Source of the DNA: Polytrichum commune
Lineage: Eukaryota > Streptophyta > Polytrichopsida > Polytrichales > Polytrichaceae
Direction: 5' to 3'
Length of the DNA stretch: 64,000 bases
Assembly (NCBI GenBank): GCA_950295325.1
Contig: OX485807.1
Location: 45,620,796-45,684,795 of the forward strand
Shown here: in pieces, positions 1 to 64,000 of the stretch
Position numbering within the stretch: position 1 is the first letter of the stretch
How the letters are laid out: every line of letters begins with the position of its first letter
The notes under the pieces: model-generated
Seen by the model: the letters and a program-made list of their open reading frames with translations, nothing else
Databases searched by the model: none
What the model was told of the DNA's origin: nothing
Translations under genes and position numbers: made by a program

Positions 1-533
1 CAACTCGACGGACAGATCATCCCGCATAGGTTTACGGGCGGGAGCAACCTGCAACGCGTGAATGCAAGAACACACGTGTTAGTTAAGGGAGGAAGACCCA
101 AACGTGTCACACGTTCATTTTTTAAGTGCGGGATGATTGTAATGTGCGGTTAACCATGTTTGGGGGGGGGGGGGTTCACCTTGTCACCGGGGGCGTTCCC
201 ATCGGAGTTGGCGAGGAGGGGCAAGGCGTCCCGCAAAGGAATAGGAAGGGTTCCACTCTTCGTTGGCCGAGCGTCCATCCGCAGCCGCCGTTGAGGTGTA
301 ATATGGCCGCCGGGTCGAGAGGGGGACGTCCGGACGCATTTGCGATTTATGCCCTTGAGCGGCGACGGGGACGCAGATCGCCGGAAGATTTGCTTGGGTG
401 GGGGGCTATCGACGACGCCGGCGTCAATAGGCTCCTTGGAGTAGTCAATGGTTGACGCTGCGTCGTAAACAGTCTCGTAGAAGAAGCTCCCCAAATTTGA
501 CTCGCTCACGATGTCAATCAAGGGCTCCAAACG
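1..533 (-). CDS. Unit A 'gene 3': start-less terminal exons downstream of gene 1 (partial)
   Basis: There are two exons: 533-180 (118 codons, phase 0 after a CTCCAG acceptor) and 48-1 (after a TTGCAG acceptor, continuing off the window). The first exon has no ATG; its first codons read Arg-Leu-Glu-Pro. It shares a block with the unit B copy, around DAAS-x-x-DYS and GVV-D/N-SPPP, then A-x-SPSPL and R-x-SPSR. Both copies have a donor directly after a lysine codon, and the second exon opens Val-Ala-Pro in both. The protein is proline-, serine- and arginine-rich with no recognised domain. Missing start codons and phase-0 entry in all three units suggest splicing onto an upstream exon of gene 1, most simply exon 3 with exon 4 skipped. 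A separate gene with an unseen first exon is the alternative. A poly-G/poly-C tract lies in the intron just after the donor, near 162-173. Confidence 0.5.
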
Positions 534-670
534 CTGGAGCCAAAATTAAAACAAAACAAAACCCAAGGGAGAAGGGTTTGATAGAGCGCGTGAAAATCAA
601 GATACATATGAAGCATATATTACACAAAGTGGGCAGACACATACACACACATACAAACACACATAGTGCC

Positions 671-1483
671 TCAAATGAGCTTGTTGAATTTCGCGTGTGA
701 GAACAACTCTCTGTACAAATGGTCTCGTGGATCCAAGTATCTCTCGCCTATCGGATTGTTCCTAACAAAATTGTTTACGGGTAGCCCGCTACCCCAGCGC
801 GCCTGGAGGTATTTACTAAGGTCTAACAAAAATCGGTCCCGGACCTTCTCGACCGTCCACGTAGGGCAAACTATGAGGTTGGCCGTCGGGTTCAACATGT
901 TCTTTGCGGCGTTGTCGTCCACCATGAGCGTGTTCTCGCGGGTGGGGCGGACATCGTAGGGGACGCCTATCAAGGACGGACGTTGGTCCCAAAAAATGGG
1001 CTTCAAGACCTTGAGATATTGGGGGGAAGCGGGGTTGTTTGGTTTTTTGACGACTTTGCCGTCTGGTGTGTACAATATTCTACAGGCTTCTTGTGCTAGG
1101 ACCATGCAGGGGGGCTCGATGCCCTTGAAGATGAACTCCACGACGGCATTGGTGTTCTCGGCCTTCATGGAGCTCCACACGACCACCCACCATCGTTGTT
1201 GGGCGATCTGGAGGAAGGTCCGAAGCCACGGGCGGAGGTGAACTAGTTTGCTCTTTATGAACGTGGGCGGCCCGTCGTAATTAGCGTCCTCGGGCTTGCA
1301 AAAGGGCACCGTGGGGGTCCTAGGGCAATGAACGCATTGGACGAGGACCCCGTTCAGGTCTAACACCAGGAATCGTTTCTTCGGCAGCGGGGGCGGGGCG
1401 GGTAAAACCGGGGGTGCCGCCGCGCTGCCCTCTCCGCTCCTTGGAGAAGAGCGTCGGGGAGCCGCTACGCTATGCTCCGAGCC
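671..1483 (-). CDS. Gene 1A exon 4: FCP1/NIF-type HAD phosphatase-like domain
   Basis: This exon has 270 codons plus TGA and begins after a TCCGCAG acceptor in phase 0. About 35 Pro/Ser-rich residues come first. Then comes the HAD nucleophile motif DLNGVL, a VVWSSMKAENT block (motif II region) and LMVDDNAAK (motif III/IV). It ends on a conserved AKFNKLI. The layout matches SCP/FCP1-like phosphatases, which dephosphorylate Ser/Thr in targets such as the RNA polymerase II tail. The usual second Asp of DxD is Asn, as in units B and C, so activity is uncertain. In motif III the usual SP is NA in this copy only. It is translated as the last part of gene 1, after exon 3. Confidence 0.75.
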   Translation of the reverse strand, partial: GSEHSVAAPRRSSPRSGEGSAAAPPVLPAPPPLPKKRFLVLDLNGVLVQCVHCPRTPTVPFCKPEDANYDGPPTFIKSKLVHLRPWLRTFLQIAQQRWWVVVWSSMKAENTNAVVEFIFKGIEPPCMVLAQEACRILYTPDGKVVKKPNNPASPQYLKVLKPIFWDQRPSLIGVPYDVRPTRENTLMVDDNAAKNMLNPTANLIVCPTWTVEKVRDRFLLDLSKYLQARWGSGLPVNNFVRNNPIGERYLDPRDHLYRELFSHAKFNKLI

Positions 1484-1943
1484 CTGCGGATACGAGCGAG
1501 AGAAAACGGGGGCGACTTATGTCATGCTATGTCCAAACGAAGCATTAAGGAAACGAGCGTTCTCAGTGCAAACACAAAAGCATTTGATTCATTTTGGAGG
1601 GGGTGCAACAAGGGATACAAGGGATACAAGAGCATACAAAATACATTCAAACACAATATACAAGTATATAGGAGTCAAAAATGGTGATTATATTATATAC
1701 AATGCTCTATGTACATCTTGATTGGGGGAGCCGCGTTGAACGATGCGTTCAAACTAGCCTACTTCTACATCTAGAAAAAATTGAAGAGACGGGCCGCCGT
1801 GATGAAGACTTCGTCGCAAAGCCGGGGGTAGGTGGACGAACGAATGGTCGCTGGGGGTGACGAAGGGCGCGAGTGCCGGAGGGGGGCCTAAGTTCGTCCT
1901 AGCTAAGGGACACGACCAAGGCAAGAAGTCAAAGACCCAGGAA

Positions 1944-1965
1944 GTTTGGGTCGACCGACCCAAAC
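1944..1965. promoter_or_regulatory. Palindrome A in gene 1A intron 3
   Basis: One perfect copy of half-site GTTTGGGTCG, spacer AC, and the inverse half-site. It lies in the intron 1986-1484, about 20 bp inside the donor end. The rest of this 503-bp intron shows nothing notable. Confidence 0.85.
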
Positions 1966-1986
1966 TGAGTGGGGTCAGTGCATTAC

Positions 1987-3465
1987 CTCGCCTTGGTCGT
2001 GCCTTGACGACGTTGATGCCTGCATCGCGTGCGCTGCCCCACCTCTGTCACCGCCGTCTCCGACGACGACGTCAGCCGCAACCTGCTCCTGCAAAGGCTG
2101 AATGTCAGGCCTTTGTCCCAACCCAACCTCCGCATGCGCATCATGCATTGGTTCATCGACTGGGTTAGGAGTAGAGGTATCACCAGGCCCTTGCGGGCCT
2201 TCAACATCTAGCATAGGCTCGTCGACCGGGGTCTGATGGGGGACGGGGTTTGGGTCGGCCGACCCAAACCCTGCTGCTTGGCGAGGGTCGCTCTGCGACG
2301 CTGCAACGTCGGCACTGTTTGGGTCGGACGACCCAAACATGTGGGGGTCGTCCCGCTGGTGGTGTGGGGGCAAGAGGATGGGAGGCCGGAGCGGCGGGGG
2401 TGCCAATGAGCTGGACGCTCCGGGGACGCGCCAAAGGTTTGGGTCATCCACTTGCTGCACAGGCACGTAAGGACGGGCGTGCGGCTGCAGCAAATCCGCG
2501 AAGCTGAAGGAATGCTCCAACGCCGGCCGCGGGCGGATATCCTGTGGAGGGAAGCCTGCGGGCAAGTGAGGGAATGAACTCGGGGGAGCCATCACCAATC
2601 CCTGCGCCAGCATGCCCTGGATCACTTGCGTGATGAGGTCCGCTTGGGACGAAGTTTGGGACATCGCCCTTTGCCGCTCCTGCTCCAACAGGAGAGCCCT
2701 CAACTCCACGACTTCGTTGCGGACCGAGGGTTCCTCGGCAGCAGCCCTCTGCAGTCGCACACGTTGCTCCTCGTCTCGGAGCATTTTTGCGTTTGCCTCC
2801 TCCACGGTGAGGACCTCCGGTTTCACCCTCACATTCCCGGCGAACGCTCTGGGGGAGGCAGGATCAGACCTCAGCTTCTTGGCGAGTTCCATGTCGTCCT
2901 CGTCCTCGGAGCTTATTGCGATCGTCTCCTCCACCGCATAGTCCCCGTACAGCTTCTTCCCCTTCATCCTTCTACGCTCCCTGAAGGTGGCCGTCGCGTC
3001 CCTCGAGTACATATCCTTGGCGTCGTCCACCGTCAACGCGGGCACCAGCCTGCTCTGCGGCGTGGCAGCCCGCATGGCCTTCTTCCGCTGAGGGGCCTCG
3101 GATTCTTGAGTGAATCCTGTTGCCCCTTCCTCCACCTCCCCCTCCACTTTCTCTGCTTCCTCCTCCGCCTCCTCCTCGTTTTCCTCCCCCTCCTCCCCAA
3201 CCCTGCCACCTGCTCCCATAGACGGATTGCCCGGATGCAACCCGATGAGCGGCTCTGGCAATTGAACGGGGGCCCGCATGGCGAATTCACCCGGGTTGAT
3301 TCGCCTCGCAATATCCAAAGGATTCTCGCCCCCCTCGACGATCTCTTCGACGTAGGATCCGGGTATCCAGTCGAGGATGTCCATTCTCTTGGCCAGCGCC
3401 TTTTGGGTCCTGTAGAATTGAACATCGGCATCCTCTACATAGGAGTAGATGTTCAACCCAGACAT
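1987..3465 (-). CDS. Gene 1A exon 3: acidic, SIM-like and coiled-coil region
   Basis: This exon has 493 codons, phase 0 at both ends (acceptor TGTGCAG, donor GAG|GTAATG). It opens MSGLNIYSYVEDAD, matching the start of exon 3 in unit B. An acidic Glu tract follows, then a basic stretch and a motif ETIAISSEDEDD that resembles a SUMO-interacting motif. Next is RVKPEVLTVEEANAK, which contains a SUMO-acceptor-like V-K-x-E and aligns with RVKEEALSVAELNAK in unit B. A Glu/Arg-rich coiled coil and a long Pro/Gln/Asp-rich tail complete it. Two palindromes are translated in the tail. It is probably a flexible linker and interaction platform between the ParB-like part and the phosphatase-like part. No enzyme domain is visible. 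Confidence 0.75.
2248..2338. repeat. Two palindromes A inside coding exon 3
   Basis: Perfect sites occur at 2248-2269 (spacer GC) and 2317-2338 (spacer GA), inside the open frame of gene 1A exon 3. A decayed half-site follows at about 2435. They add residues without a stop in the reading frame. Exon 3 also carries a site in units B and C. Confidence 0.85.
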
Positions 3466-3548
3466 CTGCACAATCAAAATCAATACTATTAGTAACACCA
3501 AATGAACATATAATGGAAAATGACTTCCAAACAAAATAAGAATAGTTA

Positions 3549-3606
3549 GTTTGGGTCGCTCGACCCAAACTATGCATGGCCCTAGTTTGGGTCGCTCGAC
3601 CCAAAC
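3549..3606. repeat. Two palindromes A in gene 1A intron 2
   Basis: Perfect sites at 3549-3570 and 3585-3606, both with spacer CT, sit in the 175-bp intron 3640-3466. Starts are 36 bp apart. Confidence 0.85.
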
Positions 3607-3640
3607 CGAACGTATAGGGACTTCTGGGTTTTCTGCTTAC

Positions 3641-4972
3641 CATGGCTGCAAAAATCGGTTTGGACCCCCCGAAAACGTTGAAGATGCAGTCCCCTCTCTT
3701 CGTGAGGGTCCTCATCATCCGCAGGTAGAACTCCATGCGCAGCTCATCCGCGGGGTAGTTGGCGTACTTCGCCTCGTCATATAAGCTCCTGCTGGTACCC
3801 AACCCTTCTTGGACTTGGAAGAGCTTTTCCATCCTGGCTATGGGATGGTTTGGCACCTTAAGCAGCTCAGCTTTGTACACGAAGTACAAGCACAGCACGT
3901 TGACGATCTTCGTCTTCTTGTCTTTCAGCGTGCTGTACGCCCCCTCCGCCGGTGCAGCAACGTAGTGAGATTTCGAGACAGCATACTCCGGCTGCAATTT
4001 GCGCACGATCTCGTAAACCTGCTCTGCCCTTCTGTCCTCGACAATCCAGAGCCAGACGTCGACCTCCCTGAATTTGGGGCTGGCGTAGTCCACGAACTTC
4101 GACAAGAAAGGATCGTAAAAAGGGGTGCTCATAGTCCCCTCGAATGAGGCTCCAGGGATGTTCCTGAAGTCTATCATTCCGAAGGGGAAGCGGTCCCCGG
4201 CTCTAGTCCTGATCGCCTTCCTTGACTCAGAACCCGGCCAACCCTGGATCCTGAGAGGTTCGACAGTGACCATGTTGAATTGCGCATCGCCTTCGAAACT
4301 GACGATCTTCTTCTCCTTTATGAAGTTGGAGAAGGCCCGCACTGAGTGTTCGGGAAGCGCCCGGTTCCTCCCCCCCTTCACGAGCTTGGATCTGAGGAAA
4401 TCGTATCCCGCCTCCCTCATGAGGGCCGCCATGGACGCACTGGTAAACTTATATTTGGCTTTGAAGGCCCTCCAGTGCGCCTCGTCGACCTCTCCGTCCA
4501 CGATGAGCTTCTTCTCTGGCACAAGCTTGTGCAGCTCCTGGACGATGGTCGTCTTCTTCTTCCTGTTCTCCGTCCATTCCTTCATTGTGTAGCATGAAGG
4601 GACGAAGATCTTGGGTTTGGTGAAGACGATCTTAGGGTGGACCCAGCATCTCTTCGCCGTCGTCTCCACGTGTAGGATGTGGGACGCCGCTTTTTCCATC
4701 TCTGTCTCGGAGAGACCTTGAAGCGCTCTGAAAAACTCCCTCACCAGAGGCTTCATTTGCTTGAAGCGCGAAGTCTGGTTGAAGAGCATGCCGGTGTCGG
4801 GGTCGATGAGGTCACCCGTCTCGTGTTTTTCAAAAACACTCTTCCATCTTGCCCATACGAAATCGGACGCTGTGATCAAATAGATTTCTCCTCTCAGCTC
4901 ATTATATTTTTTCTGCTTATGGCTAGCATTGTCGATCGAGGAGAATTTATTGATCATTTGATATTTGAAATC
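3641..4972 (-). CDS. Gene 1A exon 2: conserved region with faint amino-methyltransferase resemblance
   Basis: This exon has 444 codons, phase 0 at both ends. The first half is charged (INKFSSIDN, W-x-x-W-x-x-VFEKHETGDLIDPDTG, MKEWTENRKKK) and aligns with unit B along its length. The second half has GMIDFRNIPGA, then VWLWIVED, a hydrophobic strand near NVLCLYFVY, and ends ELRMEFY...RGDCIFNVFGGSK...AAM. The end resembles motif I of N4/N6 amino-methyltransferases (a KP-E-L helix, then D-x-F-x-G-S-G), with IDFR where DPPY would sit. The catalytic Asp and Gly are replaced, so I infer at most an inactive relative. ParB-methyltransferase fusions are common in bacterial mobile DNA, which makes this reading attractive but unproven. 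The phase-0 donor follows the final ATG codon, as in unit B. Confidence 0.7.
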
Positions 4973-5034
4973 CTGCACAGGAAGACATTAGCACATGTTA
5001 GACAACACATAATGGAAAAACAAATGCAACAGCA

Positions 5035-5113
5035 GTTTGGGTCGACCGACCCAAACTATGAACCTGGCGATGACAACAAAACAATGTAGGAGTTTGGGTC
5101 GATCGACCCAAAC
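5035..5113. repeat. Two palindromes A in gene 1A intron 1
   Basis: Perfect sites at 5035-5056 (spacer AC) and 5092-5113 (spacer AT) lie in the 149-bp intron 5121-4973. The second lies just inside the 5' splice site. Confidence 0.85.
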
Positions 5114-5121
5114 ATACTCAC

Positions 5122-6447
5122 CTCCCATTTGGGGTTCTTGTCTTTAGCATTCTCCCTTTCCTTGGGAGGCCTTCCATAAAACTCCCACACCTCCCTCGAG
5201 GCCATGATGTTTCTGATCCACGATGCCTGATAGGCCCTCTTTTTGTTCCCCATGTTGAAGAACCTAGAGATGTCGCTGAGGACCGTCTCGTTGTCCGACC
5301 AAACCACCAAAGCCTTCCAAACTTTTAGCTTCTCCTTCTGGTTGTTCGGGTCGTCCCACTCGGTCATCAGCTGGATTTTTTTCGAGGCCTCCACACTGTG
5401 CTGCCCGTCAATCAGCCAGAAGTCTCCTTTAGAGATTGCCGGCCACATCTCAGGCGTCGGCATTCTTTTCAGCCCTTGTGGCATGACAACAATTGTCTGC
5501 CTGTCGTCCTTGAACTGCCCGCCCAAGATTTGAGCGACCATCCAGTCGACGTAGGCGTCCTCCTTGGCTCGGACGCACTTCTCTGGTGGCGCAAGGTGGC
5601 ACTGCGCAATGTTGACCTCGAATTTGAAGTCCCTGCCCATGAAGAAGCAGTGCAGGCATTTTGTCTCGAAGTTGTTGTTTATTTTTTGTATTTCGCCTGC
5701 ATCCACCTCTTGGCCAGGCTTCGGCATCCGGAGCTCCGGGGAAACAGGCTCGTCAATCATCCCCGATGACTCTCTTCCCCTCTTGGAAGGGGTCGTCTGA
5801 CGGCTTCCTGATGGCGTTGGCGTCTCGCTGTCAGCCGGCGTTGTTGTAGTGCTCGTCCGTCTCGAGTCTGCAGGGACCGCCCGCGGTTTCCTCACAGTTT
5901 GTGGTCTTGAGGACCCTGCGCCTTCTTCCATCGTTGCCTTCCGCCTCACAGGCTGCTGCGTCTTGGGTTTGCTTTGCAGCGCCTTGTTGAGAACCGTGAT
6001 AGCCTGTTTTAACTTTGTGAACCTACTCGCAACCTTCGTGTTCGTTACACTGCCATCTATGAATATGGCCTCCGGTTTTATGGTTTCAGGGTCGACGCAA
6101 GTCTCCTTGGCGTACAAGGGGTCGAAGGGCTCGGAGAACTGGTGCATGAACATGTGGACGTTCTGCACGGCGGAGTTCTCCAGTATGACATCTACGTAGT
6201 CCCCGAGAGACTGGACGGACGCAACCTCCCATCCCGTCAGCGTTGCCCAGGTGTGATGCTCGTGGGTCCCCACCTTCACCACGAATAGCAGCTTGAACAT
6301 GGATGCCTTCACCACCTGAACGGACCATGCCAGAACGACGCCATCTTTTGGGACGTAAGAATCGTCCTGTGGAGTTTCATACTCCTGCCAAAGGTGGTCT
6401 GGCGCGAGCATGAACCACCTTTCACCTGGTCTCTTTTTAGGGGCCAT
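5122..6447 (-). CDS. Gene 1A exon 1: ParB/sulfiredoxin-like domain protein, N-terminal part
   Basis: This exon has 442 codons. I chose the ATG at 6447 because a TTGCAG acceptor sits directly before it, as in unit B. Residues 1-150 are a conserved domain with no match I know; it shares SYVPKD with NYVPKE in unit B. A basic Ser/Thr-rich linker follows with SRQTTPSKRGRE, shared with unit B as SRQSTPSKRSRD, probably a nuclear localisation signal. The last 190 residues carry cysteine pairs, DRQTIVVMPQG and the motif DFWLIDGQHSVEAS. The last aligns with the ParB/Srx G-x-H/R-x-x-A box. ParB proteins bind palindromic parS sites and hydrolyse CTP, and this unit is full of palindromes. CTPase activity cannot be judged by eye. 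A sulfiredoxin-like role is less likely given the context. Confidence 0.75.
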
Positions 6448-6612
6448 CTGCAATCCAAGAAATCGAAACTGTGAGTTTCGGTCAATCAACCCAAAGTATT
6501 GCAATGTGCATTTAACATTTGGAGGATTCACCCAAACATTTACTTAATTTTCAAAGTCGTTTTAAAAGATCTTTTAGATTTTAAAGTGTGGTTTAGGTGG
6601 TCACCCTGTAAT

Positions 6613-7570
6613 GTTTGGGTCGAGCGACCCAAACATGATGAGGCTGCAAATTTAGGTAGCTTAACACATTCATTTCAGACTGCAATGTTTGGGTCGAACG
6701 ACCCAAACAATTACTTAATTTTGGAAGTTCTTTTATATTTTACAGTGTGGTTTAGTTCTTCTCCCTGTAATGTTTGGGTCGAGCGACCCAAATATGTTAG
6801 GCTGCAAATTTAGGTAGCTCAACCCATTCATTTCAGACTGCAATGTTTGGGTCGAACGACCCAAACAATTACTTAATTTTCAAAGTTCTTTTATATTTTA
6901 CAATGTGGTTTAGTTCTTCTCCATGTAATGTTTGGGTCGAGCGACCCAAATATGTTAGGCTGCAAATTTAGGTAGCTCAACCCATTCATTTCAGACTGCA
7001 ATGTTTGGGTCGAACGACCCAAACAATTACTTAATTTTCAAAGTTCTTTTTTATTTTACAATGTGCTTTAGTTCTTCTCCGTGTAATGTTTGGGTCGACC
7101 GACCGAAACATGTTAGGCTGCAAATTTAGGTAGCTCAACCCAATCATTTCAGACTGCAATGTTTGGGTCGAACGACCCAAACATTCACTTAATTTTCAAA
7201 GTTCTTTTATATTTTACAATGTGGTTTAGTTCTTCTCCCTGTAATGTTTGGGTCGAGCGACCCAAACATGTTAGGCTGCAAATTTAGGTACCTCAACCCA
7301 GTCATTTCAGTCTGCAATGTTTGGGTCGAACGACCCAAACATTTACTTAATTTTTAAAGTTCTTTTTTATTTTACAATGTGGTTTAGTTCTTCTCCCTGT
7401 AATGTTTGGGTCGAGCGACCCAAACATAATGAGGCTCCAATGTTTGGGTCGCTCGACCCAAACAAGAGGCTGCAATGTTTGGGTCGAACGACCCAAACAT
7501 TTAGTTCATTTTAGGCGGCAATTCAAATATTTATTATATTTTAATATGAGTTTGGGTCGTCTCCCCAAAC
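6613..7570. repeat. 158-bp tandem array carrying 13 palindromes A in the gene 1A leader
   Basis: Two interleaved series share a 158-bp period. Sites with spacer AG start at 6613, 6772, 6930, 7246 and 7404; the 7088 copy has spacer AC and one half-site mismatch. Sites with spacer AA start at 6687, 6845, 7003, 7161, 7319 and 7477. An extra site with spacer CT is at 7442 and a decayed one at 7550. The inter-site sequence is also repeated, so the array grew by tandem duplication of a two-site unit. It lies wholly in the predicted leader intron 7691-6448, between the first exon and the start codon of gene 1A. Confidence 0.9.
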
Positions 7571-7691
7571 TACTGTGTTTCCAGATGCATGTTTAATGCT
7601 TGGGCAACATATACAATGCTTATGCATTGTATATGTAACATGAACCTAAAGGGAATGATGCAAATTGTGTGCACTGATGCAAATTGCTTAC

Positions 7692-8300
7692 CTTGTCTTT
7701 CAAACTCTTGAAAGCTGCTCTCACAATCTGCTTCTTACAACCGGACTCAGAAACTCTGTTGTGGCACTAAAGAACAACTCTCACAAAGACCTCAGAAACA
7801 CAATGAATCTCTCAAGCACCCTAAAACTTTCTCACAAACCCCCTGATTCTTGCAAACTCAGGCCTAATTTGAAAGACCTCTACCTTTCTATCACACTCGA
7901 CCGTGCTCACTTCTACTCAACCTAAAATCACTCCATGCATGAATTTTACAAAACAAGTAAGGAGTTCAACACAATAACCCGCTCCGAACTCACTCAAAGC
8001 TAACACTCTGGACCAAGAAGAGAGAATAAGAAGAGGAAAACAATAACAAGAGGAATAGAATGAGAGAAGAGGAGGAGAAGCATCAGAGAGGAGGAGAGGA
8101 ATGAAGGAGAAAGAAGAATGAAGGGAAGCGGCGCGACCAAGACAAAAGCAAAAGGTGCAAGAGGAAGCGCTTGGCGCGGCGCTATGGAAAGCGGCGGCGG
8201 CGTTTCCAAGAGCGGCGCTTGGCGCGGAGGAAGAGAGGAAGAAAAAGAGAGAAAGAAAAAAGAGGAGGGGAGAGAAGGAGAGAGCGGAAGGGGTCACCCT
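7692..8300 (-). other. Probable untranslated leader exon of gene 1A
   Basis: The minus strand is strongly pyrimidine-rich from about 8300 to 8010. It then continues to a good splice donor, AAGACAAG|GTAAGCAA, at 7692/7691. Joining it to the acceptor before the ATG at 6447 removes the palindrome array. Units B and C have a similar pyrimidine-rich stretch 1.3-1.6 kb upstream of gene 1. Open frames here are low-complexity and not conserved, so I do not call a protein. Confidence 0.45.
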
Positions 8301-8353
8301 AAACCCTCGAATCCGGGCCATTAGATTGCGCCGGGCCCATCAACGGCTCAGAA

Positions 8354-8418
8354 GCCTCGCGGGCCAACACCTTGCCAGGTGTCGACACCTCCTTGGTTTA
8401 GGTGGTTGCCCGCGAGGC
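8354..8418. repeat. Inverted repeat with nested 14-bp palindrome upstream of gene 1A
   Basis: Arms 8354-8371 and 8401-8418 are near-perfect inverses. The loop contains AGGTGTCGACACCT (8377-8390), a perfect palindrome unrelated to the family A site. It sits in a GC-rich island just upstream of the predicted leader exon, so it may be a promoter element of gene 1A. Confidence 0.55.
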
Positions 8419-9073
8419 TTGTGGTGTTGACACCTGCCACCCTAGGGAGATTGCCTTCTTGGTTGTCCTTGCCCCTAGGTGCGGGACATAGGAGGGCCGG
8501 CGCCTCTCTTGGCCGCCCGGCCCTGGCCTTCTAACCCGCTATTCATTAGCGGCAATTCAATACCAGTCAAAAACCTACGTGGACTAAGGTATTCCACAAA
8601 ATTAACACCATCACCAACTCATATTTTAATGGTGTTCAATTGAATGATCACCCGTTGGAATTGATAACATCGTAGAATGTAGCCATTATCGTTTTGGTGT
8701 ATGAATAATGTAATTTATGGAATCATATGAGAGTGTTACAAAGTCTAAGAGGAGTAAGTCATAATTATATTGCAATCCACAAAGGCAATTACACGGTGCA
8801 ATAATATAAATATGGTAACCATTCACATGGTTAACAGTTTAGGATTATGTATTGTAATTTATATGATGGTTGTTGGTAGAGGACAATGCTCTAGTCTATA
8901 ATGGATACCCTAACAAGTAGCATTAGAGTGAACATTAATATATGTACTTAGAAGTTCACATTTGAAGTACATGGGAGAAACAAATGATTACAAATGTATC
9001 TACTGCAACCCCATGGAGTTCACATATCATATGAAGTCATTTAAACATTCAGTTTGATGTTTGATGATGCCTG

Positions 9074-9104
9074 AACCCTAAACCCTAAACCTTAAACCTT
9101 AAAC
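9074..9104 (-). repeat. Interstitial telomere-like tract (CCCTAAA type)
   Basis: About four units of CCCTAAA with some decay to CCTTAAA. The plant-type telomere motif is away from any visible chromosome end. Confidence 0.7.
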
Positions 9105-9913
9105 AACACAAACCATAACTGGATGGCACATAGGTCAAATGACATGGGCCTTGGTGCTTGTAGTTTCCAATACAAATGTATATTGTCATCACAACATCCT
9201 AATTCACAAACGTGAAAGATGGATGTGTGGTTTTTCACGAATGAACGCACTAAAGGAAATAAACGATATTGTGCTCACAAGTAGGTGATACAATATTAAC
9301 CTATAACCTTGTCACCTGGTAAGAAGAGCATAAGAACTAGATTATAATGGATAGGATGTTGTTCATGTTAACATGTTATTTGGAATAGTGAAATATTATA
9401 TATTAATTTAAGGTAGATTTCATGTTGTGAATGATATGAGGACATACCTTTTGAACTTTGCATGTTTTGCTCACACACATTGGTAGAGTTCAAGGGACTT
9501 CACGATAGGTTCAAACATCCTTGGAAGATTGAACGTGCCAAATGTCATTTGTGGTTTAGGGTTCCATTAATGACTTCCACATAGGTACTAGGTTATTGTC
9601 ACACTTGGAGTCTTGAGGATGAAGCAATATTGGGTGCACACATTACAACACAACATATGTTTTTTTAATTAGCGGAAATTGAAAGTTGGCCAAATTATTC
9701 AAGTTTGTCATGGCATTAATTATTTGTTTTCAAAATATAAGTCCTCATGTGAGAGTCCAAATAATAGCATTAACTATTATATTTAGTGACTTTTAGTATA
9801 TGAAGTTTTATAATACATGCACATCTTTTGTCAATATATTGTTTGAAATATACCATAATGTTTGACTACAAGTAGAGTAAAACCCCTTAATAGATATAAT
9901 CTTACATATTGTC

Positions 9914-10046
9914 ATAGGGTTATTGGTATTCAGTGTATGCGTTCATATGTAGTGTATCAAAATCTTTATATCCTTTTTAGTTATATGATAGTTAGTGTTT
10001 GATACACTTAAAACGAACGCATACACTTCCCATTACTAACCCTATG
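9914..10046. repeat. Foldback hairpin
   Basis: Arms of about 48 bp (9914-9961 and 9998-10046) are imperfect inverses, sharing GTGTATGCGTTC and GTGTATCAAA. The loop is about 36 bp. It could be a tiny inverted-repeat transposon or a small-RNA precursor. Confidence 0.6.
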
Positions 10047-10447
10047 AGAGTAAGTAACATTAAATGTAAACTCAAACACTAAATATCCACTATGGTGATA
10101 TATGGAAGTTACATATAGGGATTTAGTATTAGTAAGGATGTGAGAAAAAAATACAACAATGATAAAAGGAGAAAGGAGATGGCAATAGGGAAGGTGGTGG
10201 TGTATTCATGTATAAAACTAATTATGAAAGAGTTGAAGAATAGTGTTGACCAAGTTAGGGTGGTAACAACTTTAAATATATGTTGAATTATTCATTTGGT
10301 GGTTGGGGCAACGAAGAGCCAAGCTAAATATACATTCTCTATTATTGACAAGAAGCGGGAAATTGAGTCAGAAGGTTTGAATTAACATCCAAAGGAGACC
10401 AGGTGGGAAAGGCATCCAAAGAGGATGCCCAAAGCGGAGGCGGGTAG

Positions 10448-10454
10448 TATAAAG
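10448..10454 (+). promoter_or_regulatory. TATA box of gene 2A
   Basis: TATAAAG followed by a C-run and AAATG. Unit B has a similar arrangement at the matching place upstream of gene 2, and unit C has a strong TATA box. Transcription would start near 10480, so the 78-bp palindrome array falls in the gene 2 leader. Confidence 0.5.
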
Positions 10455-10668
10455 AGCCCAACCCCCCCAAATGCTGGTTCTTTCTTTCATGTCCCAATCC
10501 TGAGATTGCTGCAAGCTCTCTAAGTTGGAGCTGTAATACACGGTTTGTATACGCTTCCATTCATGAGCAGCTAATTACAACAAGCATCTATGAGTTCAGT
10601 TGTCCCAAATAGGTTATAAATAGATTAATAGAGCATCACCCGAATAAATAGGCGGATTTTGCGGAATT

Positions 10669-11551
10669 GTTTGGGTCGGTCGACCCAAACCCAGCCTTAC
10701 AGTGTGGGTGCTCTCTGTATTGAGCCAGAACCCATCCTGCCTCAAGGTTTGGGTCGATCGACCCAAACCCAGCCCTACAATGTGGGTGCTCACTGTTGTG
10801 AGCCTGAACCCATCCTGCTTCATGGTTTGGGTCGATCGACCCAAACCCAGCCCTACAGTCTGGGTGCTCACTGTTGTGAGCCTGAACGCATCCTGCCTCA
10901 TGGTTTGGGTCGATCGACCCAAACCCAACCCTACAGTGTGGGTGCTCACTGTTGTGAGCCTGAACCCATCCTGCCTCATGGTTTGGGTCGATCGACCCAA
11001 ACCTAGCCCTACAGTGTGGGTGCTCACTGTTGTGAGCCTGAACCCATCCTGCAAAAAGGTTTGGGTCGATCGACCCAAACCCAGCCCCTAAGTGTGGATG
11101 TTGTCTGTAGTGACCCTAAACCCATCCTGCCAAAAGGTTTGGGTCGCTCGACCCAAACCCAACCCTCTAAGTGTGGGTGCTCCCTGTCGTGACCCTAAAC
11201 CCATCCTGCCAAAAGGTTTGGGTCGCTCGACCCAAACCCAGCCCTCTAAGTGTGGGTGCTGCCTGTCGTGACCCTAAACCCATCCTGCCAAAAGGTTTGG
11301 GTCGCTCGACCCAAACCCAGCCCTCTAAGTGTGGGTGCTCCCTGTCGTGACCCTAAACCCATCCTGCCAAAAGGTTTGGGTCGCTCGACCCAAACCCAGC
11401 CCCTAAGTGTGGATGCTGTCTGTAGTGAGCCTGAACCCATCCTGCCAGAAGGTTTGGGTCGCTCGACCCAAACCCAGCGCCTAAGTGTGGGTGCTCTCTG
11501 TATTGAGCCTGAACCCATCCTCCCAAAAGGTTTGGGTCGCTCGACCCAAAC
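10669..11551. repeat. 78-bp tandem array with 12 palindromes A in the gene 2A leader
   Basis: Sites start at 10669, 10747, 10825, 10903, 10981, 11059, 11137, 11216, 11295, 11374, 11452 and 11530, so the period is 78-79 bp. Spacers read GT once, AT five times, then CT six times, marking two rounds of local amplification. The 56-bp interval between sites is also repeated. The period is about half the 158-bp unit of the gene 1 array. Open frames running through the array are by-products of the repeat. Confidence 0.92.
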
Positions 11552-11764
11552 CCAGCCTCTAAGTGTGGTTGGGATCTGGATGCCGGTGTGGCCACTGGCC
11601 TTCCGAAACCTTTACAAACCCAATGGCATAGCAATCATATGAACTTGTATGAGCACTGAGTATTTGCAATTTTGTTTATATATGATGGTTTTTTTGTTCT
11701 TCGATTTGAACCTACAATTTTTGTGATTTTTTGACAATGTTCAATGTTCATGTGTGTAGGCAGA

Positions 11765-14700
11765 ATGGATGGGTTTAGTGAAATAGGGGATTGGTCATCT
11801 GATGACATGGCCACTTGGCCATCTGCATCTGATGATGACCTAGACATTGTCGGGGAGGCTACTATGGCTGACAGTGCGGATGAAGATCATTTGGATTTGC
11901 CTTCGTCTTCCGTACCGCAGTGTCCCATTGTTGAATGTACGGGACTTTCAAGGGCTTCGTGGGTGAATTTGGAGGTGATACTTCTTAACGATAGTGGAGT
12001 TGTTGTGGCGGAGGGGATTTGCCGTAACACCCATCCGCAAGATTGCATTGATGAAAACCCGCTTGGCACCGAGGACGTTGGGGTTGTCATATTGGAGTCG
12101 GTTGTTCATTCCGAGGTGGATCCCACTCATAGGTTCTCCCTCCGCAGGTGGCCATTGAGGAATGTCATAATTGATGGAGTTAGCTTGCGTGAACATGAGC
12201 AACGACACATGCAAATCGAAAAGGAGGTGCAATCAAACATGCGGCCGCGCAAGGGTCAAAGAAAGTACGATACATTGGCACGTCCTGCTCCGTCTGCAAC
12301 TGATTGTAAACGTCAAAGGTTGCTCGGGGAGGAGTCCATTAGAGAAGTTGCCACAAAGGATTGTTGTGTGCATCGTTGTTGCCAATTGTTTCCAAGGGAT
12401 AAATTGAAGGCCATCCGCGAAGAAATGTGGCTTGGAGATTTCCGTCTAAGATCCACAAGAAAACTTGATGTCCATAGGGCGATACATGTGAATGGGACGG
12501 GTCGCAAGGTCATCACCATTGAAAGCATAGATGTGTGTTGTAAGGCATGGTACACCATTCACGGTGTGTCGAAAGCGGACTTTTATAGACAAGCTGCTTA
12601 TGCCAAGGAAGGCCGCCGGTCCCATCACCATGGTAACGTGGGTTTAAAGAAGCCTAGGGAAGCAACAAGGCAAGCAACGGCCACTCTAGCAACCATCATT
12701 GTCCCTCTTGCTGATGCAATGCCGCACAAAACACGCACACTCACAACCGGTGAAAAGGTTGTGGAGAAAGTTCTTCCCACAGGCACAAAATGGAAAGACA
12801 TATTGTTGGACGTTAATGCAGTTGGCGAGAAGATTGGGTTGGAGCCAATTTCATTGTCAAAATTGAGTGCAATCAAGAAACAAAACTTTAGCGAATACAT
12901 TACAAAAAGACGAGGGGACAAATTTGCCAGGTGCTCTAATTGCGAGAAGTTGAAGCGCCTCCGGGATGCACACACGATGGGCACCGAGTCATATGCAGCG
13001 CATCAATTGAACTATTTCAAGCACGTGAACATGCAAGAGGCACACCGTAATGATTACTACACAAATAGAGCTTAATTTGTCCATCTCCAGGCCCTTGGAG
13101 GTTCTTACGGTCATCCATGATAAAATGGACCATGCCAAAACAACCTCCTCATGTTTTGCAAATCAAATCAAGGCCACGGATGGGTTTTTCAAGTTGCCTG
13201 TATCGGTTACAGGTGAACTTCGAAACAATGTCATGACATACCCTAAATGTTGTGGTTTTTTATTCCGTGATGTACTGGAGAACATGGATTCCTTCATAAT
13301 GGTTTATTCATACATAGATGCTAATCACGTTGGGTTGGCATTGCAGGAATGATTGCACATGGACACGGTGATGTCAAATTTGCTCATTATGCTCTTGATT
13401 TGTATCCAGCGGATTCAAACCACACGATAGGATCATTTGCAAGGCTTTTACGTGATTTAGAGAAACCACCAGCCTATTCTTCAGGATTGTTATTTGAGAA
13501 CACGGGTTCAACACCTTTATATGAAGCGGTGTTGGATGGAAAAGATGTATGTTTGCATTCGTTGCCCGAGCCACCCAATGAACCCGTGATTGCCAAGAAG
13601 TTGCCTCCAACTTTGCGTGTCCAATTGGACAATTGTGCCAAGGACAATAAAAGCAGATATGTATTTGCATATTGGTCGTTGTTGGTTGCGAAAGGCATTT
13701 TCAAGGAGGTTTTTGTGTCCTTCCTATTGGTAGGCCACACGCACGATGATATTGATGCATCTTTTGGGCGGTGGAGCATGAAGTTGCGGGAGGAGGATTT
13801 TCCTACAATCCTATTATTGATGAAGTCGTACATGGATTTGGAGAACGTTCCCGTCATCCCCCATATGATTGAGGAGGTGCCAGACTTCAAGGCATTTATA
13901 GAACCTTATATTCGAAGTGGAGCTCACCGATTGATCGGGCATACGAAGGCACAACAATTCCGCTTCTATATGCGTGACGATGGTGTCCCGGCCATGCAAT
14001 ACAAGTTGTTGTGCACGTCACAAGACTGGAGCCCGCCGGAGGGTCTTCTTGTGTGGCGCGTGGATGCGGATGGAAAGACCATGTTACCGGATGGGGAGCC
14101 TAGGCCTTGCAAGCCAATAGCCATGAAGAATTTGGAGGATATTTTGAAAGGTATATCAGGCTTCATACAATATTGGGAGAGTTTGAAAATAGCGGATGTT
14201 GGCGGATCATGTTGGCATCGTTATGGGAGTTGGATACATTATTGGACACGTGTTCGTGCCGCCTTGGCAGACCTCCACCAAGATAGCCCTCATACTTTGA
14301 GGCATGGATTTTGGCCACAAACACGAGTCGATGTACAAGCTTCGGAGCCTAGTCTTTTGGGAAATTGAGAGGTTCGAGAGGAGTTTGATGTGGACGACCA
14401 TTACGTGGGGCCTGCTAGTAGTCGTCCCCCACCATCTTTCCGCATTGCAGTGGATTGTCATGAAGGTTATATGCTCATTTTGCGTCCTGGAGACGAGACA
14501 TATGCGAAGCCAGTGCGGGTGGCAAGAGCTTTGTCCAATCCCAATTTTGTAACTTCCAGCCCTCATTTTCGACAAATACAAGTGGAGTACTATCGACCGA
14601 CAGCAAGGAATGAAGATGTGATTCGGCATTATACAGGCTGGGATACAAACCCTAACTTTCGGTGGAAGGTGGATTCTGAGCACGGTCCTTCTTGGGTAGA

Positions 14701-14833
14701 TACAGATTCCATATTCATAGCATGGAAACCACGGAAACACCATAGTGGATCAGTGTCCATCCCTCAAAAGTACATAACTTTTGCAAAAGACAACCTTGCT
14801 CGGATTGCACAAGAAGCAACCCACGTTGAATGA
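11765..14833 (+). pseudogene. Gene 2A: decayed DDE-like (DUF7869-like) transposase candidate
   Basis: The start MDGFSEIGDW follows a GTGTAG acceptor. An acidic N-terminus of about 60 residues leads into a conserved domain, then the cysteine cluster DCC-x3-CCQLFPR and C-x2-C. Candidate catalytic blocks are HDKMD, LDNCAKDN and VGHTHDDIDASFG. An intron (13213-13346) matches unit B. The gene is closely similar to gene 2B along its length. Two lesions break it. Near 13067-13080 about 4 extra bases shift the frame, right after the YYTNRA block. At 14366-14368 a TGA stands where unit B has GGA, with homology continuing in frame to 14833. The C-terminal part, with FRIAVDCHEGYML, may be a BAH/SH3-like fold. 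It probably cannot make the full protein. Confidence 0.8.
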
Positions 14834-15321
14834 GAAGTTGGTAGGATTGTGTTAGCATGATTATAGTTTAATACGTAATTATAGCAATATAAATTACACA
14901 TATGTGTGCTCTTCAAAATTGGGGCAGAGTTTGGGTAGAACTTACGAATACTATATTGTTTGGAGTTGGATGAATATCCATTTATTATATTTCAAAAAAA
15001 ATTGAAGTTCATCTTATTATTATGTTTGGGACTATATTCTCGAATGAAGAAATATGCATTTATTACATGCACTTTGTATGTTGCAATGTCTATATTCTAT
15101 TGAGCATGCTAATAATAGAAATCATTTTATATATTTTTTGGGTGAAATTTGTTTGGAGTGCTCTACCCAATGTGTTTTTGTTGATGAAGTTGGTGTCGAG
15201 TGCTCTACCATATGTGCTTATGTCCGCACATCATAGATTTGGGATATTAGAACATATAATATAATTGAGATTGTTGACAATATAGTTTCGGGCCTCTTCA
15301 AGTTCTTTGATCCATATATTA
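14834..15321. other. 3' flank of gene 2A
   Basis: AT-rich, without a supported gene. It ends at the inverted repeat of the next element. Confidence 0.5.
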
Positions 15322-15371
15322 ATTTGAGACTAGAGAAAGTCTCAATTTAACGAATATAGTGTTTAGATGTA

Positions 15372-15687
15372 ATTTTGCAGGGCAAAGTGCATGAATTAAA
15401 AGGTACTCCTCTTCCATTTGTTTCACCTGAAGTTGTCTCCTGATGATATTGTCATGCTTGTTCAGTTTACTGTTTGATCCAGACCAATCATGGAGAACTT
15501 CTTGAGTTGTGATGAAGTCATCATGGAACTTGATAATGCATTCAAAATTGAACAAATGGAGGTGCTCCAAGAAATCAAGGAAGAGGAAGTGAAAGTGATT
15601 GAACAGGTCGGTGGAAGCCATGAAGTTGTGCCTATGATGGTGGAGGAGGAACATCAAATTTGTGCAACAAGCTCCTCCAGTAAGTGA
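15372..15687 (+). other. Captured fragment of an unidentified gene
   Basis: A 22-base mini-exon is bounded by TTTTGCAG and a GTACTC donor at about 15381-15402 and reads GKVHELK. The surrounding 120 bases recur in inverted orientation at 60799-60935 with about 85-90% identity, including the donor. An open frame from 15490 (MENFLSCDEVIMELDN...) is Glu-rich and could be a further exon. I do not recognise the parent gene. A transposon-borne host fragment is the likeliest explanation. Confidence 0.4.
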
Positions 15688-17094
15688 GGCTTTCCCTATG
15701 CCTTTAGTTTATTTGACTAATTCAAGAAGCAAGAGGATCCACTAAACATCGTTGCACATGTTTCAAAATCAATGGGTCAGGCATGGGCACATCATGTAAA
15801 GTCTATTGGATGCATGTTTTTCTTTGGTCTTCTTAACTGTGTGGCATTTTAGTTAGGCATCATCATCCTACTTGAAGTGTGAGCATTGTTCATCATCTAC
15901 CTTTAGGTGTACAAGTTAAACTAGATTATAGTATATTATCCTTGTTGAATTTAAATTTCGATGGCATCCCGCATGGCTTGATGAGTGGCAAGTTCACAAA
16001 GGGATGTGCTAAGGCTCGAGGGAGAAGATATCACTAGTCAACGCACCATTGAGATTTTGACAAGTTTTCTTGAGCAATGTGCACGTGAGTCTCCATGTTA
16101 TGAAAAAATGGAGATGAAGGATATACTACGTAAGATAGCAAAGAAAATAAAAGTCCTTCCTTCAAGAAACCAATCAATTATCAAGAATGATGATGAAGAC
16201 ATCATATTCAACTGGAAATCCCATATGAAAGAATTGATCAAGGAATTGAAGATCGTGTAGAGCAGAGGTTTCCATGCACGTATGCTCTAAATGTCCAAGA
16301 TTGAAATGTAGTGGATTTACATGAATCTTAGGTTAGGTCTTTACAGGATCAAAGTGTGGAGAGTTTTAGTCATGTGATTAGTTGCAAAAGGTTCATAGAT
16401 ACTACATTTGTCTCTCTTTCCAATGACTCAACATAAAGTTGTTAGATAGTGTCTCCAAGTCCAACCAGTTGTACATTGTCACCTTTTGGTTTTTTCTATA
16501 TTAAATTGGGGCATATGTTGTGGTATACCAAAACCATAATTTTTTTGATCGTAGGCCTAGAAGTAGTAGCAAAGTGTTGTTTGAATTGGATTTCTTTATG
16601 ATGCCCTCTATTGTTGTGTTAGATATTCAAATATAAATTATCAAGATGAGATCTTCAAAACTTATAATAAAAATTACTACTCAAAAGGTAATGACTAAAA
16701 ATGGTTTTGGACATAGATTTCATGACCTCAAATATTTTGAAGTTCGCTTTCTTTTCACAATCTTGAATTCACTATAAACTTGAGGGCGACGTTACAAAAA
16801 TTCTAGACAACATCAATTAATGTAAATCTATCATGTTACCAAAACAAAAAAAAACAAAAAAACCAAAAAAGTGTTCAATATATCTACTTGCACACTAATT
16901 AGATCGTCTTCTAAAATATGTAGACTTTTCTTAAATTGTTTTTTCAACATAATATGCTTAACTTTGTAGATCAATGTGTTTTCCAAATGTTTATGATATT
17001 GTCCTTCACAAATTCAATGTTCGTATATAGTTTTGAATCACTTTCACTTAAACCTATGCATGATAATGGAGTTGTGTACTTGATTATGCTTGCA

Positions 17095-17340
17095 CCCCAT
17101 GGTGTGGAGTTCTGGGTAAGGCATCCATGTGAGCACTAGGAAGTACTAGGTTTGAATCGTGGGTCATGTGATCAAGCCCGTTATCATAACATTGCTTAGG
17201 AGCCCGGATTTGTTCCATGGGACCCCGCGAACATGAATGAATTATTCAAAATTAACAGAGTGAGATGTTGGCATGTCCATCAACCCATATTGAATTTGGG
17301 AGAAGGCCGGGGGCTGACTACCGCCATCTATCTACATTTT
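17095..17340 (+). repeat. Possible tRNA-derived SINE remnant
   Basis: GGTTTGAATCGTGGG at 17149-17163 resembles an RNA polymerase III B box, with an A-box-like stretch about 45 bases upstream. The evidence is weak, since there is no clear poly-A tail or duplication. Confidence 0.25.
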
Positions 17341-17390
17341 AATAATTCAATATTGGCATAGCCATGCCATGCTAAGCATTAGTAGGCCCT

Positions 17391-17799
17391 CACGGGGAGG
17401 TCACTTCATTGTCAAGTTGACACCACGTGCGGACAAAGTTTGCTACCCCTATATTACATGCCATATATAATTTTAAAATTTATGATATTTTTTCTACATA
17501 TACATAACCATTGATAGTATCCTTTGTATACTTTTTTGAAATTTTTAGTCATCTTTATTTTTGTAGTAATTGTTTTAGTTCAATTCTGTGTCATTCTAGT
17601 TAGAATTGGTATGTTTTATGAAAAAAACAAATCATCAAATTTAGTTACCACTTTTGACTATGTCATAGGTATTATGTATATCTACTCATGAAAAAAAATT
17701 GATAAAATTTTGACCCATTTTGGTGGTGCAACTTACCAAAAGAAGACTTTTTTTGGTCGCACGTGGTGTTCAACTTGACAATGGAGTGATCTACCCGTG
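17391..17799. mobile_element. hAT-like miniature inverted-repeat element
   Basis: Terminal inverted repeats of about 41 bp (17391-17432 and 17758-17799) start CACGGG and share CATTGTCAAGTTGA and CACCACGTGCG. They are flanked by a perfect 8-bp duplication, TAGGCCCT, at 17383-17390 and 17800-17807. The 8-bp duplication and CA ends fit the hAT superfamily. There is no coding capacity. Confidence 0.85.
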
Positions 17800-18965
17800 T
17801 AGGCCCTAGATGATTGCCTAGCCGGGGTGATTGTACAACTAGGTTGTTTTAAATGTGCTAGGGTGTACACCTAGATGGGCCCAGCTACACTACCTCTAAT
17901 GATTGAAATTGATTTAAAAACTCGTTTAGCCAAAAGGCCAATGTGAGCCAACCTTGTTACCCTCCCACTCATGTGGGACCACTGCCTCCTCACCACATCT
18001 TGGAGCCAATGATTTCTATGACGCATGGATTGTTCCAATGTGTATTAGTTTAAGCATAGTTAATCAAACCTACCATAAGGAGCCGGATAGGTGGAAAACA
18101 CACCATGCAACACACCGGGTGACTTCTTGAAAACCCGCCTCAACTTGCAAGGCACCTACTACATCAAACCTCCTCCAAGTTTATATTCATTAGATACCAC
18201 AGTGCCATAAAATATCATTTGACATTAACTACAATATTTAGTATAGGTAAGACTCTATAAATGTTACAAGTCGGGAGTAAAAATAAAATAACATATATAG
18301 AAATATAACAATTAACACTTATAGAATTCATACCGATGATTAATAACATTTATAGAAATAACACTTAAAATTTCCGAAAATGAAGAACATAACGTTTTAT
18401 AAAAATAAATAATAAAAATAAAAATGATAATGTATAATTCAACTAAACTAATTGAAAGAAATAATCTATATAGTAGTAACTTGACATGATTCTTCCAACT
18501 AAACTAACTGAAAGAAAGAGTCTATAGTAGTATGGCAGGAAGCTTTGAAATGATGAGATGAAACTTCCTAACACTATATTCGTTAATCGGAGACTTTGGA
18601 AAGTCTCAAAATAAAATACGCCCATAGTTTGGGATGCCAATATTGTGAACATATGGAATTTTGGGAACATGACGGTTTACAAATTCGCCCGCGAAGAATA
18701 TTCACATTACTAAAAATAGTAAGTATTCATATCATAACATAAACATGAACTACACGTGGAAAAAACAATCCAATCCCAAAATCAAATAGTATTATGTCAT
18801 TATAAAGTTTAAGGTGTGCATCCCATATATAAGGGTCTTATGGGATTGTATGGCACATCCCAAACGTATTTATAAATTTGAATATTATAAATTTATTATA
18901 TAATAATTGCAATAATACCAAGTCTATAAAGTCCCCCTACATTGAGCCATTAAATCCAACTTATG

Positions 18966-21900
18966 TTATGTTTCCCCGTCTCCATATTCCGCTTCATATC
19001 CATTCTCGGCTTCATTTTCCACAGCTGCAATACGTGCCAGGTTGTCTTTGGCAAAATCTATATGTTTTTGGGGGATGGTCATTGTTTCCGATTTAGAGCC
19101 CTTACGCGGTTTCCAAGCACAAAGTATGGTATCCGTGTTTATCCAAACCGGTCCATATGCTGAGTCCACTGTCCACTTGAAATTCTTTTTGGTGTCCCAA
19201 CCTAAATAGGTCCGGAGAACGTTCTGGTCTTTGGTGCTAGGACGGCAATATTCCACTTCAATTTGATGAAAGTTGGGGCTAGTTCGGATAAAATTGGGTG
19301 AAGACAATGCTTTCACCAACCAAATTGGCTTGGGGTGCTCCTCATCTCCTGCTCGTACGAGGACCATATACCCTTCATGGCAATCAACACCCACACGAAA
19401 CGACGGTGCCGGCCGATTGCGCGCAGGACCAACGTAATGCTCGTCCATTTCGAACTCTTCACGGACCTCTCCATTGTCAAAGAACATGGTGTCGGACTCC
19501 ACAACCGTCAAACGACTTTGTGGCCAAAATCCTTGTGTCAAAGTTATACGTGTGTCGCCACCAAGTGTCATCAAGGCCGAGCGAATGCGATCCCAATACG
19601 CGATCAACGGTTCATAAGTATTCCTAACACGTTTGGTGATGTCTTCCTCACACAACTCTTTCCAATATTCAATGAATCCGGATATACCTTTGATGATTTC
19701 CGGCCCATTCTTCATGGGATCGGGTTTATAAGGCTTTGGATCCCCATCCGGGAGCAAACATTTTCCATCCTTGTTCTGACGCCACACGAGTATCCCATCC
19801 TCCGGACACCAATTAGGAGATGTGCACAAAAGCTTAAACTGCATAGCAGAGACACCATCATCCCTCATATAGAAGCGGAATTGTTGTGCTTTCGTGTGTC
19901 CCACCAAACGGTCGTCTCCCTTCAGCATGTATGGCTTGATGAAGGCCTTGAAATTTGGTACTTCCTCAATCATGTGCGGGATTACGGGCACATTGTCCAA
20001 ATCCATGTATGATTTCATAAGAAGCGGTATGGTGGGAAAATCCTCTTCATGCAACTTCATGCTCCAACGTCCAAATGACGCATCAATGTCATCGTGTGTG
20101 TGCCCCACCATCAAGAAAGACACAAACACCTCTTTGAATATGCCTTTTGCCACAAGCAATGACCAAAAACAAAACACATATCGACATTTATTGTCTTTAG
20201 CACAATTATCAAGTTGAACATGGAGAGTTGGAGGCAATGGTTTTGCACAAATGGGTTCTCCACGTGATTCCGGCAATGCCGACATACAAACCTCCTTCCC
20301 CTGAAGCACTGCCTCGTAAAGGGGTGTCGTTCCACAACCATCAAAAAGCGCACGGGAAGAGTGAATCGGCGGCTTCTCAAGATCGCGCAAGAGTTTTGCA
20401 AATGAACCAACCGTGTGGTTGGCATCGCCAGGGTAAAAATCCAAACCATAATGGGCATATTTAACGTCCCCATGGCCGTGGGCGATCATACCTGAGAAAA
20501 AAAAACGATGGATGAACAACAAAAATATGGTATAACCACTAAACAGACGGATGAAGTTTGACATATGACAAACAAACCCAAAAACATTGGAAATCCTTTC
20601 AAACACATTTGTGATTCCATACGAACCTGTGACAGCTACGGGCAACTTGAAGAGACCATCCGTGGCTTTAATTTTGCGTGCATAACAAGGGCATGCGGTT
20701 TTGGCATGGTCCATTTTATCATGGATGACAGTTAGGACCTCCGCAGGCCTCATTATGGATAGTGCACGATTCTTGTAGTAATCTTGACGGTGTGCCTCCT
20801 GGTTGTTGACATGCTCAATGTATTTTCTTTGGTGTCTTGTATGGGACTCGGTGCCTATAGGATGGGCGTCTCGAAGACCTTTGTACTTTTCACACGTCGT
20901 ACACCTGGCAAACTTGTCCCCGGGTCTCTTCAAAATGTACTCCGCAAACTGTTGGTTTTTAATTACACTCAACTTGGACAAAGAAATGGGCCCACACCCA
21001 GCTTTGCGACCCACTTCGTTTATGTCCGTTAAGATGTTCTTCCATTTTGTGCCCGTGGGCAACACCATTTGGACAACTTTCTCCCCGGAGGACAATGTCC
21101 TCGTCTTGTGGGGCATTGCATCGGCCAACGGGACTATGATGGTGGAGAGTGTCGCGGAGGCTTGGAGTGTAGCCTCTCTAGGTTTCTTGGTGCCCGAGTT
21201 GCCATGAAATCGAGAACGGCGTCCCAACAAAGAATACTTCCTAAACCTATAAAAATCAGCCTTGGAGACTGCATGGATGGAATACCATGCTGTGCAACAC
21301 ACTTCCACATTCTCAAGGGTAACCACCTTATTGCCATGGCTGTCAACATGCAAATTTCTGTGGACCTCGAGTTTTTTTGCCGACCTCATACGAAAATCCG
21401 CAAGCCACATCTCTTGCCGAAGGGACCTAATTTTTTCACGCGGAAAGAATTGACAACATTTCTTCGCACAACAGTCCTTTGTGGATACTTGACGGATAGA
21501 GTCCTCTTCAAGTATGGAATCCCGTCTACGTTCTTTTTGTATGCCAGACACACGACTAGAATCGTATTTGCGCAGACCTTTGCGAGGACGTCTTGCGGCC
21601 AACAAAGCTGACTGCGTTTGCTTGTGCCGTCGCCCATGATCCCACAAGCTTACTTCTTCATGGAGAACTCGACGCAGGGGCCATCGCCGCAAGGAAAATC
21701 TCCAAGTCAACGGGACTTCCAACGGAAGTAAAGAATTCAAGATGCAAACGCCAACATCATCCAATCCAAGGGGGTTGGCATCAATACATTCAAGGGGATC
21801 GGAGTTTCTACAAATGCCATTTGCCACAGGGACACCATGCTCGTTCAGAAGAACAACATCAAGGCCCACCCACTGCTCCCTCCCGAAACCGGCACACAAT

Positions 21901-22097
21901 GGAATGTGGTCGTTATCATCCCCATAATGTTGGGAATGTTCCTGCCCTTCCAAAGATTCATGGGAGGATGTATCCCCAGACACACCCAGGACGTTAGCCC
22001 CTCGAATATAATCCTCCGAAGGCGAAGAGAGGCGACATTCCGTATCCGACGATGATGCATTCATCGACAACTCAAATGCACTATCTCCCATATCCAT
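18966..22097 (-). CDS. Gene 2B: intact DDE-like (DUF7869-like) transposase candidate
   Basis: Two exons, 22097-20627 and 20491-18966, encode 998 residues. I chose the ATG at 22097 (MDMGDSAFELS) because it follows an acceptor, as in unit A; the frame is open farther upstream. The intron is itself nearly open in frame but is removed because genes 2A and 2C read straight across to TGMIAHGH. The acidic N-terminus is followed by DCC-x3-CCQFFPREK, C-x2-CEKYKGLRDAH, HDKMDHAKT, AHGHGDVKYAHY, QLDNCAKDNK and VGHTHDDIDASFGRWS. The order and spacing suggest an RNase-H-fold DDE nuclease with zinc-binding modules. I link it to DUF7869 by its HTH-x-DID block from memory, without a search. The C-terminal 200 residues (GYMVLVRAG, then IEVEYCRP) look BAH/SH3-like. 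It is divergent from gene 1B and probably the mobilising enzyme. Confidence 0.75.
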   Translation of the reverse strand: MDMGDSAFELSMNASSSDTECRLSSPSEDYIRGANVLGVSGDTSSHESLEGQEHSQHYGDDNDHIPLCAGFGREQWVGLDVVLLNEHGVPVANGICRNSDPLECIDANPLGLDDVGVCILNSLLPLEVPLTWRFSLRRWPLRRVLHEEVSLWDHGRRHKQTQSALLAARRPRKGLRKYDSSRVSGIQKERRRDSILEEDSIRQVSTKDCCAKKCCQFFPREKIRSLRQEMWLADFRMRSAKKLEVHRNLHVDSHGNKVVTLENVEVCCTAWYSIHAVSKADFYRFRKYSLLGRRSRFHGNSGTKKPREATLQASATLSTIIVPLADAMPHKTRTLSSGEKVVQMVLPTGTKWKNILTDINEVGRKAGCGPISLSKLSVIKNQQFAEYILKRPGDKFARCTTCEKYKGLRDAHPIGTESHTRHQRKYIEHVNNQEAHRQDYYKNRALSIMRPAEVLTVIHDKMDHAKTACPCYARKIKATDGLFKLPVAVTGSYGITNVFERISNVFGFVCHMSNFIRLFSGYTIFLLFIHRFFFSGMIAHGHGDVKYAHYGLDFYPGDANHTVGSFAKLLRDLEKPPIHSSRALFDGCGTTPLYEAVLQGKEVCMSALPESRGEPICAKPLPPTLHVQLDNCAKDNKCRYVFCFWSLLVAKGIFKEVFVSFLMVGHTHDDIDASFGRWSMKLHEEDFPTIPLLMKSYMDLDNVPVIPHMIEEVPNFKAFIKPYMLKGDDRLVGHTKAQQFRFYMRDDGVSAMQFKLLCTSPNWCPEDGILVWRQNKDGKCLLPDGDPKPYKPDPMKNGPEIIKGISGFIEYWKELCEEDITKRVRNTYEPLIAYWDRIRSALMTLGGDTRITLTQGFWPQSRLTVVESDTMFFDNGEVREEFEMDEHYVGPARNRPAPSFRVGVDCHEGYMVLVRAGDEEHPKPIWLVKALSSPNFIRTSPNFHQIEVEYCRPSTKDQNVLRTYLGWDTKKNFKWTVDSAYGPVWINTDTILCAWKPRKGSKSETMTIPQKHIDFAKDNLARIAAVENEAENGYEAEYGDGET

Positions 22098-22261
22098 CGC
22101 AAACCCACCTAATGACGCGAACATGGAATCACAACATATATAAGTCAATCACAAATACAACAAGATTTTAGTAAACCTAAGTCACAATAGAGCACAAGTC
22201 ACAGTGGGAATAACAGAACGATCGTCTGCATGCAAACACGCTTCTGTTTGAGTTGGGCATA

Positions 22262-23112
22262 TATACGAACGGGCGTTCGAATGTTCCCCGTCATTCTATA
22301 TGTCAACTAAAACATGGACCGTTTCAATTGTGCAGGGCTACCTGTTATATGCCTACACATAACTTCCGAGAGTCATTGACGCATATGAATGTATTATTCC
22401 ATGTGCCCCAAATACACATCCCTCGCCCATACTATGTGTATGTGGAGCAAATGGAGCATTTTCCCACATCCCGCAGTCAATGTCCAGATACATTCCCTGA
22501 ATGAATTCGAACGCACGTTCGTATTTATGTCTAATATTTTGTTGTAAATACATATATATTTGTGTGCGTGCCCAGGGAGGCGTGATGTATGCATCGACAT
22601 ACTCCCAGGTGGAAATCACGAACGCACGTTCGTAAACTCTCGCTCATCTTATGTATATCTGCTGAAATCATTGATATTTTCGACCTTCTGTTTGCAAATT
22701 ACTATCGTATTGTATTTACATCTTCATACCCCTTATATCCATGAGTATATGGATTCTGAAAATAAGCGGTGTCACTTACGAACGCACGTTCGTAAACTCT
22801 AATGTCATTTCAGTATGTACCATACACCGTTTACGCGCATTCAATATTTACGAACGCGCGTTCGTAAACTCTTGCACATTCCCAATGTTCTTCGGATGCT
22901 CAAAATGTACATTTACGAACGCTCGTTCGTATATGACTTTCATATTGTTTGTGCCTATGCATAATCGTATCTGAGTCTATACATTTATGGATGTAAAATA
23001 TATGCCAAGGCGGTATTTACGAACGCACGTTCGTAAACATCCAACCAACCTCGATATATCTCATCCACAAACACATGCGCGCACTGCAGGTTTACGAACG
23101 CGCGTTCGTAAA
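22262..23112. repeat. Eight palindromes B in the gene 2B leader
   Basis: Sites lie at 22262, 22504, 22615, 22775, 22847, 22912, 23016 and 23091 (starts; each 22 bp). The half-site is TTTACGAACG. Spacers are GG, CA, CA, CA, CG, CT, CA and CG. The first three have decayed outer bases. Unlike unit A, the sequence between sites is not repeated and the spacing is irregular (72-242 bp). Confidence 0.9.
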
Positions 23113-23271
23113 CCCCCGGTATTTGCGGCGGTATTTGCGGGATAAGGTTGTCTGCCACCTATGAGTGTACGGTTCACGCACAGGAAACTGGCTCGAGCGC
23201 CCTCCGTCGGGTGTCTGGAGCGCACACTTGGTGTCTCCTGCAAAAAAGAGCTCTGCAATGGGGGGGAGAGC

Positions 23272-23280
23272 TTTAAGTAC
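23272..23280 (-). promoter_or_regulatory. TATA-like element of gene 2B
   Basis: The minus strand reads TACTTAAAG followed by CTCTCCCCCCC and ATTGC. This parallels the TATAAAG plus C-run of gene 2A, and the distance to the start codon is similar (about 1.2 kb). It is a weaker TATA match than in units A and C. Confidence 0.35.
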
Positions 23281-23469
23281 TCCTCTACCGTGGTTCAAAA
23301 TCCCTTGGATTCTCTTTGAAAAGCGGATTCCCGCCGCCTACTTTAACCTAACAATATGCCATTCTATTCATGCGGGACATAAATAACTTTCTGTATTGAA
23401 TATGTATGGCATGCACGCATTGATAATATGTTCATCCGTTCCACACCTTAGGTGTTACCAAGGTTTCCC

Positions 23470-23720
23470 GAACCAAAAAATAAAATGTATATTCCTATAT
23501 ACATATCGATGTATATATTTACTTATATTTACATATATATATATATATATCTTTGTATATATGTAAATATATATCTATATATATCTATATATGTGAATAT
23601 ATATCTATATACCTATATATATATGTGAATATATATCTATATACCTATATATATGTGTGAATATATATCTATATATATGTTTCTTACATATATCTATACT
23701 TTACATATATATACATTACA
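23470..23720. repeat. AT-rich microsatellite
   Basis: Degenerate (TATA/CTATA/TGTGAATA)n with several copies of TATATATCTATATACC. From 23720 to 24450 I see nothing but AT-rich sequence and the telomere-like tract. Confidence 0.85.
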
Positions 23721-24090
23721 TGTATCTACATTACATTTATGTACATTATTGCGGCAAATACTCACCAAGTGCATGAACATCAATAAAAAGTCTGGTGAAT
23801 TCATGCAAGCTACTAAGGTAGATTAAGGAGATGAATTCAAACCATGCCTAGATATACTTTATATCTTAATTCAAATGCAACTCCAGGTTTGCAAATAGTG
23901 AATTGATTCAACATTGTGTGGAAATGTTGAATTAATTTGGAATGGTGCATAAGATAGTGTAATGATATGAATTGAAACCATACCTATATGGAGTCCCACT
24001 TATGCATTGTGTAATTAAAATGCACTCAACACTATTAGGTTGGATCACAACATTCCCCCATATAGTGCGGATGGTAAAAAAAACTAGGGG

Positions 24091-24114
24091 TTTAGGGTTT
24101 AGGGTTTAGGGTTT
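24091..24114 (+). repeat. Interstitial telomere-like tract (TTTAGGG type)
   Basis: Three perfect TTTAGGG units plus a partial one. Confidence 0.75.
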
Positions 24115-24451
24115 GTGAGGGATGTGCATGTCCAGTAGTTCATATAACAGGGTTTACATACAAACTATATTCACTACTCATAAATCCATATTGCACTAAC
24201 TTAATTTATTTGTAGCTTACATTTGATGCGAGCCAAACTTTCAACGATCACCATATTCTGTAATTGGGGACATTTTCATGATTTTGGATACTATTTCAGA
24301 ACATGGTATTCAAATAAAGAACAAGTAAAACACAAGAATACATTCAATGTGACACAATAAAGCGATTTGCATGGGCAACACTAACCAATTTGGCACAAAT
24401 ACATCTCATCCGAATAAGAATTTGAACCACATATTAAATCATTTGCATTTA

Positions 24452-24994
24452 TTTTGAGACTTTCCAAAGTCTCGGATTAACAAATATAATAATAAATTTA
24501 ATGCAGTAGTTCAAGTTCACACATAATAAACTGAATTGAAAGCCTAGTATTTGAAATTGAATTTTCCCGCACCTCTTGTAAGAAAATCCTAAACCGTTCC
24601 CACCAATCTTAAATCGGGACCTTTATGGATCTTATATTAAATTATTTGAGGAACCATTTAAAAACTTGAAAGATATTTCAATTATGAGAACACTATATAT
24701 TTGAAAACACCATATTAATACACATCGTTGGGGGTAGGGTTTTCATCGAATCCCTAGTACATGATGTGCAATGTGGAAATTGAATTCATACTCCTTATCT
24801 AGAAGATGTTTACAATGAATCCAAAGTAGATGAAGGGGATGTAGCATTTAAAATGCATGTTTTGTACTGGACTCCTTATGTTTATGTGATGGAGGCATAT
24901 ACATATTAAAAAGCTTGAAATTAACGTGCCTTTATTGCTTATACATCCAACTTAGATTATTTTCGTTAATTAGAGAGTTGGGAAAGTCTCAAAC
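24452..24994. mobile_element. 543-bp miniature inverted-repeat element nested in unit B
   Basis: Ends 24452-24489 and 24955-24994 are inverse and match the ends of the 15322-18611 element: TTTGAGACTTTCC outward and ATTAAC(G/A)AA inward. It is non-coding. No clear target-site duplication was found. It postdates unit B, since it sits in the region between the divergent genes. Confidence 0.7.
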
Positions 24995-25139
24995 TAAGTG
25001 CAAATGGTGTAATATATAGTTGCATTTCTTATTGTGATGACATAGATTTATGTCAAATCGGTTAGTGCCCCCCATGCAAATCACTTTATTAAGTCACATT
25101 GAATATATTTATGTGCTTTGATTACATTGAATTACTAAA

Positions 25140-25810
25140 CCCCAATGAATTCCAACCCATCCCCCCCATCCACCCATCCCACACCCCATGCTATCTCCCC
25201 ATCCCATCCCCTCATCTTCCTAGCCCGACCCATCCCTTCCCTCCCCAATGGGAAGCGGCCATGTGGCAGCCCGAGGGAAAACCCTAGAGGCGCGGGCTAC
25301 CTCCCCGCGCCCCCTCCTCTCCTTCCTCATTCTCATTTGGAGCAGAGAGAGGAGGAGCGCCGCGTTGGTTTAGAGTTTAGAGGCGAAGCTCTTGCATTTT
25401 TTAGTTTTGTGTGGTGCACTTCTTTTGTAGGCGCAAGTGTTGAGAGTTATTGACAGTCCCTTGAGAGTTGCAGCTCAAGAATAGAGAACTCGAGTTAGAA
25501 GAGTTGAAAGTTGGAGAGTTGAAAGTTTATAGAGTTTAAAGCTTGAGAGTTGGAAGGCTAAGATTAGGATACTCAAGCTATAAGCTTGATAATTGCAAGT
25601 TTTAGAGTAGCAGCTTGAGAGATACTGCATTTGAAGTTGCATATACATCAGAGTCTTAGTTAGGGTTTGTACATAGCATGCAACAACTAGTGTGAAGGCA
25701 ATTTCAGTGGTGCAGTGGTGCATTTGACTTTCAAATCACCTTGCTTTTGTGGGGTTTCCTGGGGTTTTCAACAAGGGAGTAAGCAGCTTTTGGGTGTGTA
25801 AAATTTCAGA
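25140..25810 (+). other. Promoter and untranslated leader exon of gene 1B
   Basis: A C-rich stretch (25150-25250) and a CT-rich stretch (25310-25340) are followed by low-complexity sequence to a donor at 25810/25811 (CAGA|GTAAGC). Splicing to the acceptor before 26655 removes the palindrome cluster. A second short leader exon may begin after the TTGCAG at about 25992. The predicted small open frames are not conserved in units A or C. Confidence 0.4.
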
Positions 25811-26037
25811 GTAAGCACAATATTCCTTCCCTTCTCAAATCCTTCACAGTCTATATTTGTTCATTATTGAATGGCATGTGTTTTGGAAGTCAAGTTCGGA
25901 TCCTCGTTCTGAATTCTCTGTCACATTCCAAGTCTATATGTTTTGATTGTATTGTTTTTCTTCAATCTCACCTTTCTGACGAACACTTGCAGGCACAAGT
26001 GCAAGCTTTGTTGAGACACAGCAAGCAAGACCTTGCC

Positions 26038-26085
26038 ATACGTATATATACGAATCCGTATATGTACGAATCCGTATATGTACGG
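26038..26085. repeat. Diverged palindrome-like repeat next to the B array
   Basis: Two to three tandem copies of a unit with TACGAATCCGTATATG. TACGAATCCGTA is itself almost a palindrome and resembles a collapsed B site. It may be a decayed relative or an independent simple repeat. Confidence 0.5.
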
Positions 26086-26136
26086 ACACTATATTGTTAT
26101 TATTAATTATATATATAAAAACAAACAACAGGCTCA

Positions 26137-26623
26137 TTTACGAACGAGCGTTCGTAAATACCTCTACCGCGCACAATATACACCCATTTACGAACGCGCG
26201 TTCGTAAATGCATAGGCCGCGCAAAATATATACCATTTCACGAACGCGCGTTCGTAAAGATTCTTTGGAACCCAAGGACTACGTTTACGAACGTGCGTTC
26301 GAAACTCTAAATCCAAAATGGAGGGATATATCCATGCTGTAATTCATATAAGTACTTAAATCCAATCACAACACTAAATTTAACTCAGTAGTTTCCACAA
26401 TATCACATGACTTTACGAACGCGCGTTCGTATAGTTATGTACAAAATACTAATAAACAGGAATCTCATATTACGAACGCGCGTTCGTGAAAGATGTGAAC
26501 CAATGTGAATGCATTAGAAACACCCTGAAATGCATAAAGCATTCAAAACTTCGTATTTCCAAAAACCACACTATGAAAATAATATGCATGGCACGGTGTT
26601 GTTTACGAACGAACGTTCGTAAA
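26137..26623. repeat. Seven palindromes B in the gene 1B leader intron
   Basis: Starts are 26137 (spacer AG), 26187 (CG), 26237 (CG), 26284 (TG), 26412 (CG), 26469 (CG) and 26602 (AA). The last lies 32 bp before the start codon of gene 1B. The first three are spaced exactly 50 bp. Confidence 0.9.
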
Positions 26624-26654
26624 AGCAATTCTAATTTGCTCTTGTGTGATGCAG

Positions 26655-27950
26655 ATGGCTAAAGCTAACAGAAACGCCATCGACTTGTTCGCAGTGCCAG
26701 TGGAGCGCCTTCCAGAGGGCGTCTCGGATACCAATGGGAACGACAACTATGTCCCAAAAGAAGAATTCATGGCTGAGTGGACGGCCATCCCCACGAAGAC
26801 CGAGGAAGGGTTGTTTGCATTGCGATTCACTTATGAGCTGCAGACAAGGGCTGACCAACCAGACCAATGGGTGCAGACAAAGAATTGGGAGATAGAATCC
26901 GCAGAGGCACAAGGAGACTTTGTTATTCTGGATATGAAAAATAAAAAAGACCATGTGAACCTCCTCTTAAACTACCTATTGCACCCATTCTCTTATGCTT
27001 ATGCATGCAATAATGTCGCATCCGATGCGAAACATTTCAATCTGGATGCTCTCTTCACCAAATATGCCCTGAGTCAACACTGGACGGCGAGGAAGTTGAC
27101 TGCCCTGACCTTGAATGTTTCGAAGTACAACAGTGTTGCCGCGGAGGCAAATAAAAAAAAGAAAAGTCCGAAAAAACCAGCTGCTTCGGGGGCAGGAGGA
27201 TCGAGAAGTGCTCCGCGGCCTGTGCCTTCGGGGAGCAGGTTGACAGAAGGGCCCAGCAGACAATCCACTCCATCCAAAAGGTCGAGGGACGAGATGGAGA
27301 AGTCCGGATTGACGGAAGGCGCTGAGGTTAGTTCTCCTCCAGTGATGCCAACCCCTTTGAAGAAGGGAGAAAACCCAGACGCTGCCAAAGCGACAAAAAT
27401 CCTTCGAGACTTCAACAACTACTCCAAGGATTGCTGGCCTATGGGACGCCACTTCACTTTCAACGTGGATTGTTTCAAGTGCGAGAAATCTCCTAACAAG
27501 TGGGTGGTGAGGTCTTGTGAAAGCGGAGGGGTGAAGTGGCAGATTAATAACCTCATGAACAACGTGAAGTGGGATAGGCAGACCGTCTGCGTGATGCCCA
27601 AGGGTTTTTTGTCACGCCCCACTGAGAAGGATTGGCCAAGAATCCAGAATGGAGAGTTCTGGATAATCGATGGAAAACACAGTCTAGAGGCGTCACAGAT
27701 CATCCTAAAGGATGATAACTTCCAGCACGAGCTCAAGGCGGACCTGCGCTATTGGAAGGCGTTTTTGGTTTGGTCTGACGACTGGGACAAGCTCCGCAAA
27801 ATATCGACATTTTTGAATTCCGGAAACAAGATCAAGGCATTCGAGGCCTCCTGGGCGGCGAATATAGTGGCGGCCAGAGACGTGTGGGTCGCGCACGGAT
27901 GCCCGCCAAAAGAGAGGGAGAACGCCAAGACGCAATCTCCACAGTGGAAG
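26655..27950 (+). CDS. Gene 1B exon 1: ParB/sulfiredoxin-like domain protein, N-terminal part
   Basis: This exon has 432 codons. The ATG at 26655 sits right after a GCAG acceptor, as in unit A; an in-frame ATG 9 bases upstream falls in the intron. The N-terminal domain of about 150 residues contains NYVPKEEF and a Trp-rich core. A Lys-rich linker (KKKKSPKKP, SRQSTPSKRSRDE) looks like a nuclear localisation signal. Then come the Cys-containing strand pair MGRHFTFNVDCFKC, DRQTVCVMPKG and FWIIDGKHSLEAS, the ParB/Srx-like box at about 27655-27690. The exon ends CPPKERENAK, which is nearly invariant with unit A. It is clearly more diverged from unit A than gene 2B is from gene 2A. The predicted partner is the B palindrome, by analogy with parS only. 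Confidence 0.75.
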
Positions 27951-27955
27951 GTGAG

Positions 27956-28035
27956 TTTACGAACGAGCGTTCGTAAAGCATATGTTGCATTAAACAATTT
28001 CTAAATTTTCCAACTTACGAACGCGCGTTCGTATT
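27956..28035. repeat. Two palindromes B in gene 1B intron 1
   Basis: Sites at 27956-27977 (spacer AG) and 28014-28035 (spacer CG) lie in the 123-bp intron 27951-28073. The first starts 6 bases into the intron, directly beside the donor. Confidence 0.88.
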
Positions 28036-28073
28036 TAGTATTGAACACTGACGTCCTCGTATGTATGTTGCAG

Positions 28074-29399
28074 GCGTTCTGTGATGCGATGGTGGACAAA
28101 TTCTCCTCCATCGACATGAAGTCCACAAGCACCAAATCAGTTCTGGAGCTCAAAGGTGAGCTCCGTCTGATTTGCTGCAACAGAGACACCTGGGAGTTGT
28201 GGACCCAGTTCTTCGACGCTCACAGCTCGGGCGATCTGGTGAACCCAGACACAGAAGAGAAGTACGCTCAAGAGAAGAGCGGAGAGGCTCCGCCTCTACT
28301 GCGGGAATTTTTTAGGGCCCTGCAAGGACTGACTGAATCAGAGTTGCAGCGATGTGCGGTTCACGTTCTTGGGAACACCGTCGGAAGGACCATCCCTTAT
28401 CCCAAGATATTTTTGAAGAGACCAAAGCACAAGCCCGGCACGTACTCGATCAAAGAGTGGTGCGACCACAGGAAGCTGAAGACCGCTGCGATGCGGGAGA
28501 TTAGCGGCCTATTGCCTGAGATGCACCTTTTCCAGGCCGACGAAGATATCAACTGGGCGAAATGGAAGGAGTTCAAGGCGCTGTACAATATCAACGGTGC
28601 CTCAATGCGCAGCCTGGTGAAGGAGCACGTCGCCGTCCTGAAGCTCAAGGGAAACAAAAGAGCAAAAAAAACAGAAACGGAACCTGAAGAGCTTCAACGG
28701 TACATCTCCTTCTTGGAGAGGAAGAGGAACGCCACCTTCGAGGGCGTGGCAAGATTTTGTGTGGTGACCACGGGGCTGGAGAGGACCACGTTTTCCAAGT
28801 GGGATGGCACCTTCAGCAGGTCCGAGGTCAGGGAGGATCGAAGGGGTTGTCCCTTCGCGGTCATCGACTTCAGAGGGATACCCGGTGCCTCGCGACAGGG
28901 CGCGAAGGGGGAGCCTTTTTACAACCCTTTCATGGCGAGATTCATGGAGCACAAATCTCCGACCATGAGGGAGCCGCACGTATGGCTGTGGATTGTGGAG
29001 CAGGAGAAGCAATCCGTCGTCATCGATTTGTATGAGAACAAGATCAAGTTCGAGTACAACATCTTCCACAGCACATACGTGCCAGCGAAGACGGAGGGAA
29101 TTGTTGCCGTAAACGAGGCCAGAGGCAACAGGCAGGTGGGAGCGGTGAGCCTCATCTTCTTGACATACAATGCGCTTAGGAATGGGCGAGCACCCATAAA
29201 GGCGATCAACACATTCAAGAAGATATACAGCATCCCTCACCCACCTCCAAAGGATCTCTTCCAGGAGACTTTGTACACTGTCTTCCCGGCGCTGGAGCTG
29301 AGGATGGAGTTCTACGTCTCCATATTGCAGGGTTTGGCAATGATTGGCGAGACTGTCTACAACGTATTTGGAGGCAGCAAATTTATGTACGCGGCCATG
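28074..29399 (+). CDS. Gene 1B exon 2: conserved region with faint amino-methyltransferase resemblance
   Basis: This exon has 442 codons, phase 0 at both ends. It opens AFCDAMVDKFSSID and aligns with unit A throughout: GDLVNPDTEEKY, LREFFRALQGL, IKEWCDHRKLK. Its second half contains PFAVIDFRGIPGAS, then FYNPFMARFM, VWLWIVE, LIFLTYNAL and ELRMEFY. It closes with GETVYNVFGGSK...AAM. The order of a DPPY-like position, a hydrophobic strand and an FGGS loop near the C-terminus recalls permuted amino-methyltransferases. The acidic catalytic residues are missing, so any enzyme is probably dead. The resemblance is by eye only, and a novel fold is equally possible. Confidence 0.7.
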
Positions 29400-29420
29400 G
29401 TAAGCCATCTCACACCACTT

Positions 29421-29559
29421 TTTACGAACGCTCGTTCGTAAACACTGCATGCTCCAAACAATTTACCATGGGCAGCCGATACTTATGATTGTTTTGTGAA
29501 TTGTTTTTTTATTATTTCCTCGCTCAAAGCCTTCATGTTTACGAACGCGCGTTCGTAAA
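29421..29559. repeat. Two palindromes B in gene 1B intron 2
   Basis: Sites at 29421-29442 (spacer CT) and 29538-29559 (spacer CG) lie in the 188-bp intron 29400-29587. Confidence 0.88.
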
Positions 29560-29587
29560 TGACTGAATCTTTGCCTTCTTATCTCAG

Positions 29588-31030
29588 ATGCTGGGGCTGT
29601 GCGTGAACACATATATTGACGCCGTCGACGAGGAGGATTACAAGTTCCACAGGACAAAAGCGTCGACGATGGACCTAGCTAACATGTCCGTGCCCAGAAC
29701 GGACTTCAACATGCCGGCCGAGGAAGGCATGCCGCCCATGGAAACAGACGACGACGAGCCTGGCCCCTCCGTCAACGTCGATGCCATCCTCCAGGCTTTG
29801 GATGTCACTCCTCTCCGGTTGTTGGCCCCATCGGGGGAGCCTTCAGAATACCAAGGGACCCCGGCTGGATGTACTGGATCCTCGGCGGGTGCCACCCAGG
29901 ATGTCCTCCCCGCGCTTACCTCAGGCGCGGAGCCCTTCGGCACGCCAGGAGGTTGTTCGACGTCAGTGTCCCCCAAGCAAAGGCTGGCGGTCCCGAAAAT
30001 GGAGACCCTCGATGTCCTCGACCAACGCTCCCGTCCCACGTTGGACCTGTTCCGCAACACGCGACGGAGGATGAAGAAGACCCCGTACGTGGAGTTGCCC
30101 GAGGGGGCGATCATCGAGGTCTCCGACGAGGACGAGGGGGACATTGACATTATGGTCGAGCTTGGGGTGGAGTTCGACAAGAACAAGAGGGTCAAGGAGG
30201 AGGCCCTTTCCGTCGCCGAGCTTAACGCAAAGCTCGAGCAGAAGATGAAGGAAGACATGGCTGCGGCTGCAGAGGAGAATGCCCGGAAAATGAGAAAAAT
30301 TGAGGAGGAGCTGAAGTCCTCCAACGAGAAGACGGACGCCATACTGGCGATGCTGACCAGGCTGCAGAACTTTGCAGTGGCCCCTCAGGTAGCATTCCCA
30401 TTCCCTGCGGGATACCCCATGCACGCTCCTTTCCCGGGAAGGCATTCCTACCAGCCAGCGCCCCACCCAACGCCGGTGGGGACTCCTCCACCCCCTACAA
30501 TGCCCACGGACACCGCCAACATACACGACGCAATCTCGGCGGCTATCCGTGAGGACAAGGATTTACGAACGCACGTTCGTGAATCTTCAGGTCCAACAGT
30601 CCTCACCCCACCCCCACCAAGGGTAGGACTGCCTTCACAGACGGACACGGCACCTTTCACCGTCGTCCCCAGTTTACTAGATAGGACAAGGGGCGATGAT
30701 ACTGCGCGACACACTGACTTGGTCATTGTGGAGGACACGCAGGGGAGCCCGAGTGACACCGCAGGCGTCCAGAGGATGGACGTCGAGGACAGCCCTGCGG
30801 AAGACCGACATCCCCCCGCATGCATTGGGGACGTGCACATGGAGACTCTCGACCTGGGTGGCGAGGAGGACGACATACAGCAAACCCAGACGTCTCAGGC
30901 GGCGCGTGCTGACGACGTAATGGAGACTGAGGCACCTGCGGCGGCGGATGTGATGAACGCGCGTTCGTTAATCGCTGAGGAGGGAGCTGCCGCTCAATCC
31001 AGCGCCGCTGCCCCTCCCTCCGATGACGAG
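29588..31030 (+). CDS. Gene 1B exon 3: acidic, SIM-like and coiled-coil region
   Basis: This exon has 481 codons, phase 0. It opens MLGLCVNTYIDAVDEEDYKFHR, aligning with MSGLNIYSYVEDAD in unit A. A Pro/Ser-rich stretch leads to a basic LFRNTRRRMKK block. Next is GAIIEVSDEDEGD (about 30100-30145), a good SUMO-interacting-like motif, and RVKEEALSVAELNAK with a SUMO-acceptor-like V-K-E-E. An amphipathic Glu/Lys coiled coil of about 60 residues follows (about 30200-30360). The rest is Pro-rich then acidic. A palindrome is translated in frame at 30562-30583 and a decayed one at 30950-30971. It is probably a scaffold joining the DNA-binding and phosphatase-like parts. Confidence 0.75.
30562..30583. 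repeat. Palindrome B inside coding exon 3
   Basis: Half-site ATTTACGAACG with spacer CA, one mismatch in the right arm, translated as part of DLRTHVRESS. A decayed second copy lies at 30950-30971 (translated NARSL). Both keep the frame open. Confidence 0.85.
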
Positions 31031-31059
31031 GTAACTCATCTTTGAGACTACCGCATGCA

Positions 31060-31516
31060 TTTACGAACGCGCGTTCGTAACATCTCTAACCACATGCGTT
31101 GTGTTTTGGCGCGTTGTATACATCGGCATCCGAAACCTCCGATAGCCCATTTTTGCGTGCTTCCTCAGGTCGACCAGTTTTGTAGGACACGGCATCTTGT
31201 TGCCCTAGGAACCTGTACGATAGATTATCATCTGAGACAAACTGTAAATTTTCACGGAATTCATATAAATGAAACATTTTTTTGCATCGAATCGCGTCGT
31301 CTCGCATTGGTTGTTTTGTGTATGTTCATGCGGGTTCAAATCTGTTGTGCATTTCTGCCTCGTTCGCGAACGGACGCTCGTAAAAGGATGCCACCCCGCG
31401 ACCATCTCCTTCACGAACGCCCGTTCGTAAATGCACTATAGGGTTCATTCACAAATGAACGTTCGTGAATGGTGCGCATGGTCACTGCTGGCCTTTCACG
31501 AACGATCGTTCGCAAA
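31060..31516. repeat. Five palindromes B, partly decayed, in gene 1B intron 3
   Basis: Sites at 31060-31081 (near-perfect, spacer CG), 31363-31384, 31410-31431, 31448-31469 and 31495-31516 lie in intron 31031-31620. In the 31448 copy both CpGs of one arm have become CA and TG, as expected from methylated-cytosine deamination. Confidence 0.82.
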
Positions 31517-31620
31517 TGTACCCTTGTTCTCGCCCTTCGTCTTTTTCCATACTGCATCTTCATGTTTGCTAAATTCTTTATTGGATCATAGCATTAAACT
31601 AGTCGAATTGTTAATCACAG

Positions 31621-32388
31621 GACCCCCCGGAGATAGGTCGCAACCCCTCCACGAGTGGACCTCAGACCCGAAACAAGCCGTTCATCGTGTTTGACCTCAA
31701 CGGGGTGTTGTGTCACACCGAACACATCCCGAGGGTCCCCACGCGTCCCTTCCGTCACCCCGACGAAAGGGACTATGACGGCGAGCTCGACACCCTAATA
31801 AACCGCAAGGCTGTCCGCGCCCGTCCCGGCTTGCGGGACTTCCTTCGCGAGGTTGTCGAGTTCGCCCACGTCATTGTGTGGAGCTCAATGGTCATGGAGA
31901 ACACGGAACCCATCGTCGACTTCCTATTCCGTGATCTCCCGAGCCCTTGCCTTGTCCTCGGGCAAGAGGACTGCGATGAACTACTCGACGAAAAGGGTCT
32001 ACCGGTTCCCAAGTTCGGCGGCCGAGGCCGAGGGCAACAGTTCCTCAAGGTCCTAAGGTCCAGACTTTGGCGCGGCGTCCCCCGGCTTCAGGGGACCCCC
32101 CACGGGTGGTGGCCTACTCCGGAGAACACCCTCCTGGTCGACGACAGCCCCGCCAAGAGCGTTTTGAACCCCCCGGGCAACGTCATCTTTCCCGACACGT
32201 GGACCGGAGATAGGAAGGACGCATTTTTGGTCGATACGCTAGCGCCGTACCTTAGAAGGCTTGTCCTCCACGCCGGTAGCATCCCCTTTTTTGTTAGGTC
32301 CAACCCCATCGGCAATGCGGGACTAAGCCCCCGCGATAATGTATACAAGAGCATCATGAGGCTCGCGAAATTTAATAAACTCATTTGA
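31621..32388 (+). CDS. Gene 1B exon 4: FCP1/NIF-type HAD phosphatase-like domain
   Basis: This exon has 255 codons plus TGA, phase 0 after ATCACAG. After 20 residues comes FIVFDLNGVLCHT (motif I), then RPGLRDFLRE, HVIVWSSMVMENT (motif II region), LVLGQEDC and LLVDDSPAKSVLNP (motif III/IV). It ends AKFNKLI, as in unit A. It is close to unit A across its whole length, making this the best-conserved part of gene 1. The D-x-N at motif I replaces the D-x-D/E of active FCP1/SCP enzymes. I recall plant HAD proteins with the same DLNG motif, so this may be family-typical rather than a loss. Confidence 0.78.
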   Translation, partial: DPPEIGRNPSTSGPQTRNKPFIVFDLNGVLCHTEHIPRVPTRPFRHPDERDYDGELDTLINRKAVRARPGLRDFLREVVEFAHVIVWSSMVMENTEPIVDFLFRDLPSPCLVLGQEDCDELLDEKGLPVPKFGGRGRGQQFLKVLRSRLWRGVPRLQGTPHGWWPTPENTLLVDDSPAKSVLNPPGNVIFPDTWTGDRKDAFLVDTLAPYLRRLVLHAGSIPFFVRSNPIGNAGLSPRDNVYKSIMRLAKFNKLI

Positions 32389-32501
32389 AATATCTTCATG
32401 TATGTGCGTGTTATCATTTGGTTCACATATCTAACGCTTCATCCGTTTTTGGATGTCTTTGTTGTCTGTGTTGTTGTTGTTATTGTTGTTGTTCCCCATA
32501 G

Positions 32502-33470
32502 TTTGCCCCCATATGTGACGCCCCCGTCCTCCACGGCCTTTCCCGTCCCCCCTCGTCCCCAGGCTCCCCTTCCCGCGGCGTGACGTATTCCGTGATCCCC
32601 TCACTCTACCACTTCTCGGCGGTGGATGCAGCCTCGGCCGTGGACTACTCCCGGGACGTCGACGACGGTGTTGTCAACAGCCCGCCCCCCAGGGTTGTCC
32701 CCCGGGCATTCGCCCCGTCGCCCTCCCCCCTCTCCAAGGAGAAGCGGACGCTCGTTCGTTTGGGGCATGTGTCGCCCTCGAGGGACGACGCCGTCGCTCG
32801 TCGTGGGCCGAGCCGACGTCTCCACCTGGAAGCAACCCGGTGCGACCCCTCCCCCGTCGTCCCCGTTCCTCCTCCTGCAAACCCATCCCCGGTCGTTGGC
32901 CCTCCTTGCCATGTTTCCCCCACATTACTGAACAGTGCCGCAATTCAACCGGATTCGTATGCTCTCCTCGACACCCCCATCGTCCCCGGGATCGATGTCA
33001 CCAAATCCAAGGTGCCCTTCTTTGTCCCTAAACCCATATTCACCGTTGCTTTCCTCTTTGTCTGCGCGTGCCAAGAGGTTTACGAGCGCCCATCCCAAAC
33101 CGCCCTTCCTCATTTCCCCACTCCGTTCTTATTATTATCTTCCTATGGCGTTTTTTGGCAGGTGGCTCCCCGCTCGCTTGGTGGCCAACCCTCCTCGACT
33201 TCGTCAGTGCCAAGGCACGCCCTCAAGGCCGCATCTTCCGAGTCCGATCGTTCTCTGGCCCTCCGGAGAAGCGCAAGACGTTCCCTTTCGCAAACGCCCT
33301 CGTATTCTACTTATAATACCACCTCGTACAATTCGGGAGCGCGTCCTGAAACATGCAAGAACGACACATATTCCTTTCCAGGCAACACACAAGGATACAG
33401 TCGTGGGCCTGAGATTTTTAGAGCCATGGAGGCCGCCCAAAAAAAGGACTTAGCCGCAAAAAAAAAATAG
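32502..33470 (+). CDS. Unit B 'gene 3': start-less terminal exons after gene 1
   Basis: Exon a is 32502-33011 (170 codons, acceptor CCCCATAG, donor after Ser-Lys). Exon b is 33162-33470 (102 codons plus TAG, acceptor TTGGCAG). No ATG occurs in frame before exon b's final MEAAQ. Exon a begins in phase 0 and aligns with unit A (AVDAASAVDYSRD, GVVNSPPP, SPSPL). The product is Pro/Ser/Arg-rich and basic, and ends in a Lys-rich EAAQKKDLAAKKK. The likeliest use is as an alternative 3' end of gene 1, replacing the phosphatase-like exon 4 with a basic tail. A separate gene with a distant first exon remains possible. Confidence 0.5.
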   Translation, partial: FAPICDAPVLHGLSRPPSSPGSPSRGVTYSVIPSLYHFSAVDAASAVDYSRDVDDGVVNSPPPRVVPRAFAPSPSPLSKEKRTLVRLGHVSPSRDDAVARRGPSRRLHLEATRCDPSPVVPVPPPANPSPVVGPPCHVSPTLLNSAAIQPDSYALLDTPIVPGIDVTKSKVPFFVPKPIFTVAFLFVCACQEVYERPSQTALPHFPTPFLLLSSYGVFWQVAPRSLGGQPSSTSSVPRHALKAASSESDRSLALRRSARRSLSQTPSYSTYNTTSYNSGARPETCKNDTYSFPGNTQGYSRGPEIFRAMEAAQKKDLAAKKK

Positions 33471-34200
33471 TGGGTCGGACTAGTGTGACTAGAAGCGTAC
33501 TAGTGGGACGGACTCCCTAAATGGGCTTAGGTGTAGAACATATTTAAGTGCTTACTTTCTATGCTATTCCAAGTTACTCAAGACATTGATGGTATTTCCA
33601 TTATAATTGTATTTCTATCCCAATTAATTCATTCAACTTCCATTCATTCTTCGCATCTTCCCTTCCATTCATAACGAGTTGTCATTTCATACGCAACTAT
33701 TTTCATGTATGCCTCACATTTTTTTTCACTTCCATGCCTTTATGTATAATAATAGTAGCATACCATTATACATATGGGATTTTTAGTCGTCATTACTGGT
33801 CCAATTTTGAAATATGCATCCTTATATAGTCTCATAATCAACAAAAAGTCTCCAAATACCGAATATAGTGTTTCCTTCTGGAGTCCTTGAATGCTCATGA
33901 TGTGTGATAGGGCATCATTTGGTCTTTGTTCAAAATATTTCTTCAGAGTCTCTAGAGAACGTGCAACAACATTCAATCCTACAACTTCTTCTACCATGGG
34001 GATATTAACTAAAATGAGACAAATGGTCCGCTCATTTTAATGTGGGGAACGTGATGGGAACGCAATGATTGATTTTTTTGTACGAGAGAATACCCGTAGA
34101 GGTTTTAGCCTCCACAAACCAAGTGTTCCAATGAAACCGGGCAAACAATCAATTGTAATATGGAGGATCCCATCAAGGAAGACAAAAGGATTGTGCCTAC
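33471..34200. other. Spacer between units B and C
   Basis: No supported gene. At 33843-33875 the sequence AAAGTCTCC followed by CGAATATAGTGTTT resembles a solo end of the 15322/24452 element family. A minus-strand open frame (33997-33740, MVEEVVGLNVVARS...) is unrecognised and may be a captured or chance fragment. Confidence 0.4.
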
Positions 34201-34202
34201 AC

Positions 34203-34224
34203 TCCATGGGTGAACACCCGTGGA
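34203..34224. repeat. Palindrome C (decayed) downstream of gene 2C
   Basis: Reads TCCATGGGTG, spacer AA, CACCCGTGGA. The CpG of one arm has become TG. It is the leftmost C site in the window. Confidence 0.75.
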
Positions 34225-34489
34225 CTATTAAACATTGGACGACATTGGACGACTCCCACATATTAAACATGTTGGCTAATATGACAATGCACATGAAAAT
34301 TCACAAAAAAAGATGCCTTTAAAAGTGGTAGTTTGAACATCCGTGGGACAAATGTCAATGTCTACGGCTCTCTAATTAATGCTCACAAAATTAAAATTGA
34401 GCTCCAAACATGCTAGATGGTGTCAACCATCTAGCCCACCCATGAGAGTCCACCCGTAGATACCCAGGAATGAGCAAGGCAACTTTAAT

Positions 34490-37400
34490 CTAGAGGTCTT
34501 CTGTTGGTACCCCATCCTCGAAAGTATCTCCATCAGTCATTTTCTCACCTCTAGTGCATCGATCTAAATTATCCTTTGCGAAAAGAATTTGCCGAGCTGG
34601 GATGAGAACATTGTCATCGGACGCATTCCTTTGTCTTGCCCATGATGCCACAACACAATCTAGGGATTGATGTTGTGGTGCATAGTCCTTGAGCCTCGTC
34701 CATCGAAAAGATTTTGCCGTGTCCCATTCCTCATAACGTTCGTCTAAGGTCTTCTTGTTCCTTTGGCCAAGGACCGGTACATAATAGACAATCTCAATGG
34801 AACGAGGATTAGGACCGATATGTGCCAAATTCGGCTCAGAAATCACTCGTCCCATCCACACTGGATTAGGACAATCCTCACTAGGACGTAGTAACACATA
34901 ATGGCCAATCCTGATATGTGCGCCGGGACGGAAGGTCTCAACAGGTCGAGAACTAGCTGGCCCCACGTAAGCATAATCAGTGATGTTTTCCTCAAGTAGA
35001 TGCACATTATCCACATGGAGGGTTGGTGCAATGGAGAACCGTGTAGCTGGCCAGAATGGCTCGCTAAGTTCAGATGGAGTTGGGAGTAAAGGTTGATCCA
35101 TAGCCGCAAGCACATTCTCCCAATATAAAATTGTTGGTGCAATGGACTCCATATATTGACCCGAACTATCTTGATCTGCCGTATCCTTCCAATACTTAAT
35201 AAAACCTTGCACCCCAAGCTTTATGTTCACGGAATCTTTCATCTCCCTTTTTGGAACGGGACGGGGGCACCCTACAAAAACAAACATACAATGAGCTCGG
35301 AGCAATACCACGGACTAACTGCCCACGGGTGATCACCCGTGGGCCACATACTTCACACCATGTATTTTCTAGTGCACTTCCAAAGCAATACAAACAAGGG
35401 ACCCACTAACCTGTTGGGACCATGGTCTTCTTTGTGATAGGGTCCACCTTCCAAAGAGCAATTCCTCCATCAGGCACCCAACTTGGATCTGTACAATACA
35501 CTTTGTACTGCATCAATGGCACTCCTTGAGGATCTACATAAAAACGGAATTGGTGCGCCTTGGAATGCCCAATAAGTCGATCTTGACCATACTCATTGTA
35601 GTATCCCTTCACCCATTCCTTGAAATCTGCAACCTCGTGGATTAAGGACGGGACAATAGTGGGTTCCCCAGCAGCCATGAACGATGCCATGAGGTCTGGG
35701 AGTGTATGGCAATCCTCAATCTTCAGCCTTTGTCCAAACCTCCCAAACATTGCATCCACATCCTCATGCGTATGTCCAACAATAAGGAAAGACACCCTGA
35801 CTTCCCGAAAAATTCCCTTTGCAGTCAGAGCTGACCAAAACAACATGTTGTATTTTGATTTGTTGTCCTTCGCACAATTGTCCATTTGAACAAGGAGGAG
35901 GGGTGGCAAACCTGTAGGAGGAATACTTGCGGGCGGTGGCAAGGGAAGTACTCCTGAACACTTCTCTACACCAACCACCAATGCGTCGTGTAAAGGATCA
36001 CCTATGGACGAAATCGGAATGTGTCTACTAGAGCAAACAGGTTGTACCTCAAGTTGACAAAGCAACTTCATCATCGAGGTGATAGTGAAGTTGGCATCGG
36101 ATGGGTACATATCAAGGACATAATGCGCATAATTCACATCTGAGTGACCATGTGCAATCATCCCCGCAATGGATATGGGGAATCGCTCGTATTTGTCAAC
36201 ACGTTTGTTTTTGTGCGCGAAGACGGGAAGAGCCGTTTTCCCATAATCCATTTTGTCATGGATTATACAAAGCACCTCATTGGGAGCATACTTTGACAAA
36301 ATCCTATCTTTATAGTAACTGTTTCTATGAGCCTCCTGCAATGTTAGATGACGAAGGCTAGCATTCGAGATGGCCAAGTGACCAGTTGTGTTCTTTGTGT
36401 GTATTCGCAACAAATCCTTGAATGCTGCACAAGTTCCACAACGCGAGAAGTTGTCGCCGGGGCTCTTTATAACATACTGCTTGAAATGTTGTCGATGTAG
36501 GCGGCTGAAGGTGGACGTGGAGATAGGCGTGTACCCTAGGTCTCCGTCCAAGTTGTTCACTTCCTGCAATAGGTTGCACCACGTTGTTCCCACAGGGAGC
36601 ATCTCCGTCCCTATCTTCTCACCAGTTGGAAGAGTCCGAGTCATATGGGGCATGGCGTCCGCCCTACCCTCAACCAATACTCCAAGGGTGGCTCGTGCTT
36701 GCACTGTATTCGCCTGTGGTTTTCTAGTTCCTGTATTTCCATGATCTCGAGATCTAACCCCCATCAAGCTTTCAGCCTTGTTCCTATTATATTGTGCCCT
36801 TGATATCATATAGATGTTCATCCATGCTCGAGTGCATATTGTTCTCCCTTCCAACTGCACCATTTCACGTCCGTTGTGCTCATGTTTCTGGATCGATTGG
36901 AACACCGACAGGGCTATGAGCTTCCGAGCATTGAATGGCAATGCGAAGTAGTGTTCCCGAATACTCATCAACAAAGGCCTTGGGAATACCTGGCAACAAT
37001 GCTCGGAACAACAATCCACCGCTGATAACATCCGCGCATGCTCCTCAGTGGCTCCCCAAATTTTCTTCCCAGGTGGCCGAGGTGCACACATCCTCACAGT
37101 GTTGTATTGGCGTTTTCCAAGCAAGCGCCGATGACTTTGAACTTCGCGGGTCGCATTATGATGGACCAACAATATTTCCGCTAATGTATGTCCTTCAAAT
37201 TTGGTGAGTGAAAGTGGCCATCGGTGCAGCGTATTCTCCCAATCTTGCGAAATAACATTGTCAGTTGGGTTCAAGATAATAACTCCAACATCCTCAGCCC
37301 CTAGGATGCTATTGTCAACACAATCCAACGGATTTGTGTTGCAAATCAATCCATCACACAAAGCATGGCCCTCATCATCAAAGAGCACAACGGCCTTCCC

Positions 37401-38410
37401 CTTCAAGTCCGTCCTCGACAGTCCAATGTAATGTGGAATCTGAACATCGATATCAAAGTATGTCAACACACATTGACCAGAAGCTCACGGGTGTTCACCC
37501 GTGGGGGACAACATTGACATCTCAAGAGAATATTTACATTCATATAGGGGTGAGCTTTACACCTCACTTCACACAACTCAAGTGAAGTATGTGTTACTTA
37601 TCATATCCCCATTGGGAGAATGACCCTTATTACCAGTTTCCACAAAGCCCAAACACCAAAACTATCACCCCTAACACTTACTTGTGTACAATTATTACTA
37701 TGCATGTAGGTGTCACATCTGCTGGCCCAAGTGCTAGCGAAATAGTTGCCATTCAGGATAGTGTCAACATTCCAGTTTAACGAATATCATCGTCATCATT
37801 TATCATAATGCATCACGAAACTCCCAACTCGTAATAATATGTACCAATTACCCATTGACAACATATTTCACATACTCAGCAGGAAATTTACAAATAAGCA
37901 TAATTGCATATACAACTATTGAGTATGTCACACACATGATACATGCCTATCTTATAACCACACATATGTAGGGAGAACTAAAATACAAATCATGAACTGC
38001 CACGGGTGAACACCCGTGGGGGCTTCCATGCTGGTGCCGGATTCTCCCACGGGTGTTCACCCGTGGGAGGCTACCATGCTGACATCTACTACTAGAAAGT
38101 TTGTCACACACATGAGCATATGGATAACTTCTATTCTGACATATGCTAGGATAACCGAAATAAAAACCATAAGCTCCCACGGGTGAACACCCGTGGGGGC
38201 CCCAAACCCGGTACCAGAGTCTCCCACGGGTGAACACCCGTGGGGGCCCCAAACCGGGTGCCAGAGTCTCCCACGGGTGAACACCCGTGGCAGACTGGCC
38301 GTACAGGAGGGGTACGGCCAGAGTGTTGTCACGGGTGCACCCGTGGGAAAGTGGATGCACATTGGGGTTATAAAACCAACCTCTTCACTCATGTGAGGCA
38401 CGCTCTCCAT
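34490..38410 (-). CDS. Gene 2C: DDE-like (DUF7869-like) transposase candidate
   Basis: The main exons are 37439-35411 and 35271-34490 (937 codons with stop, open throughout). No ATG fits the start of the first. A plausible first exon is 38410-38381 (MESVPHMSEE), about 70 bases below a TATA box, joining in phase 0 to IPHYIGLSR. Its intron then holds the palindrome array. The protein keeps DCC-x3-CCQVFPR, C-x2-C, HDKMDYGKT, AHGHSDVNYAHY, QMDNCAKDNK and VGHTHEDVDAMFGRFG, so it may be active. It lacks the intron that splits TGMIAHGH in units A and B and has its own intron later (35410-35272), which carries a C site. The C-terminal YVLLRPSED...IEIVYY block matches the BAH/SH3-like region of gene 2B. 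Confidence 0.7.
35322..35343. repeat. Palindrome C in the intron of gene 2C
   Basis: Perfect copy with spacer AT, the only C site with that spacer. It lies inside the 139-bp intron 35410-35272. It is the only palindrome seen inside a gene 2 body. Confidence 0.88.
37484..38347. repeat. Seven palindromes C in the gene 2C leader intron
   Basis: Starts are 37484 (spacer TT), 37999 (AA), 38046 (TT), 38176 (AA), 38223 (AA), 38270 (AA) and 38328. The 38176, 38223 and 38270 sites are 47 bp apart with repeated flanks. The 38328 copy (20 bp) has lost the two spacer bases, bringing the half-sites together. Confidence 0.9.
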
Positions 38411-38480
38411 GGTTGCTCCTCAAGGGTGAAGGGGGGTGGACTCAAATGAGGAGAAAGAAATGACCCTCCAAATGGTGGCC

Positions 38481-38488
38481 TTTATATA
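38481..38488 (-). promoter_or_regulatory. TATA box of gene 2C
   Basis: The minus strand reads CTATATAAAGG, a strong TATA box, followed 70 bases later by the proposed start ATG. Its position relative to the palindrome array matches units A and B. Confidence 0.6.
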
Positions 38489-39184
38489 GGTCGTGAGCAT
38501 GGCCATCAACTTCTCATGAGGAAGTACAAGGCATTCCCTCCAAATTCGTAAGTACATAGACGTCATTCCCTCCAATTCCTATCGCTATTAGCTAATCACG
38601 TTCTAACCTTCCTCATATTGAATAATGATGACCTTCGGTAGTGGGGTTCTACATCGTATGTACATGGAGTGAAAATTTGTTACAAGGCGAAGGAGAGTCT
38701 TTGCGGTACCAATGATCATTGGATAACCTTTGCATACACCTCATACCACTACCAAGCATACTCATGCCAAAATTACATAAGGACATGTGCACACATAACA
38801 GGTCCACCACTTATGATGGGCACCCTTGCAAAATGAATAGTATGAAGGTTAGGTATTGTTTCATCCGCAAGAGTTAACAACGACATGGGATTCTCTCACC
38901 AGAGTTATAGTTCCTTTATATTTTATAATTGTGAATAGGATGCCTATTTTGTGGGCAAGGTGCAAGGATAACCCGGTCAAAGCTACTATTATCTTTCATG
39001 ATTGCAGTCTAATTTGGGAATATGATTGCACCCAAATTCAAGGTTTGAAGCTCAACACTAGCCTGCTCCTTTTAGAGCAACTAGCATTGTGGCCCATTGT
39101 GTTGCAACTTCGGAATAGTTTCATATACTTCTCTCGAGGGGGGGTAGTCATTGGTTGGAGTAGCAATATACGTGCGAACAAATG

Positions 39185-41420
39185 ATAGGGTATTTTAAAA
39201 ACATGGGGGCTAAAAATTATAAATGGAGTTAAGAGTAATATAGGGTATCAACCAGTATGCTCGACAGCTTTAAAGTCCTATAGGGTATGGAATAATAGGT
39301 AATTTGGAATTATAAGTAATGCAAGCCATTTTTCTATTAACCCAAAGTAGAAATTTACATAATGATAGCATCATTGTGAGAAAAATAAGAGAATTGAAAG
39401 TAACACCCCCCCTATAAAATAATGGTTGTTCGCACCTATATCCTTAACTTTTTAACACACTGCCCCCCCCCCAAGATACTTATACTTTCCTAGCCTTGTC
39501 AACTTGCCTCGCTCCACCCCATTGTCCAATGTTGTATTTCATGAGCAAATGTTTTGTTGTATCCCCATGATCATTCTTCTTAACCGACTTGACATGTGGC
39601 ACACCTCAATTTCATGATAGTGGACATTTATCTTTATCAACTTTGTGAATCTTCCATATCAAGTTCACACTTTATGGTTTTTTTATTTCTCAAATTCTCG
39701 CCGCCTCATTTCGCATTCTTTGCCTTCTCATTGTTTTGTATTTACTTGGAAGCCTCTAGCCTTGATGTCAAATTTTCTTTGGTCTTCATTACACTACCTT
39801 GGAGTTAGAAGCAAGCAATGTCATTTTTCCTTTGGTCTTTGATTATTGTACATCAAAGCAAACAACTCATACCCAACATAGTTGGAGTGCGTAATCTCAT
39901 GGGTTTGAGAGTGTACGTAGTGTAGTTGGGGGTTTGATTATGGGAAGAGTGTTGGTAGCGTGAGCAAAGCGCATAACGTTTTTGGAGTGTAGTGTATAGT
40001 TGTGCGGAATAGGGAGCAATTTGTTTACTAGGATAATCCTATACATGATGTAATGTTCTTTGTGAAATAGAGTTATGCATTTCCTAAAATTGATTTTGTG
40101 AAGTTTTGAATATGGGTACCAAATCATGAAATTGTTCACAACATGTACTGAAATTGGTTGTTTAAATAATGAACTTGGTTCATATTTCCAATGAAATTGG
40201 AAGAACCTATCGCTAAATTGCTTTGTTAAATCATGAATTTGAGTTTGCACTTTTGTGGATTCATCATACCAAAGGAGTATGTGTCACTTTCCTTTATAAA
40301 CCTCTTGGTTTTGTTCACGACTTTGAAACATTAAACATCAAAACCCTAAGGTCACAATCATGTACTTAAGTTATCGAAGATGACCATTGAGAATTATTAC
40401 ATCAAAACATAAAACCTTGAATTTATAATTATGAAGTTAAGTGGACCACCTTTCCCAAACAATCTCAACCTTAACCTCAAACTCAACCTAAACCCCGATG
40501 GTTCACGGCAGTTTTTTCAAGTTAAGTTATCCAAGATGATTGTTGAACACTCTTCCCAAACAACCTCAACCTCATCATCAACGGTTCACAATGGCTTGTG
40601 GTGGTTTTATCAAGTTAAGTTATCCAAGATGCCCATTTAATAACTTTCTCATGTGACCTCAAATTTAGCACCAATGATTTGTGACCATGCCCAGCCTTGT
40701 CAACTTGCCACAACCTTGCCTCGCCCACCCCCATTAATAGTATGATATAGGATGTGATGACTCAATACCTACCTAGACTCCTACTATGGCATTATACACA
40801 ATTTGACAATTCGACCCTTCTCCCAATAGCTCAAGCCTAGGGTTAATCCATCTTTGACTTGAAAGCGCCACATATTACAAAATGAATTTGCATGTATTGA
40901 CTGAAACATGCAAAATGCCACCAAAGAGAGAGAGAGAGGGAGAGAGAGTCCATTTTCATGGCACCTCTTTGATTTGCACAACCCATTTTTCAACTTTTAG
41001 CATCACTTGTCATTCTTATCAATCATGATGTTGGACATGTAGCAACATACCATAGAGTTCCTTTGCCACAAATATGTGTGTGTGTGTCTATATGTATGTA
41101 TGTATGTATATATATATACATATATATATATATGTGGCCAACTCGGGCGTCAATGCCCTATTTACACTGGGGAAATCATCAAATTTATAGCACTACGCTA
41201 GAGATGTTGATCCATTTATAACCGGTTTAGGGTTTAGGGTTTAGGGTTTAAGGTTATTTATTTCCTTAGCATTTTCAGCTCTGGGTTAGTAGGATAGGGC
41301 CTTGCATTACTTATATTTCCAAGTTACCTATTATTTCAAACCCTATAGTACTTTAAAGATGTCCAACGCCATTTTTGACACCCTATATTATTCTAAATCA
41401 TTTTGTTCATTTTACGTCCC
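39185..41420. mobile_element. 2.2-kb foldback element
   Basis: The left arm (about 39190-39440) is the inverse of the right arm (about 41225-41420), sharing TTTAAAG...CCTATAGGGT and TAATATAGGGTGTC-like ends. The inner edge of the right arm starts with a telomere-like tract. The same arms bound 44810-45335. No coding capacity was recognised. Confidence 0.6.
41225..41252 (+). repeat. Interstitial telomere-like tract
   Basis: Three to four TTTAGGG units at the inner edge of the right arm of the foldback element. Confidence 0.8.
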
Positions 41421-44324
41421 CATATACCCTCTCAATTTTTCGCACGTATATTTCTACTCCAATACATCACAACCCCCCCCCCCCGGTATGTGTCCACTAC
41501 ATTTCTAGCTGCACTTCCTAGGTTTTACGCTATATACTTATGGGCCCACCACTTATGCCCTTTGGATGACCGTTTTGAGATCCCATGTCGAAATGATGGC
41601 TTAAGGCTGACCGATCGACAAGGCTGTAGAAAAACGCGACTCCAATCATTTGACATGTCCTTGGATAATGCACATGTTTGGGTAGACTTAGTTTGGACAC
41701 CACGTGTGTGATTAGAACTCCCAATGCAGCTAGAGGACATATACTCCTTAACCTAAACCTTATGCCACAACACATACATTGAAACAACAATACAAAACAA
41801 ACACATACAACCCCTTAATAGATGCAATGAGATACAATGGTTGCAATGTCAACCCCCTCTTCCCAAACTTGGATGCCCCAAATAGATAGTTGCACCCAAC
41901 ATAGCCCGGCTTCCAAAAGGAAGGCAATAAGCCCTATAATGAGCCCCCCCCCCCCCCACCACCCCCAAACTCATGTACATTATAGAGCAAACATACTCAA
42001 TTTTTCCTAATAAAAATTTCTTCCCCTTTTCAGGATGTGCTCTTCCATATGTGGAGAAAAACCTCACATTCAAGAGTACCTCTCATCGATCCGACAGAAA
42101 ATATAAAACTAAACCCCCTTGGTTTAGACTAATTCCGTAACTTTGAAGCTAATTACGGTGTCAAACCAATTGAATTTTTAAATAAAATGTTTTTGGATGA
42201 ATGTTGGGTGTGCTTGTATGTGAGCATGTTTTCTTGTCTTTGCCCTCGGATTGATAGGCTTTGCCTACGCATGGGGAATTTGTGATAGCATTTACATCCT
42301 CAAGGGCTTGGGCTTCTAATGTGAGGCCCTATATACATATCAATGTTTTTTTGGCCAACGAAATGGGATTATCGCATACGAGCATATTACTCTCATTCAT
42401 CCAACAATGAAACTTTAAACTAGTATGTAGTAAGGAGGTTATTTTTCAAAGTTTATTGGAAACCCTATTTAGTTGAATTGACCCCAAATTAGTCTAGCCC
42501 AAGTTAGGGCACACTTTCATGTACCAATCGTTTTGGTGAAACAAAATAGAGTTCTCTAACGTTGGTGAAGGTTTTGCCGGTATCTTCAAGCATCTTTTGG
42601 ACTGAGCACTCCCATGTGGAGTGGCAATGGTGGTTGGGGGGGGGGGTAGCAGATTCGGCTCGTTGCCCAAAACACAAGTTGAAACGTGGCCATCCTTGTA
42701 CTGACGCACTTTAGTTGTTGATTGACTAGACTGATTGATTTTTAATCATGGGATGCTAGAAAAATGAAAAACAAAATCTCCATAAATTAAGAAAACTTTG
42801 GGCAAGGTTTGAATAGTAAGAACATGGCATCATGAACTCTCAATGTAAATACAACAAATTATGGTTCACACTAACAATGTATATAAAAACCAAGGTTTCT
42901 CCGCTCAAATGAAAATCAATTTCCATGTGCTAGAATACCAACCTAGTCAAGTTTCCCTCCTCAAACTACAACTATCAATGAGCCCCACATACCTTATTAG
43001 TTTGGGCATGTGCCATCCTGACCCATTACACCAGTCCGTATGAATCATTTTGGGTTCATATCTTGCATGAACCCAACCACATACATTAACCCTTGCAAAC
43101 CATATGCCCATGCCCCTGTAAAACCTTCATGTGCATGTACGCACATAGCCCCACTCATAAGCCCCCGTGACCCGCTTTGGGAAAAAAGAAAAAAAAAATG
43201 AATTTATTATCTTTGTTAACTAATTGTCTTTTTTAACTAATTGCTAAAATAAAAAATGAATTTATTTAGTTATGTAGCATGTGAGCTCTCAAAACAACAG
43301 TCAGTACTCAATGCAATAAACTCTAATTGTTGCACCATAGGTAGGTATCATGGGATGATTCAATACAACATCTACTAAGGGGAGGGAGACCAAGGGAGGG
43401 GAAGTCGAAAGCATTGGTAACAATAGGACTAGAGATTTCTATTTAGAGATTATTAAACTACTCTTTAAAATCGGGGTCAAATACCTTTGAGTAACCTTTA
43501 AGTAACCTTTCCATAATGTCATGCTCCAATCCATGGGTATGACTTGTGGACTTGCCATAAAGTATTTTTGAAATCACCTTTAAGGAGAATATAAAAGCTC
43601 AATTTTGGACCGTGTAGCCATAGATGTTGCATCCATGTGGGATTTGTTGTTGCTCAAATTTAGTACTTTGGTACTTAGGTTGTCAATCCATGTGCACTAT
43701 CGACCCTACAATGACCGAAAATATTTTGAGAGTGTGCGATTGACTATGTTAGGTTATAATAAGGCTCTATGTGATAGCATGGTTATACTTACATGAGTAC
43801 CCTTAGATGTGCACTTTGGGAAGGACATTCGAGGCCGTAAATATGAAAGTCAACAAATACCTTAACCGTACAAGCCCACTTGAAATGGCCGGGGATTCAT
43901 GGCACTCAAGTAAAGTCATCCGGTAACAAAAATCGGATGAGTCCATCAAGAAGCTCGGATGGAGCTTACTTTAGTGAAATACCTCCGAGTTGGCATGTAA
44001 GACCTACTTTCTCCCTCATAGTTATTTTATAAATATTAATTTGTTGGCAAGGGGCAATGATGTGGCCTTGGATGCTCTAAGCCTATTTTCCAACCTCCCA
44101 TGAGATGTTTCCAAGGCCATGATGTGGCTTTGAATTTCACATGGTTATTTTGATAAATATTGTAAGATATCAATGTGTGCAATATATAATTATGAAGTGT
44201 TGTCATAGACATCTTTTTGTTCATAATTCATTTATTTTGCACATGTGTGATTGTTCAAACATTTGTAATATGGCACAATAATATATATCACCTTATGATA
44301 AATTGGTGAACTAAAAAACTCAAT

Positions 44325-44395
44325 TCAATATTAGTATTAGTATTGTTATTATTAGTATTTGCATAATAGTATTAGTATTAGTATTAGTATCATAT
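44325..44395. repeat. (TATTAG)n microsatellite
   Basis: Interrupted run of TATTAG/TATTAT units. Confidence 0.75.
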
Positions 44396-44809
44396 AATTA
44401 TATTTATTTAAAAGTAACGGTTATACACTATGTGATTTGAAAGATAATACAATATGTGATGAGGATAAATTATTAAATAATTCAGATAGGCTATAGTCAG
44501 AAACTTATGATTTTCTCAGTAATATATACCCCATCTATAACATTGTCCCACGAGTCTAATTCCAAATAACATATCATTTATTTATACCTTATTCTCTTAT
44601 AAACACTTGCACTAATCTATCATTAGAATGACAAATATAAGTTATTTATGGTAAGTCAAGCGGATTTTAGTGCACTCAATATGGGATTTGTAGTCAAGCG
44701 GCCTTCAAGAATGCAATTTTTGGTCGGGTTTAGAAATTTTCTCTACAAGATTGCCCCAACCCAGATTAGATACCTCCAAAAGTTCGTGAGGGGGTATTTA
44801 ACGTCCGCC

Positions 44810-45335
44810 CATGTTAAAGCAAATATAATATGGGGTGTCAAAAATGACACTGGGCATCATTAAAGTACTATAGGGTATGGAACAAATCGATTATTTGGAT
44901 TTGTAATTAATGCAAGGCCCTTTTCTACTAACCCGACTAAGAAAACTACATAATCATAGCATGTGAAGAAAAAAATTGAAAGTAATAACCCCATATAAAA
45001 TAGTGGTTGTTTGCACATGGATGCGCGATAAAAGAGAATTAGTTGTTGCTAGACTCCTAATTGCATATGAGTAGGACACAAATAGATGGCGAGCAACTAG
45101 TAAGGTCCAACACTAAGTGGACTACCACACTAATGGGTTTAGGGTTTAGGGTTTAGGGTTTAGGGTTATTTATTTCATTAGCATTTTCAACCTTGGGTTA
45201 ATAGAAAAAGCCTTGCATTTCATATAATTCCAAATTACATATTCTTCCATACCCTATAGTACTTTAAAGATGTCCATTGCCATTTTTGAAACCTTATATT
45301 ATTCTAAGTCATGTTGTTCATTTTTAGTGTGGCCC
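44810..45335. mobile_element. 0.5-kb foldback element of the same family
   Basis: The arms 44815-45020 and 45135-45335 are inverse to each other and match the arms of the 39185-41420 element. A TTTAGGG tract again starts the right arm. Confidence 0.65.
45135..45166 (+). repeat. Interstitial telomere-like tract
   Basis: Four perfect TTTAGGG units at the inner edge of the foldback arm, the same place as at 41225. A shorter, imperfect tract lies at 46281-46299. Confidence 0.85.
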
Positions 45336-46763
45336 ACTGTAATATTATTGTACTTTTGTTGCCTTACATTGGATTTTCATCCAAATATACAGATGAAAAA
45401 CCCACAGTAATGGAAACCCCTATTTTGAAGGGTATGCTATGTTATATTGCAGATTAACAACAACACCGTAAGTGTCGTCACATGACACTGGGTGTTTGAG
45501 TGCACTTATTAAAATCTTGACATGACATGCCATTAGTATGCTTAAGGATGTATTCCTCTTAAATATTAAAATGAAACACATGACACTTGCCAATAGTGAG
45601 CTTAAGCATCTTACCCTTGGGAATGTAGTGGGAATTAACAAAACCGTTTAATATGAACATGTACGTTATCACTATATCACAGTAGACAATATAGCAATCA
45701 TCCATGACAATGTTGCATCACAAGTTGCTAACATGAGAAGGTCAATGGATGAACTCATCCATCATCATGACATGGCTCTAAGTTATACCTCATGTAGCGT
45801 TCACATATGAAGAGATAGTCTGGCATACAATGGGGTATGGGTTGGCATGTGAACTATGTTGAGGATCTGTGATCATATGTTTACTAATTTCCAATCTCAA
45901 TATGATATCCTTGTCCAATAATTCTTAAGTGAGTCAGTGCCTTTAGAATTCAAGTTGATGTTCCCTAAGCTCGGGGGGGGGGGGGGGGGGGCATTCCCTT
46001 GTATATTTTGCATACACCTGCGATAATGATCTATTAAAATGGGGGCTATTTACCTATGAGAAAGGATTATAAGGGATGCTAATTTTTGAAATAATGGTAA
46101 ATTGTTGTGATTATTTGCACCCTATTGGTAATTATAAATTCTTGGATGGTTGATTTTATGGTACCCTATATTACTTATATGCAATTTTTCCCCCCTGATT
46201 GCCCCCATTCCTTAAAGTGTATGATACAGTAGAATTCTCGTTAGAAGCACGTGTACAAAGTAAGAGAAACAAACATTTACTAGGGTTTAGGGTTCAGGGT
46301 CACACTGAAGTCCGGGCAAAGCAAAACACTAAACAATAACAACAAAAGATTGCAATTACATGTCATTAAGCAACACGAGCCAACGAATGAAAGTTGTGTT
46401 GGATAACACAGTTAGAAACCTTGAGGTCTTAGGGAACAGGCCAGCCACATGTGTCTCAAAGTCACATTTACAAGGTTTGCAGAAGCCCTACAATTGATGC
46501 CTTGATCTTCCAATCCTACACATTGGTAGAAAATCCCACGCCATGCAAGCAAAATCCACCTAAACTAGCTAGGCTACCATTTACACATGTGGGAGATATG
46601 AGGGTAATCGAACTGAAATGGCTACTACAGATTTCAAGGTATACTAATGATCATTCAACCCTTTCTCCAAATTATATCTCCACATGTGTGAGATAGTACA
46701 AATTTAACAGGTTTTATTTTTTATTTGAAATGAACTCATTCAATGAGTTTGCATCTACCTCAT

Positions 46764-47060
46764 CTAAGGTGTAGATTTTGCTAGTTGATTCATTGTTACT
46801 AGAGACACTGTTGAGAGAATAGCATCCACATCAACCCACACACAATCACTCTCAACATACTTATATTTGTTGAGACCCAGCTGTTTTTTTAACCAATGGA
46901 GGTAAGCCATAGTAGTTGGGAAGAGCGTCTCTCTATTTCCGTTCTGGACTGCACGTTTCATCAAGTCAATGGGTTGCCAACAATTGCCCCACTTAGTACC
47001 AACCTTCACCCTTATCTTTTGAACCCTTCCTATATAGAACATGCCATATTTTGGTGGCAA
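46764..47060 (-). pseudogene. Possible relic of a transposase C-terminal domain
   Basis: The open frame reads MFYIGRVQKIRV near the start, then a cysteine- and lysine-rich stretch, then ESDCVWVDVDAIL. It loosely resembles the C-terminal part of gene 2 (GPVWINTDTIL, after a reader-like barrel). It lacks the catalytic part. It may be a remnant of a related transposon family or an unrelated frame. Confidence 0.3.
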
Positions 47061-48974
47061 AGTATTTAATTTTTGAAACTATCGCTTTTTGTCCATGCTA
47101 TTTTATATGTACCACTTAGGTAATTTAATCATGTTTTGTCAAATGCTATATTACATATAATCATGTTTCACAATCCCAAAGCACCCTATACTACATCTAA
47201 TAATTTTACAAATTTTACGCCAAATTTTTATACAAGACCCTATATTTTATCGCACGTAGTTCCTACATTTTTCGCCAGTGCCCCACCCCCCCCCCGAGTC
47301 CCTAAGACATTAATGTCAAAGCTAAGTGTTCATGCATGTAAATCATTCTCATCTCTAATAACTTATGGAGTTATTTTTATCTCTTTCATGGATTGAATGA
47401 CCTACGTATTATTCTTCCTCTATTCAATTATATTTCAATATTTCAATTTGAAAGAGTCTCAAGACTTTATGTATTCCTAACCTACTCCTCGCTAAAGTAT
47501 CTTTACGAGATTCCACAAACCATTCAATTCATAGAGTACACATGATTTACATGAATTCATTCATTGAAGTGTTTGACCCATTTCCTATTCAAGTTCTCAT
47601 TTCCGTAAATCTTATGCCATCATTTAGAATTCCCTTTAATCGATGAGGTATGGTTATGGAGATGCAATCTTAATATTGCTCGAGATTCATGTGGTGCTTG
47701 ATGTGGCCCACTCGTTGGCCACCTCCTTTGTCATCCTCTCAATATGATTTCGATTCCGATGTCTCCCGCGGCCTTGCATATCACCTTGTACTTCAATATG
47801 TTAGTTTCCAAAGTCCTTTCTCTTTAGTTGACCGCTAATTTTGGCTAAGTCCATATGTGTTGCATGCAAAACAACCAACCCCCACCCAAAAATTTGAGTG
47901 GGATAAATGATAACTCTAGTGCCTTTGAGAAGGTCATTCTTGAATTTGTGTTATCGCAAGCATGTGTGTTCATATTAGATGTCGACTATGAACGTCAAAA
48001 ATCTTAGCCAATGAAGAGCACATAATGAATCTAGTAATAATATAACTTAAGATACAATTACAAGAATAAACGCTAGGAGAATGACTTTAAAACCAAGTTA
48101 TGAAGTGATTCTCAATGCATGGGGGTGAGGGCAAAGCCACAAAGAGATTTATGCTAAAATTGCCTAAATTTTTTTTTTATGTTAAACGATTTATGTTCAT
48201 TCCTAGTAGTATTTACCTATCCAGTAGGGTTTATTGGGTATGGGAGGTGGGCATGTACCCATTATGCGCGGCAAGTATTATGTGTGATGATTTCTAATGG
48301 CCAGCAACTTTGATGCTTTATAAGTATCCATGGCCGCTTCTTATGTCATGCCATTATTTTCGTTGCCATAATATATGTTATATTTAAAATTTTGAATTCT
48401 TGGAACTCTAATGGTTCATAGTCCAAGAGAAAACAAGAGAACAATCGAACTTGAGTTCATGGGCTAAGGTGAAAGTGGGCCTATTATGGATGCTCACGAC
48501 TTCATCAATAAGGAATTGGAAATCATAGCTATGCTTGATGTCAAGCGCGATTGAGCATCTTACACGCATATTATGAGAATGTGCAATTGACTTTGGTATG
48601 TTATAATAGGAATCTATGTTACAGAGTAGAATGTTAAAGTATGGAATCTATGTTATAATATGAACCTATTTTAAGCATTATCAATACTATTACCATTTAT
48701 CGATTGAAAGTGATTATTATTATTACTATAAATCACTACTAGTCAGCCATTAGTAATTCATAATTATTAATCACTATTAAACATTATTAATGACTATAAT
48801 GACCTATGAAGCACTAGCATTCACTATTATTCACTACTAGTCACTATTAGTTACTATTAGTTACTATTACTGGTAATTACTATTAATCACTATAAATCAT
48901 TTTTACTAATATTACTAATATTACTAATATTAACAATAGAGTGAATATGACAATTTACTAACAATAAAAATAAT

Positions 48975-49195
48975 ATCAATCATACTAATATGAGTTATCT
49001 TAATAAGTATTAATAATGAACTTACTAATATGAGTTATCCTACTAAGTACTGATAATTATCTTACTAATACGCAGTTATCTTACTAATTACTAATAATTG
49101 TCTTACTAATACTTAGATATCTTACTAAGTACTAATAATTATCTCACTAATACTTAGATATCTTACTAAGTACTAATAATTATCATACAAATAGG
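48975..49195. repeat. AT-rich tandem repeat of about 51 bp
   Basis: About four to five degenerate copies with the core TCTTACTAA and GTACTAATAATTATC. Confidence 0.7.
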
Positions 49196-49379
49196 GCGAA
49201 CCTTACAAAGTACCAATAATTTTTTATCGCTACGTCCTAATACCATCATACCGCCCATCCCTCCTCAAAACGTACTTTAGCCGCCAAATCGCATATCTCT
49301 TCGCGTCCCGAGATTTCCTCCATCATGTCCCTTCGTACTAATGAGGCATTATGTGACATGCGACTTCCACCCGCTCGTC

Positions 49380-49779
49380 ATTATGGCAACATTTCGCACC
49401 CTCTCTCTCCCTCTCTCTCCCTCTCTCTCATTCTCCTCTCCCAATTCTTTCTCTCTTTCCTTCACCACTCTCCACTTTTCTGGAATGCTCTTGCAAAACT
49501 CTTCTCCCACAATTCTGAACTTGCTTTGCTTCTCTTCATTCTCTTCATTCTCTTCTCTTCATTCAATTATTGTACTCCTTGTCTTGATTCTCTTCTCAAG
49601 AAAACCCTGGAATAGATTCAGTGTGCATTTTCTTGGAATATGTGATAGTTTCTTGGTGAACATAGTTGTTTCTTGCTCAATCCAGCATGTGGTAGAGGTG
49701 AGATGTGGAGAAGAGGAAGGCGACCTTGAAGCAAGTGGAGGGAAGTTCCAATCATGAAGAATTGAGAACCCACAAGCTT
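49380..49779 (+). other. Untranslated leader exon of gene 1C
   Basis: A strongly CT-rich stretch (49400-49570) is followed by sequence up to a donor, AAGCTT|GTAAGT, at 49779/49780. This mirrors the leaders of units A and B. Open frames here are low-complexity. Confidence 0.4.
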
Positions 49780-49854
49780 GTAAGTTTCTGAACTCTTTCA
49801 ATGTTTTGCACTCTCTTTCACTCTTTTGCTTTCTCTTTCAATTTCATTCTTCCT

Positions 49855-49965
49855 CTTGCTTGCATTGTTCCTCTTGCATGCATTCTTCCTCTTGCATGCA
49901 TTCTTCCTCTTGCATGCATTCTTCCTCTTGCTTGCATTCTTCCTCTTGCTTGCATTTCAAATTTC
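49855..49965. repeat. 18-bp minisatellite in the gene 1C leader
   Basis: About six tandem copies of CATTCTTCCTCTTGCWTG. It lies in the first leader intron. Confidence 0.85.
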
Positions 49966-50253
49966 TGGTGCACTAGGGTTTGAATTGCTTGAAGAATTTC
50001 AAACCCAGAAATACTAGAGATTTGCATGTGAGTTGTGTGATGCTTGGGTGTGAAGAGTTGATTGAAATGTGAGAAAAATGCTCAAATCAGAATGCAAGAT
50101 GAATGACAAGAGGTTATGTTCATAAAAATGTGAGACCAGATTGCAAGAAGAATGTGAGGGCAGAATTTACCTATTGAGATGTTTGAGAGTATGAATGTAT
50201 TGCACATGTAGGCATAGTTTGAAACAATAGCTCTTGTGTTTTGTTTTGTGCAG

Positions 50254-50306
50254 GAAACCACATTCGTATTGAAAGAATTTTGACATGGTCCCCCCAAAGA
50301 ACCCTG
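50254..50306 (+). other. Second leader exon of gene 1C with short upstream frame
   Basis: Bounded by TTGTGCAG and G|GTGAGTG. It holds an ATG (MVPPKNPG...). After splicing to the acceptor at 51002 this frame would stop at once in TAG, so it would be a 9-codon upstream frame before the main start. It may limit translation of gene 1C. Confidence 0.4.
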
Positions 50307-50381
50307 GTGAGTGTCCATTACATAAATCCCAGTTTTTCTGTTAGTGTGAACGCGGTTATCTGAAAGTGGATATTTGAAGTG

Positions 50382-50863
50382 CCCACGGGTGAACACCCGT
50401 GGGCTTTTGCACCCACAAGGTGGAGAGGCCCACGGGTGAACACCCGTGGGCCTCTCCCCCCATCTGGTTGAATGTGCCCACGGGTGTTCACCCGTGGGCT
50501 TTTGCACCCACAAGGTGGAGAGGCCCACGGGTGAACACCCGTGGGCAGTGGTGATTCTTCACAAGGTCCCTAACATGTCCTTGGTCACATGTCGACATCT
50601 TCATTTTTTTCTGTTCTTTTTTCCTAATTTTGTACCAACTTGAGGGAGACTTAACTTGTATAGATATTACCGGTTTCGGGACGGGTTGAGATTTTTTTTG
50701 CCTTTCAATTCAAGATTTTTGGACGTGGACGAGCTAAAACTTTGTGAAAAATCAGCCCTCCCGTGGGCCTCTCCCCTCATCTGGTTGAAAGTGCCCACGG
50801 GTGTTCACCCGTGGGCCTTTGCCCTCACCTGGTTAGGAGTGCCCACGGGTGTTCACCCGTGAG
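50382..50863. repeat. Six palindromes C in the gene 1C leader intron
   Basis: Starts are 50382 (spacer AA), 50429 (AA), 50477 (TT), 50524 (AA), 50794 (TT) and 50842 (TT). The first four are 47-48 bp apart and flanked by repeated sequence in alternating orientation. A solo half-site is near 50758. Confidence 0.9.
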
Positions 50864-51042
50864 CCTTTGCACTCACCTGGGTGGGAGATTTTGTTTGATA
50901 AATGTCTTTCTGATTTTCTATGTAGACAAATTCGGTGTGTCTCTGTAAGCATTTGAAGGTTTTAGACATAAACATGTGATAGACAGTTGGTGTTTCATTC
51001 AGGTACATAGAGGTGTCGAAGTGTTCTCTCATTTGAATTGAG

Positions 51043-52477
51043 ATGGCAAGAACTAAGCAAACAGCCCGTAAAGGTATAACCACAATACCTATGTGCACGT
51101 CAATGTTATATGAGTTATAGAATCCGTGATAATATTGGGCTATGCTGAGTACTTACATGTGCATTGTCTTCTGCAGTATCGGGAGGTGTGGGCAGACGGG
51201 TGAATTACGATGTTGAAGTTTTGGGCCCAGATTTGCAATGGTTCATGCAGTATAGTGGTTTCGGAGAGACAACGGTGCTCTCGCTTTACACGAGGACTGG
51301 GCCCAATTCCACATGGAGAAAGTACATGAAGGCAAAACATGTACTGGACATTCAAACGGATGGGAGCCGGGTATTGATAATGTGCAAGTCGCCTGAACGG
51401 AAGAAGGACTTCAAGGTTGCAGCACTCGTGGAGACTTTCTCATATGCGGATGTGAATGAAGAGCTCAACAATGAGGGAGAGAACATCCGCTTATTGAACG
51501 GTGATTTCCTCACCTATTGTATACTATATTGCGAGACCAATGTGCACACGAAGTCCGTGGAGGAGAGGTCAGTAATGATCGAGCAGGACTACAAATCTGC
51601 TCTAGCACGAGTGAAGGTTATAGTTGAGGAGGCAAAGGCGGCAAGGTTGGAAGCATTTTTGAAGAAGAAGGAAATCCGCGATGGCAAGAGGAAGGATCTT
51701 GCTGATGTACGTGCCACCTCGTCTAGGAAGAAGACGAGACCCGATGAAGGACAACCACTGATTGTCGAAGACACTGACGGCCAGGATGTTGTCTCCAAGA
51801 GAGGCAAGAAGAAAACACCTGAGGATAGTCCATTTCTTGAACTCGAGAAGATTCCCAAGCGATCAATGCATGGGCCTCCAGACAAATCGGTTGGAGACAG
51901 GTTGATGGATATGGAGTTGTTCAAGAACAAGTACCAAAGGGTGTGGATATTCGGTGAAGGCGTGAATGGCTATGTCAATATTGACAATATAGAGCGGGGA
52001 GATGCAGGGTATAATTGCCGACCCATATCCGAGGCGCATTTGAAGGAGATCAAGACATGGTTATTCAACTATGCCTTCATTCCGAAGATTCATCCCAACT
52101 TCTTGACAATCGTTCCTTCGGATAGGCGAACTAAACCATTCAATTTTGAGGAGGTGAAGGACAAATCATTCCACGTGGTAAATGGACAGCACACGTTAGC
52201 AGCCTGTCTCGAGTATGTGAATGACCCTAGCAGCACAGATGAGGTGAAGAGGTTTTTCTCGAAATGGCCTTGTAATGTGGTCTGGGCCCCTGAAGGTGAT
52301 GACGACCCTCTGTTCCACCTCTCTGGTGTTCTGAACCTGGATAGTGAGTACAGGAAGCACTTTCCGTCATTTACGGAGTGCATTCAGCACGCTAAGAAGA
52401 CCTGGATTAGGCGAGGAAGACCTGACCGAACTGTACGCGAGAAGGCCAGCAACACGGAAGCTTTTAAGAAGTGGAAG
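51043..52477 (+). CDS. Gene 1C exons 1a and 1b: ParB-like part with a histone H3-tail-like N-terminus
   Basis: Exon 1a (51043-51073) encodes MARTKQTARK and one further base. Exon 1b (51177-52477) follows in phase 1 and continues VSGGVGRRVNYDVEV. Together they make 444 codons, equal in length to exon 1 of units A and B, and exon 1b has no suitable ATG of its own. After Met removal the first nine residues equal histone H3 residues 1-9, including K4 and K9, and the GG of H3 12-13 is kept. The ParB-like part is clear: NCRPISEAHLKEI, then HPNFLTIVPSD and FHVVNGQHTLAACLEYV at about 52168-52215. A basic linker (KKKEIRDGKRKD, SSRKKTRPDE) lies between. It should bind DNA in the nucleus, and the C palindrome is its natural candidate. 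The sequence is the most diverged of the three gene 1 copies. Confidence 0.72.
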
Positions 52478-52522
52478 GTATTTTTCAAACCTGTGACTTT
52501 TGAATTTCTCATTTCTGTGACT

Positions 52523-52544
52523 CCCACGGGTGTTCACCCGTGGG
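52523..52544. repeat. Palindrome C in gene 1C intron 1
   Basis: Perfect copy, spacer TT, in intron 52478-52627. Confidence 0.88.
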
Positions 52545-52627
52545 CGACTATCATGTTGTTGGTGATTGCTGGAAATACATGGAGGTTTTTTTCATAGAGA
52601 TTGATACATTGCCGGTGTTTGATATAG

Positions 52628-53890
52628 GCATTTATTACGTGCGTCATGTGGACGTTCCGCGTGGAGAAGGAGACCAACCTGATCATGGAGCACGTCTTGC
52701 CTGTATTGGGCGATGACATATGGAGGAAGTGGGAGCGGATATTCAAGGATTACGAGAGTGGTGACTATGTAGACCCGAAGACCGGAGCTCTTATGAAAGA
52801 GACAAAGGGGTTTAAGTCGAAGAAGGTGGTCAAGAACGACCTGAAACAATTTCGGGGCTTGACAGAGATGGAGCTCGACATGGCAGCGAATCAAATCCTC
52901 ACCACCAGAGATGGAGAGCAGCACCCTCGACATACCTTGAAGACTGTGCGCGATTGGGCGATGAACAGGAAAAAGAAGAATGAAACTTATATCGCGATGG
53001 CACAGTGTCTAGACCCGACTCCATTGTACATTGTCCACATCGATCAGAAAGAGACCATTGATCGTGATTGTTGGAGAGTATGGAAGTATGCGAATAAGTT
53101 TGGTAAACTCCAGCGAGAACGACTTGTAGACTTGCTTGGAGCGGAGTACCTTCTTGGCGCTATGAACCCCACAAGGAAGAGAGTACCTATTCCGGACCGG
53201 TTTAAAGAAGGAGTGAGGAACATTTTAGGTACACATAACACCGAGGTTACACCCGAGCATGTCGTGTTGTCTATTGACAACAACTACAAGATCAGTGGTG
53301 GGACAGTGCTTGCACCAGTCCTGCACGCGTACATGGACACAAGGTTTCTCCCCGGAGTCCAGGCGGGAAAAGACACTGGGGGGCGTGTGAAGGAGTGTAT
53401 GGATTCCACTCTGCAAGGTCTTCGTCGTGATTTCCCAGGCATTTTAAACTCCCCCCAATTGTGGACTGTGATTTCAGAATATCCGGATCGGCATTTCATT
53501 CACAATGTGCTGAAGGCGCACCTTCCGAGCAACGCCAGATTTTGTGACGCCTTATACCGTGGCACTAAAGAGGAGAAAATTGCATCTCGCGATTGCTTCT
53601 TCGAATCAAATGCTCTTCGGGTTACAAACTGCATTTTTCCGAATAGGGGCGAATCAAGTTCGGAGGTGGCTGTGCGGCTCTGTGGAGGCCGGAAGATGTT
53701 GGACGTCCATGACCCGGGGCGATATAAACGTTATTCAGTGAAAAGGGCGTATTCCAATGAGGAGGCCAAGTGTTTATTCAAGGGGGAGTTGAGGATGCAG
53801 ACCTACATAGATATCATCAAGCCTTCATGTCTTGAGGGGTCTTCTTTTCTCAATATTTGTGGAGGCAATAAGGCGCACATAGTGGCACAT
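52628..53890 (+). CDS. Gene 1C exon 2: region matching exon 2 of units A and B
   Basis: This exon has 421 codons, phase 0. I take the acceptor GATATAG because the next residues, Ala-Phe, match the start of the same exon in unit B. It shares SGDYVDPKTG, FRGLTEMEL, RDWAMNRKKK, a degenerate MDTRFLPG where units A and B have IDFR-x-IPG, and the closing ELRMQTYIDI...NICGGNKAHI. Similarity to a methyltransferase is weaker here than in units A and B, so a catalytic role is unlikely. The donor follows a His codon, as in the family plan. Confidence 0.68.
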
Positions 53891-53995
53891 GTAAGTAATG
53901 AGCATCTTTTCCCCTAAGTGGTTCTTGAATTTCTGAATATTATCGTTGGTTTGGATGGTGTTTTGGATAACCTAACCATAAACCAGGTTGGGAGG

Positions 53996-54017
53996 CCCAC
54001 GGGTGAACACCCGTGGG
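53996..54017. repeat. Palindrome C in gene 1C intron 2
   Basis: Perfect copy, spacer AA, in intron 53891-54189. Confidence 0.88.
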
Positions 54018-54189
54018 CCTAGACATCCACCTGCTTTATATCCACCTGGTTGATAGCCACCTTCTCGATAGCTTTCCTGACAATTAGTTGGTAGACAAAT
54101 AGTTGGGACTATTGGTTTAATTCTATTCGCTTTTGGATGTAGACTAATTTGATTGAGAAGTTATTTATCTCATGCCTTGGTTTTTGCAG

Positions 54190-56403
54190 GCATTGGGTAT
54201 GAAGGTGTTGAATATTGTGCCGGCAGAGATGCTAGAGGTGGCGAAGACGAAGATGATTGCCGCAGTTGACTGGAGCATACAAAGGTGGAATGAGGAAGGA
54301 AAATTCGCTGCCCAGGATTTGGAAGAGGAAGAAGGGCGTATCGATGTGGATTCCATCATTGAGCGCGAGATTGGAAGAAAGCGTGCGAATGACATAAATG
54401 AAGAGGACGTAGAAGAGGAGGAGGAGGAGGAGGAGGAAGAGGTGGAGGAGGAAGATGACCCAGTTGTTGTCCTAGGGGAGTCTGCGGAGGAAGAGGAAGT
54501 GGCCGACGAAGAGGAAGAGGAAGAGGAAGAGGAAGAGGAAGAGGAAGAAGAGGTGGTCATGGACGACGCACTGGCGGAGGCCATGGCTGAGGTCATGGCA
54601 GAGGTGGAGGAGGAGGCCTTCAATTACAAGGCGTCAGCCATGGCGGAGGCCTCTTTGGAGGCCATGTCCCCGGAGCAGGTTCCCCACGGGTGTTCACCCG
54701 TGGGGGAGGGGGAGGGGGAGGGTGAGGAGGAGCGGCAAGAGGATGCTTCCAACTTAGAGGAAGTTGGTCGTCCACAAGCCGAGCACAGTGTCCATCACCC
54801 TGTGGGATCTTTCTCGTCTGGGATCCCATCTACACCCGGCCGCGGGTTTGCACAGTTTGACACATCTAGACGAAGTCAAGAACAACTAGATGTTCAACCT
54901 ATGGAAGAATATGAGGAGGATGAGCGTCCGCAGTCAGCTAATCCTGCTGCAAGGTCTGCATCGAAACCGACTGCAAGAAAGAAAATGAAAGCTCCTCGAA
55001 GGGGAAGGTCATCTCTACGTCCTGCTAGAGTTGGAGATCACTCGCGGTCTTCGGAGGCAACGGAGCATTCTGGTCTTTATCGCGAGGTTGAATCTGGCCA
55101 AGCGGATGTTCCGCGGGATGCAATCATGTCTGAAGCTGTGCATGTTGAAGGGACAAACACAGATTTGAACGTCAGCTCACCTGTTGAGGACGTTGCCGCT
55201 GCCGTTCTCGAGGTGCTAGGACATGGGCGATCAAATCGTGATTCACCTGGTGTTGTGGTTGCAGAAGAGCCTACTGTAGCGGCACCATCCAATGAAGCAG
55301 AGGAGGTTATTCGAACCGAAGTCATATGCTTGGATAGTGATGACGATGTGCCCGAAAGATGCGTAGAACTAGACGTGAGGGTGAAGGTGAGAGATCGAGT
55401 TCCACATCGGATTCGGGGGACGTTTGCGGACTACATGACGGATGATTCCGAGGATGAGGATTATGGGAAGCCTGGGTACAACAGAGTGAAACTCAACTTT
55501 GTTGATGACCCTCACCCGGTGTTTGCTGGGAGACCTGACATGGGCAAGGAATCGGATGGGAAGGACAAGGTGCATTTTGCCCCATTTGTGGACAAATACT
55601 TGGTAGATGTGCCCGAGAACGTGCGATTGAATCTTGCGCATTTGTACACGTCGTACGATTATCACAAGATGTTCGCTTATCTCTCCACACCAGCGTTTTG
55701 TGAAGCAGTGAAGGTGAAACATATTCTTCATGCCGCTGCATTAAAGAAAATGAGAAAGAGATGGACAGCGTTCGAAGCTCCCAAACATCGTGATGAACGA
55801 GGTCAATTCGCGGGGTCCTCGGCCGCTCAAGCCGGCAGTGTTGTGGACTCTACGTTGGAGATCATTGACATTACTGGAGTGCCAGAGTCTCCAAGGAGGG
55901 AAGTCGATGTTGCAGTTGCGGAGTCCTCAAGCCCTCATGTCGAACGTGTTGCTGAGGGTCAACCGGCATCGTCCGAAATGGTAATACATACTCCCTTTCC
56001 AATGCTATATTGTGTTTGGCGGTGGAAGCAAACTCGTCAAGATTTCTAAAAGTGTCTTTGCAACAGGTGTTGGTTGCGGCAGAACGGGATGTCATTCCAC
56101 CGAGTTCTCATGACGACCCTGCACATGGTGGGGATCCCCCCCTAAGCCAAGCTCAAGGTATCATATATAGTGTTATTTGAATGCAATTGGTCCCACGGGT
56201 GAACACCCGTGGGACCACCTGTTTATACTTTTCAATTTCCATACAAATTGTTATCTCTCGAGTAATATTTATATAAGGGACTTTTGATATTGTGCCCACG
56301 GGTGTTCACCCGTGGGAGATTATGGGTTTGAGCGTGTGGATCTCATAAGTCATGTGTGCATGTGGTCACAGGTCATACAGCCACTGCCGGAATACCACCT
56401 TCG
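54190..56403 (+). CDS. Gene 1C exon 3 and two small exons: acidic, SIM-like region
   Basis: The exons are 54190-55980 (597 codons), 56067-56157 (91 bases) and 56372-56403 (32 bases), which join in frame and return to phase 0. The main exon has a long Glu tract (54410-54560), a translated palindrome, a basic RKKMKAPRRGR block, and TEVICLDSDDDVPER (about 55317-55361), a strong SUMO-interacting-like motif. A conserved-looking globular stretch follows, around FADYMTDDSEDEDYG and VRLNLAHLYTSYDYHK. Units A and B have no equivalent of the two small exons. The 3' end of the main exon is set by the donor after Met (ATG|GTAATA). Codon repeats in the Glu tract suggest slippage-driven length change. Confidence 0.65.
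54683..54704. repeat. Palindrome C inside coding exon 3
   Basis: Perfect copy, spacer TT, translated as part of PHGCSPVGEG. The frame stays open. Confidence 0.88.
56192..56316. repeat. Two palindromes C in gene 1C intron 3b
   Basis: Sites at 56192-56213 (spacer AA) and 56295-56316 (spacer TT), both perfect, lie in intron 56158-56371. Confidence 0.88.
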
Positions 56404-56576
56404 GTACGATATTTTCCTCGATCTCGCAAAACTAATCCATAAATGTGGAGGCATTCTTTTATCTTGCATACTCATGTGTACCCAACGTGTTGTTTCATTC
56501 GATAAAAATCATGTAGAATATACTTTTTCCTTAGATAGAAATTCTTTACAATGACTTTCAATTTTGTCATCGCCAG

Positions 56577-57359
56577 ATCCTCACCTCTCCAACCACTGTT
56601 GTCCATCGGAGAGAGAAGATATGGTTAGTGCTGGATGTGAACGGGATCCTGGTGAGGTCAACAAAGTGCGACAATGTCAACACCAGGAAGACTCTTGAAT
56701 CACAACATAGCCCTCAGATAACTGGGGAGTTGGTTCCACTCTTTCTCCCATATAGTGCCCTCATACCTAGGAGAGGACTGGGACGCTTTCTGCGTTTTGT
56801 TCTCTCAAACTTCCATGTTGTCATCTGGTCGTCGAAGCTTATGAAGAATCTTCAGCCAATTGTCCGGCACTTCTTCAATGGTTGTAGACATCCAGAGTAT
56901 GTGTTTGGGCAAGAATTGTGTCACACTCTGAAGGATGAGAGAGGACAAGTTCTTCCTAGTCCTATGAATGCTGATTCAAGCTTCTTCATGAAAGACCTGT
57001 GCGCATTTTTTGAGTGGAGCCGGACGCATCCAGTGCCGCATACGAAGCAACCCAGTCATAGGACTACATTACTTGTTGATGACTCCCCTTACAAATGCAT
57101 CCCAAACCCTCCTGGGAGCTACATTAACCCTGTACCATTTATGTCAAACCAAAGCTTGGATACTCTGCATAGTTACCTGCAAAGGCTCTTGAGTTCTCAA
57201 CAGTATGTGCCAGATTTTGTGGGGAGCAACCCTTATCCATCAGGACAGGGACCCTTCAATCTAGAGCTGCCAAGTTCTCTGATTTATAAGCAATCATTAG
57301 TTAGACATAAAATACTGACTTCTGCCCGTATGGTTCCAGAGGCTCAGATGTTAATGTAG
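56577..57359 (+). CDS. Gene 1C exon 4: FCP1/NIF-type HAD phosphatase-like domain
   Basis: This exon has 260 codons plus TAG, phase 0 after ATCGCCAG. It contains WLVLDVNGILVRS (motif I, again D-x-N), RRGLGRFLRF, HVVIWSSKLMKNLQP (motif II region), VFGQELC and LLVDDSPYKCIPNPPGSY (motif III/IV). It then diverges and lacks the AKFNKLI ending of units A and B. In FCP1/SCP enzymes these blocks form the phosphoryl-transfer site. Full conservation of the block order in three diverged copies argues the domain is under selection. Confidence 0.75.
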   Translation: MLTSPTTVVHRREKIWLVLDVNGILVRSTKCDNVNTRKTLESQHSPQITGELVPLFLPYSALIPRRGLGRFLRFVLSNFHVVIWSSKLMKNLQPIVRHFFNGCRHPEYVFGQELCHTLKDERGQVLPSPMNADSSFFMKDLCAFFEWSRTHPVPHTKQPSHRTTLLVDDSPYKCIPNPPGSYINPVPFMSNQSLDTLHSYLQRLLSSQQYVPDFVGSNPYPSGQGPFNLELPSSLIYKQSLVRHKILTSARMVPEAQMLM

Positions 57360-57601
57360 ATTCCCTATTGGGGCCGCCTATAGTGCACATTTGCACTATC
57401 GGTACATTGTATTTGAAATGAGTGGATCTGAAACTTTGTTGCCTTTCAACTTCATTTGAAACTTGTTTTGGTTTTGTGGATTTTCTTCATGCAAACATGT
57501 CATGGTCATGAATGTATCTCACTGGGAGTCTACTACTTTGCAACACTGCGGTGTTAGAGAATACCCGACTATTTCCGACCACAGTGAATGTCTGGCATTG
57601 T

Positions 57602-57623
57602 CCCACGGGTGTTCACCCGTGGC
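57602..57623. repeat. Palindrome C between gene 1C and its terminal exons
   Basis: One mismatch at the last base, spacer TT. It lies between the gene 1C stop and the acceptor at 57843. Confidence 0.85.
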
Positions 57624-57843
57624 AATGTGGTAGTTGATTCAATGAATGTATCAGGCCACTTGGACAATGTTAGTTGTGTTTTTGGGAATTATGGTTGTCA
57701 TAGCGAATTTTAATATGTAGGACTTAGTCGGCTATAATTCATATGTTTTGAACATGTTCATCTTTACTAAAGGGCAACGGACGGGCTCCTCTTGCACATA
57801 ATGTCCTTCTTCCATGGACTCTTATGTTATTGTATCCTAACAG

Positions 57844-58428
57844 CATTCCCCATTCCAAACGCGACCTAAGAACTATATTGCCAGTCCACCATGTCGACAA
57901 CGTCCTCCGGATGCTAACGCCGACTTCGCCGAAGTGACATCTCCATGCCCTAAGGTAATTCATTTTCCACATGAATCCCAATTTTTTTAGTTGTGTTTCA
58001 TCCCAGGGATTCTAATATCAATTTGTCGTTTGTTGTGGTAGACACATATGCTCCAAACACACGATGTTGCGCTCGCGGTTGCGGTGGCTGTTCCGGTCGC
58101 GGTTGAGGAGGCTGTTCCGGTCGATGTTGCGGGTCCGGTCACACGCGCTCGGGTGAAGAGACACCTTTCTCTCCAAACCACTCACCCCAATGAGCCCACG
58201 GGCTCGGGAAATAGTTCTGGATGTTGGAGGTGTAGTTCACCCAATACCACCTCATCCATGTCTGATTACGTGGCTGCAAGGGTGAAACAACTTCGAGAAG
58301 CTACAGTTTTGATGGAGGAGAAAAAACGGCTTGAAGAAGTCAAGCGCAAGCAATGTACTATAGCTCAAAGACAACCTCATGACAAGATGTTGAAAATGAT
58401 TAAGGATTCATACTCCTCTTGTAGATAG
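57844..58428 (+). CDS. Unit C 'gene 3': start-less terminal exons after gene 1
   Basis: Exon a is 57844-57954 (37 codons, acceptor CCTAACAG, phase 0, donor after Pro-Lys). Exon b is 58042-58428 (128 codons plus TAG). Exon a has no ATG. Exon b has an early ATG (its third codon) that could serve on its own. The product is Ala/Val-Pro rich (repeats of VAV-x-VPV), then basic with TRARVKRHLS. It ends in a Lys/Glu helix, MEEKKRLEEVKRKQ. Sequence identity to units A and B is low, but position, phase and the Lys-ended donor are the same. It is best read as an alternative 3' end of gene 1C, with lower certainty than unit B. Confidence 0.45.
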
Positions 58429-58452
58429 CCGGACCTTTATGGTGATAGATTT

Positions 58453-59007
58453 TCCACGGGTGTTCACCCGTGGATACAACAATTCATATACTTTGTTCAC
58501 ATTTTTTGTGCCCACTGTGGCATCTATGATTCAATCAAATGATTTTTTGACCCTCATTTGTGTAGTCGGATATGATATGTAGACCTTCCTTCATGTGTTA
58601 TGGATCTTGCATCGTGTGTTGCATGGCGTTGATTGGTCACGGGCGTTCACTCGTGGTTAGATGTATTTGTATTCTCTGAGTAGTATTAAGTGCCCATGAT
58701 AGCTTTTATGATTAGGCCCATTATATTTGCATACAGTTGTTGACATGCGCATGGTTGTTCCTTAGTGGTATCGACTTATGTTGTATTATGGATATACTAG
58801 GCTCATCTGTTGCGGGGTGTTGGTTGGTCACGAGTGAACACCCATGGTGACAACTGGGCTAAGTTTTTATGTGGGCTAGAATAAGCATTATTTTAGCTTA
58901 TATATATACACCAATGTGCATGAAATAGTGCCCTAGTCTATGTTGATGACCTTCCTCTTGTTCTAAACCTTGTCAATGATGGCAATTCACGGATATTTAC
59001 TCGTGAA
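58453..59007. repeat. Series of increasingly decayed palindromes C
   Basis: Sites at 58453-58474 (outer bases changed), 58635-58656, 58827-58848 and 58986-59007 match less and less well. An isolated half-site is near 59347. Many changes are CG to TG or CA. This may be the outer edge of unit C. Confidence 0.65.
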
Positions 59008-59009
59008 CC

Positions 59010-61600
59010 ACGTTCCCAATGCACGTTCCCATTGGTACGAATTGTCTCATAATGGCCCAATTGGCTCATTTTAGTTAATATCCCCATTACCACATCAACC
59101 ATAACCTCATCAACATCAATTTCTTGATGTTCTCAAGAATAAATATCCAAAAACTCCTCATCGGTAGGTTCATAGGGGTTGTTTAAATCAACTGTATCTC
59201 ATAATTGAGGTACTCATGAGCATTCATCACGTCACCCACCTCACTATCAGATGACAATAACATCAATAGATGAAGTAGAGTAGCAACTTCATCAACCTTT
59301 ACCAAGCGCCTAACTTCCTCTATCTCCCTCTCAATAGAGATCGAAAGAACACCCGTGTGCCTCCAACAATGTTGAATTGTCGATGTTGTAACTCCCGCAC
59401 ACCATGCCCACTCAACCATAACAACAACTTGATATATATCAAAACTGGCACACTTTGTGCATGAAAGTGCACAAAAAGGAAGGATCTCAAGGAGGAAAGA
59501 TCTCTAAATAAGAGAGAAAATTTGACTTGTTCGCAAAGAATATGAGATAAATGTGGTTACATGTTTAAAAATTGTATGCTCTCATATATTATAACCTTGA
59601 TTTCTCAAAATTAACACTTATAAAGGTGCAATCAACAAAGAAGGGAGTAGAGCATGTTATAACATTTAACACATAACACTCACTAGTCTTACCAATTGTA
59701 TTCTTGTAGGGGAGTAAAATTTTCTTAACATAATATGAAACTATAACGCTTATAGGGGTAACACTTATAGAGTCTTGACTGTATAGCTTGCAGACCCATT
59801 TTAAAGAAAGGTATGCTTGTCATTATTTTAAAGAAAGCATTGTGATTATGTAGCACCAAAAAGATTGGCAAACAGTTGCCTGCATCCTCGTGATAATCTA
59901 TTAATGCACAACTTTGTGCTAGGCGTGCAGTTTCTTTGGTCATGTATAACCTTTGTGTTCACCTCAAATAGAATCAAAGTCAACAACGAATTGAAAACTT
60001 TCTCAAGGATTTTTTTGCCCCAACTAGTGCAAAACAACTTCCATCCCTAGTATTCTTTAGGTAACTAAGATGAGTATTGGAAGTAGCAAATATGAGTCCA
60101 CATTTCGTCAAAACACTTGAGTCAGTCTCCACTTTTGATGACTTTACAGTTAACTCTAATGTGTTGATTTTTCCGTTTCATTTCATTTTTCCATAGCACA
60201 AAAATTATGAATATCTTTCCTTTCTTTTTTTTTTTGCTCTTTATAGAGGATAACGTTGTGGGCAGAGAAGGGTAGAGATGGCAATGTATTGTAGAATGTC
60301 ATAGTGCATTGTGTCTATTATAACACATATAATACACATTTTTGATGAAGACATTTAAAACAAAACTATGCACAAAACCCTTGGAGAGTGCCCTTAAATT
60401 TAACAATGCACACCTTCACTCTAGACATTCTCCTTATATAGAAAATTTCACAAATCTATTGGTCTAGACAATCTAGACACTAACTAACATGCAATAAAAT
60501 CAATAAAAGAAAAGTCATAGTTTGAATGTGATAAACCATCAATAATTCTTTAATTTAAGGTCGTTTGTCCCCCATCTCGCTTAATTAAACAAAGAATATG
60601 AATAGTGTGTTACATACCAATTTGCAAATGGTAGTAGAACTCATGTGATATCATGTGTCTAATGCTCTCCTTCTCAATTGAATAATTCATGAATATTTAC
60701 ACCTATGTTCATCCTCTTAAAGATTAGAACACAATTATAAGTATCAAATTGCATCATTTTTGTCAGGTTACGTTTAGAATTGGGAAAAAAATTCAACACT
60801 ATGTTCTCCATGGTTGGTATGGATCGAGCAGTAAACTAAACAAGCATGACAATATATATAATCAGGAGAAAACTTCGGGTGAAACAGATGGAAGATGAGT
60901 ACCTTTCAATTCATGCACTTTACCCAGCGGAATTGAATATATTTCCATGCCACATCCACTTTATCACTGGTTTCGACCAACCATTGTGTGACAAGTGTGA
61001 ATTGTGGCTTTGCCACTTGAGAAAATTTATCTTGTACCGATTTGATAATTTTTTGGATTACAAAATCAATTTTCAAGGACTTGACAGTTTGCATGACTTG
61101 AATACCCTCTCTAGTTCCAAATGCACAAAGTTATGAAGAACACAGAACAAACTCACACTCAACATGCACACATGTGAGTGGAAGATTCAGGAACTGATAA
61201 ATGTTACACTGGAATTTCGAGCACATAATACATGAATTTTCAACCCAATCACCAAGCTCGACAAGTTGTTTCAACTAGCACATTCCTGCCATCATTTTAC
61301 ATCCCTCAAACACTTACATTGATTATCCCAATTAGTGAGGGTGGGCTAATTAGGGCATGTGGGAAATTAGTGACAGTGGTATTAAACTTCTTTACACTAT
61401 GAAATTAGTGTCACCAAAAGATTTAGGAGGCATTGTTCACAATATTCATACGATTCATACCCGCATGAGTTTCTTCCTATTATTTAGGTTTTTCCCCATA
61501 AAGGTAAGATGGTGGAGGCCTTTGTCAAACGCTAAATATAGAAATGGAACTCAAGGTTGAGTAATGTTATGCTCACAAGCATGTGTAAATTGCATGTAAT
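59010..61600. other. Right flank of unit C, no supported gene
   Basis: AT-rich sequence with no conserved open frame. The segment 60799-60935 is an inverted copy of the captured gene fragment at 15380-15495. It reads on the plus strand as SSKLNKHDN-like, then VKQMEDEYL and IHALYPAE. The parent gene is not recognised. Confidence 0.45.
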
Positions 61601-61632
61601 AATTTTTCATCACTCTACAAACCCCTTAGAGC

Positions 61633-62307
61633 CCCGGGTACGCAACTCCCATATTATACGCAGGGGGCATCATACTTAAAACGGCTTAGAGGACGGCTTT
61701 TGTAAAAATTATATCAAATTATATCAAATTAAAATGATCAAAAAGTTGGGTGAAGACCAAATTAAATAAAATGAGATGAAAAAAAAGTTGGATAAAGACC
61801 AAATTAAATAAAATGAGATGAAAAAAAAGTTGGGTGAAGACCAAATTAAATAAAATGAGATGAAAAAAAAGTTGGATAAAGACCAAATTAAATAAAATGA
61901 GATGAAAAAAAAGTTGGGTGAAGACCAAATTAAATAAACGAGATGAAAAAAAATTTGGGTTGCATATTTATTAAGCCTCCCATTAAAATTATAAGCCACG
62001 AATAGTTGCCTCCCATTAAAATTATAATTCATTCACAATGTTAAAATTTTATTAAAAAGTCCAAAAAGTTGGGTAGTTTGACCTATGGTACTTGTATTAA
62101 AAAAAAATCATATAATTAGTTTTTTAATGCAATTATATGCTTCAAAATATATTCATTTCCTATATATAATTACATTTTTGGATTCCTTGTTAGAAGGGCT
62201 ACAAGGGTTTCCTACATTAAAACAAATTGTATCACTCAATATTGGACTAAAACGCATTATAAGTGATTATAATCAGGACCATATAATACGGGAGTTGCGT
62301 ACCCGGG
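61633..62307. mobile_element. hAT-like non-autonomous inverted-repeat element
   Basis: Ends are perfect inverses over CCCGGGTACGCAACTCCC and imperfect for about 10 bp more. The flanking 8-bp duplication CTTAGAGC lies at 61625-61632 and 62308-62315. There is no transposase. It contains a 42-bp minisatellite. Confidence 0.85.
61741..61955. repeat. 42-bp minisatellite inside the hAT-like element
   Basis: Five copies with the core AAGACCAAATTAAATAAA. Copies alternate GTTGGGTG and GTTGGATA, so the higher-order unit is 84 bp. Confidence 0.9.
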
Positions 62308-62315
62308 CTTAGAGC

Positions 62316-64000
62316 ACGCACTAATTTTCTTGAATTATACGGTAAATGAGCATGTATGCATGATTTTAGTATCACTCAACAAAGAATTCAGGATTTGGTG
62401 ACAACCACACTAGTTGGGATAATTAGTGTAGTAGGAAACATGGTTCTTGAATGCACCTGCATTTTGAACCGGGGGGTCAGTACAACACAACAAGATGGAC
62501 AAGAGCCCAGTCCAATCTACATAATTCATAGATTTCACCACAATTCTTACTAATGTAGGGCTACAAAAACGAATGTCTGACTCAATGTTCAAGGGGATTA
62601 AAGGTCTTGGACCTTGTCGATGCTAGAGGGAGCATGCCACGTTGGTGGGAGCAATTCAATATGGAACATGAATCTTGAATTTAATTCCTCGATTATAAAA
62701 CTAGATATTAATAAGTATTTTAAGTAGTTGAGCATAATTCTTATAATAGATGACATCACTTTTTGTTGAGTCATGACTGTAATCAAGAGAGAAATTCAAC
62801 ACATCTTAGCATGGAGTTTTTAACACCATATGATTCGAGCATGAGTTTTGGAACATTGATTTAAGGTGTGTTCAAAACTGACCCTACACTCATCGTGTTC
62901 AAATTGTGTTCAATTTAGTAAATAATCTTTGGAGGCCAATTTTGAAAAATGGTCACATTTACCTATTTTGAAGTGCACACTCCCAAGATAAATCAATTTT
63001 GTCTAGACCGGGGGGCGCCTTGGTGGCGGACAACCAGCAAGTATGTTCAAAAGAAAGTAAAAATTGAAGAACCTTGTTTACAAGTCCCTTCCTCAGTTGA
63101 TGAGCTTTGTTCATGTGCCCCTCAATAGATTCAAGAATAAAGACTCCGAATGCTAGAATCGAATCCGAGTGCTTTAAACTTAATATGAAGTAAAGGCAAC
63201 TCATAAACTGAGTAATGTTATGCACACAAAAGATTCGCCAAACATTGGCCTGCATTCTAGTGATGTTCTAGACGTGCACCACCCGTCGGAGAAGGCAGAG
63301 AAGGGAGATGAAGTTTGTACAAAGTTCATGTTGCACCCAACCTTAATAATTTCAAGACTAGCAAGGCATGATTCATGATTCCTCGTCCACTCCAGCCGCA
63401 CCCAGACAAGCAGCTGGAATCTCTGGAGTCACTAAACATTTCTGAAAGCGAGTGGTTCTCAGTTCGAGGTGCATTAGTAACCAAGAGAGGAAACGCCGCG
63501 TAAGCAGCCCTGACAGGGTGGGAGGAGAAATTTTCGATACTCGAATTTTGAGACAGCACTAAAACACTCGATTCCAAACGCAAGACTGACAAACGTAAGA
63601 GTGAGTGACAAACGCAAATACGTTGACACGAACCCCTTGGATACCAATGAATATGAATACATTACAATGATGAGGAGAAGCTGGGGGATGATAGAGATTA
63701 TAATTAGTGAAACCGTAGTTCGTCTGAATATTTGTATTAAATAAAACACTATTCCAACTTCCAAGCCAAGAAAACAGAGGATACTGATGAATCTTGAGAG
63801 TCCCCTCTCTTCTTGGACACTGTTTGTAAGTTCATTACCTGAAGAGAAGGCAAACGAGGACAAGAAACCTCTGGTTCTCTTGTTTGATGATTCCACAACC
63901 AAATGGCGTGCGACCTACTTCTGACCACGCAGCTGGGACAACACCGCACCACAAAAAAGGAAATGAACAATGAAGATAGGTCGAGAGAGAGGAGTGCACC
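62316..64000. other. Right end of window, no firm gene
   Basis: Minus-strand open frames 63902-63474 and 63592-63326 are unrecognised. A possible donor (CTTCAG|GTAATG) near 63842 hints at an exon of a host gene entering from the right. The codon pattern is not convincing. Confidence 0.3.

What the first reader, a model, noticed from the sequence alone, without database searches (positions are those of the whole stretch)
1..59007. Three copies of one gene module, each with its own private 22-bp palindrome
Units A, B and C share gene order, intron positions and divergent layout. Each is filled with a different palindrome: half-site GTTTGGGTCG, TTTACGAACG or CCCACGGGTG. About 33, 26 and 25 sites respectively are confined to their own unit, and I saw none in another unit. 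A shared protein family with different private sites suggests co-evolution of a DNA-binding protein with its target. I know of no described plant element with this design. The nearest ideas are ParB/parS and VANDAL/VANC anti-silencing.
Basis: partly seen in the sequence, partly recalled or inferred. Interest (0 to 1): 0.95.

Follow-up and report, generated by a model that had tools for sequence, protein, structure and literature searches.

The report
Transposons with private ParB-like address palindromes
Three large plant jumping genes lie side by side, each studded with its own 22-letter mirror-image DNA tag and each encoding a large protein predicted to resemble a bacterial tag-reader, which suggests that each family marks and controls its own copies by a private address.

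Summary
Units A, B and C are complete DNA transposons with terminal inverted repeats and 4-bp target duplications (A starts about 700 bp before the window). Each has a DUF7869 gene (presumed transposase), a divergent multi-exon gene 1 (1359-1484 aa) and a NIF-type phosphatase gene. Each carries its own 10-2-10 palindrome: 32, 25 and 24 sites, none in another unit. Genome-wide there are 9231, 2909 and 644 exact sites. Between diverged A copies, sites stay intact while most internal non-coding DNA is 54-68% identical. B-palindrome clusters are B-type elements (5 of 5; gene 1 seen in 4), and 20 of 20 sampled B-clade genes have a B site in intron 1, though these copies are kin.

Privacy is not absolute: palindrome A also sits in a different (SWIM/MULE-like) transposon (4 of 7 clusters), and four isolated C loci lie in a relative of it with another palindrome. 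Both encode a putative ParB-like protein.

A gene-1 homologue models as ParB/Noc-like, without the GERR motif. Best reading: gene 1 reads its family's palindrome and protects or activates its own copies, a non-homologous counterpart of VANDAL/VANC. Binding and effect are inferred. Unit C's gene 1 starts with an exact histone H3 tail.

The parts
1..15363 (-). Element A (starts about 702 bp before the window; about 16.07 kb; TSD TAGA). Strand given is that of gene 1.
   Evidence: Copy alignments and TIR/TSD
15347..15363 (-). Right terminal inverted repeat of A, AACACTATATTCGTTAA (read inwards)
671..1516 (-). A: NIF/FCP1-like phosphatase ORF (stop to stop)
   Evidence: PF03031 E 8.4e-15
1975..3465 (-). 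A gene 1 exon 3 (acidic, low complexity)
3641..4972 (-). A gene 1 exon 2
5122..6447 (-). A gene 1 exon 1, with the DGQHS motif of the ParB-like domain; gene 1 total 1382 aa
6613..7498 (.). A palindrome array upstream of gene 1 (13 sites, 158-bp period)
10669..11551 (.). A palindrome array upstream of the DUF7869 gene (12 sites, 78-bp period)
1944..5113 (.). Seven A sites in introns 1 and 2, exon 3 and just past exon 3 (1944, 2248, 2317, 3549, 3585, 5035, 5092)
11735..14833 (+). A: DUF7869 gene (presumed transposase), three ORFs, exons partly resolved
   Evidence: PF25273 E 3.3e-42 on the middle ORF
18570..33872 (+). Element B, 15.3 kb, TSD TCCT; TIRs 18570-18586 and 33856-33872. Strand given is that of gene 1.
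18966..22148 (-). B: DUF7869 gene (presumed transposase)
   Evidence: PF25273 E 4.3e-40
22262..23112 (.). B palindromes upstream of the DUF7869 gene (7 sites)
26137..26623 (.). B palindromes upstream of and in the 5' region of gene 1 (7 sites)
26655..27950 (+). B gene 1 exon 1 (DGKHS motif)
28074..29399 (+). B gene 1 exon 2; introns on either side hold 2 sites each
29588..31045 (+). B gene 1 exon 3; gene 1 total 1359 aa
31060..31516 (.). B palindromes between gene 1 and the phosphatase (5 sites)
31615..32388 (+). B: NIF/FCP1-like phosphatase ORF
   Evidence: 45% identity to A's
33996..59087 (+). Element C, 25.1 kb, 23-bp perfect TIR ATGGGGATATTAACTAAAATGAG, TSD TACC. Strand given is that of gene 1.
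34490..37484 (-). C: DUF7869 gene (two ORFs)
   Evidence: PF25273 E 2.4e-46 on 35406-37484
37484..38291 (.). C palindromes upstream of the DUF7869 gene (6 sites)
50382..50863 (.). C palindromes upstream of gene 1 (6 sites)
51043..51073 (+). C gene 1 predicted exon 0: MARTKQTARK, histone H3 residues 1-9
51177..52477 (+). C gene 1 exon 1 (NGQHT motif)
52628..53890 (+). C gene 1 exon 2
54190..56049 (+). C gene 1 exon 3; gene 1 total 1484 aa
56535..57359 (+). C: NIF/FCP1-like phosphatase ORF
   Evidence: 30% and 38% identity to A's and B's
57602..58848 (.). C palindromes near the right end (4 sites); further sites at 34203, 34439, 35322, 52523, 53996, 54683, 56192, 56295

Best explanation
Each unit is a separate DNA transposon of one superfamily (DUF7869 gene as presumed transposase, 4-bp target duplication); B at least moved recently. 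Gene 1 encodes a large chromatin protein with a ParB-fold domain. It recognises its own family's 22-bp palindrome as a two-half-site target, loads at the many sites in promoters, introns and spacers of every family copy, and keeps those copies open or expressed, so the element counters host silencing without touching other DNA. The palindrome is the family's address, and reader and address change together. Shown: transposon structure, site conservation, the B gene-palindrome association, a ParB-like fold in a model of a homologue. Inferred: binding, loading or spreading, anti-silencing.
For: TIRs with 4-bp TSDs for A, B, C and one more A copy. Sites sit in promoter-side arrays, introns and spacers; 5 of 81 lie in coding sequence, all in low-complexity exon 3. 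Site columns are 450 of 488 and 459 of 487 identical between diverged A copies, where internal non-coding segments are 54-68% identical (intron 1: 74-76%), and arrays were rebuilt with other periods around the same palindrome. dN/dS about 0.2 for exon 3, phosphatase and first DUF7869 exon. B association 5 of 5 clusters and 20 of 20 genes. 95 B exon-2 copies scored (of 1171 candidates), 83-100% identical, two other loci at 100%. ParB/Noc/KorB fold match. A second transposon class shows the same design with another putative ParB-like gene. VANC precedent, PMC5735166.
Against: No binding, methylation or expression data. Copies within a family are related by descent, so 20 of 20 is not 20 independent cases; independent contrasts are the few clades A, B, C and D, E. 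Identity at site columns is favoured by the aligner, and only 487-488 of 640 site letters aligned. The ParB signature GERR (recalled) reads GQHS, GKHS or GQHT, so CTP use is doubtful. The model is of a homologue, mean pLDDT 50 (blocks of 60-87 over residues 261-370), from 8 rows. No Pfam family reaches its cut-off in the gene-1 exons scanned. Profile comparison of gene 1 with the second class's ParB-like exon is not significant. Palindromes A and C also occur in that other class. A and C genes were not tested genome-wide: the search did not complete.
Confidence: 0.5

Rival explanations
1. Gene 1 is a transposition accessory protein, like TnpA of En/Spm: it binds the palindromes to bring ends together or to regulate transposition, with no role against silencing.
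For: The element encodes a presumed transposase and a separate presumed DNA-binding protein, divergently arranged. Unit C has some sites within 1 kb of its ends.
Against: The dense arrays are central (promoters, introns), and sites within about 1 kb of the ends are few and mostly degenerate.
Confidence: 0.15
2. Gene 1 is a KorB-like autoregulator: it represses or activates only the element's own promoters, setting copy number.
For: The largest arrays lie upstream of both divergent genes; KorB is among the structure matches.
Against: Sites also lie in introns, in exon 3 and in spacers far from promoters, more than simple promoter control needs.
Confidence: 0.2
3. A true partition or tethering system: ParB-like clamps load on parS-like palindromes and segregate an extrachromosomal form or tether copies.
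For: ParB/Noc fold match; many palindromic candidate loading sites.
Against: No ParA-type ATPase among the window ORFs scanned against Pfam (10, 2; not all ORFs were scanned); GERR motif absent; copies are chromosomal with TSDs.
Confidence: 0.08
4. The palindromes are sites for a host factor or selfish satellites, and gene 1 is unrelated to them.
For: The same palindromes occur in other transposons; family copies share sites by descent anyway.
Against: The palindrome differs between sister families in one host while going with the B gene clade, and sites outlast divergence of their surroundings.
Confidence: 0.07

Closest known systems
VANDAL transposons and VANC anti-silencing proteins of Arabidopsis (PMC5735166)
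   Same: Related elements carry related large proteins and different short DNA motifs, arrayed in tandem repeats in introns and upstream regions; motif and protein are proposed to evolve together.
   Different: Different presumed transposase (DUF7869, 4-bp TSD), 22-bp palindromes instead of nine-base motifs, ParB-like fold in a model, phosphatase gene; homology to VANC was not compared directly; anti-silencing not shown here.
ParB, Noc and KorB with their palindromic sites
   Same: Predicted fold of residues 250-560 in a gene-1 homologue; palindromic sites; many sites.
   Different: Inside a plant transposon; GERR replaced by GQHS/GKHS/GQHT; no ParA found among the ORFs scanned; sites 22 bp with a free 2-nt centre.
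Sola DNA transposons (recalled)
   Same: 4-bp target duplications, TIR, autonomous element.
   Different: Transposase relationship not tested; no Sola sequence was at hand.
En/Spm (CACTA) TnpA and TnpD (recalled)
   Same: Presumed transposase plus separate presumed DNA-binding protein with repeated sites.
   Different: 4-bp TSD rather than 3-bp; termini AACACTATA or ATGGGGATA; sites mostly central.

Membership tests
VANDAL/VANC | Family-specific motif arrays in non-coding parts of the element | tested here: met
VANDAL/VANC | MULE-type transposase with 8-11-bp TSD (recalled) | tested here: not met
   DUF7869 and 4-bp TSDs
VANDAL/VANC | Homology of gene 1 to VANC proteins | tested here: inconclusive
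   No Pfam family above cut-off in the gene-1 exons scanned (all of A and C, B exon 3, homologues P0001 and P0002); no VANC sequence compared directly
[quoted passage not shown]
   No methylation data
ParB/parS | ParB/Srx-fold N-terminal domain | tested here: met
ParB/parS | Following helical parS-binding domain | tested here: inconclusive
   ParB alignments run on to about residue 555-560, but this part of the model is of low confidence
ParB/parS | GERR-type CTP-binding motif (recalled) | tested here: not met
   GQHS, GKHS, GQHT at that place
ParB/parS | ParA ATPase partner | tested here: inconclusive
   None in the window ORFs scanned (10, 2); other ORFs and the central parts were not scanned
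ParB/parS | CTP-dependent clamp loading at a palindromic site | not testable with these tools
   Needs biochemistry
En/Spm (CACTA) | CACTA termini with 3-bp TSD (recalled) | tested here: not met
   AACACTATA or ATGGGGATA termini, 4-bp TSD
Sola | 4-bp TSD (recalled) | tested here: met
   TAGA, TCCT, TACC, ATAA
Sola | Sola transposase homology | not tested
   No reference sequence at hand

The most novel reading that the evidence does not exclude
Plant transposons of two unrelated transposase classes each carry a ParB-fold protein with a private palindromic address. The protein loads at its sites and spreads over every copy of its family as a self-marking coat that keeps host silencing off, in one family aided by an N-terminal histone H3 tail decoy; other elements steal protection by acquiring foreign addresses.
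Probability: 0.25. Interest if true: 0.93.

Novelty: new variant of a known kind. Interest (0 to 1): 0.78.

Why it matters
If right, sequence-specific self-recognition by transposons has arisen independently of VANC, on a ParB-type scaffold, with a set of at least five different palindromes in one genome. That would allow a direct test of how a DNA-binding protein and its site switch specificity together, and would supply orthogonal locus-marking tools. A histone H3 tail at the start of a transposon protein would be an unusual handle on how such elements deal with chromatin.

Tried and rejected
Rejected: chance (about 0.07 perfect palindromes expected, 55 found). RNA genes: no Rfam family at gathering score, no tRNA. 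Virus: no palindrome A in viral contigs and no encoded relative of P0001 there. Separate genes g1, g2, g3: they join as exons of one frame with splice signals; the first join of B was out of frame and was corrected. Pairs: exon 2 of c2110 and c1177 dropped (frame broken), phosphatase of c1177 dropped, exon 3 winA-c612 dropped, c1177 dropped for the DUF7869 exon, exon 1 winA against c2110 and c1177 not quoted (dS infinite; one stop in each of those copies); a first run used an offset wrong by one base. Region identities carry the same one-base shift. The DUF7869 AF2 model (mean pLDDT 48) was too poor in its core to test a transposase fold and was not searched. PDB sequence searches: no hit for B exon 1; the exon-1 profile gave one weak match (E 0.89, an N-methyltransferase with an IDGKH motif). 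Profile comparison of gene 1 with the second class's ParB-like exon was not significant (probability 2.5%). Papers: DUF7869 gives 0 papers; the listings show no title or abstract that describes this design; one search listed the VANC papers. Only the held PMC library was searched.
Full report
WHERE IT IS. The window is G000:C5:45620796-45684795 of an unnamed 407.8-Mb genome in 64 contigs. Contigs C1 to C7, whose lengths were printed, sum to about 406 Mb. The only named protein relative found is from the moss Physcomitrium patens (P0006, DUF7869, 44% identity over 40% of the query). A moss is likely; seven large contigs would fit Polytrichaceae (n = 7, recalled), but the species is not established.

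OBSERVATION. Perfect 10-2-10 palindromes number 29 (A), 9 (B) and 14 (C). With 1, 4 and 5 mismatches allowed there are 32, 25 and 24 sites, all in their own unit; matches in another unit's ground start at 6 mismatches. About 0.07 perfect palindromes are expected by composition; 55 were found, 2 of them AT repeats. The two central bases of perfect sites vary in A (8 kinds) and B (5 kinds) and are AA, TT or AT in C.

WHAT THE UNITS ARE. Comparison with copies on contig C1 set the ends of A at about -702 and 15363. The ends read AACACTATATTCGTTAA, with target duplication TAGA; another A copy has ATAA. B runs from 18570 to 33872 with TCCT. C runs from 33996 to 59087 with a perfect 23-bp repeat and TACC. 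All three are therefore separate insertions of complete DNA transposons with 4-bp duplications. Each encodes a DUF7869 protein, a NIF-type phosphatase (PF03031 for A; B and C by 30-45% identity) and gene 1. A and B gene 1 share 35% and 37% identity in exons 1 and 2; C shares 20-25% in the longer alignments. That DUF7869 is a transposase is presumed from its place in the element; the structure model was too poor to test it.

SITES OUTLAST THEIR SURROUNDINGS. Among A copies, c612 is 95-100% identical to the window's A by segment. c1177 and c2110 are 76-79% identical in gene-1 exons and phosphatase, 54-68% in internal non-coding segments, 74-76% in intron 1, 93-94% at the left end and, for c2110, 91% at the right end. 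Site letters are identical at 450 of 488 and 459 of 487 aligned positions, of 640 in all; the aligner favours sites, but an alignment-free scan also finds 16 perfect and 8 one-mismatch sites in c1177 and 25 and 9 in c2110. The arrays have periods 158 and 78 bp in the window copy and about 56-64 bp in the two diverged copies, built around the same palindrome. Selection on the encoded proteins is also visible: winA against c2110 gives dN/dS 0.21 (phosphatase), 0.19 (exon 3) and 0.21 (first DUF7869 exon).

GENOME-WIDE TEST. Exact palindromes: A 9231, B 2909, C 644; each reversed control 0. Only the first 100 places of each list were shown. Picking by palindrome B, the five clusters in that list are all B-type: four have exon 1 at 83-84% to B against 34-35% to A; in the fifth the sampled stretches hold fragments closest to B's DUF7869 protein (57% over 49 aa) and phosphatase (70% over 81 aa), gene 1 not seen. 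Two lone B sites (C1:2286450, 2485595) were not examined. Picking 20 of 95 scored B-clade exon-2 loci, 20 of 20 have a B site (0 or 1 mismatch) just upstream of exon 2, where intron 1 lies, and none has an A, C, D or E site at up to 4 mismatches. These copies are kin, so this shows constancy, not 20 independent cases. The seven A clusters listed on C1 are three A elements and four copies of a different element, here called D. Of the C sites on C1, two full-spaced copies were sampled at gene 1 (99.7% and 96.6% over about 1.1 kb); a third stretch gave no match and a fourth a partial match. Four isolated loci (one or two exact sites) were examined: one is shown in full to be an element filled with another palindrome, GAGGCCTCGGATCCGAGGCCTC, and the other three are close copies of that stretch (part of the output was cut). 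The other isolated C sites listed were not examined.

A SECOND TRANSPOSON CLASS WITH THE SAME DESIGN. D (L018, L020) has a SWIM-like transposase candidate (PF04434 only at E 0.076; otherwise by eye). It also has a divergent gene with the motif IWDGNHRFFAW, a palindrome CCCTGTGCGTTAACGCACAGGG, and A arrays between two exons and on the promoter side. Element E (L057, L025, L058) is its relative: transposase-side ORFs 39-52% and ParB-like exon 37% identical to D. It carries 37 matches of its own palindrome at up to 3 mismatches, 5 of which overlap a better one, and four C sites. The ParB-like exons of D and E are 34% identical and share EGNHR or DGNHR. Neither hits Pfam, and profile comparison with gene 1 exon 1 aligns only the motif, not significantly. 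The shared ParB-like character of the two classes is thus a motif-level inference.

MECHANISM AND STATUS. Shown: transposons, conserved family-specific palindromes, B association, ParB-like fold in a model of a homologue. Inferred: binding of the palindrome by gene 1, coating, and relief from silencing. The closest precedent is VANC (PMC5735166; read: first of six parts, and passages). VANC binds short motifs in tandem repeats in introns and upstream regions, and its expression removes methylation from its own family. The present elements match that logic; membership was not shown. Foreign sites in D and E could be theft of another family's reader, or shared use; the data do not decide.

HISTONE MIMIC. 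Unit C gene 1 begins, in the predicted exon 0, with MARTKQTARK; spliced on, the protein reads MARTKQTARKVSGGVGRRVN. Residues 1-9 equal histone H3 and G12, G13 and R17 also match (recalled H3 sequence). The expected number in six frames is about 5e-9. It is kept in the two further C copies that cover it, one with a synonymous change. Whether exon 0 is transcribed is unknown, and capture of a host H3 exon is possible. The genome-wide count was never obtained.

Noticed in passing
window 51043-51073, L021 387, L022 575: Predicted first exon of unit C gene 1 encodes MARTKQTARK, an exact histone H3 N-terminal tail; kept in 2 further copies, one with a synonymous change.
   Followed up: partly
window 1975-3465, 29588-31045, 54190-56049; L018 6088-6735; L058 3729-6026: Gene 1 exon 3 and the transposase-side proteins of D and E contain acidic stretches resembling SUMO-interacting motifs (AIAISSEDEDD, AIIEVSDEDEGD, VICLDSDDD, VFVLSDSEDD, VIDLSDSSSED), most with a nearby VKxE-like motif. 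Motifs by eye, recalled consensus.
   Followed up: no
L018, L020, L019, L035, L036: D element: SWIM-like transposase candidate plus divergent DGNHR protein; carries palindrome A arrays and a palindrome CCCTGTGCGTTAACGCACAGGG.
   Followed up: partly
L057, L025, L058 (C1:28011400-28032400): E element: relative of D filled with GAGGCCTCGGNNCCGAGGCCTC and holding four C-type sites, two of them beside a 280-bp repeat similar to window 17457-17734.
   Followed up: partly
L020 3274-3732: The D gene on the ParB-like side ends in an exon that looks like a DNA methyltransferase motif region (by eye, no Pfam hit).
   Followed up: no
window 33996-59087 against C1:48454084-48474947: Most intervals between palindromes in unit C are repeated to the base in another copy on C1, pointing to recent transposition of the whole 25-kb element.
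   Followed up: partly
element A copies winA and c2110: Both ends and the DUF7869 half are 86-94% identical while gene 1 and phosphatase are 76-79%: possible mosaic element.
   Followed up: no
window 18575-18615 and 24448-24488: 41-nt inverted copy (95%) of the B terminus inside B, possibly a nested small relative.
   Followed up: no
window 24088-24114, 41224-41255, 45135-45167: Short interstitial arrays of the plant telomere-type repeat GGGTTTA (or GGTTTAG).
   Followed up: no
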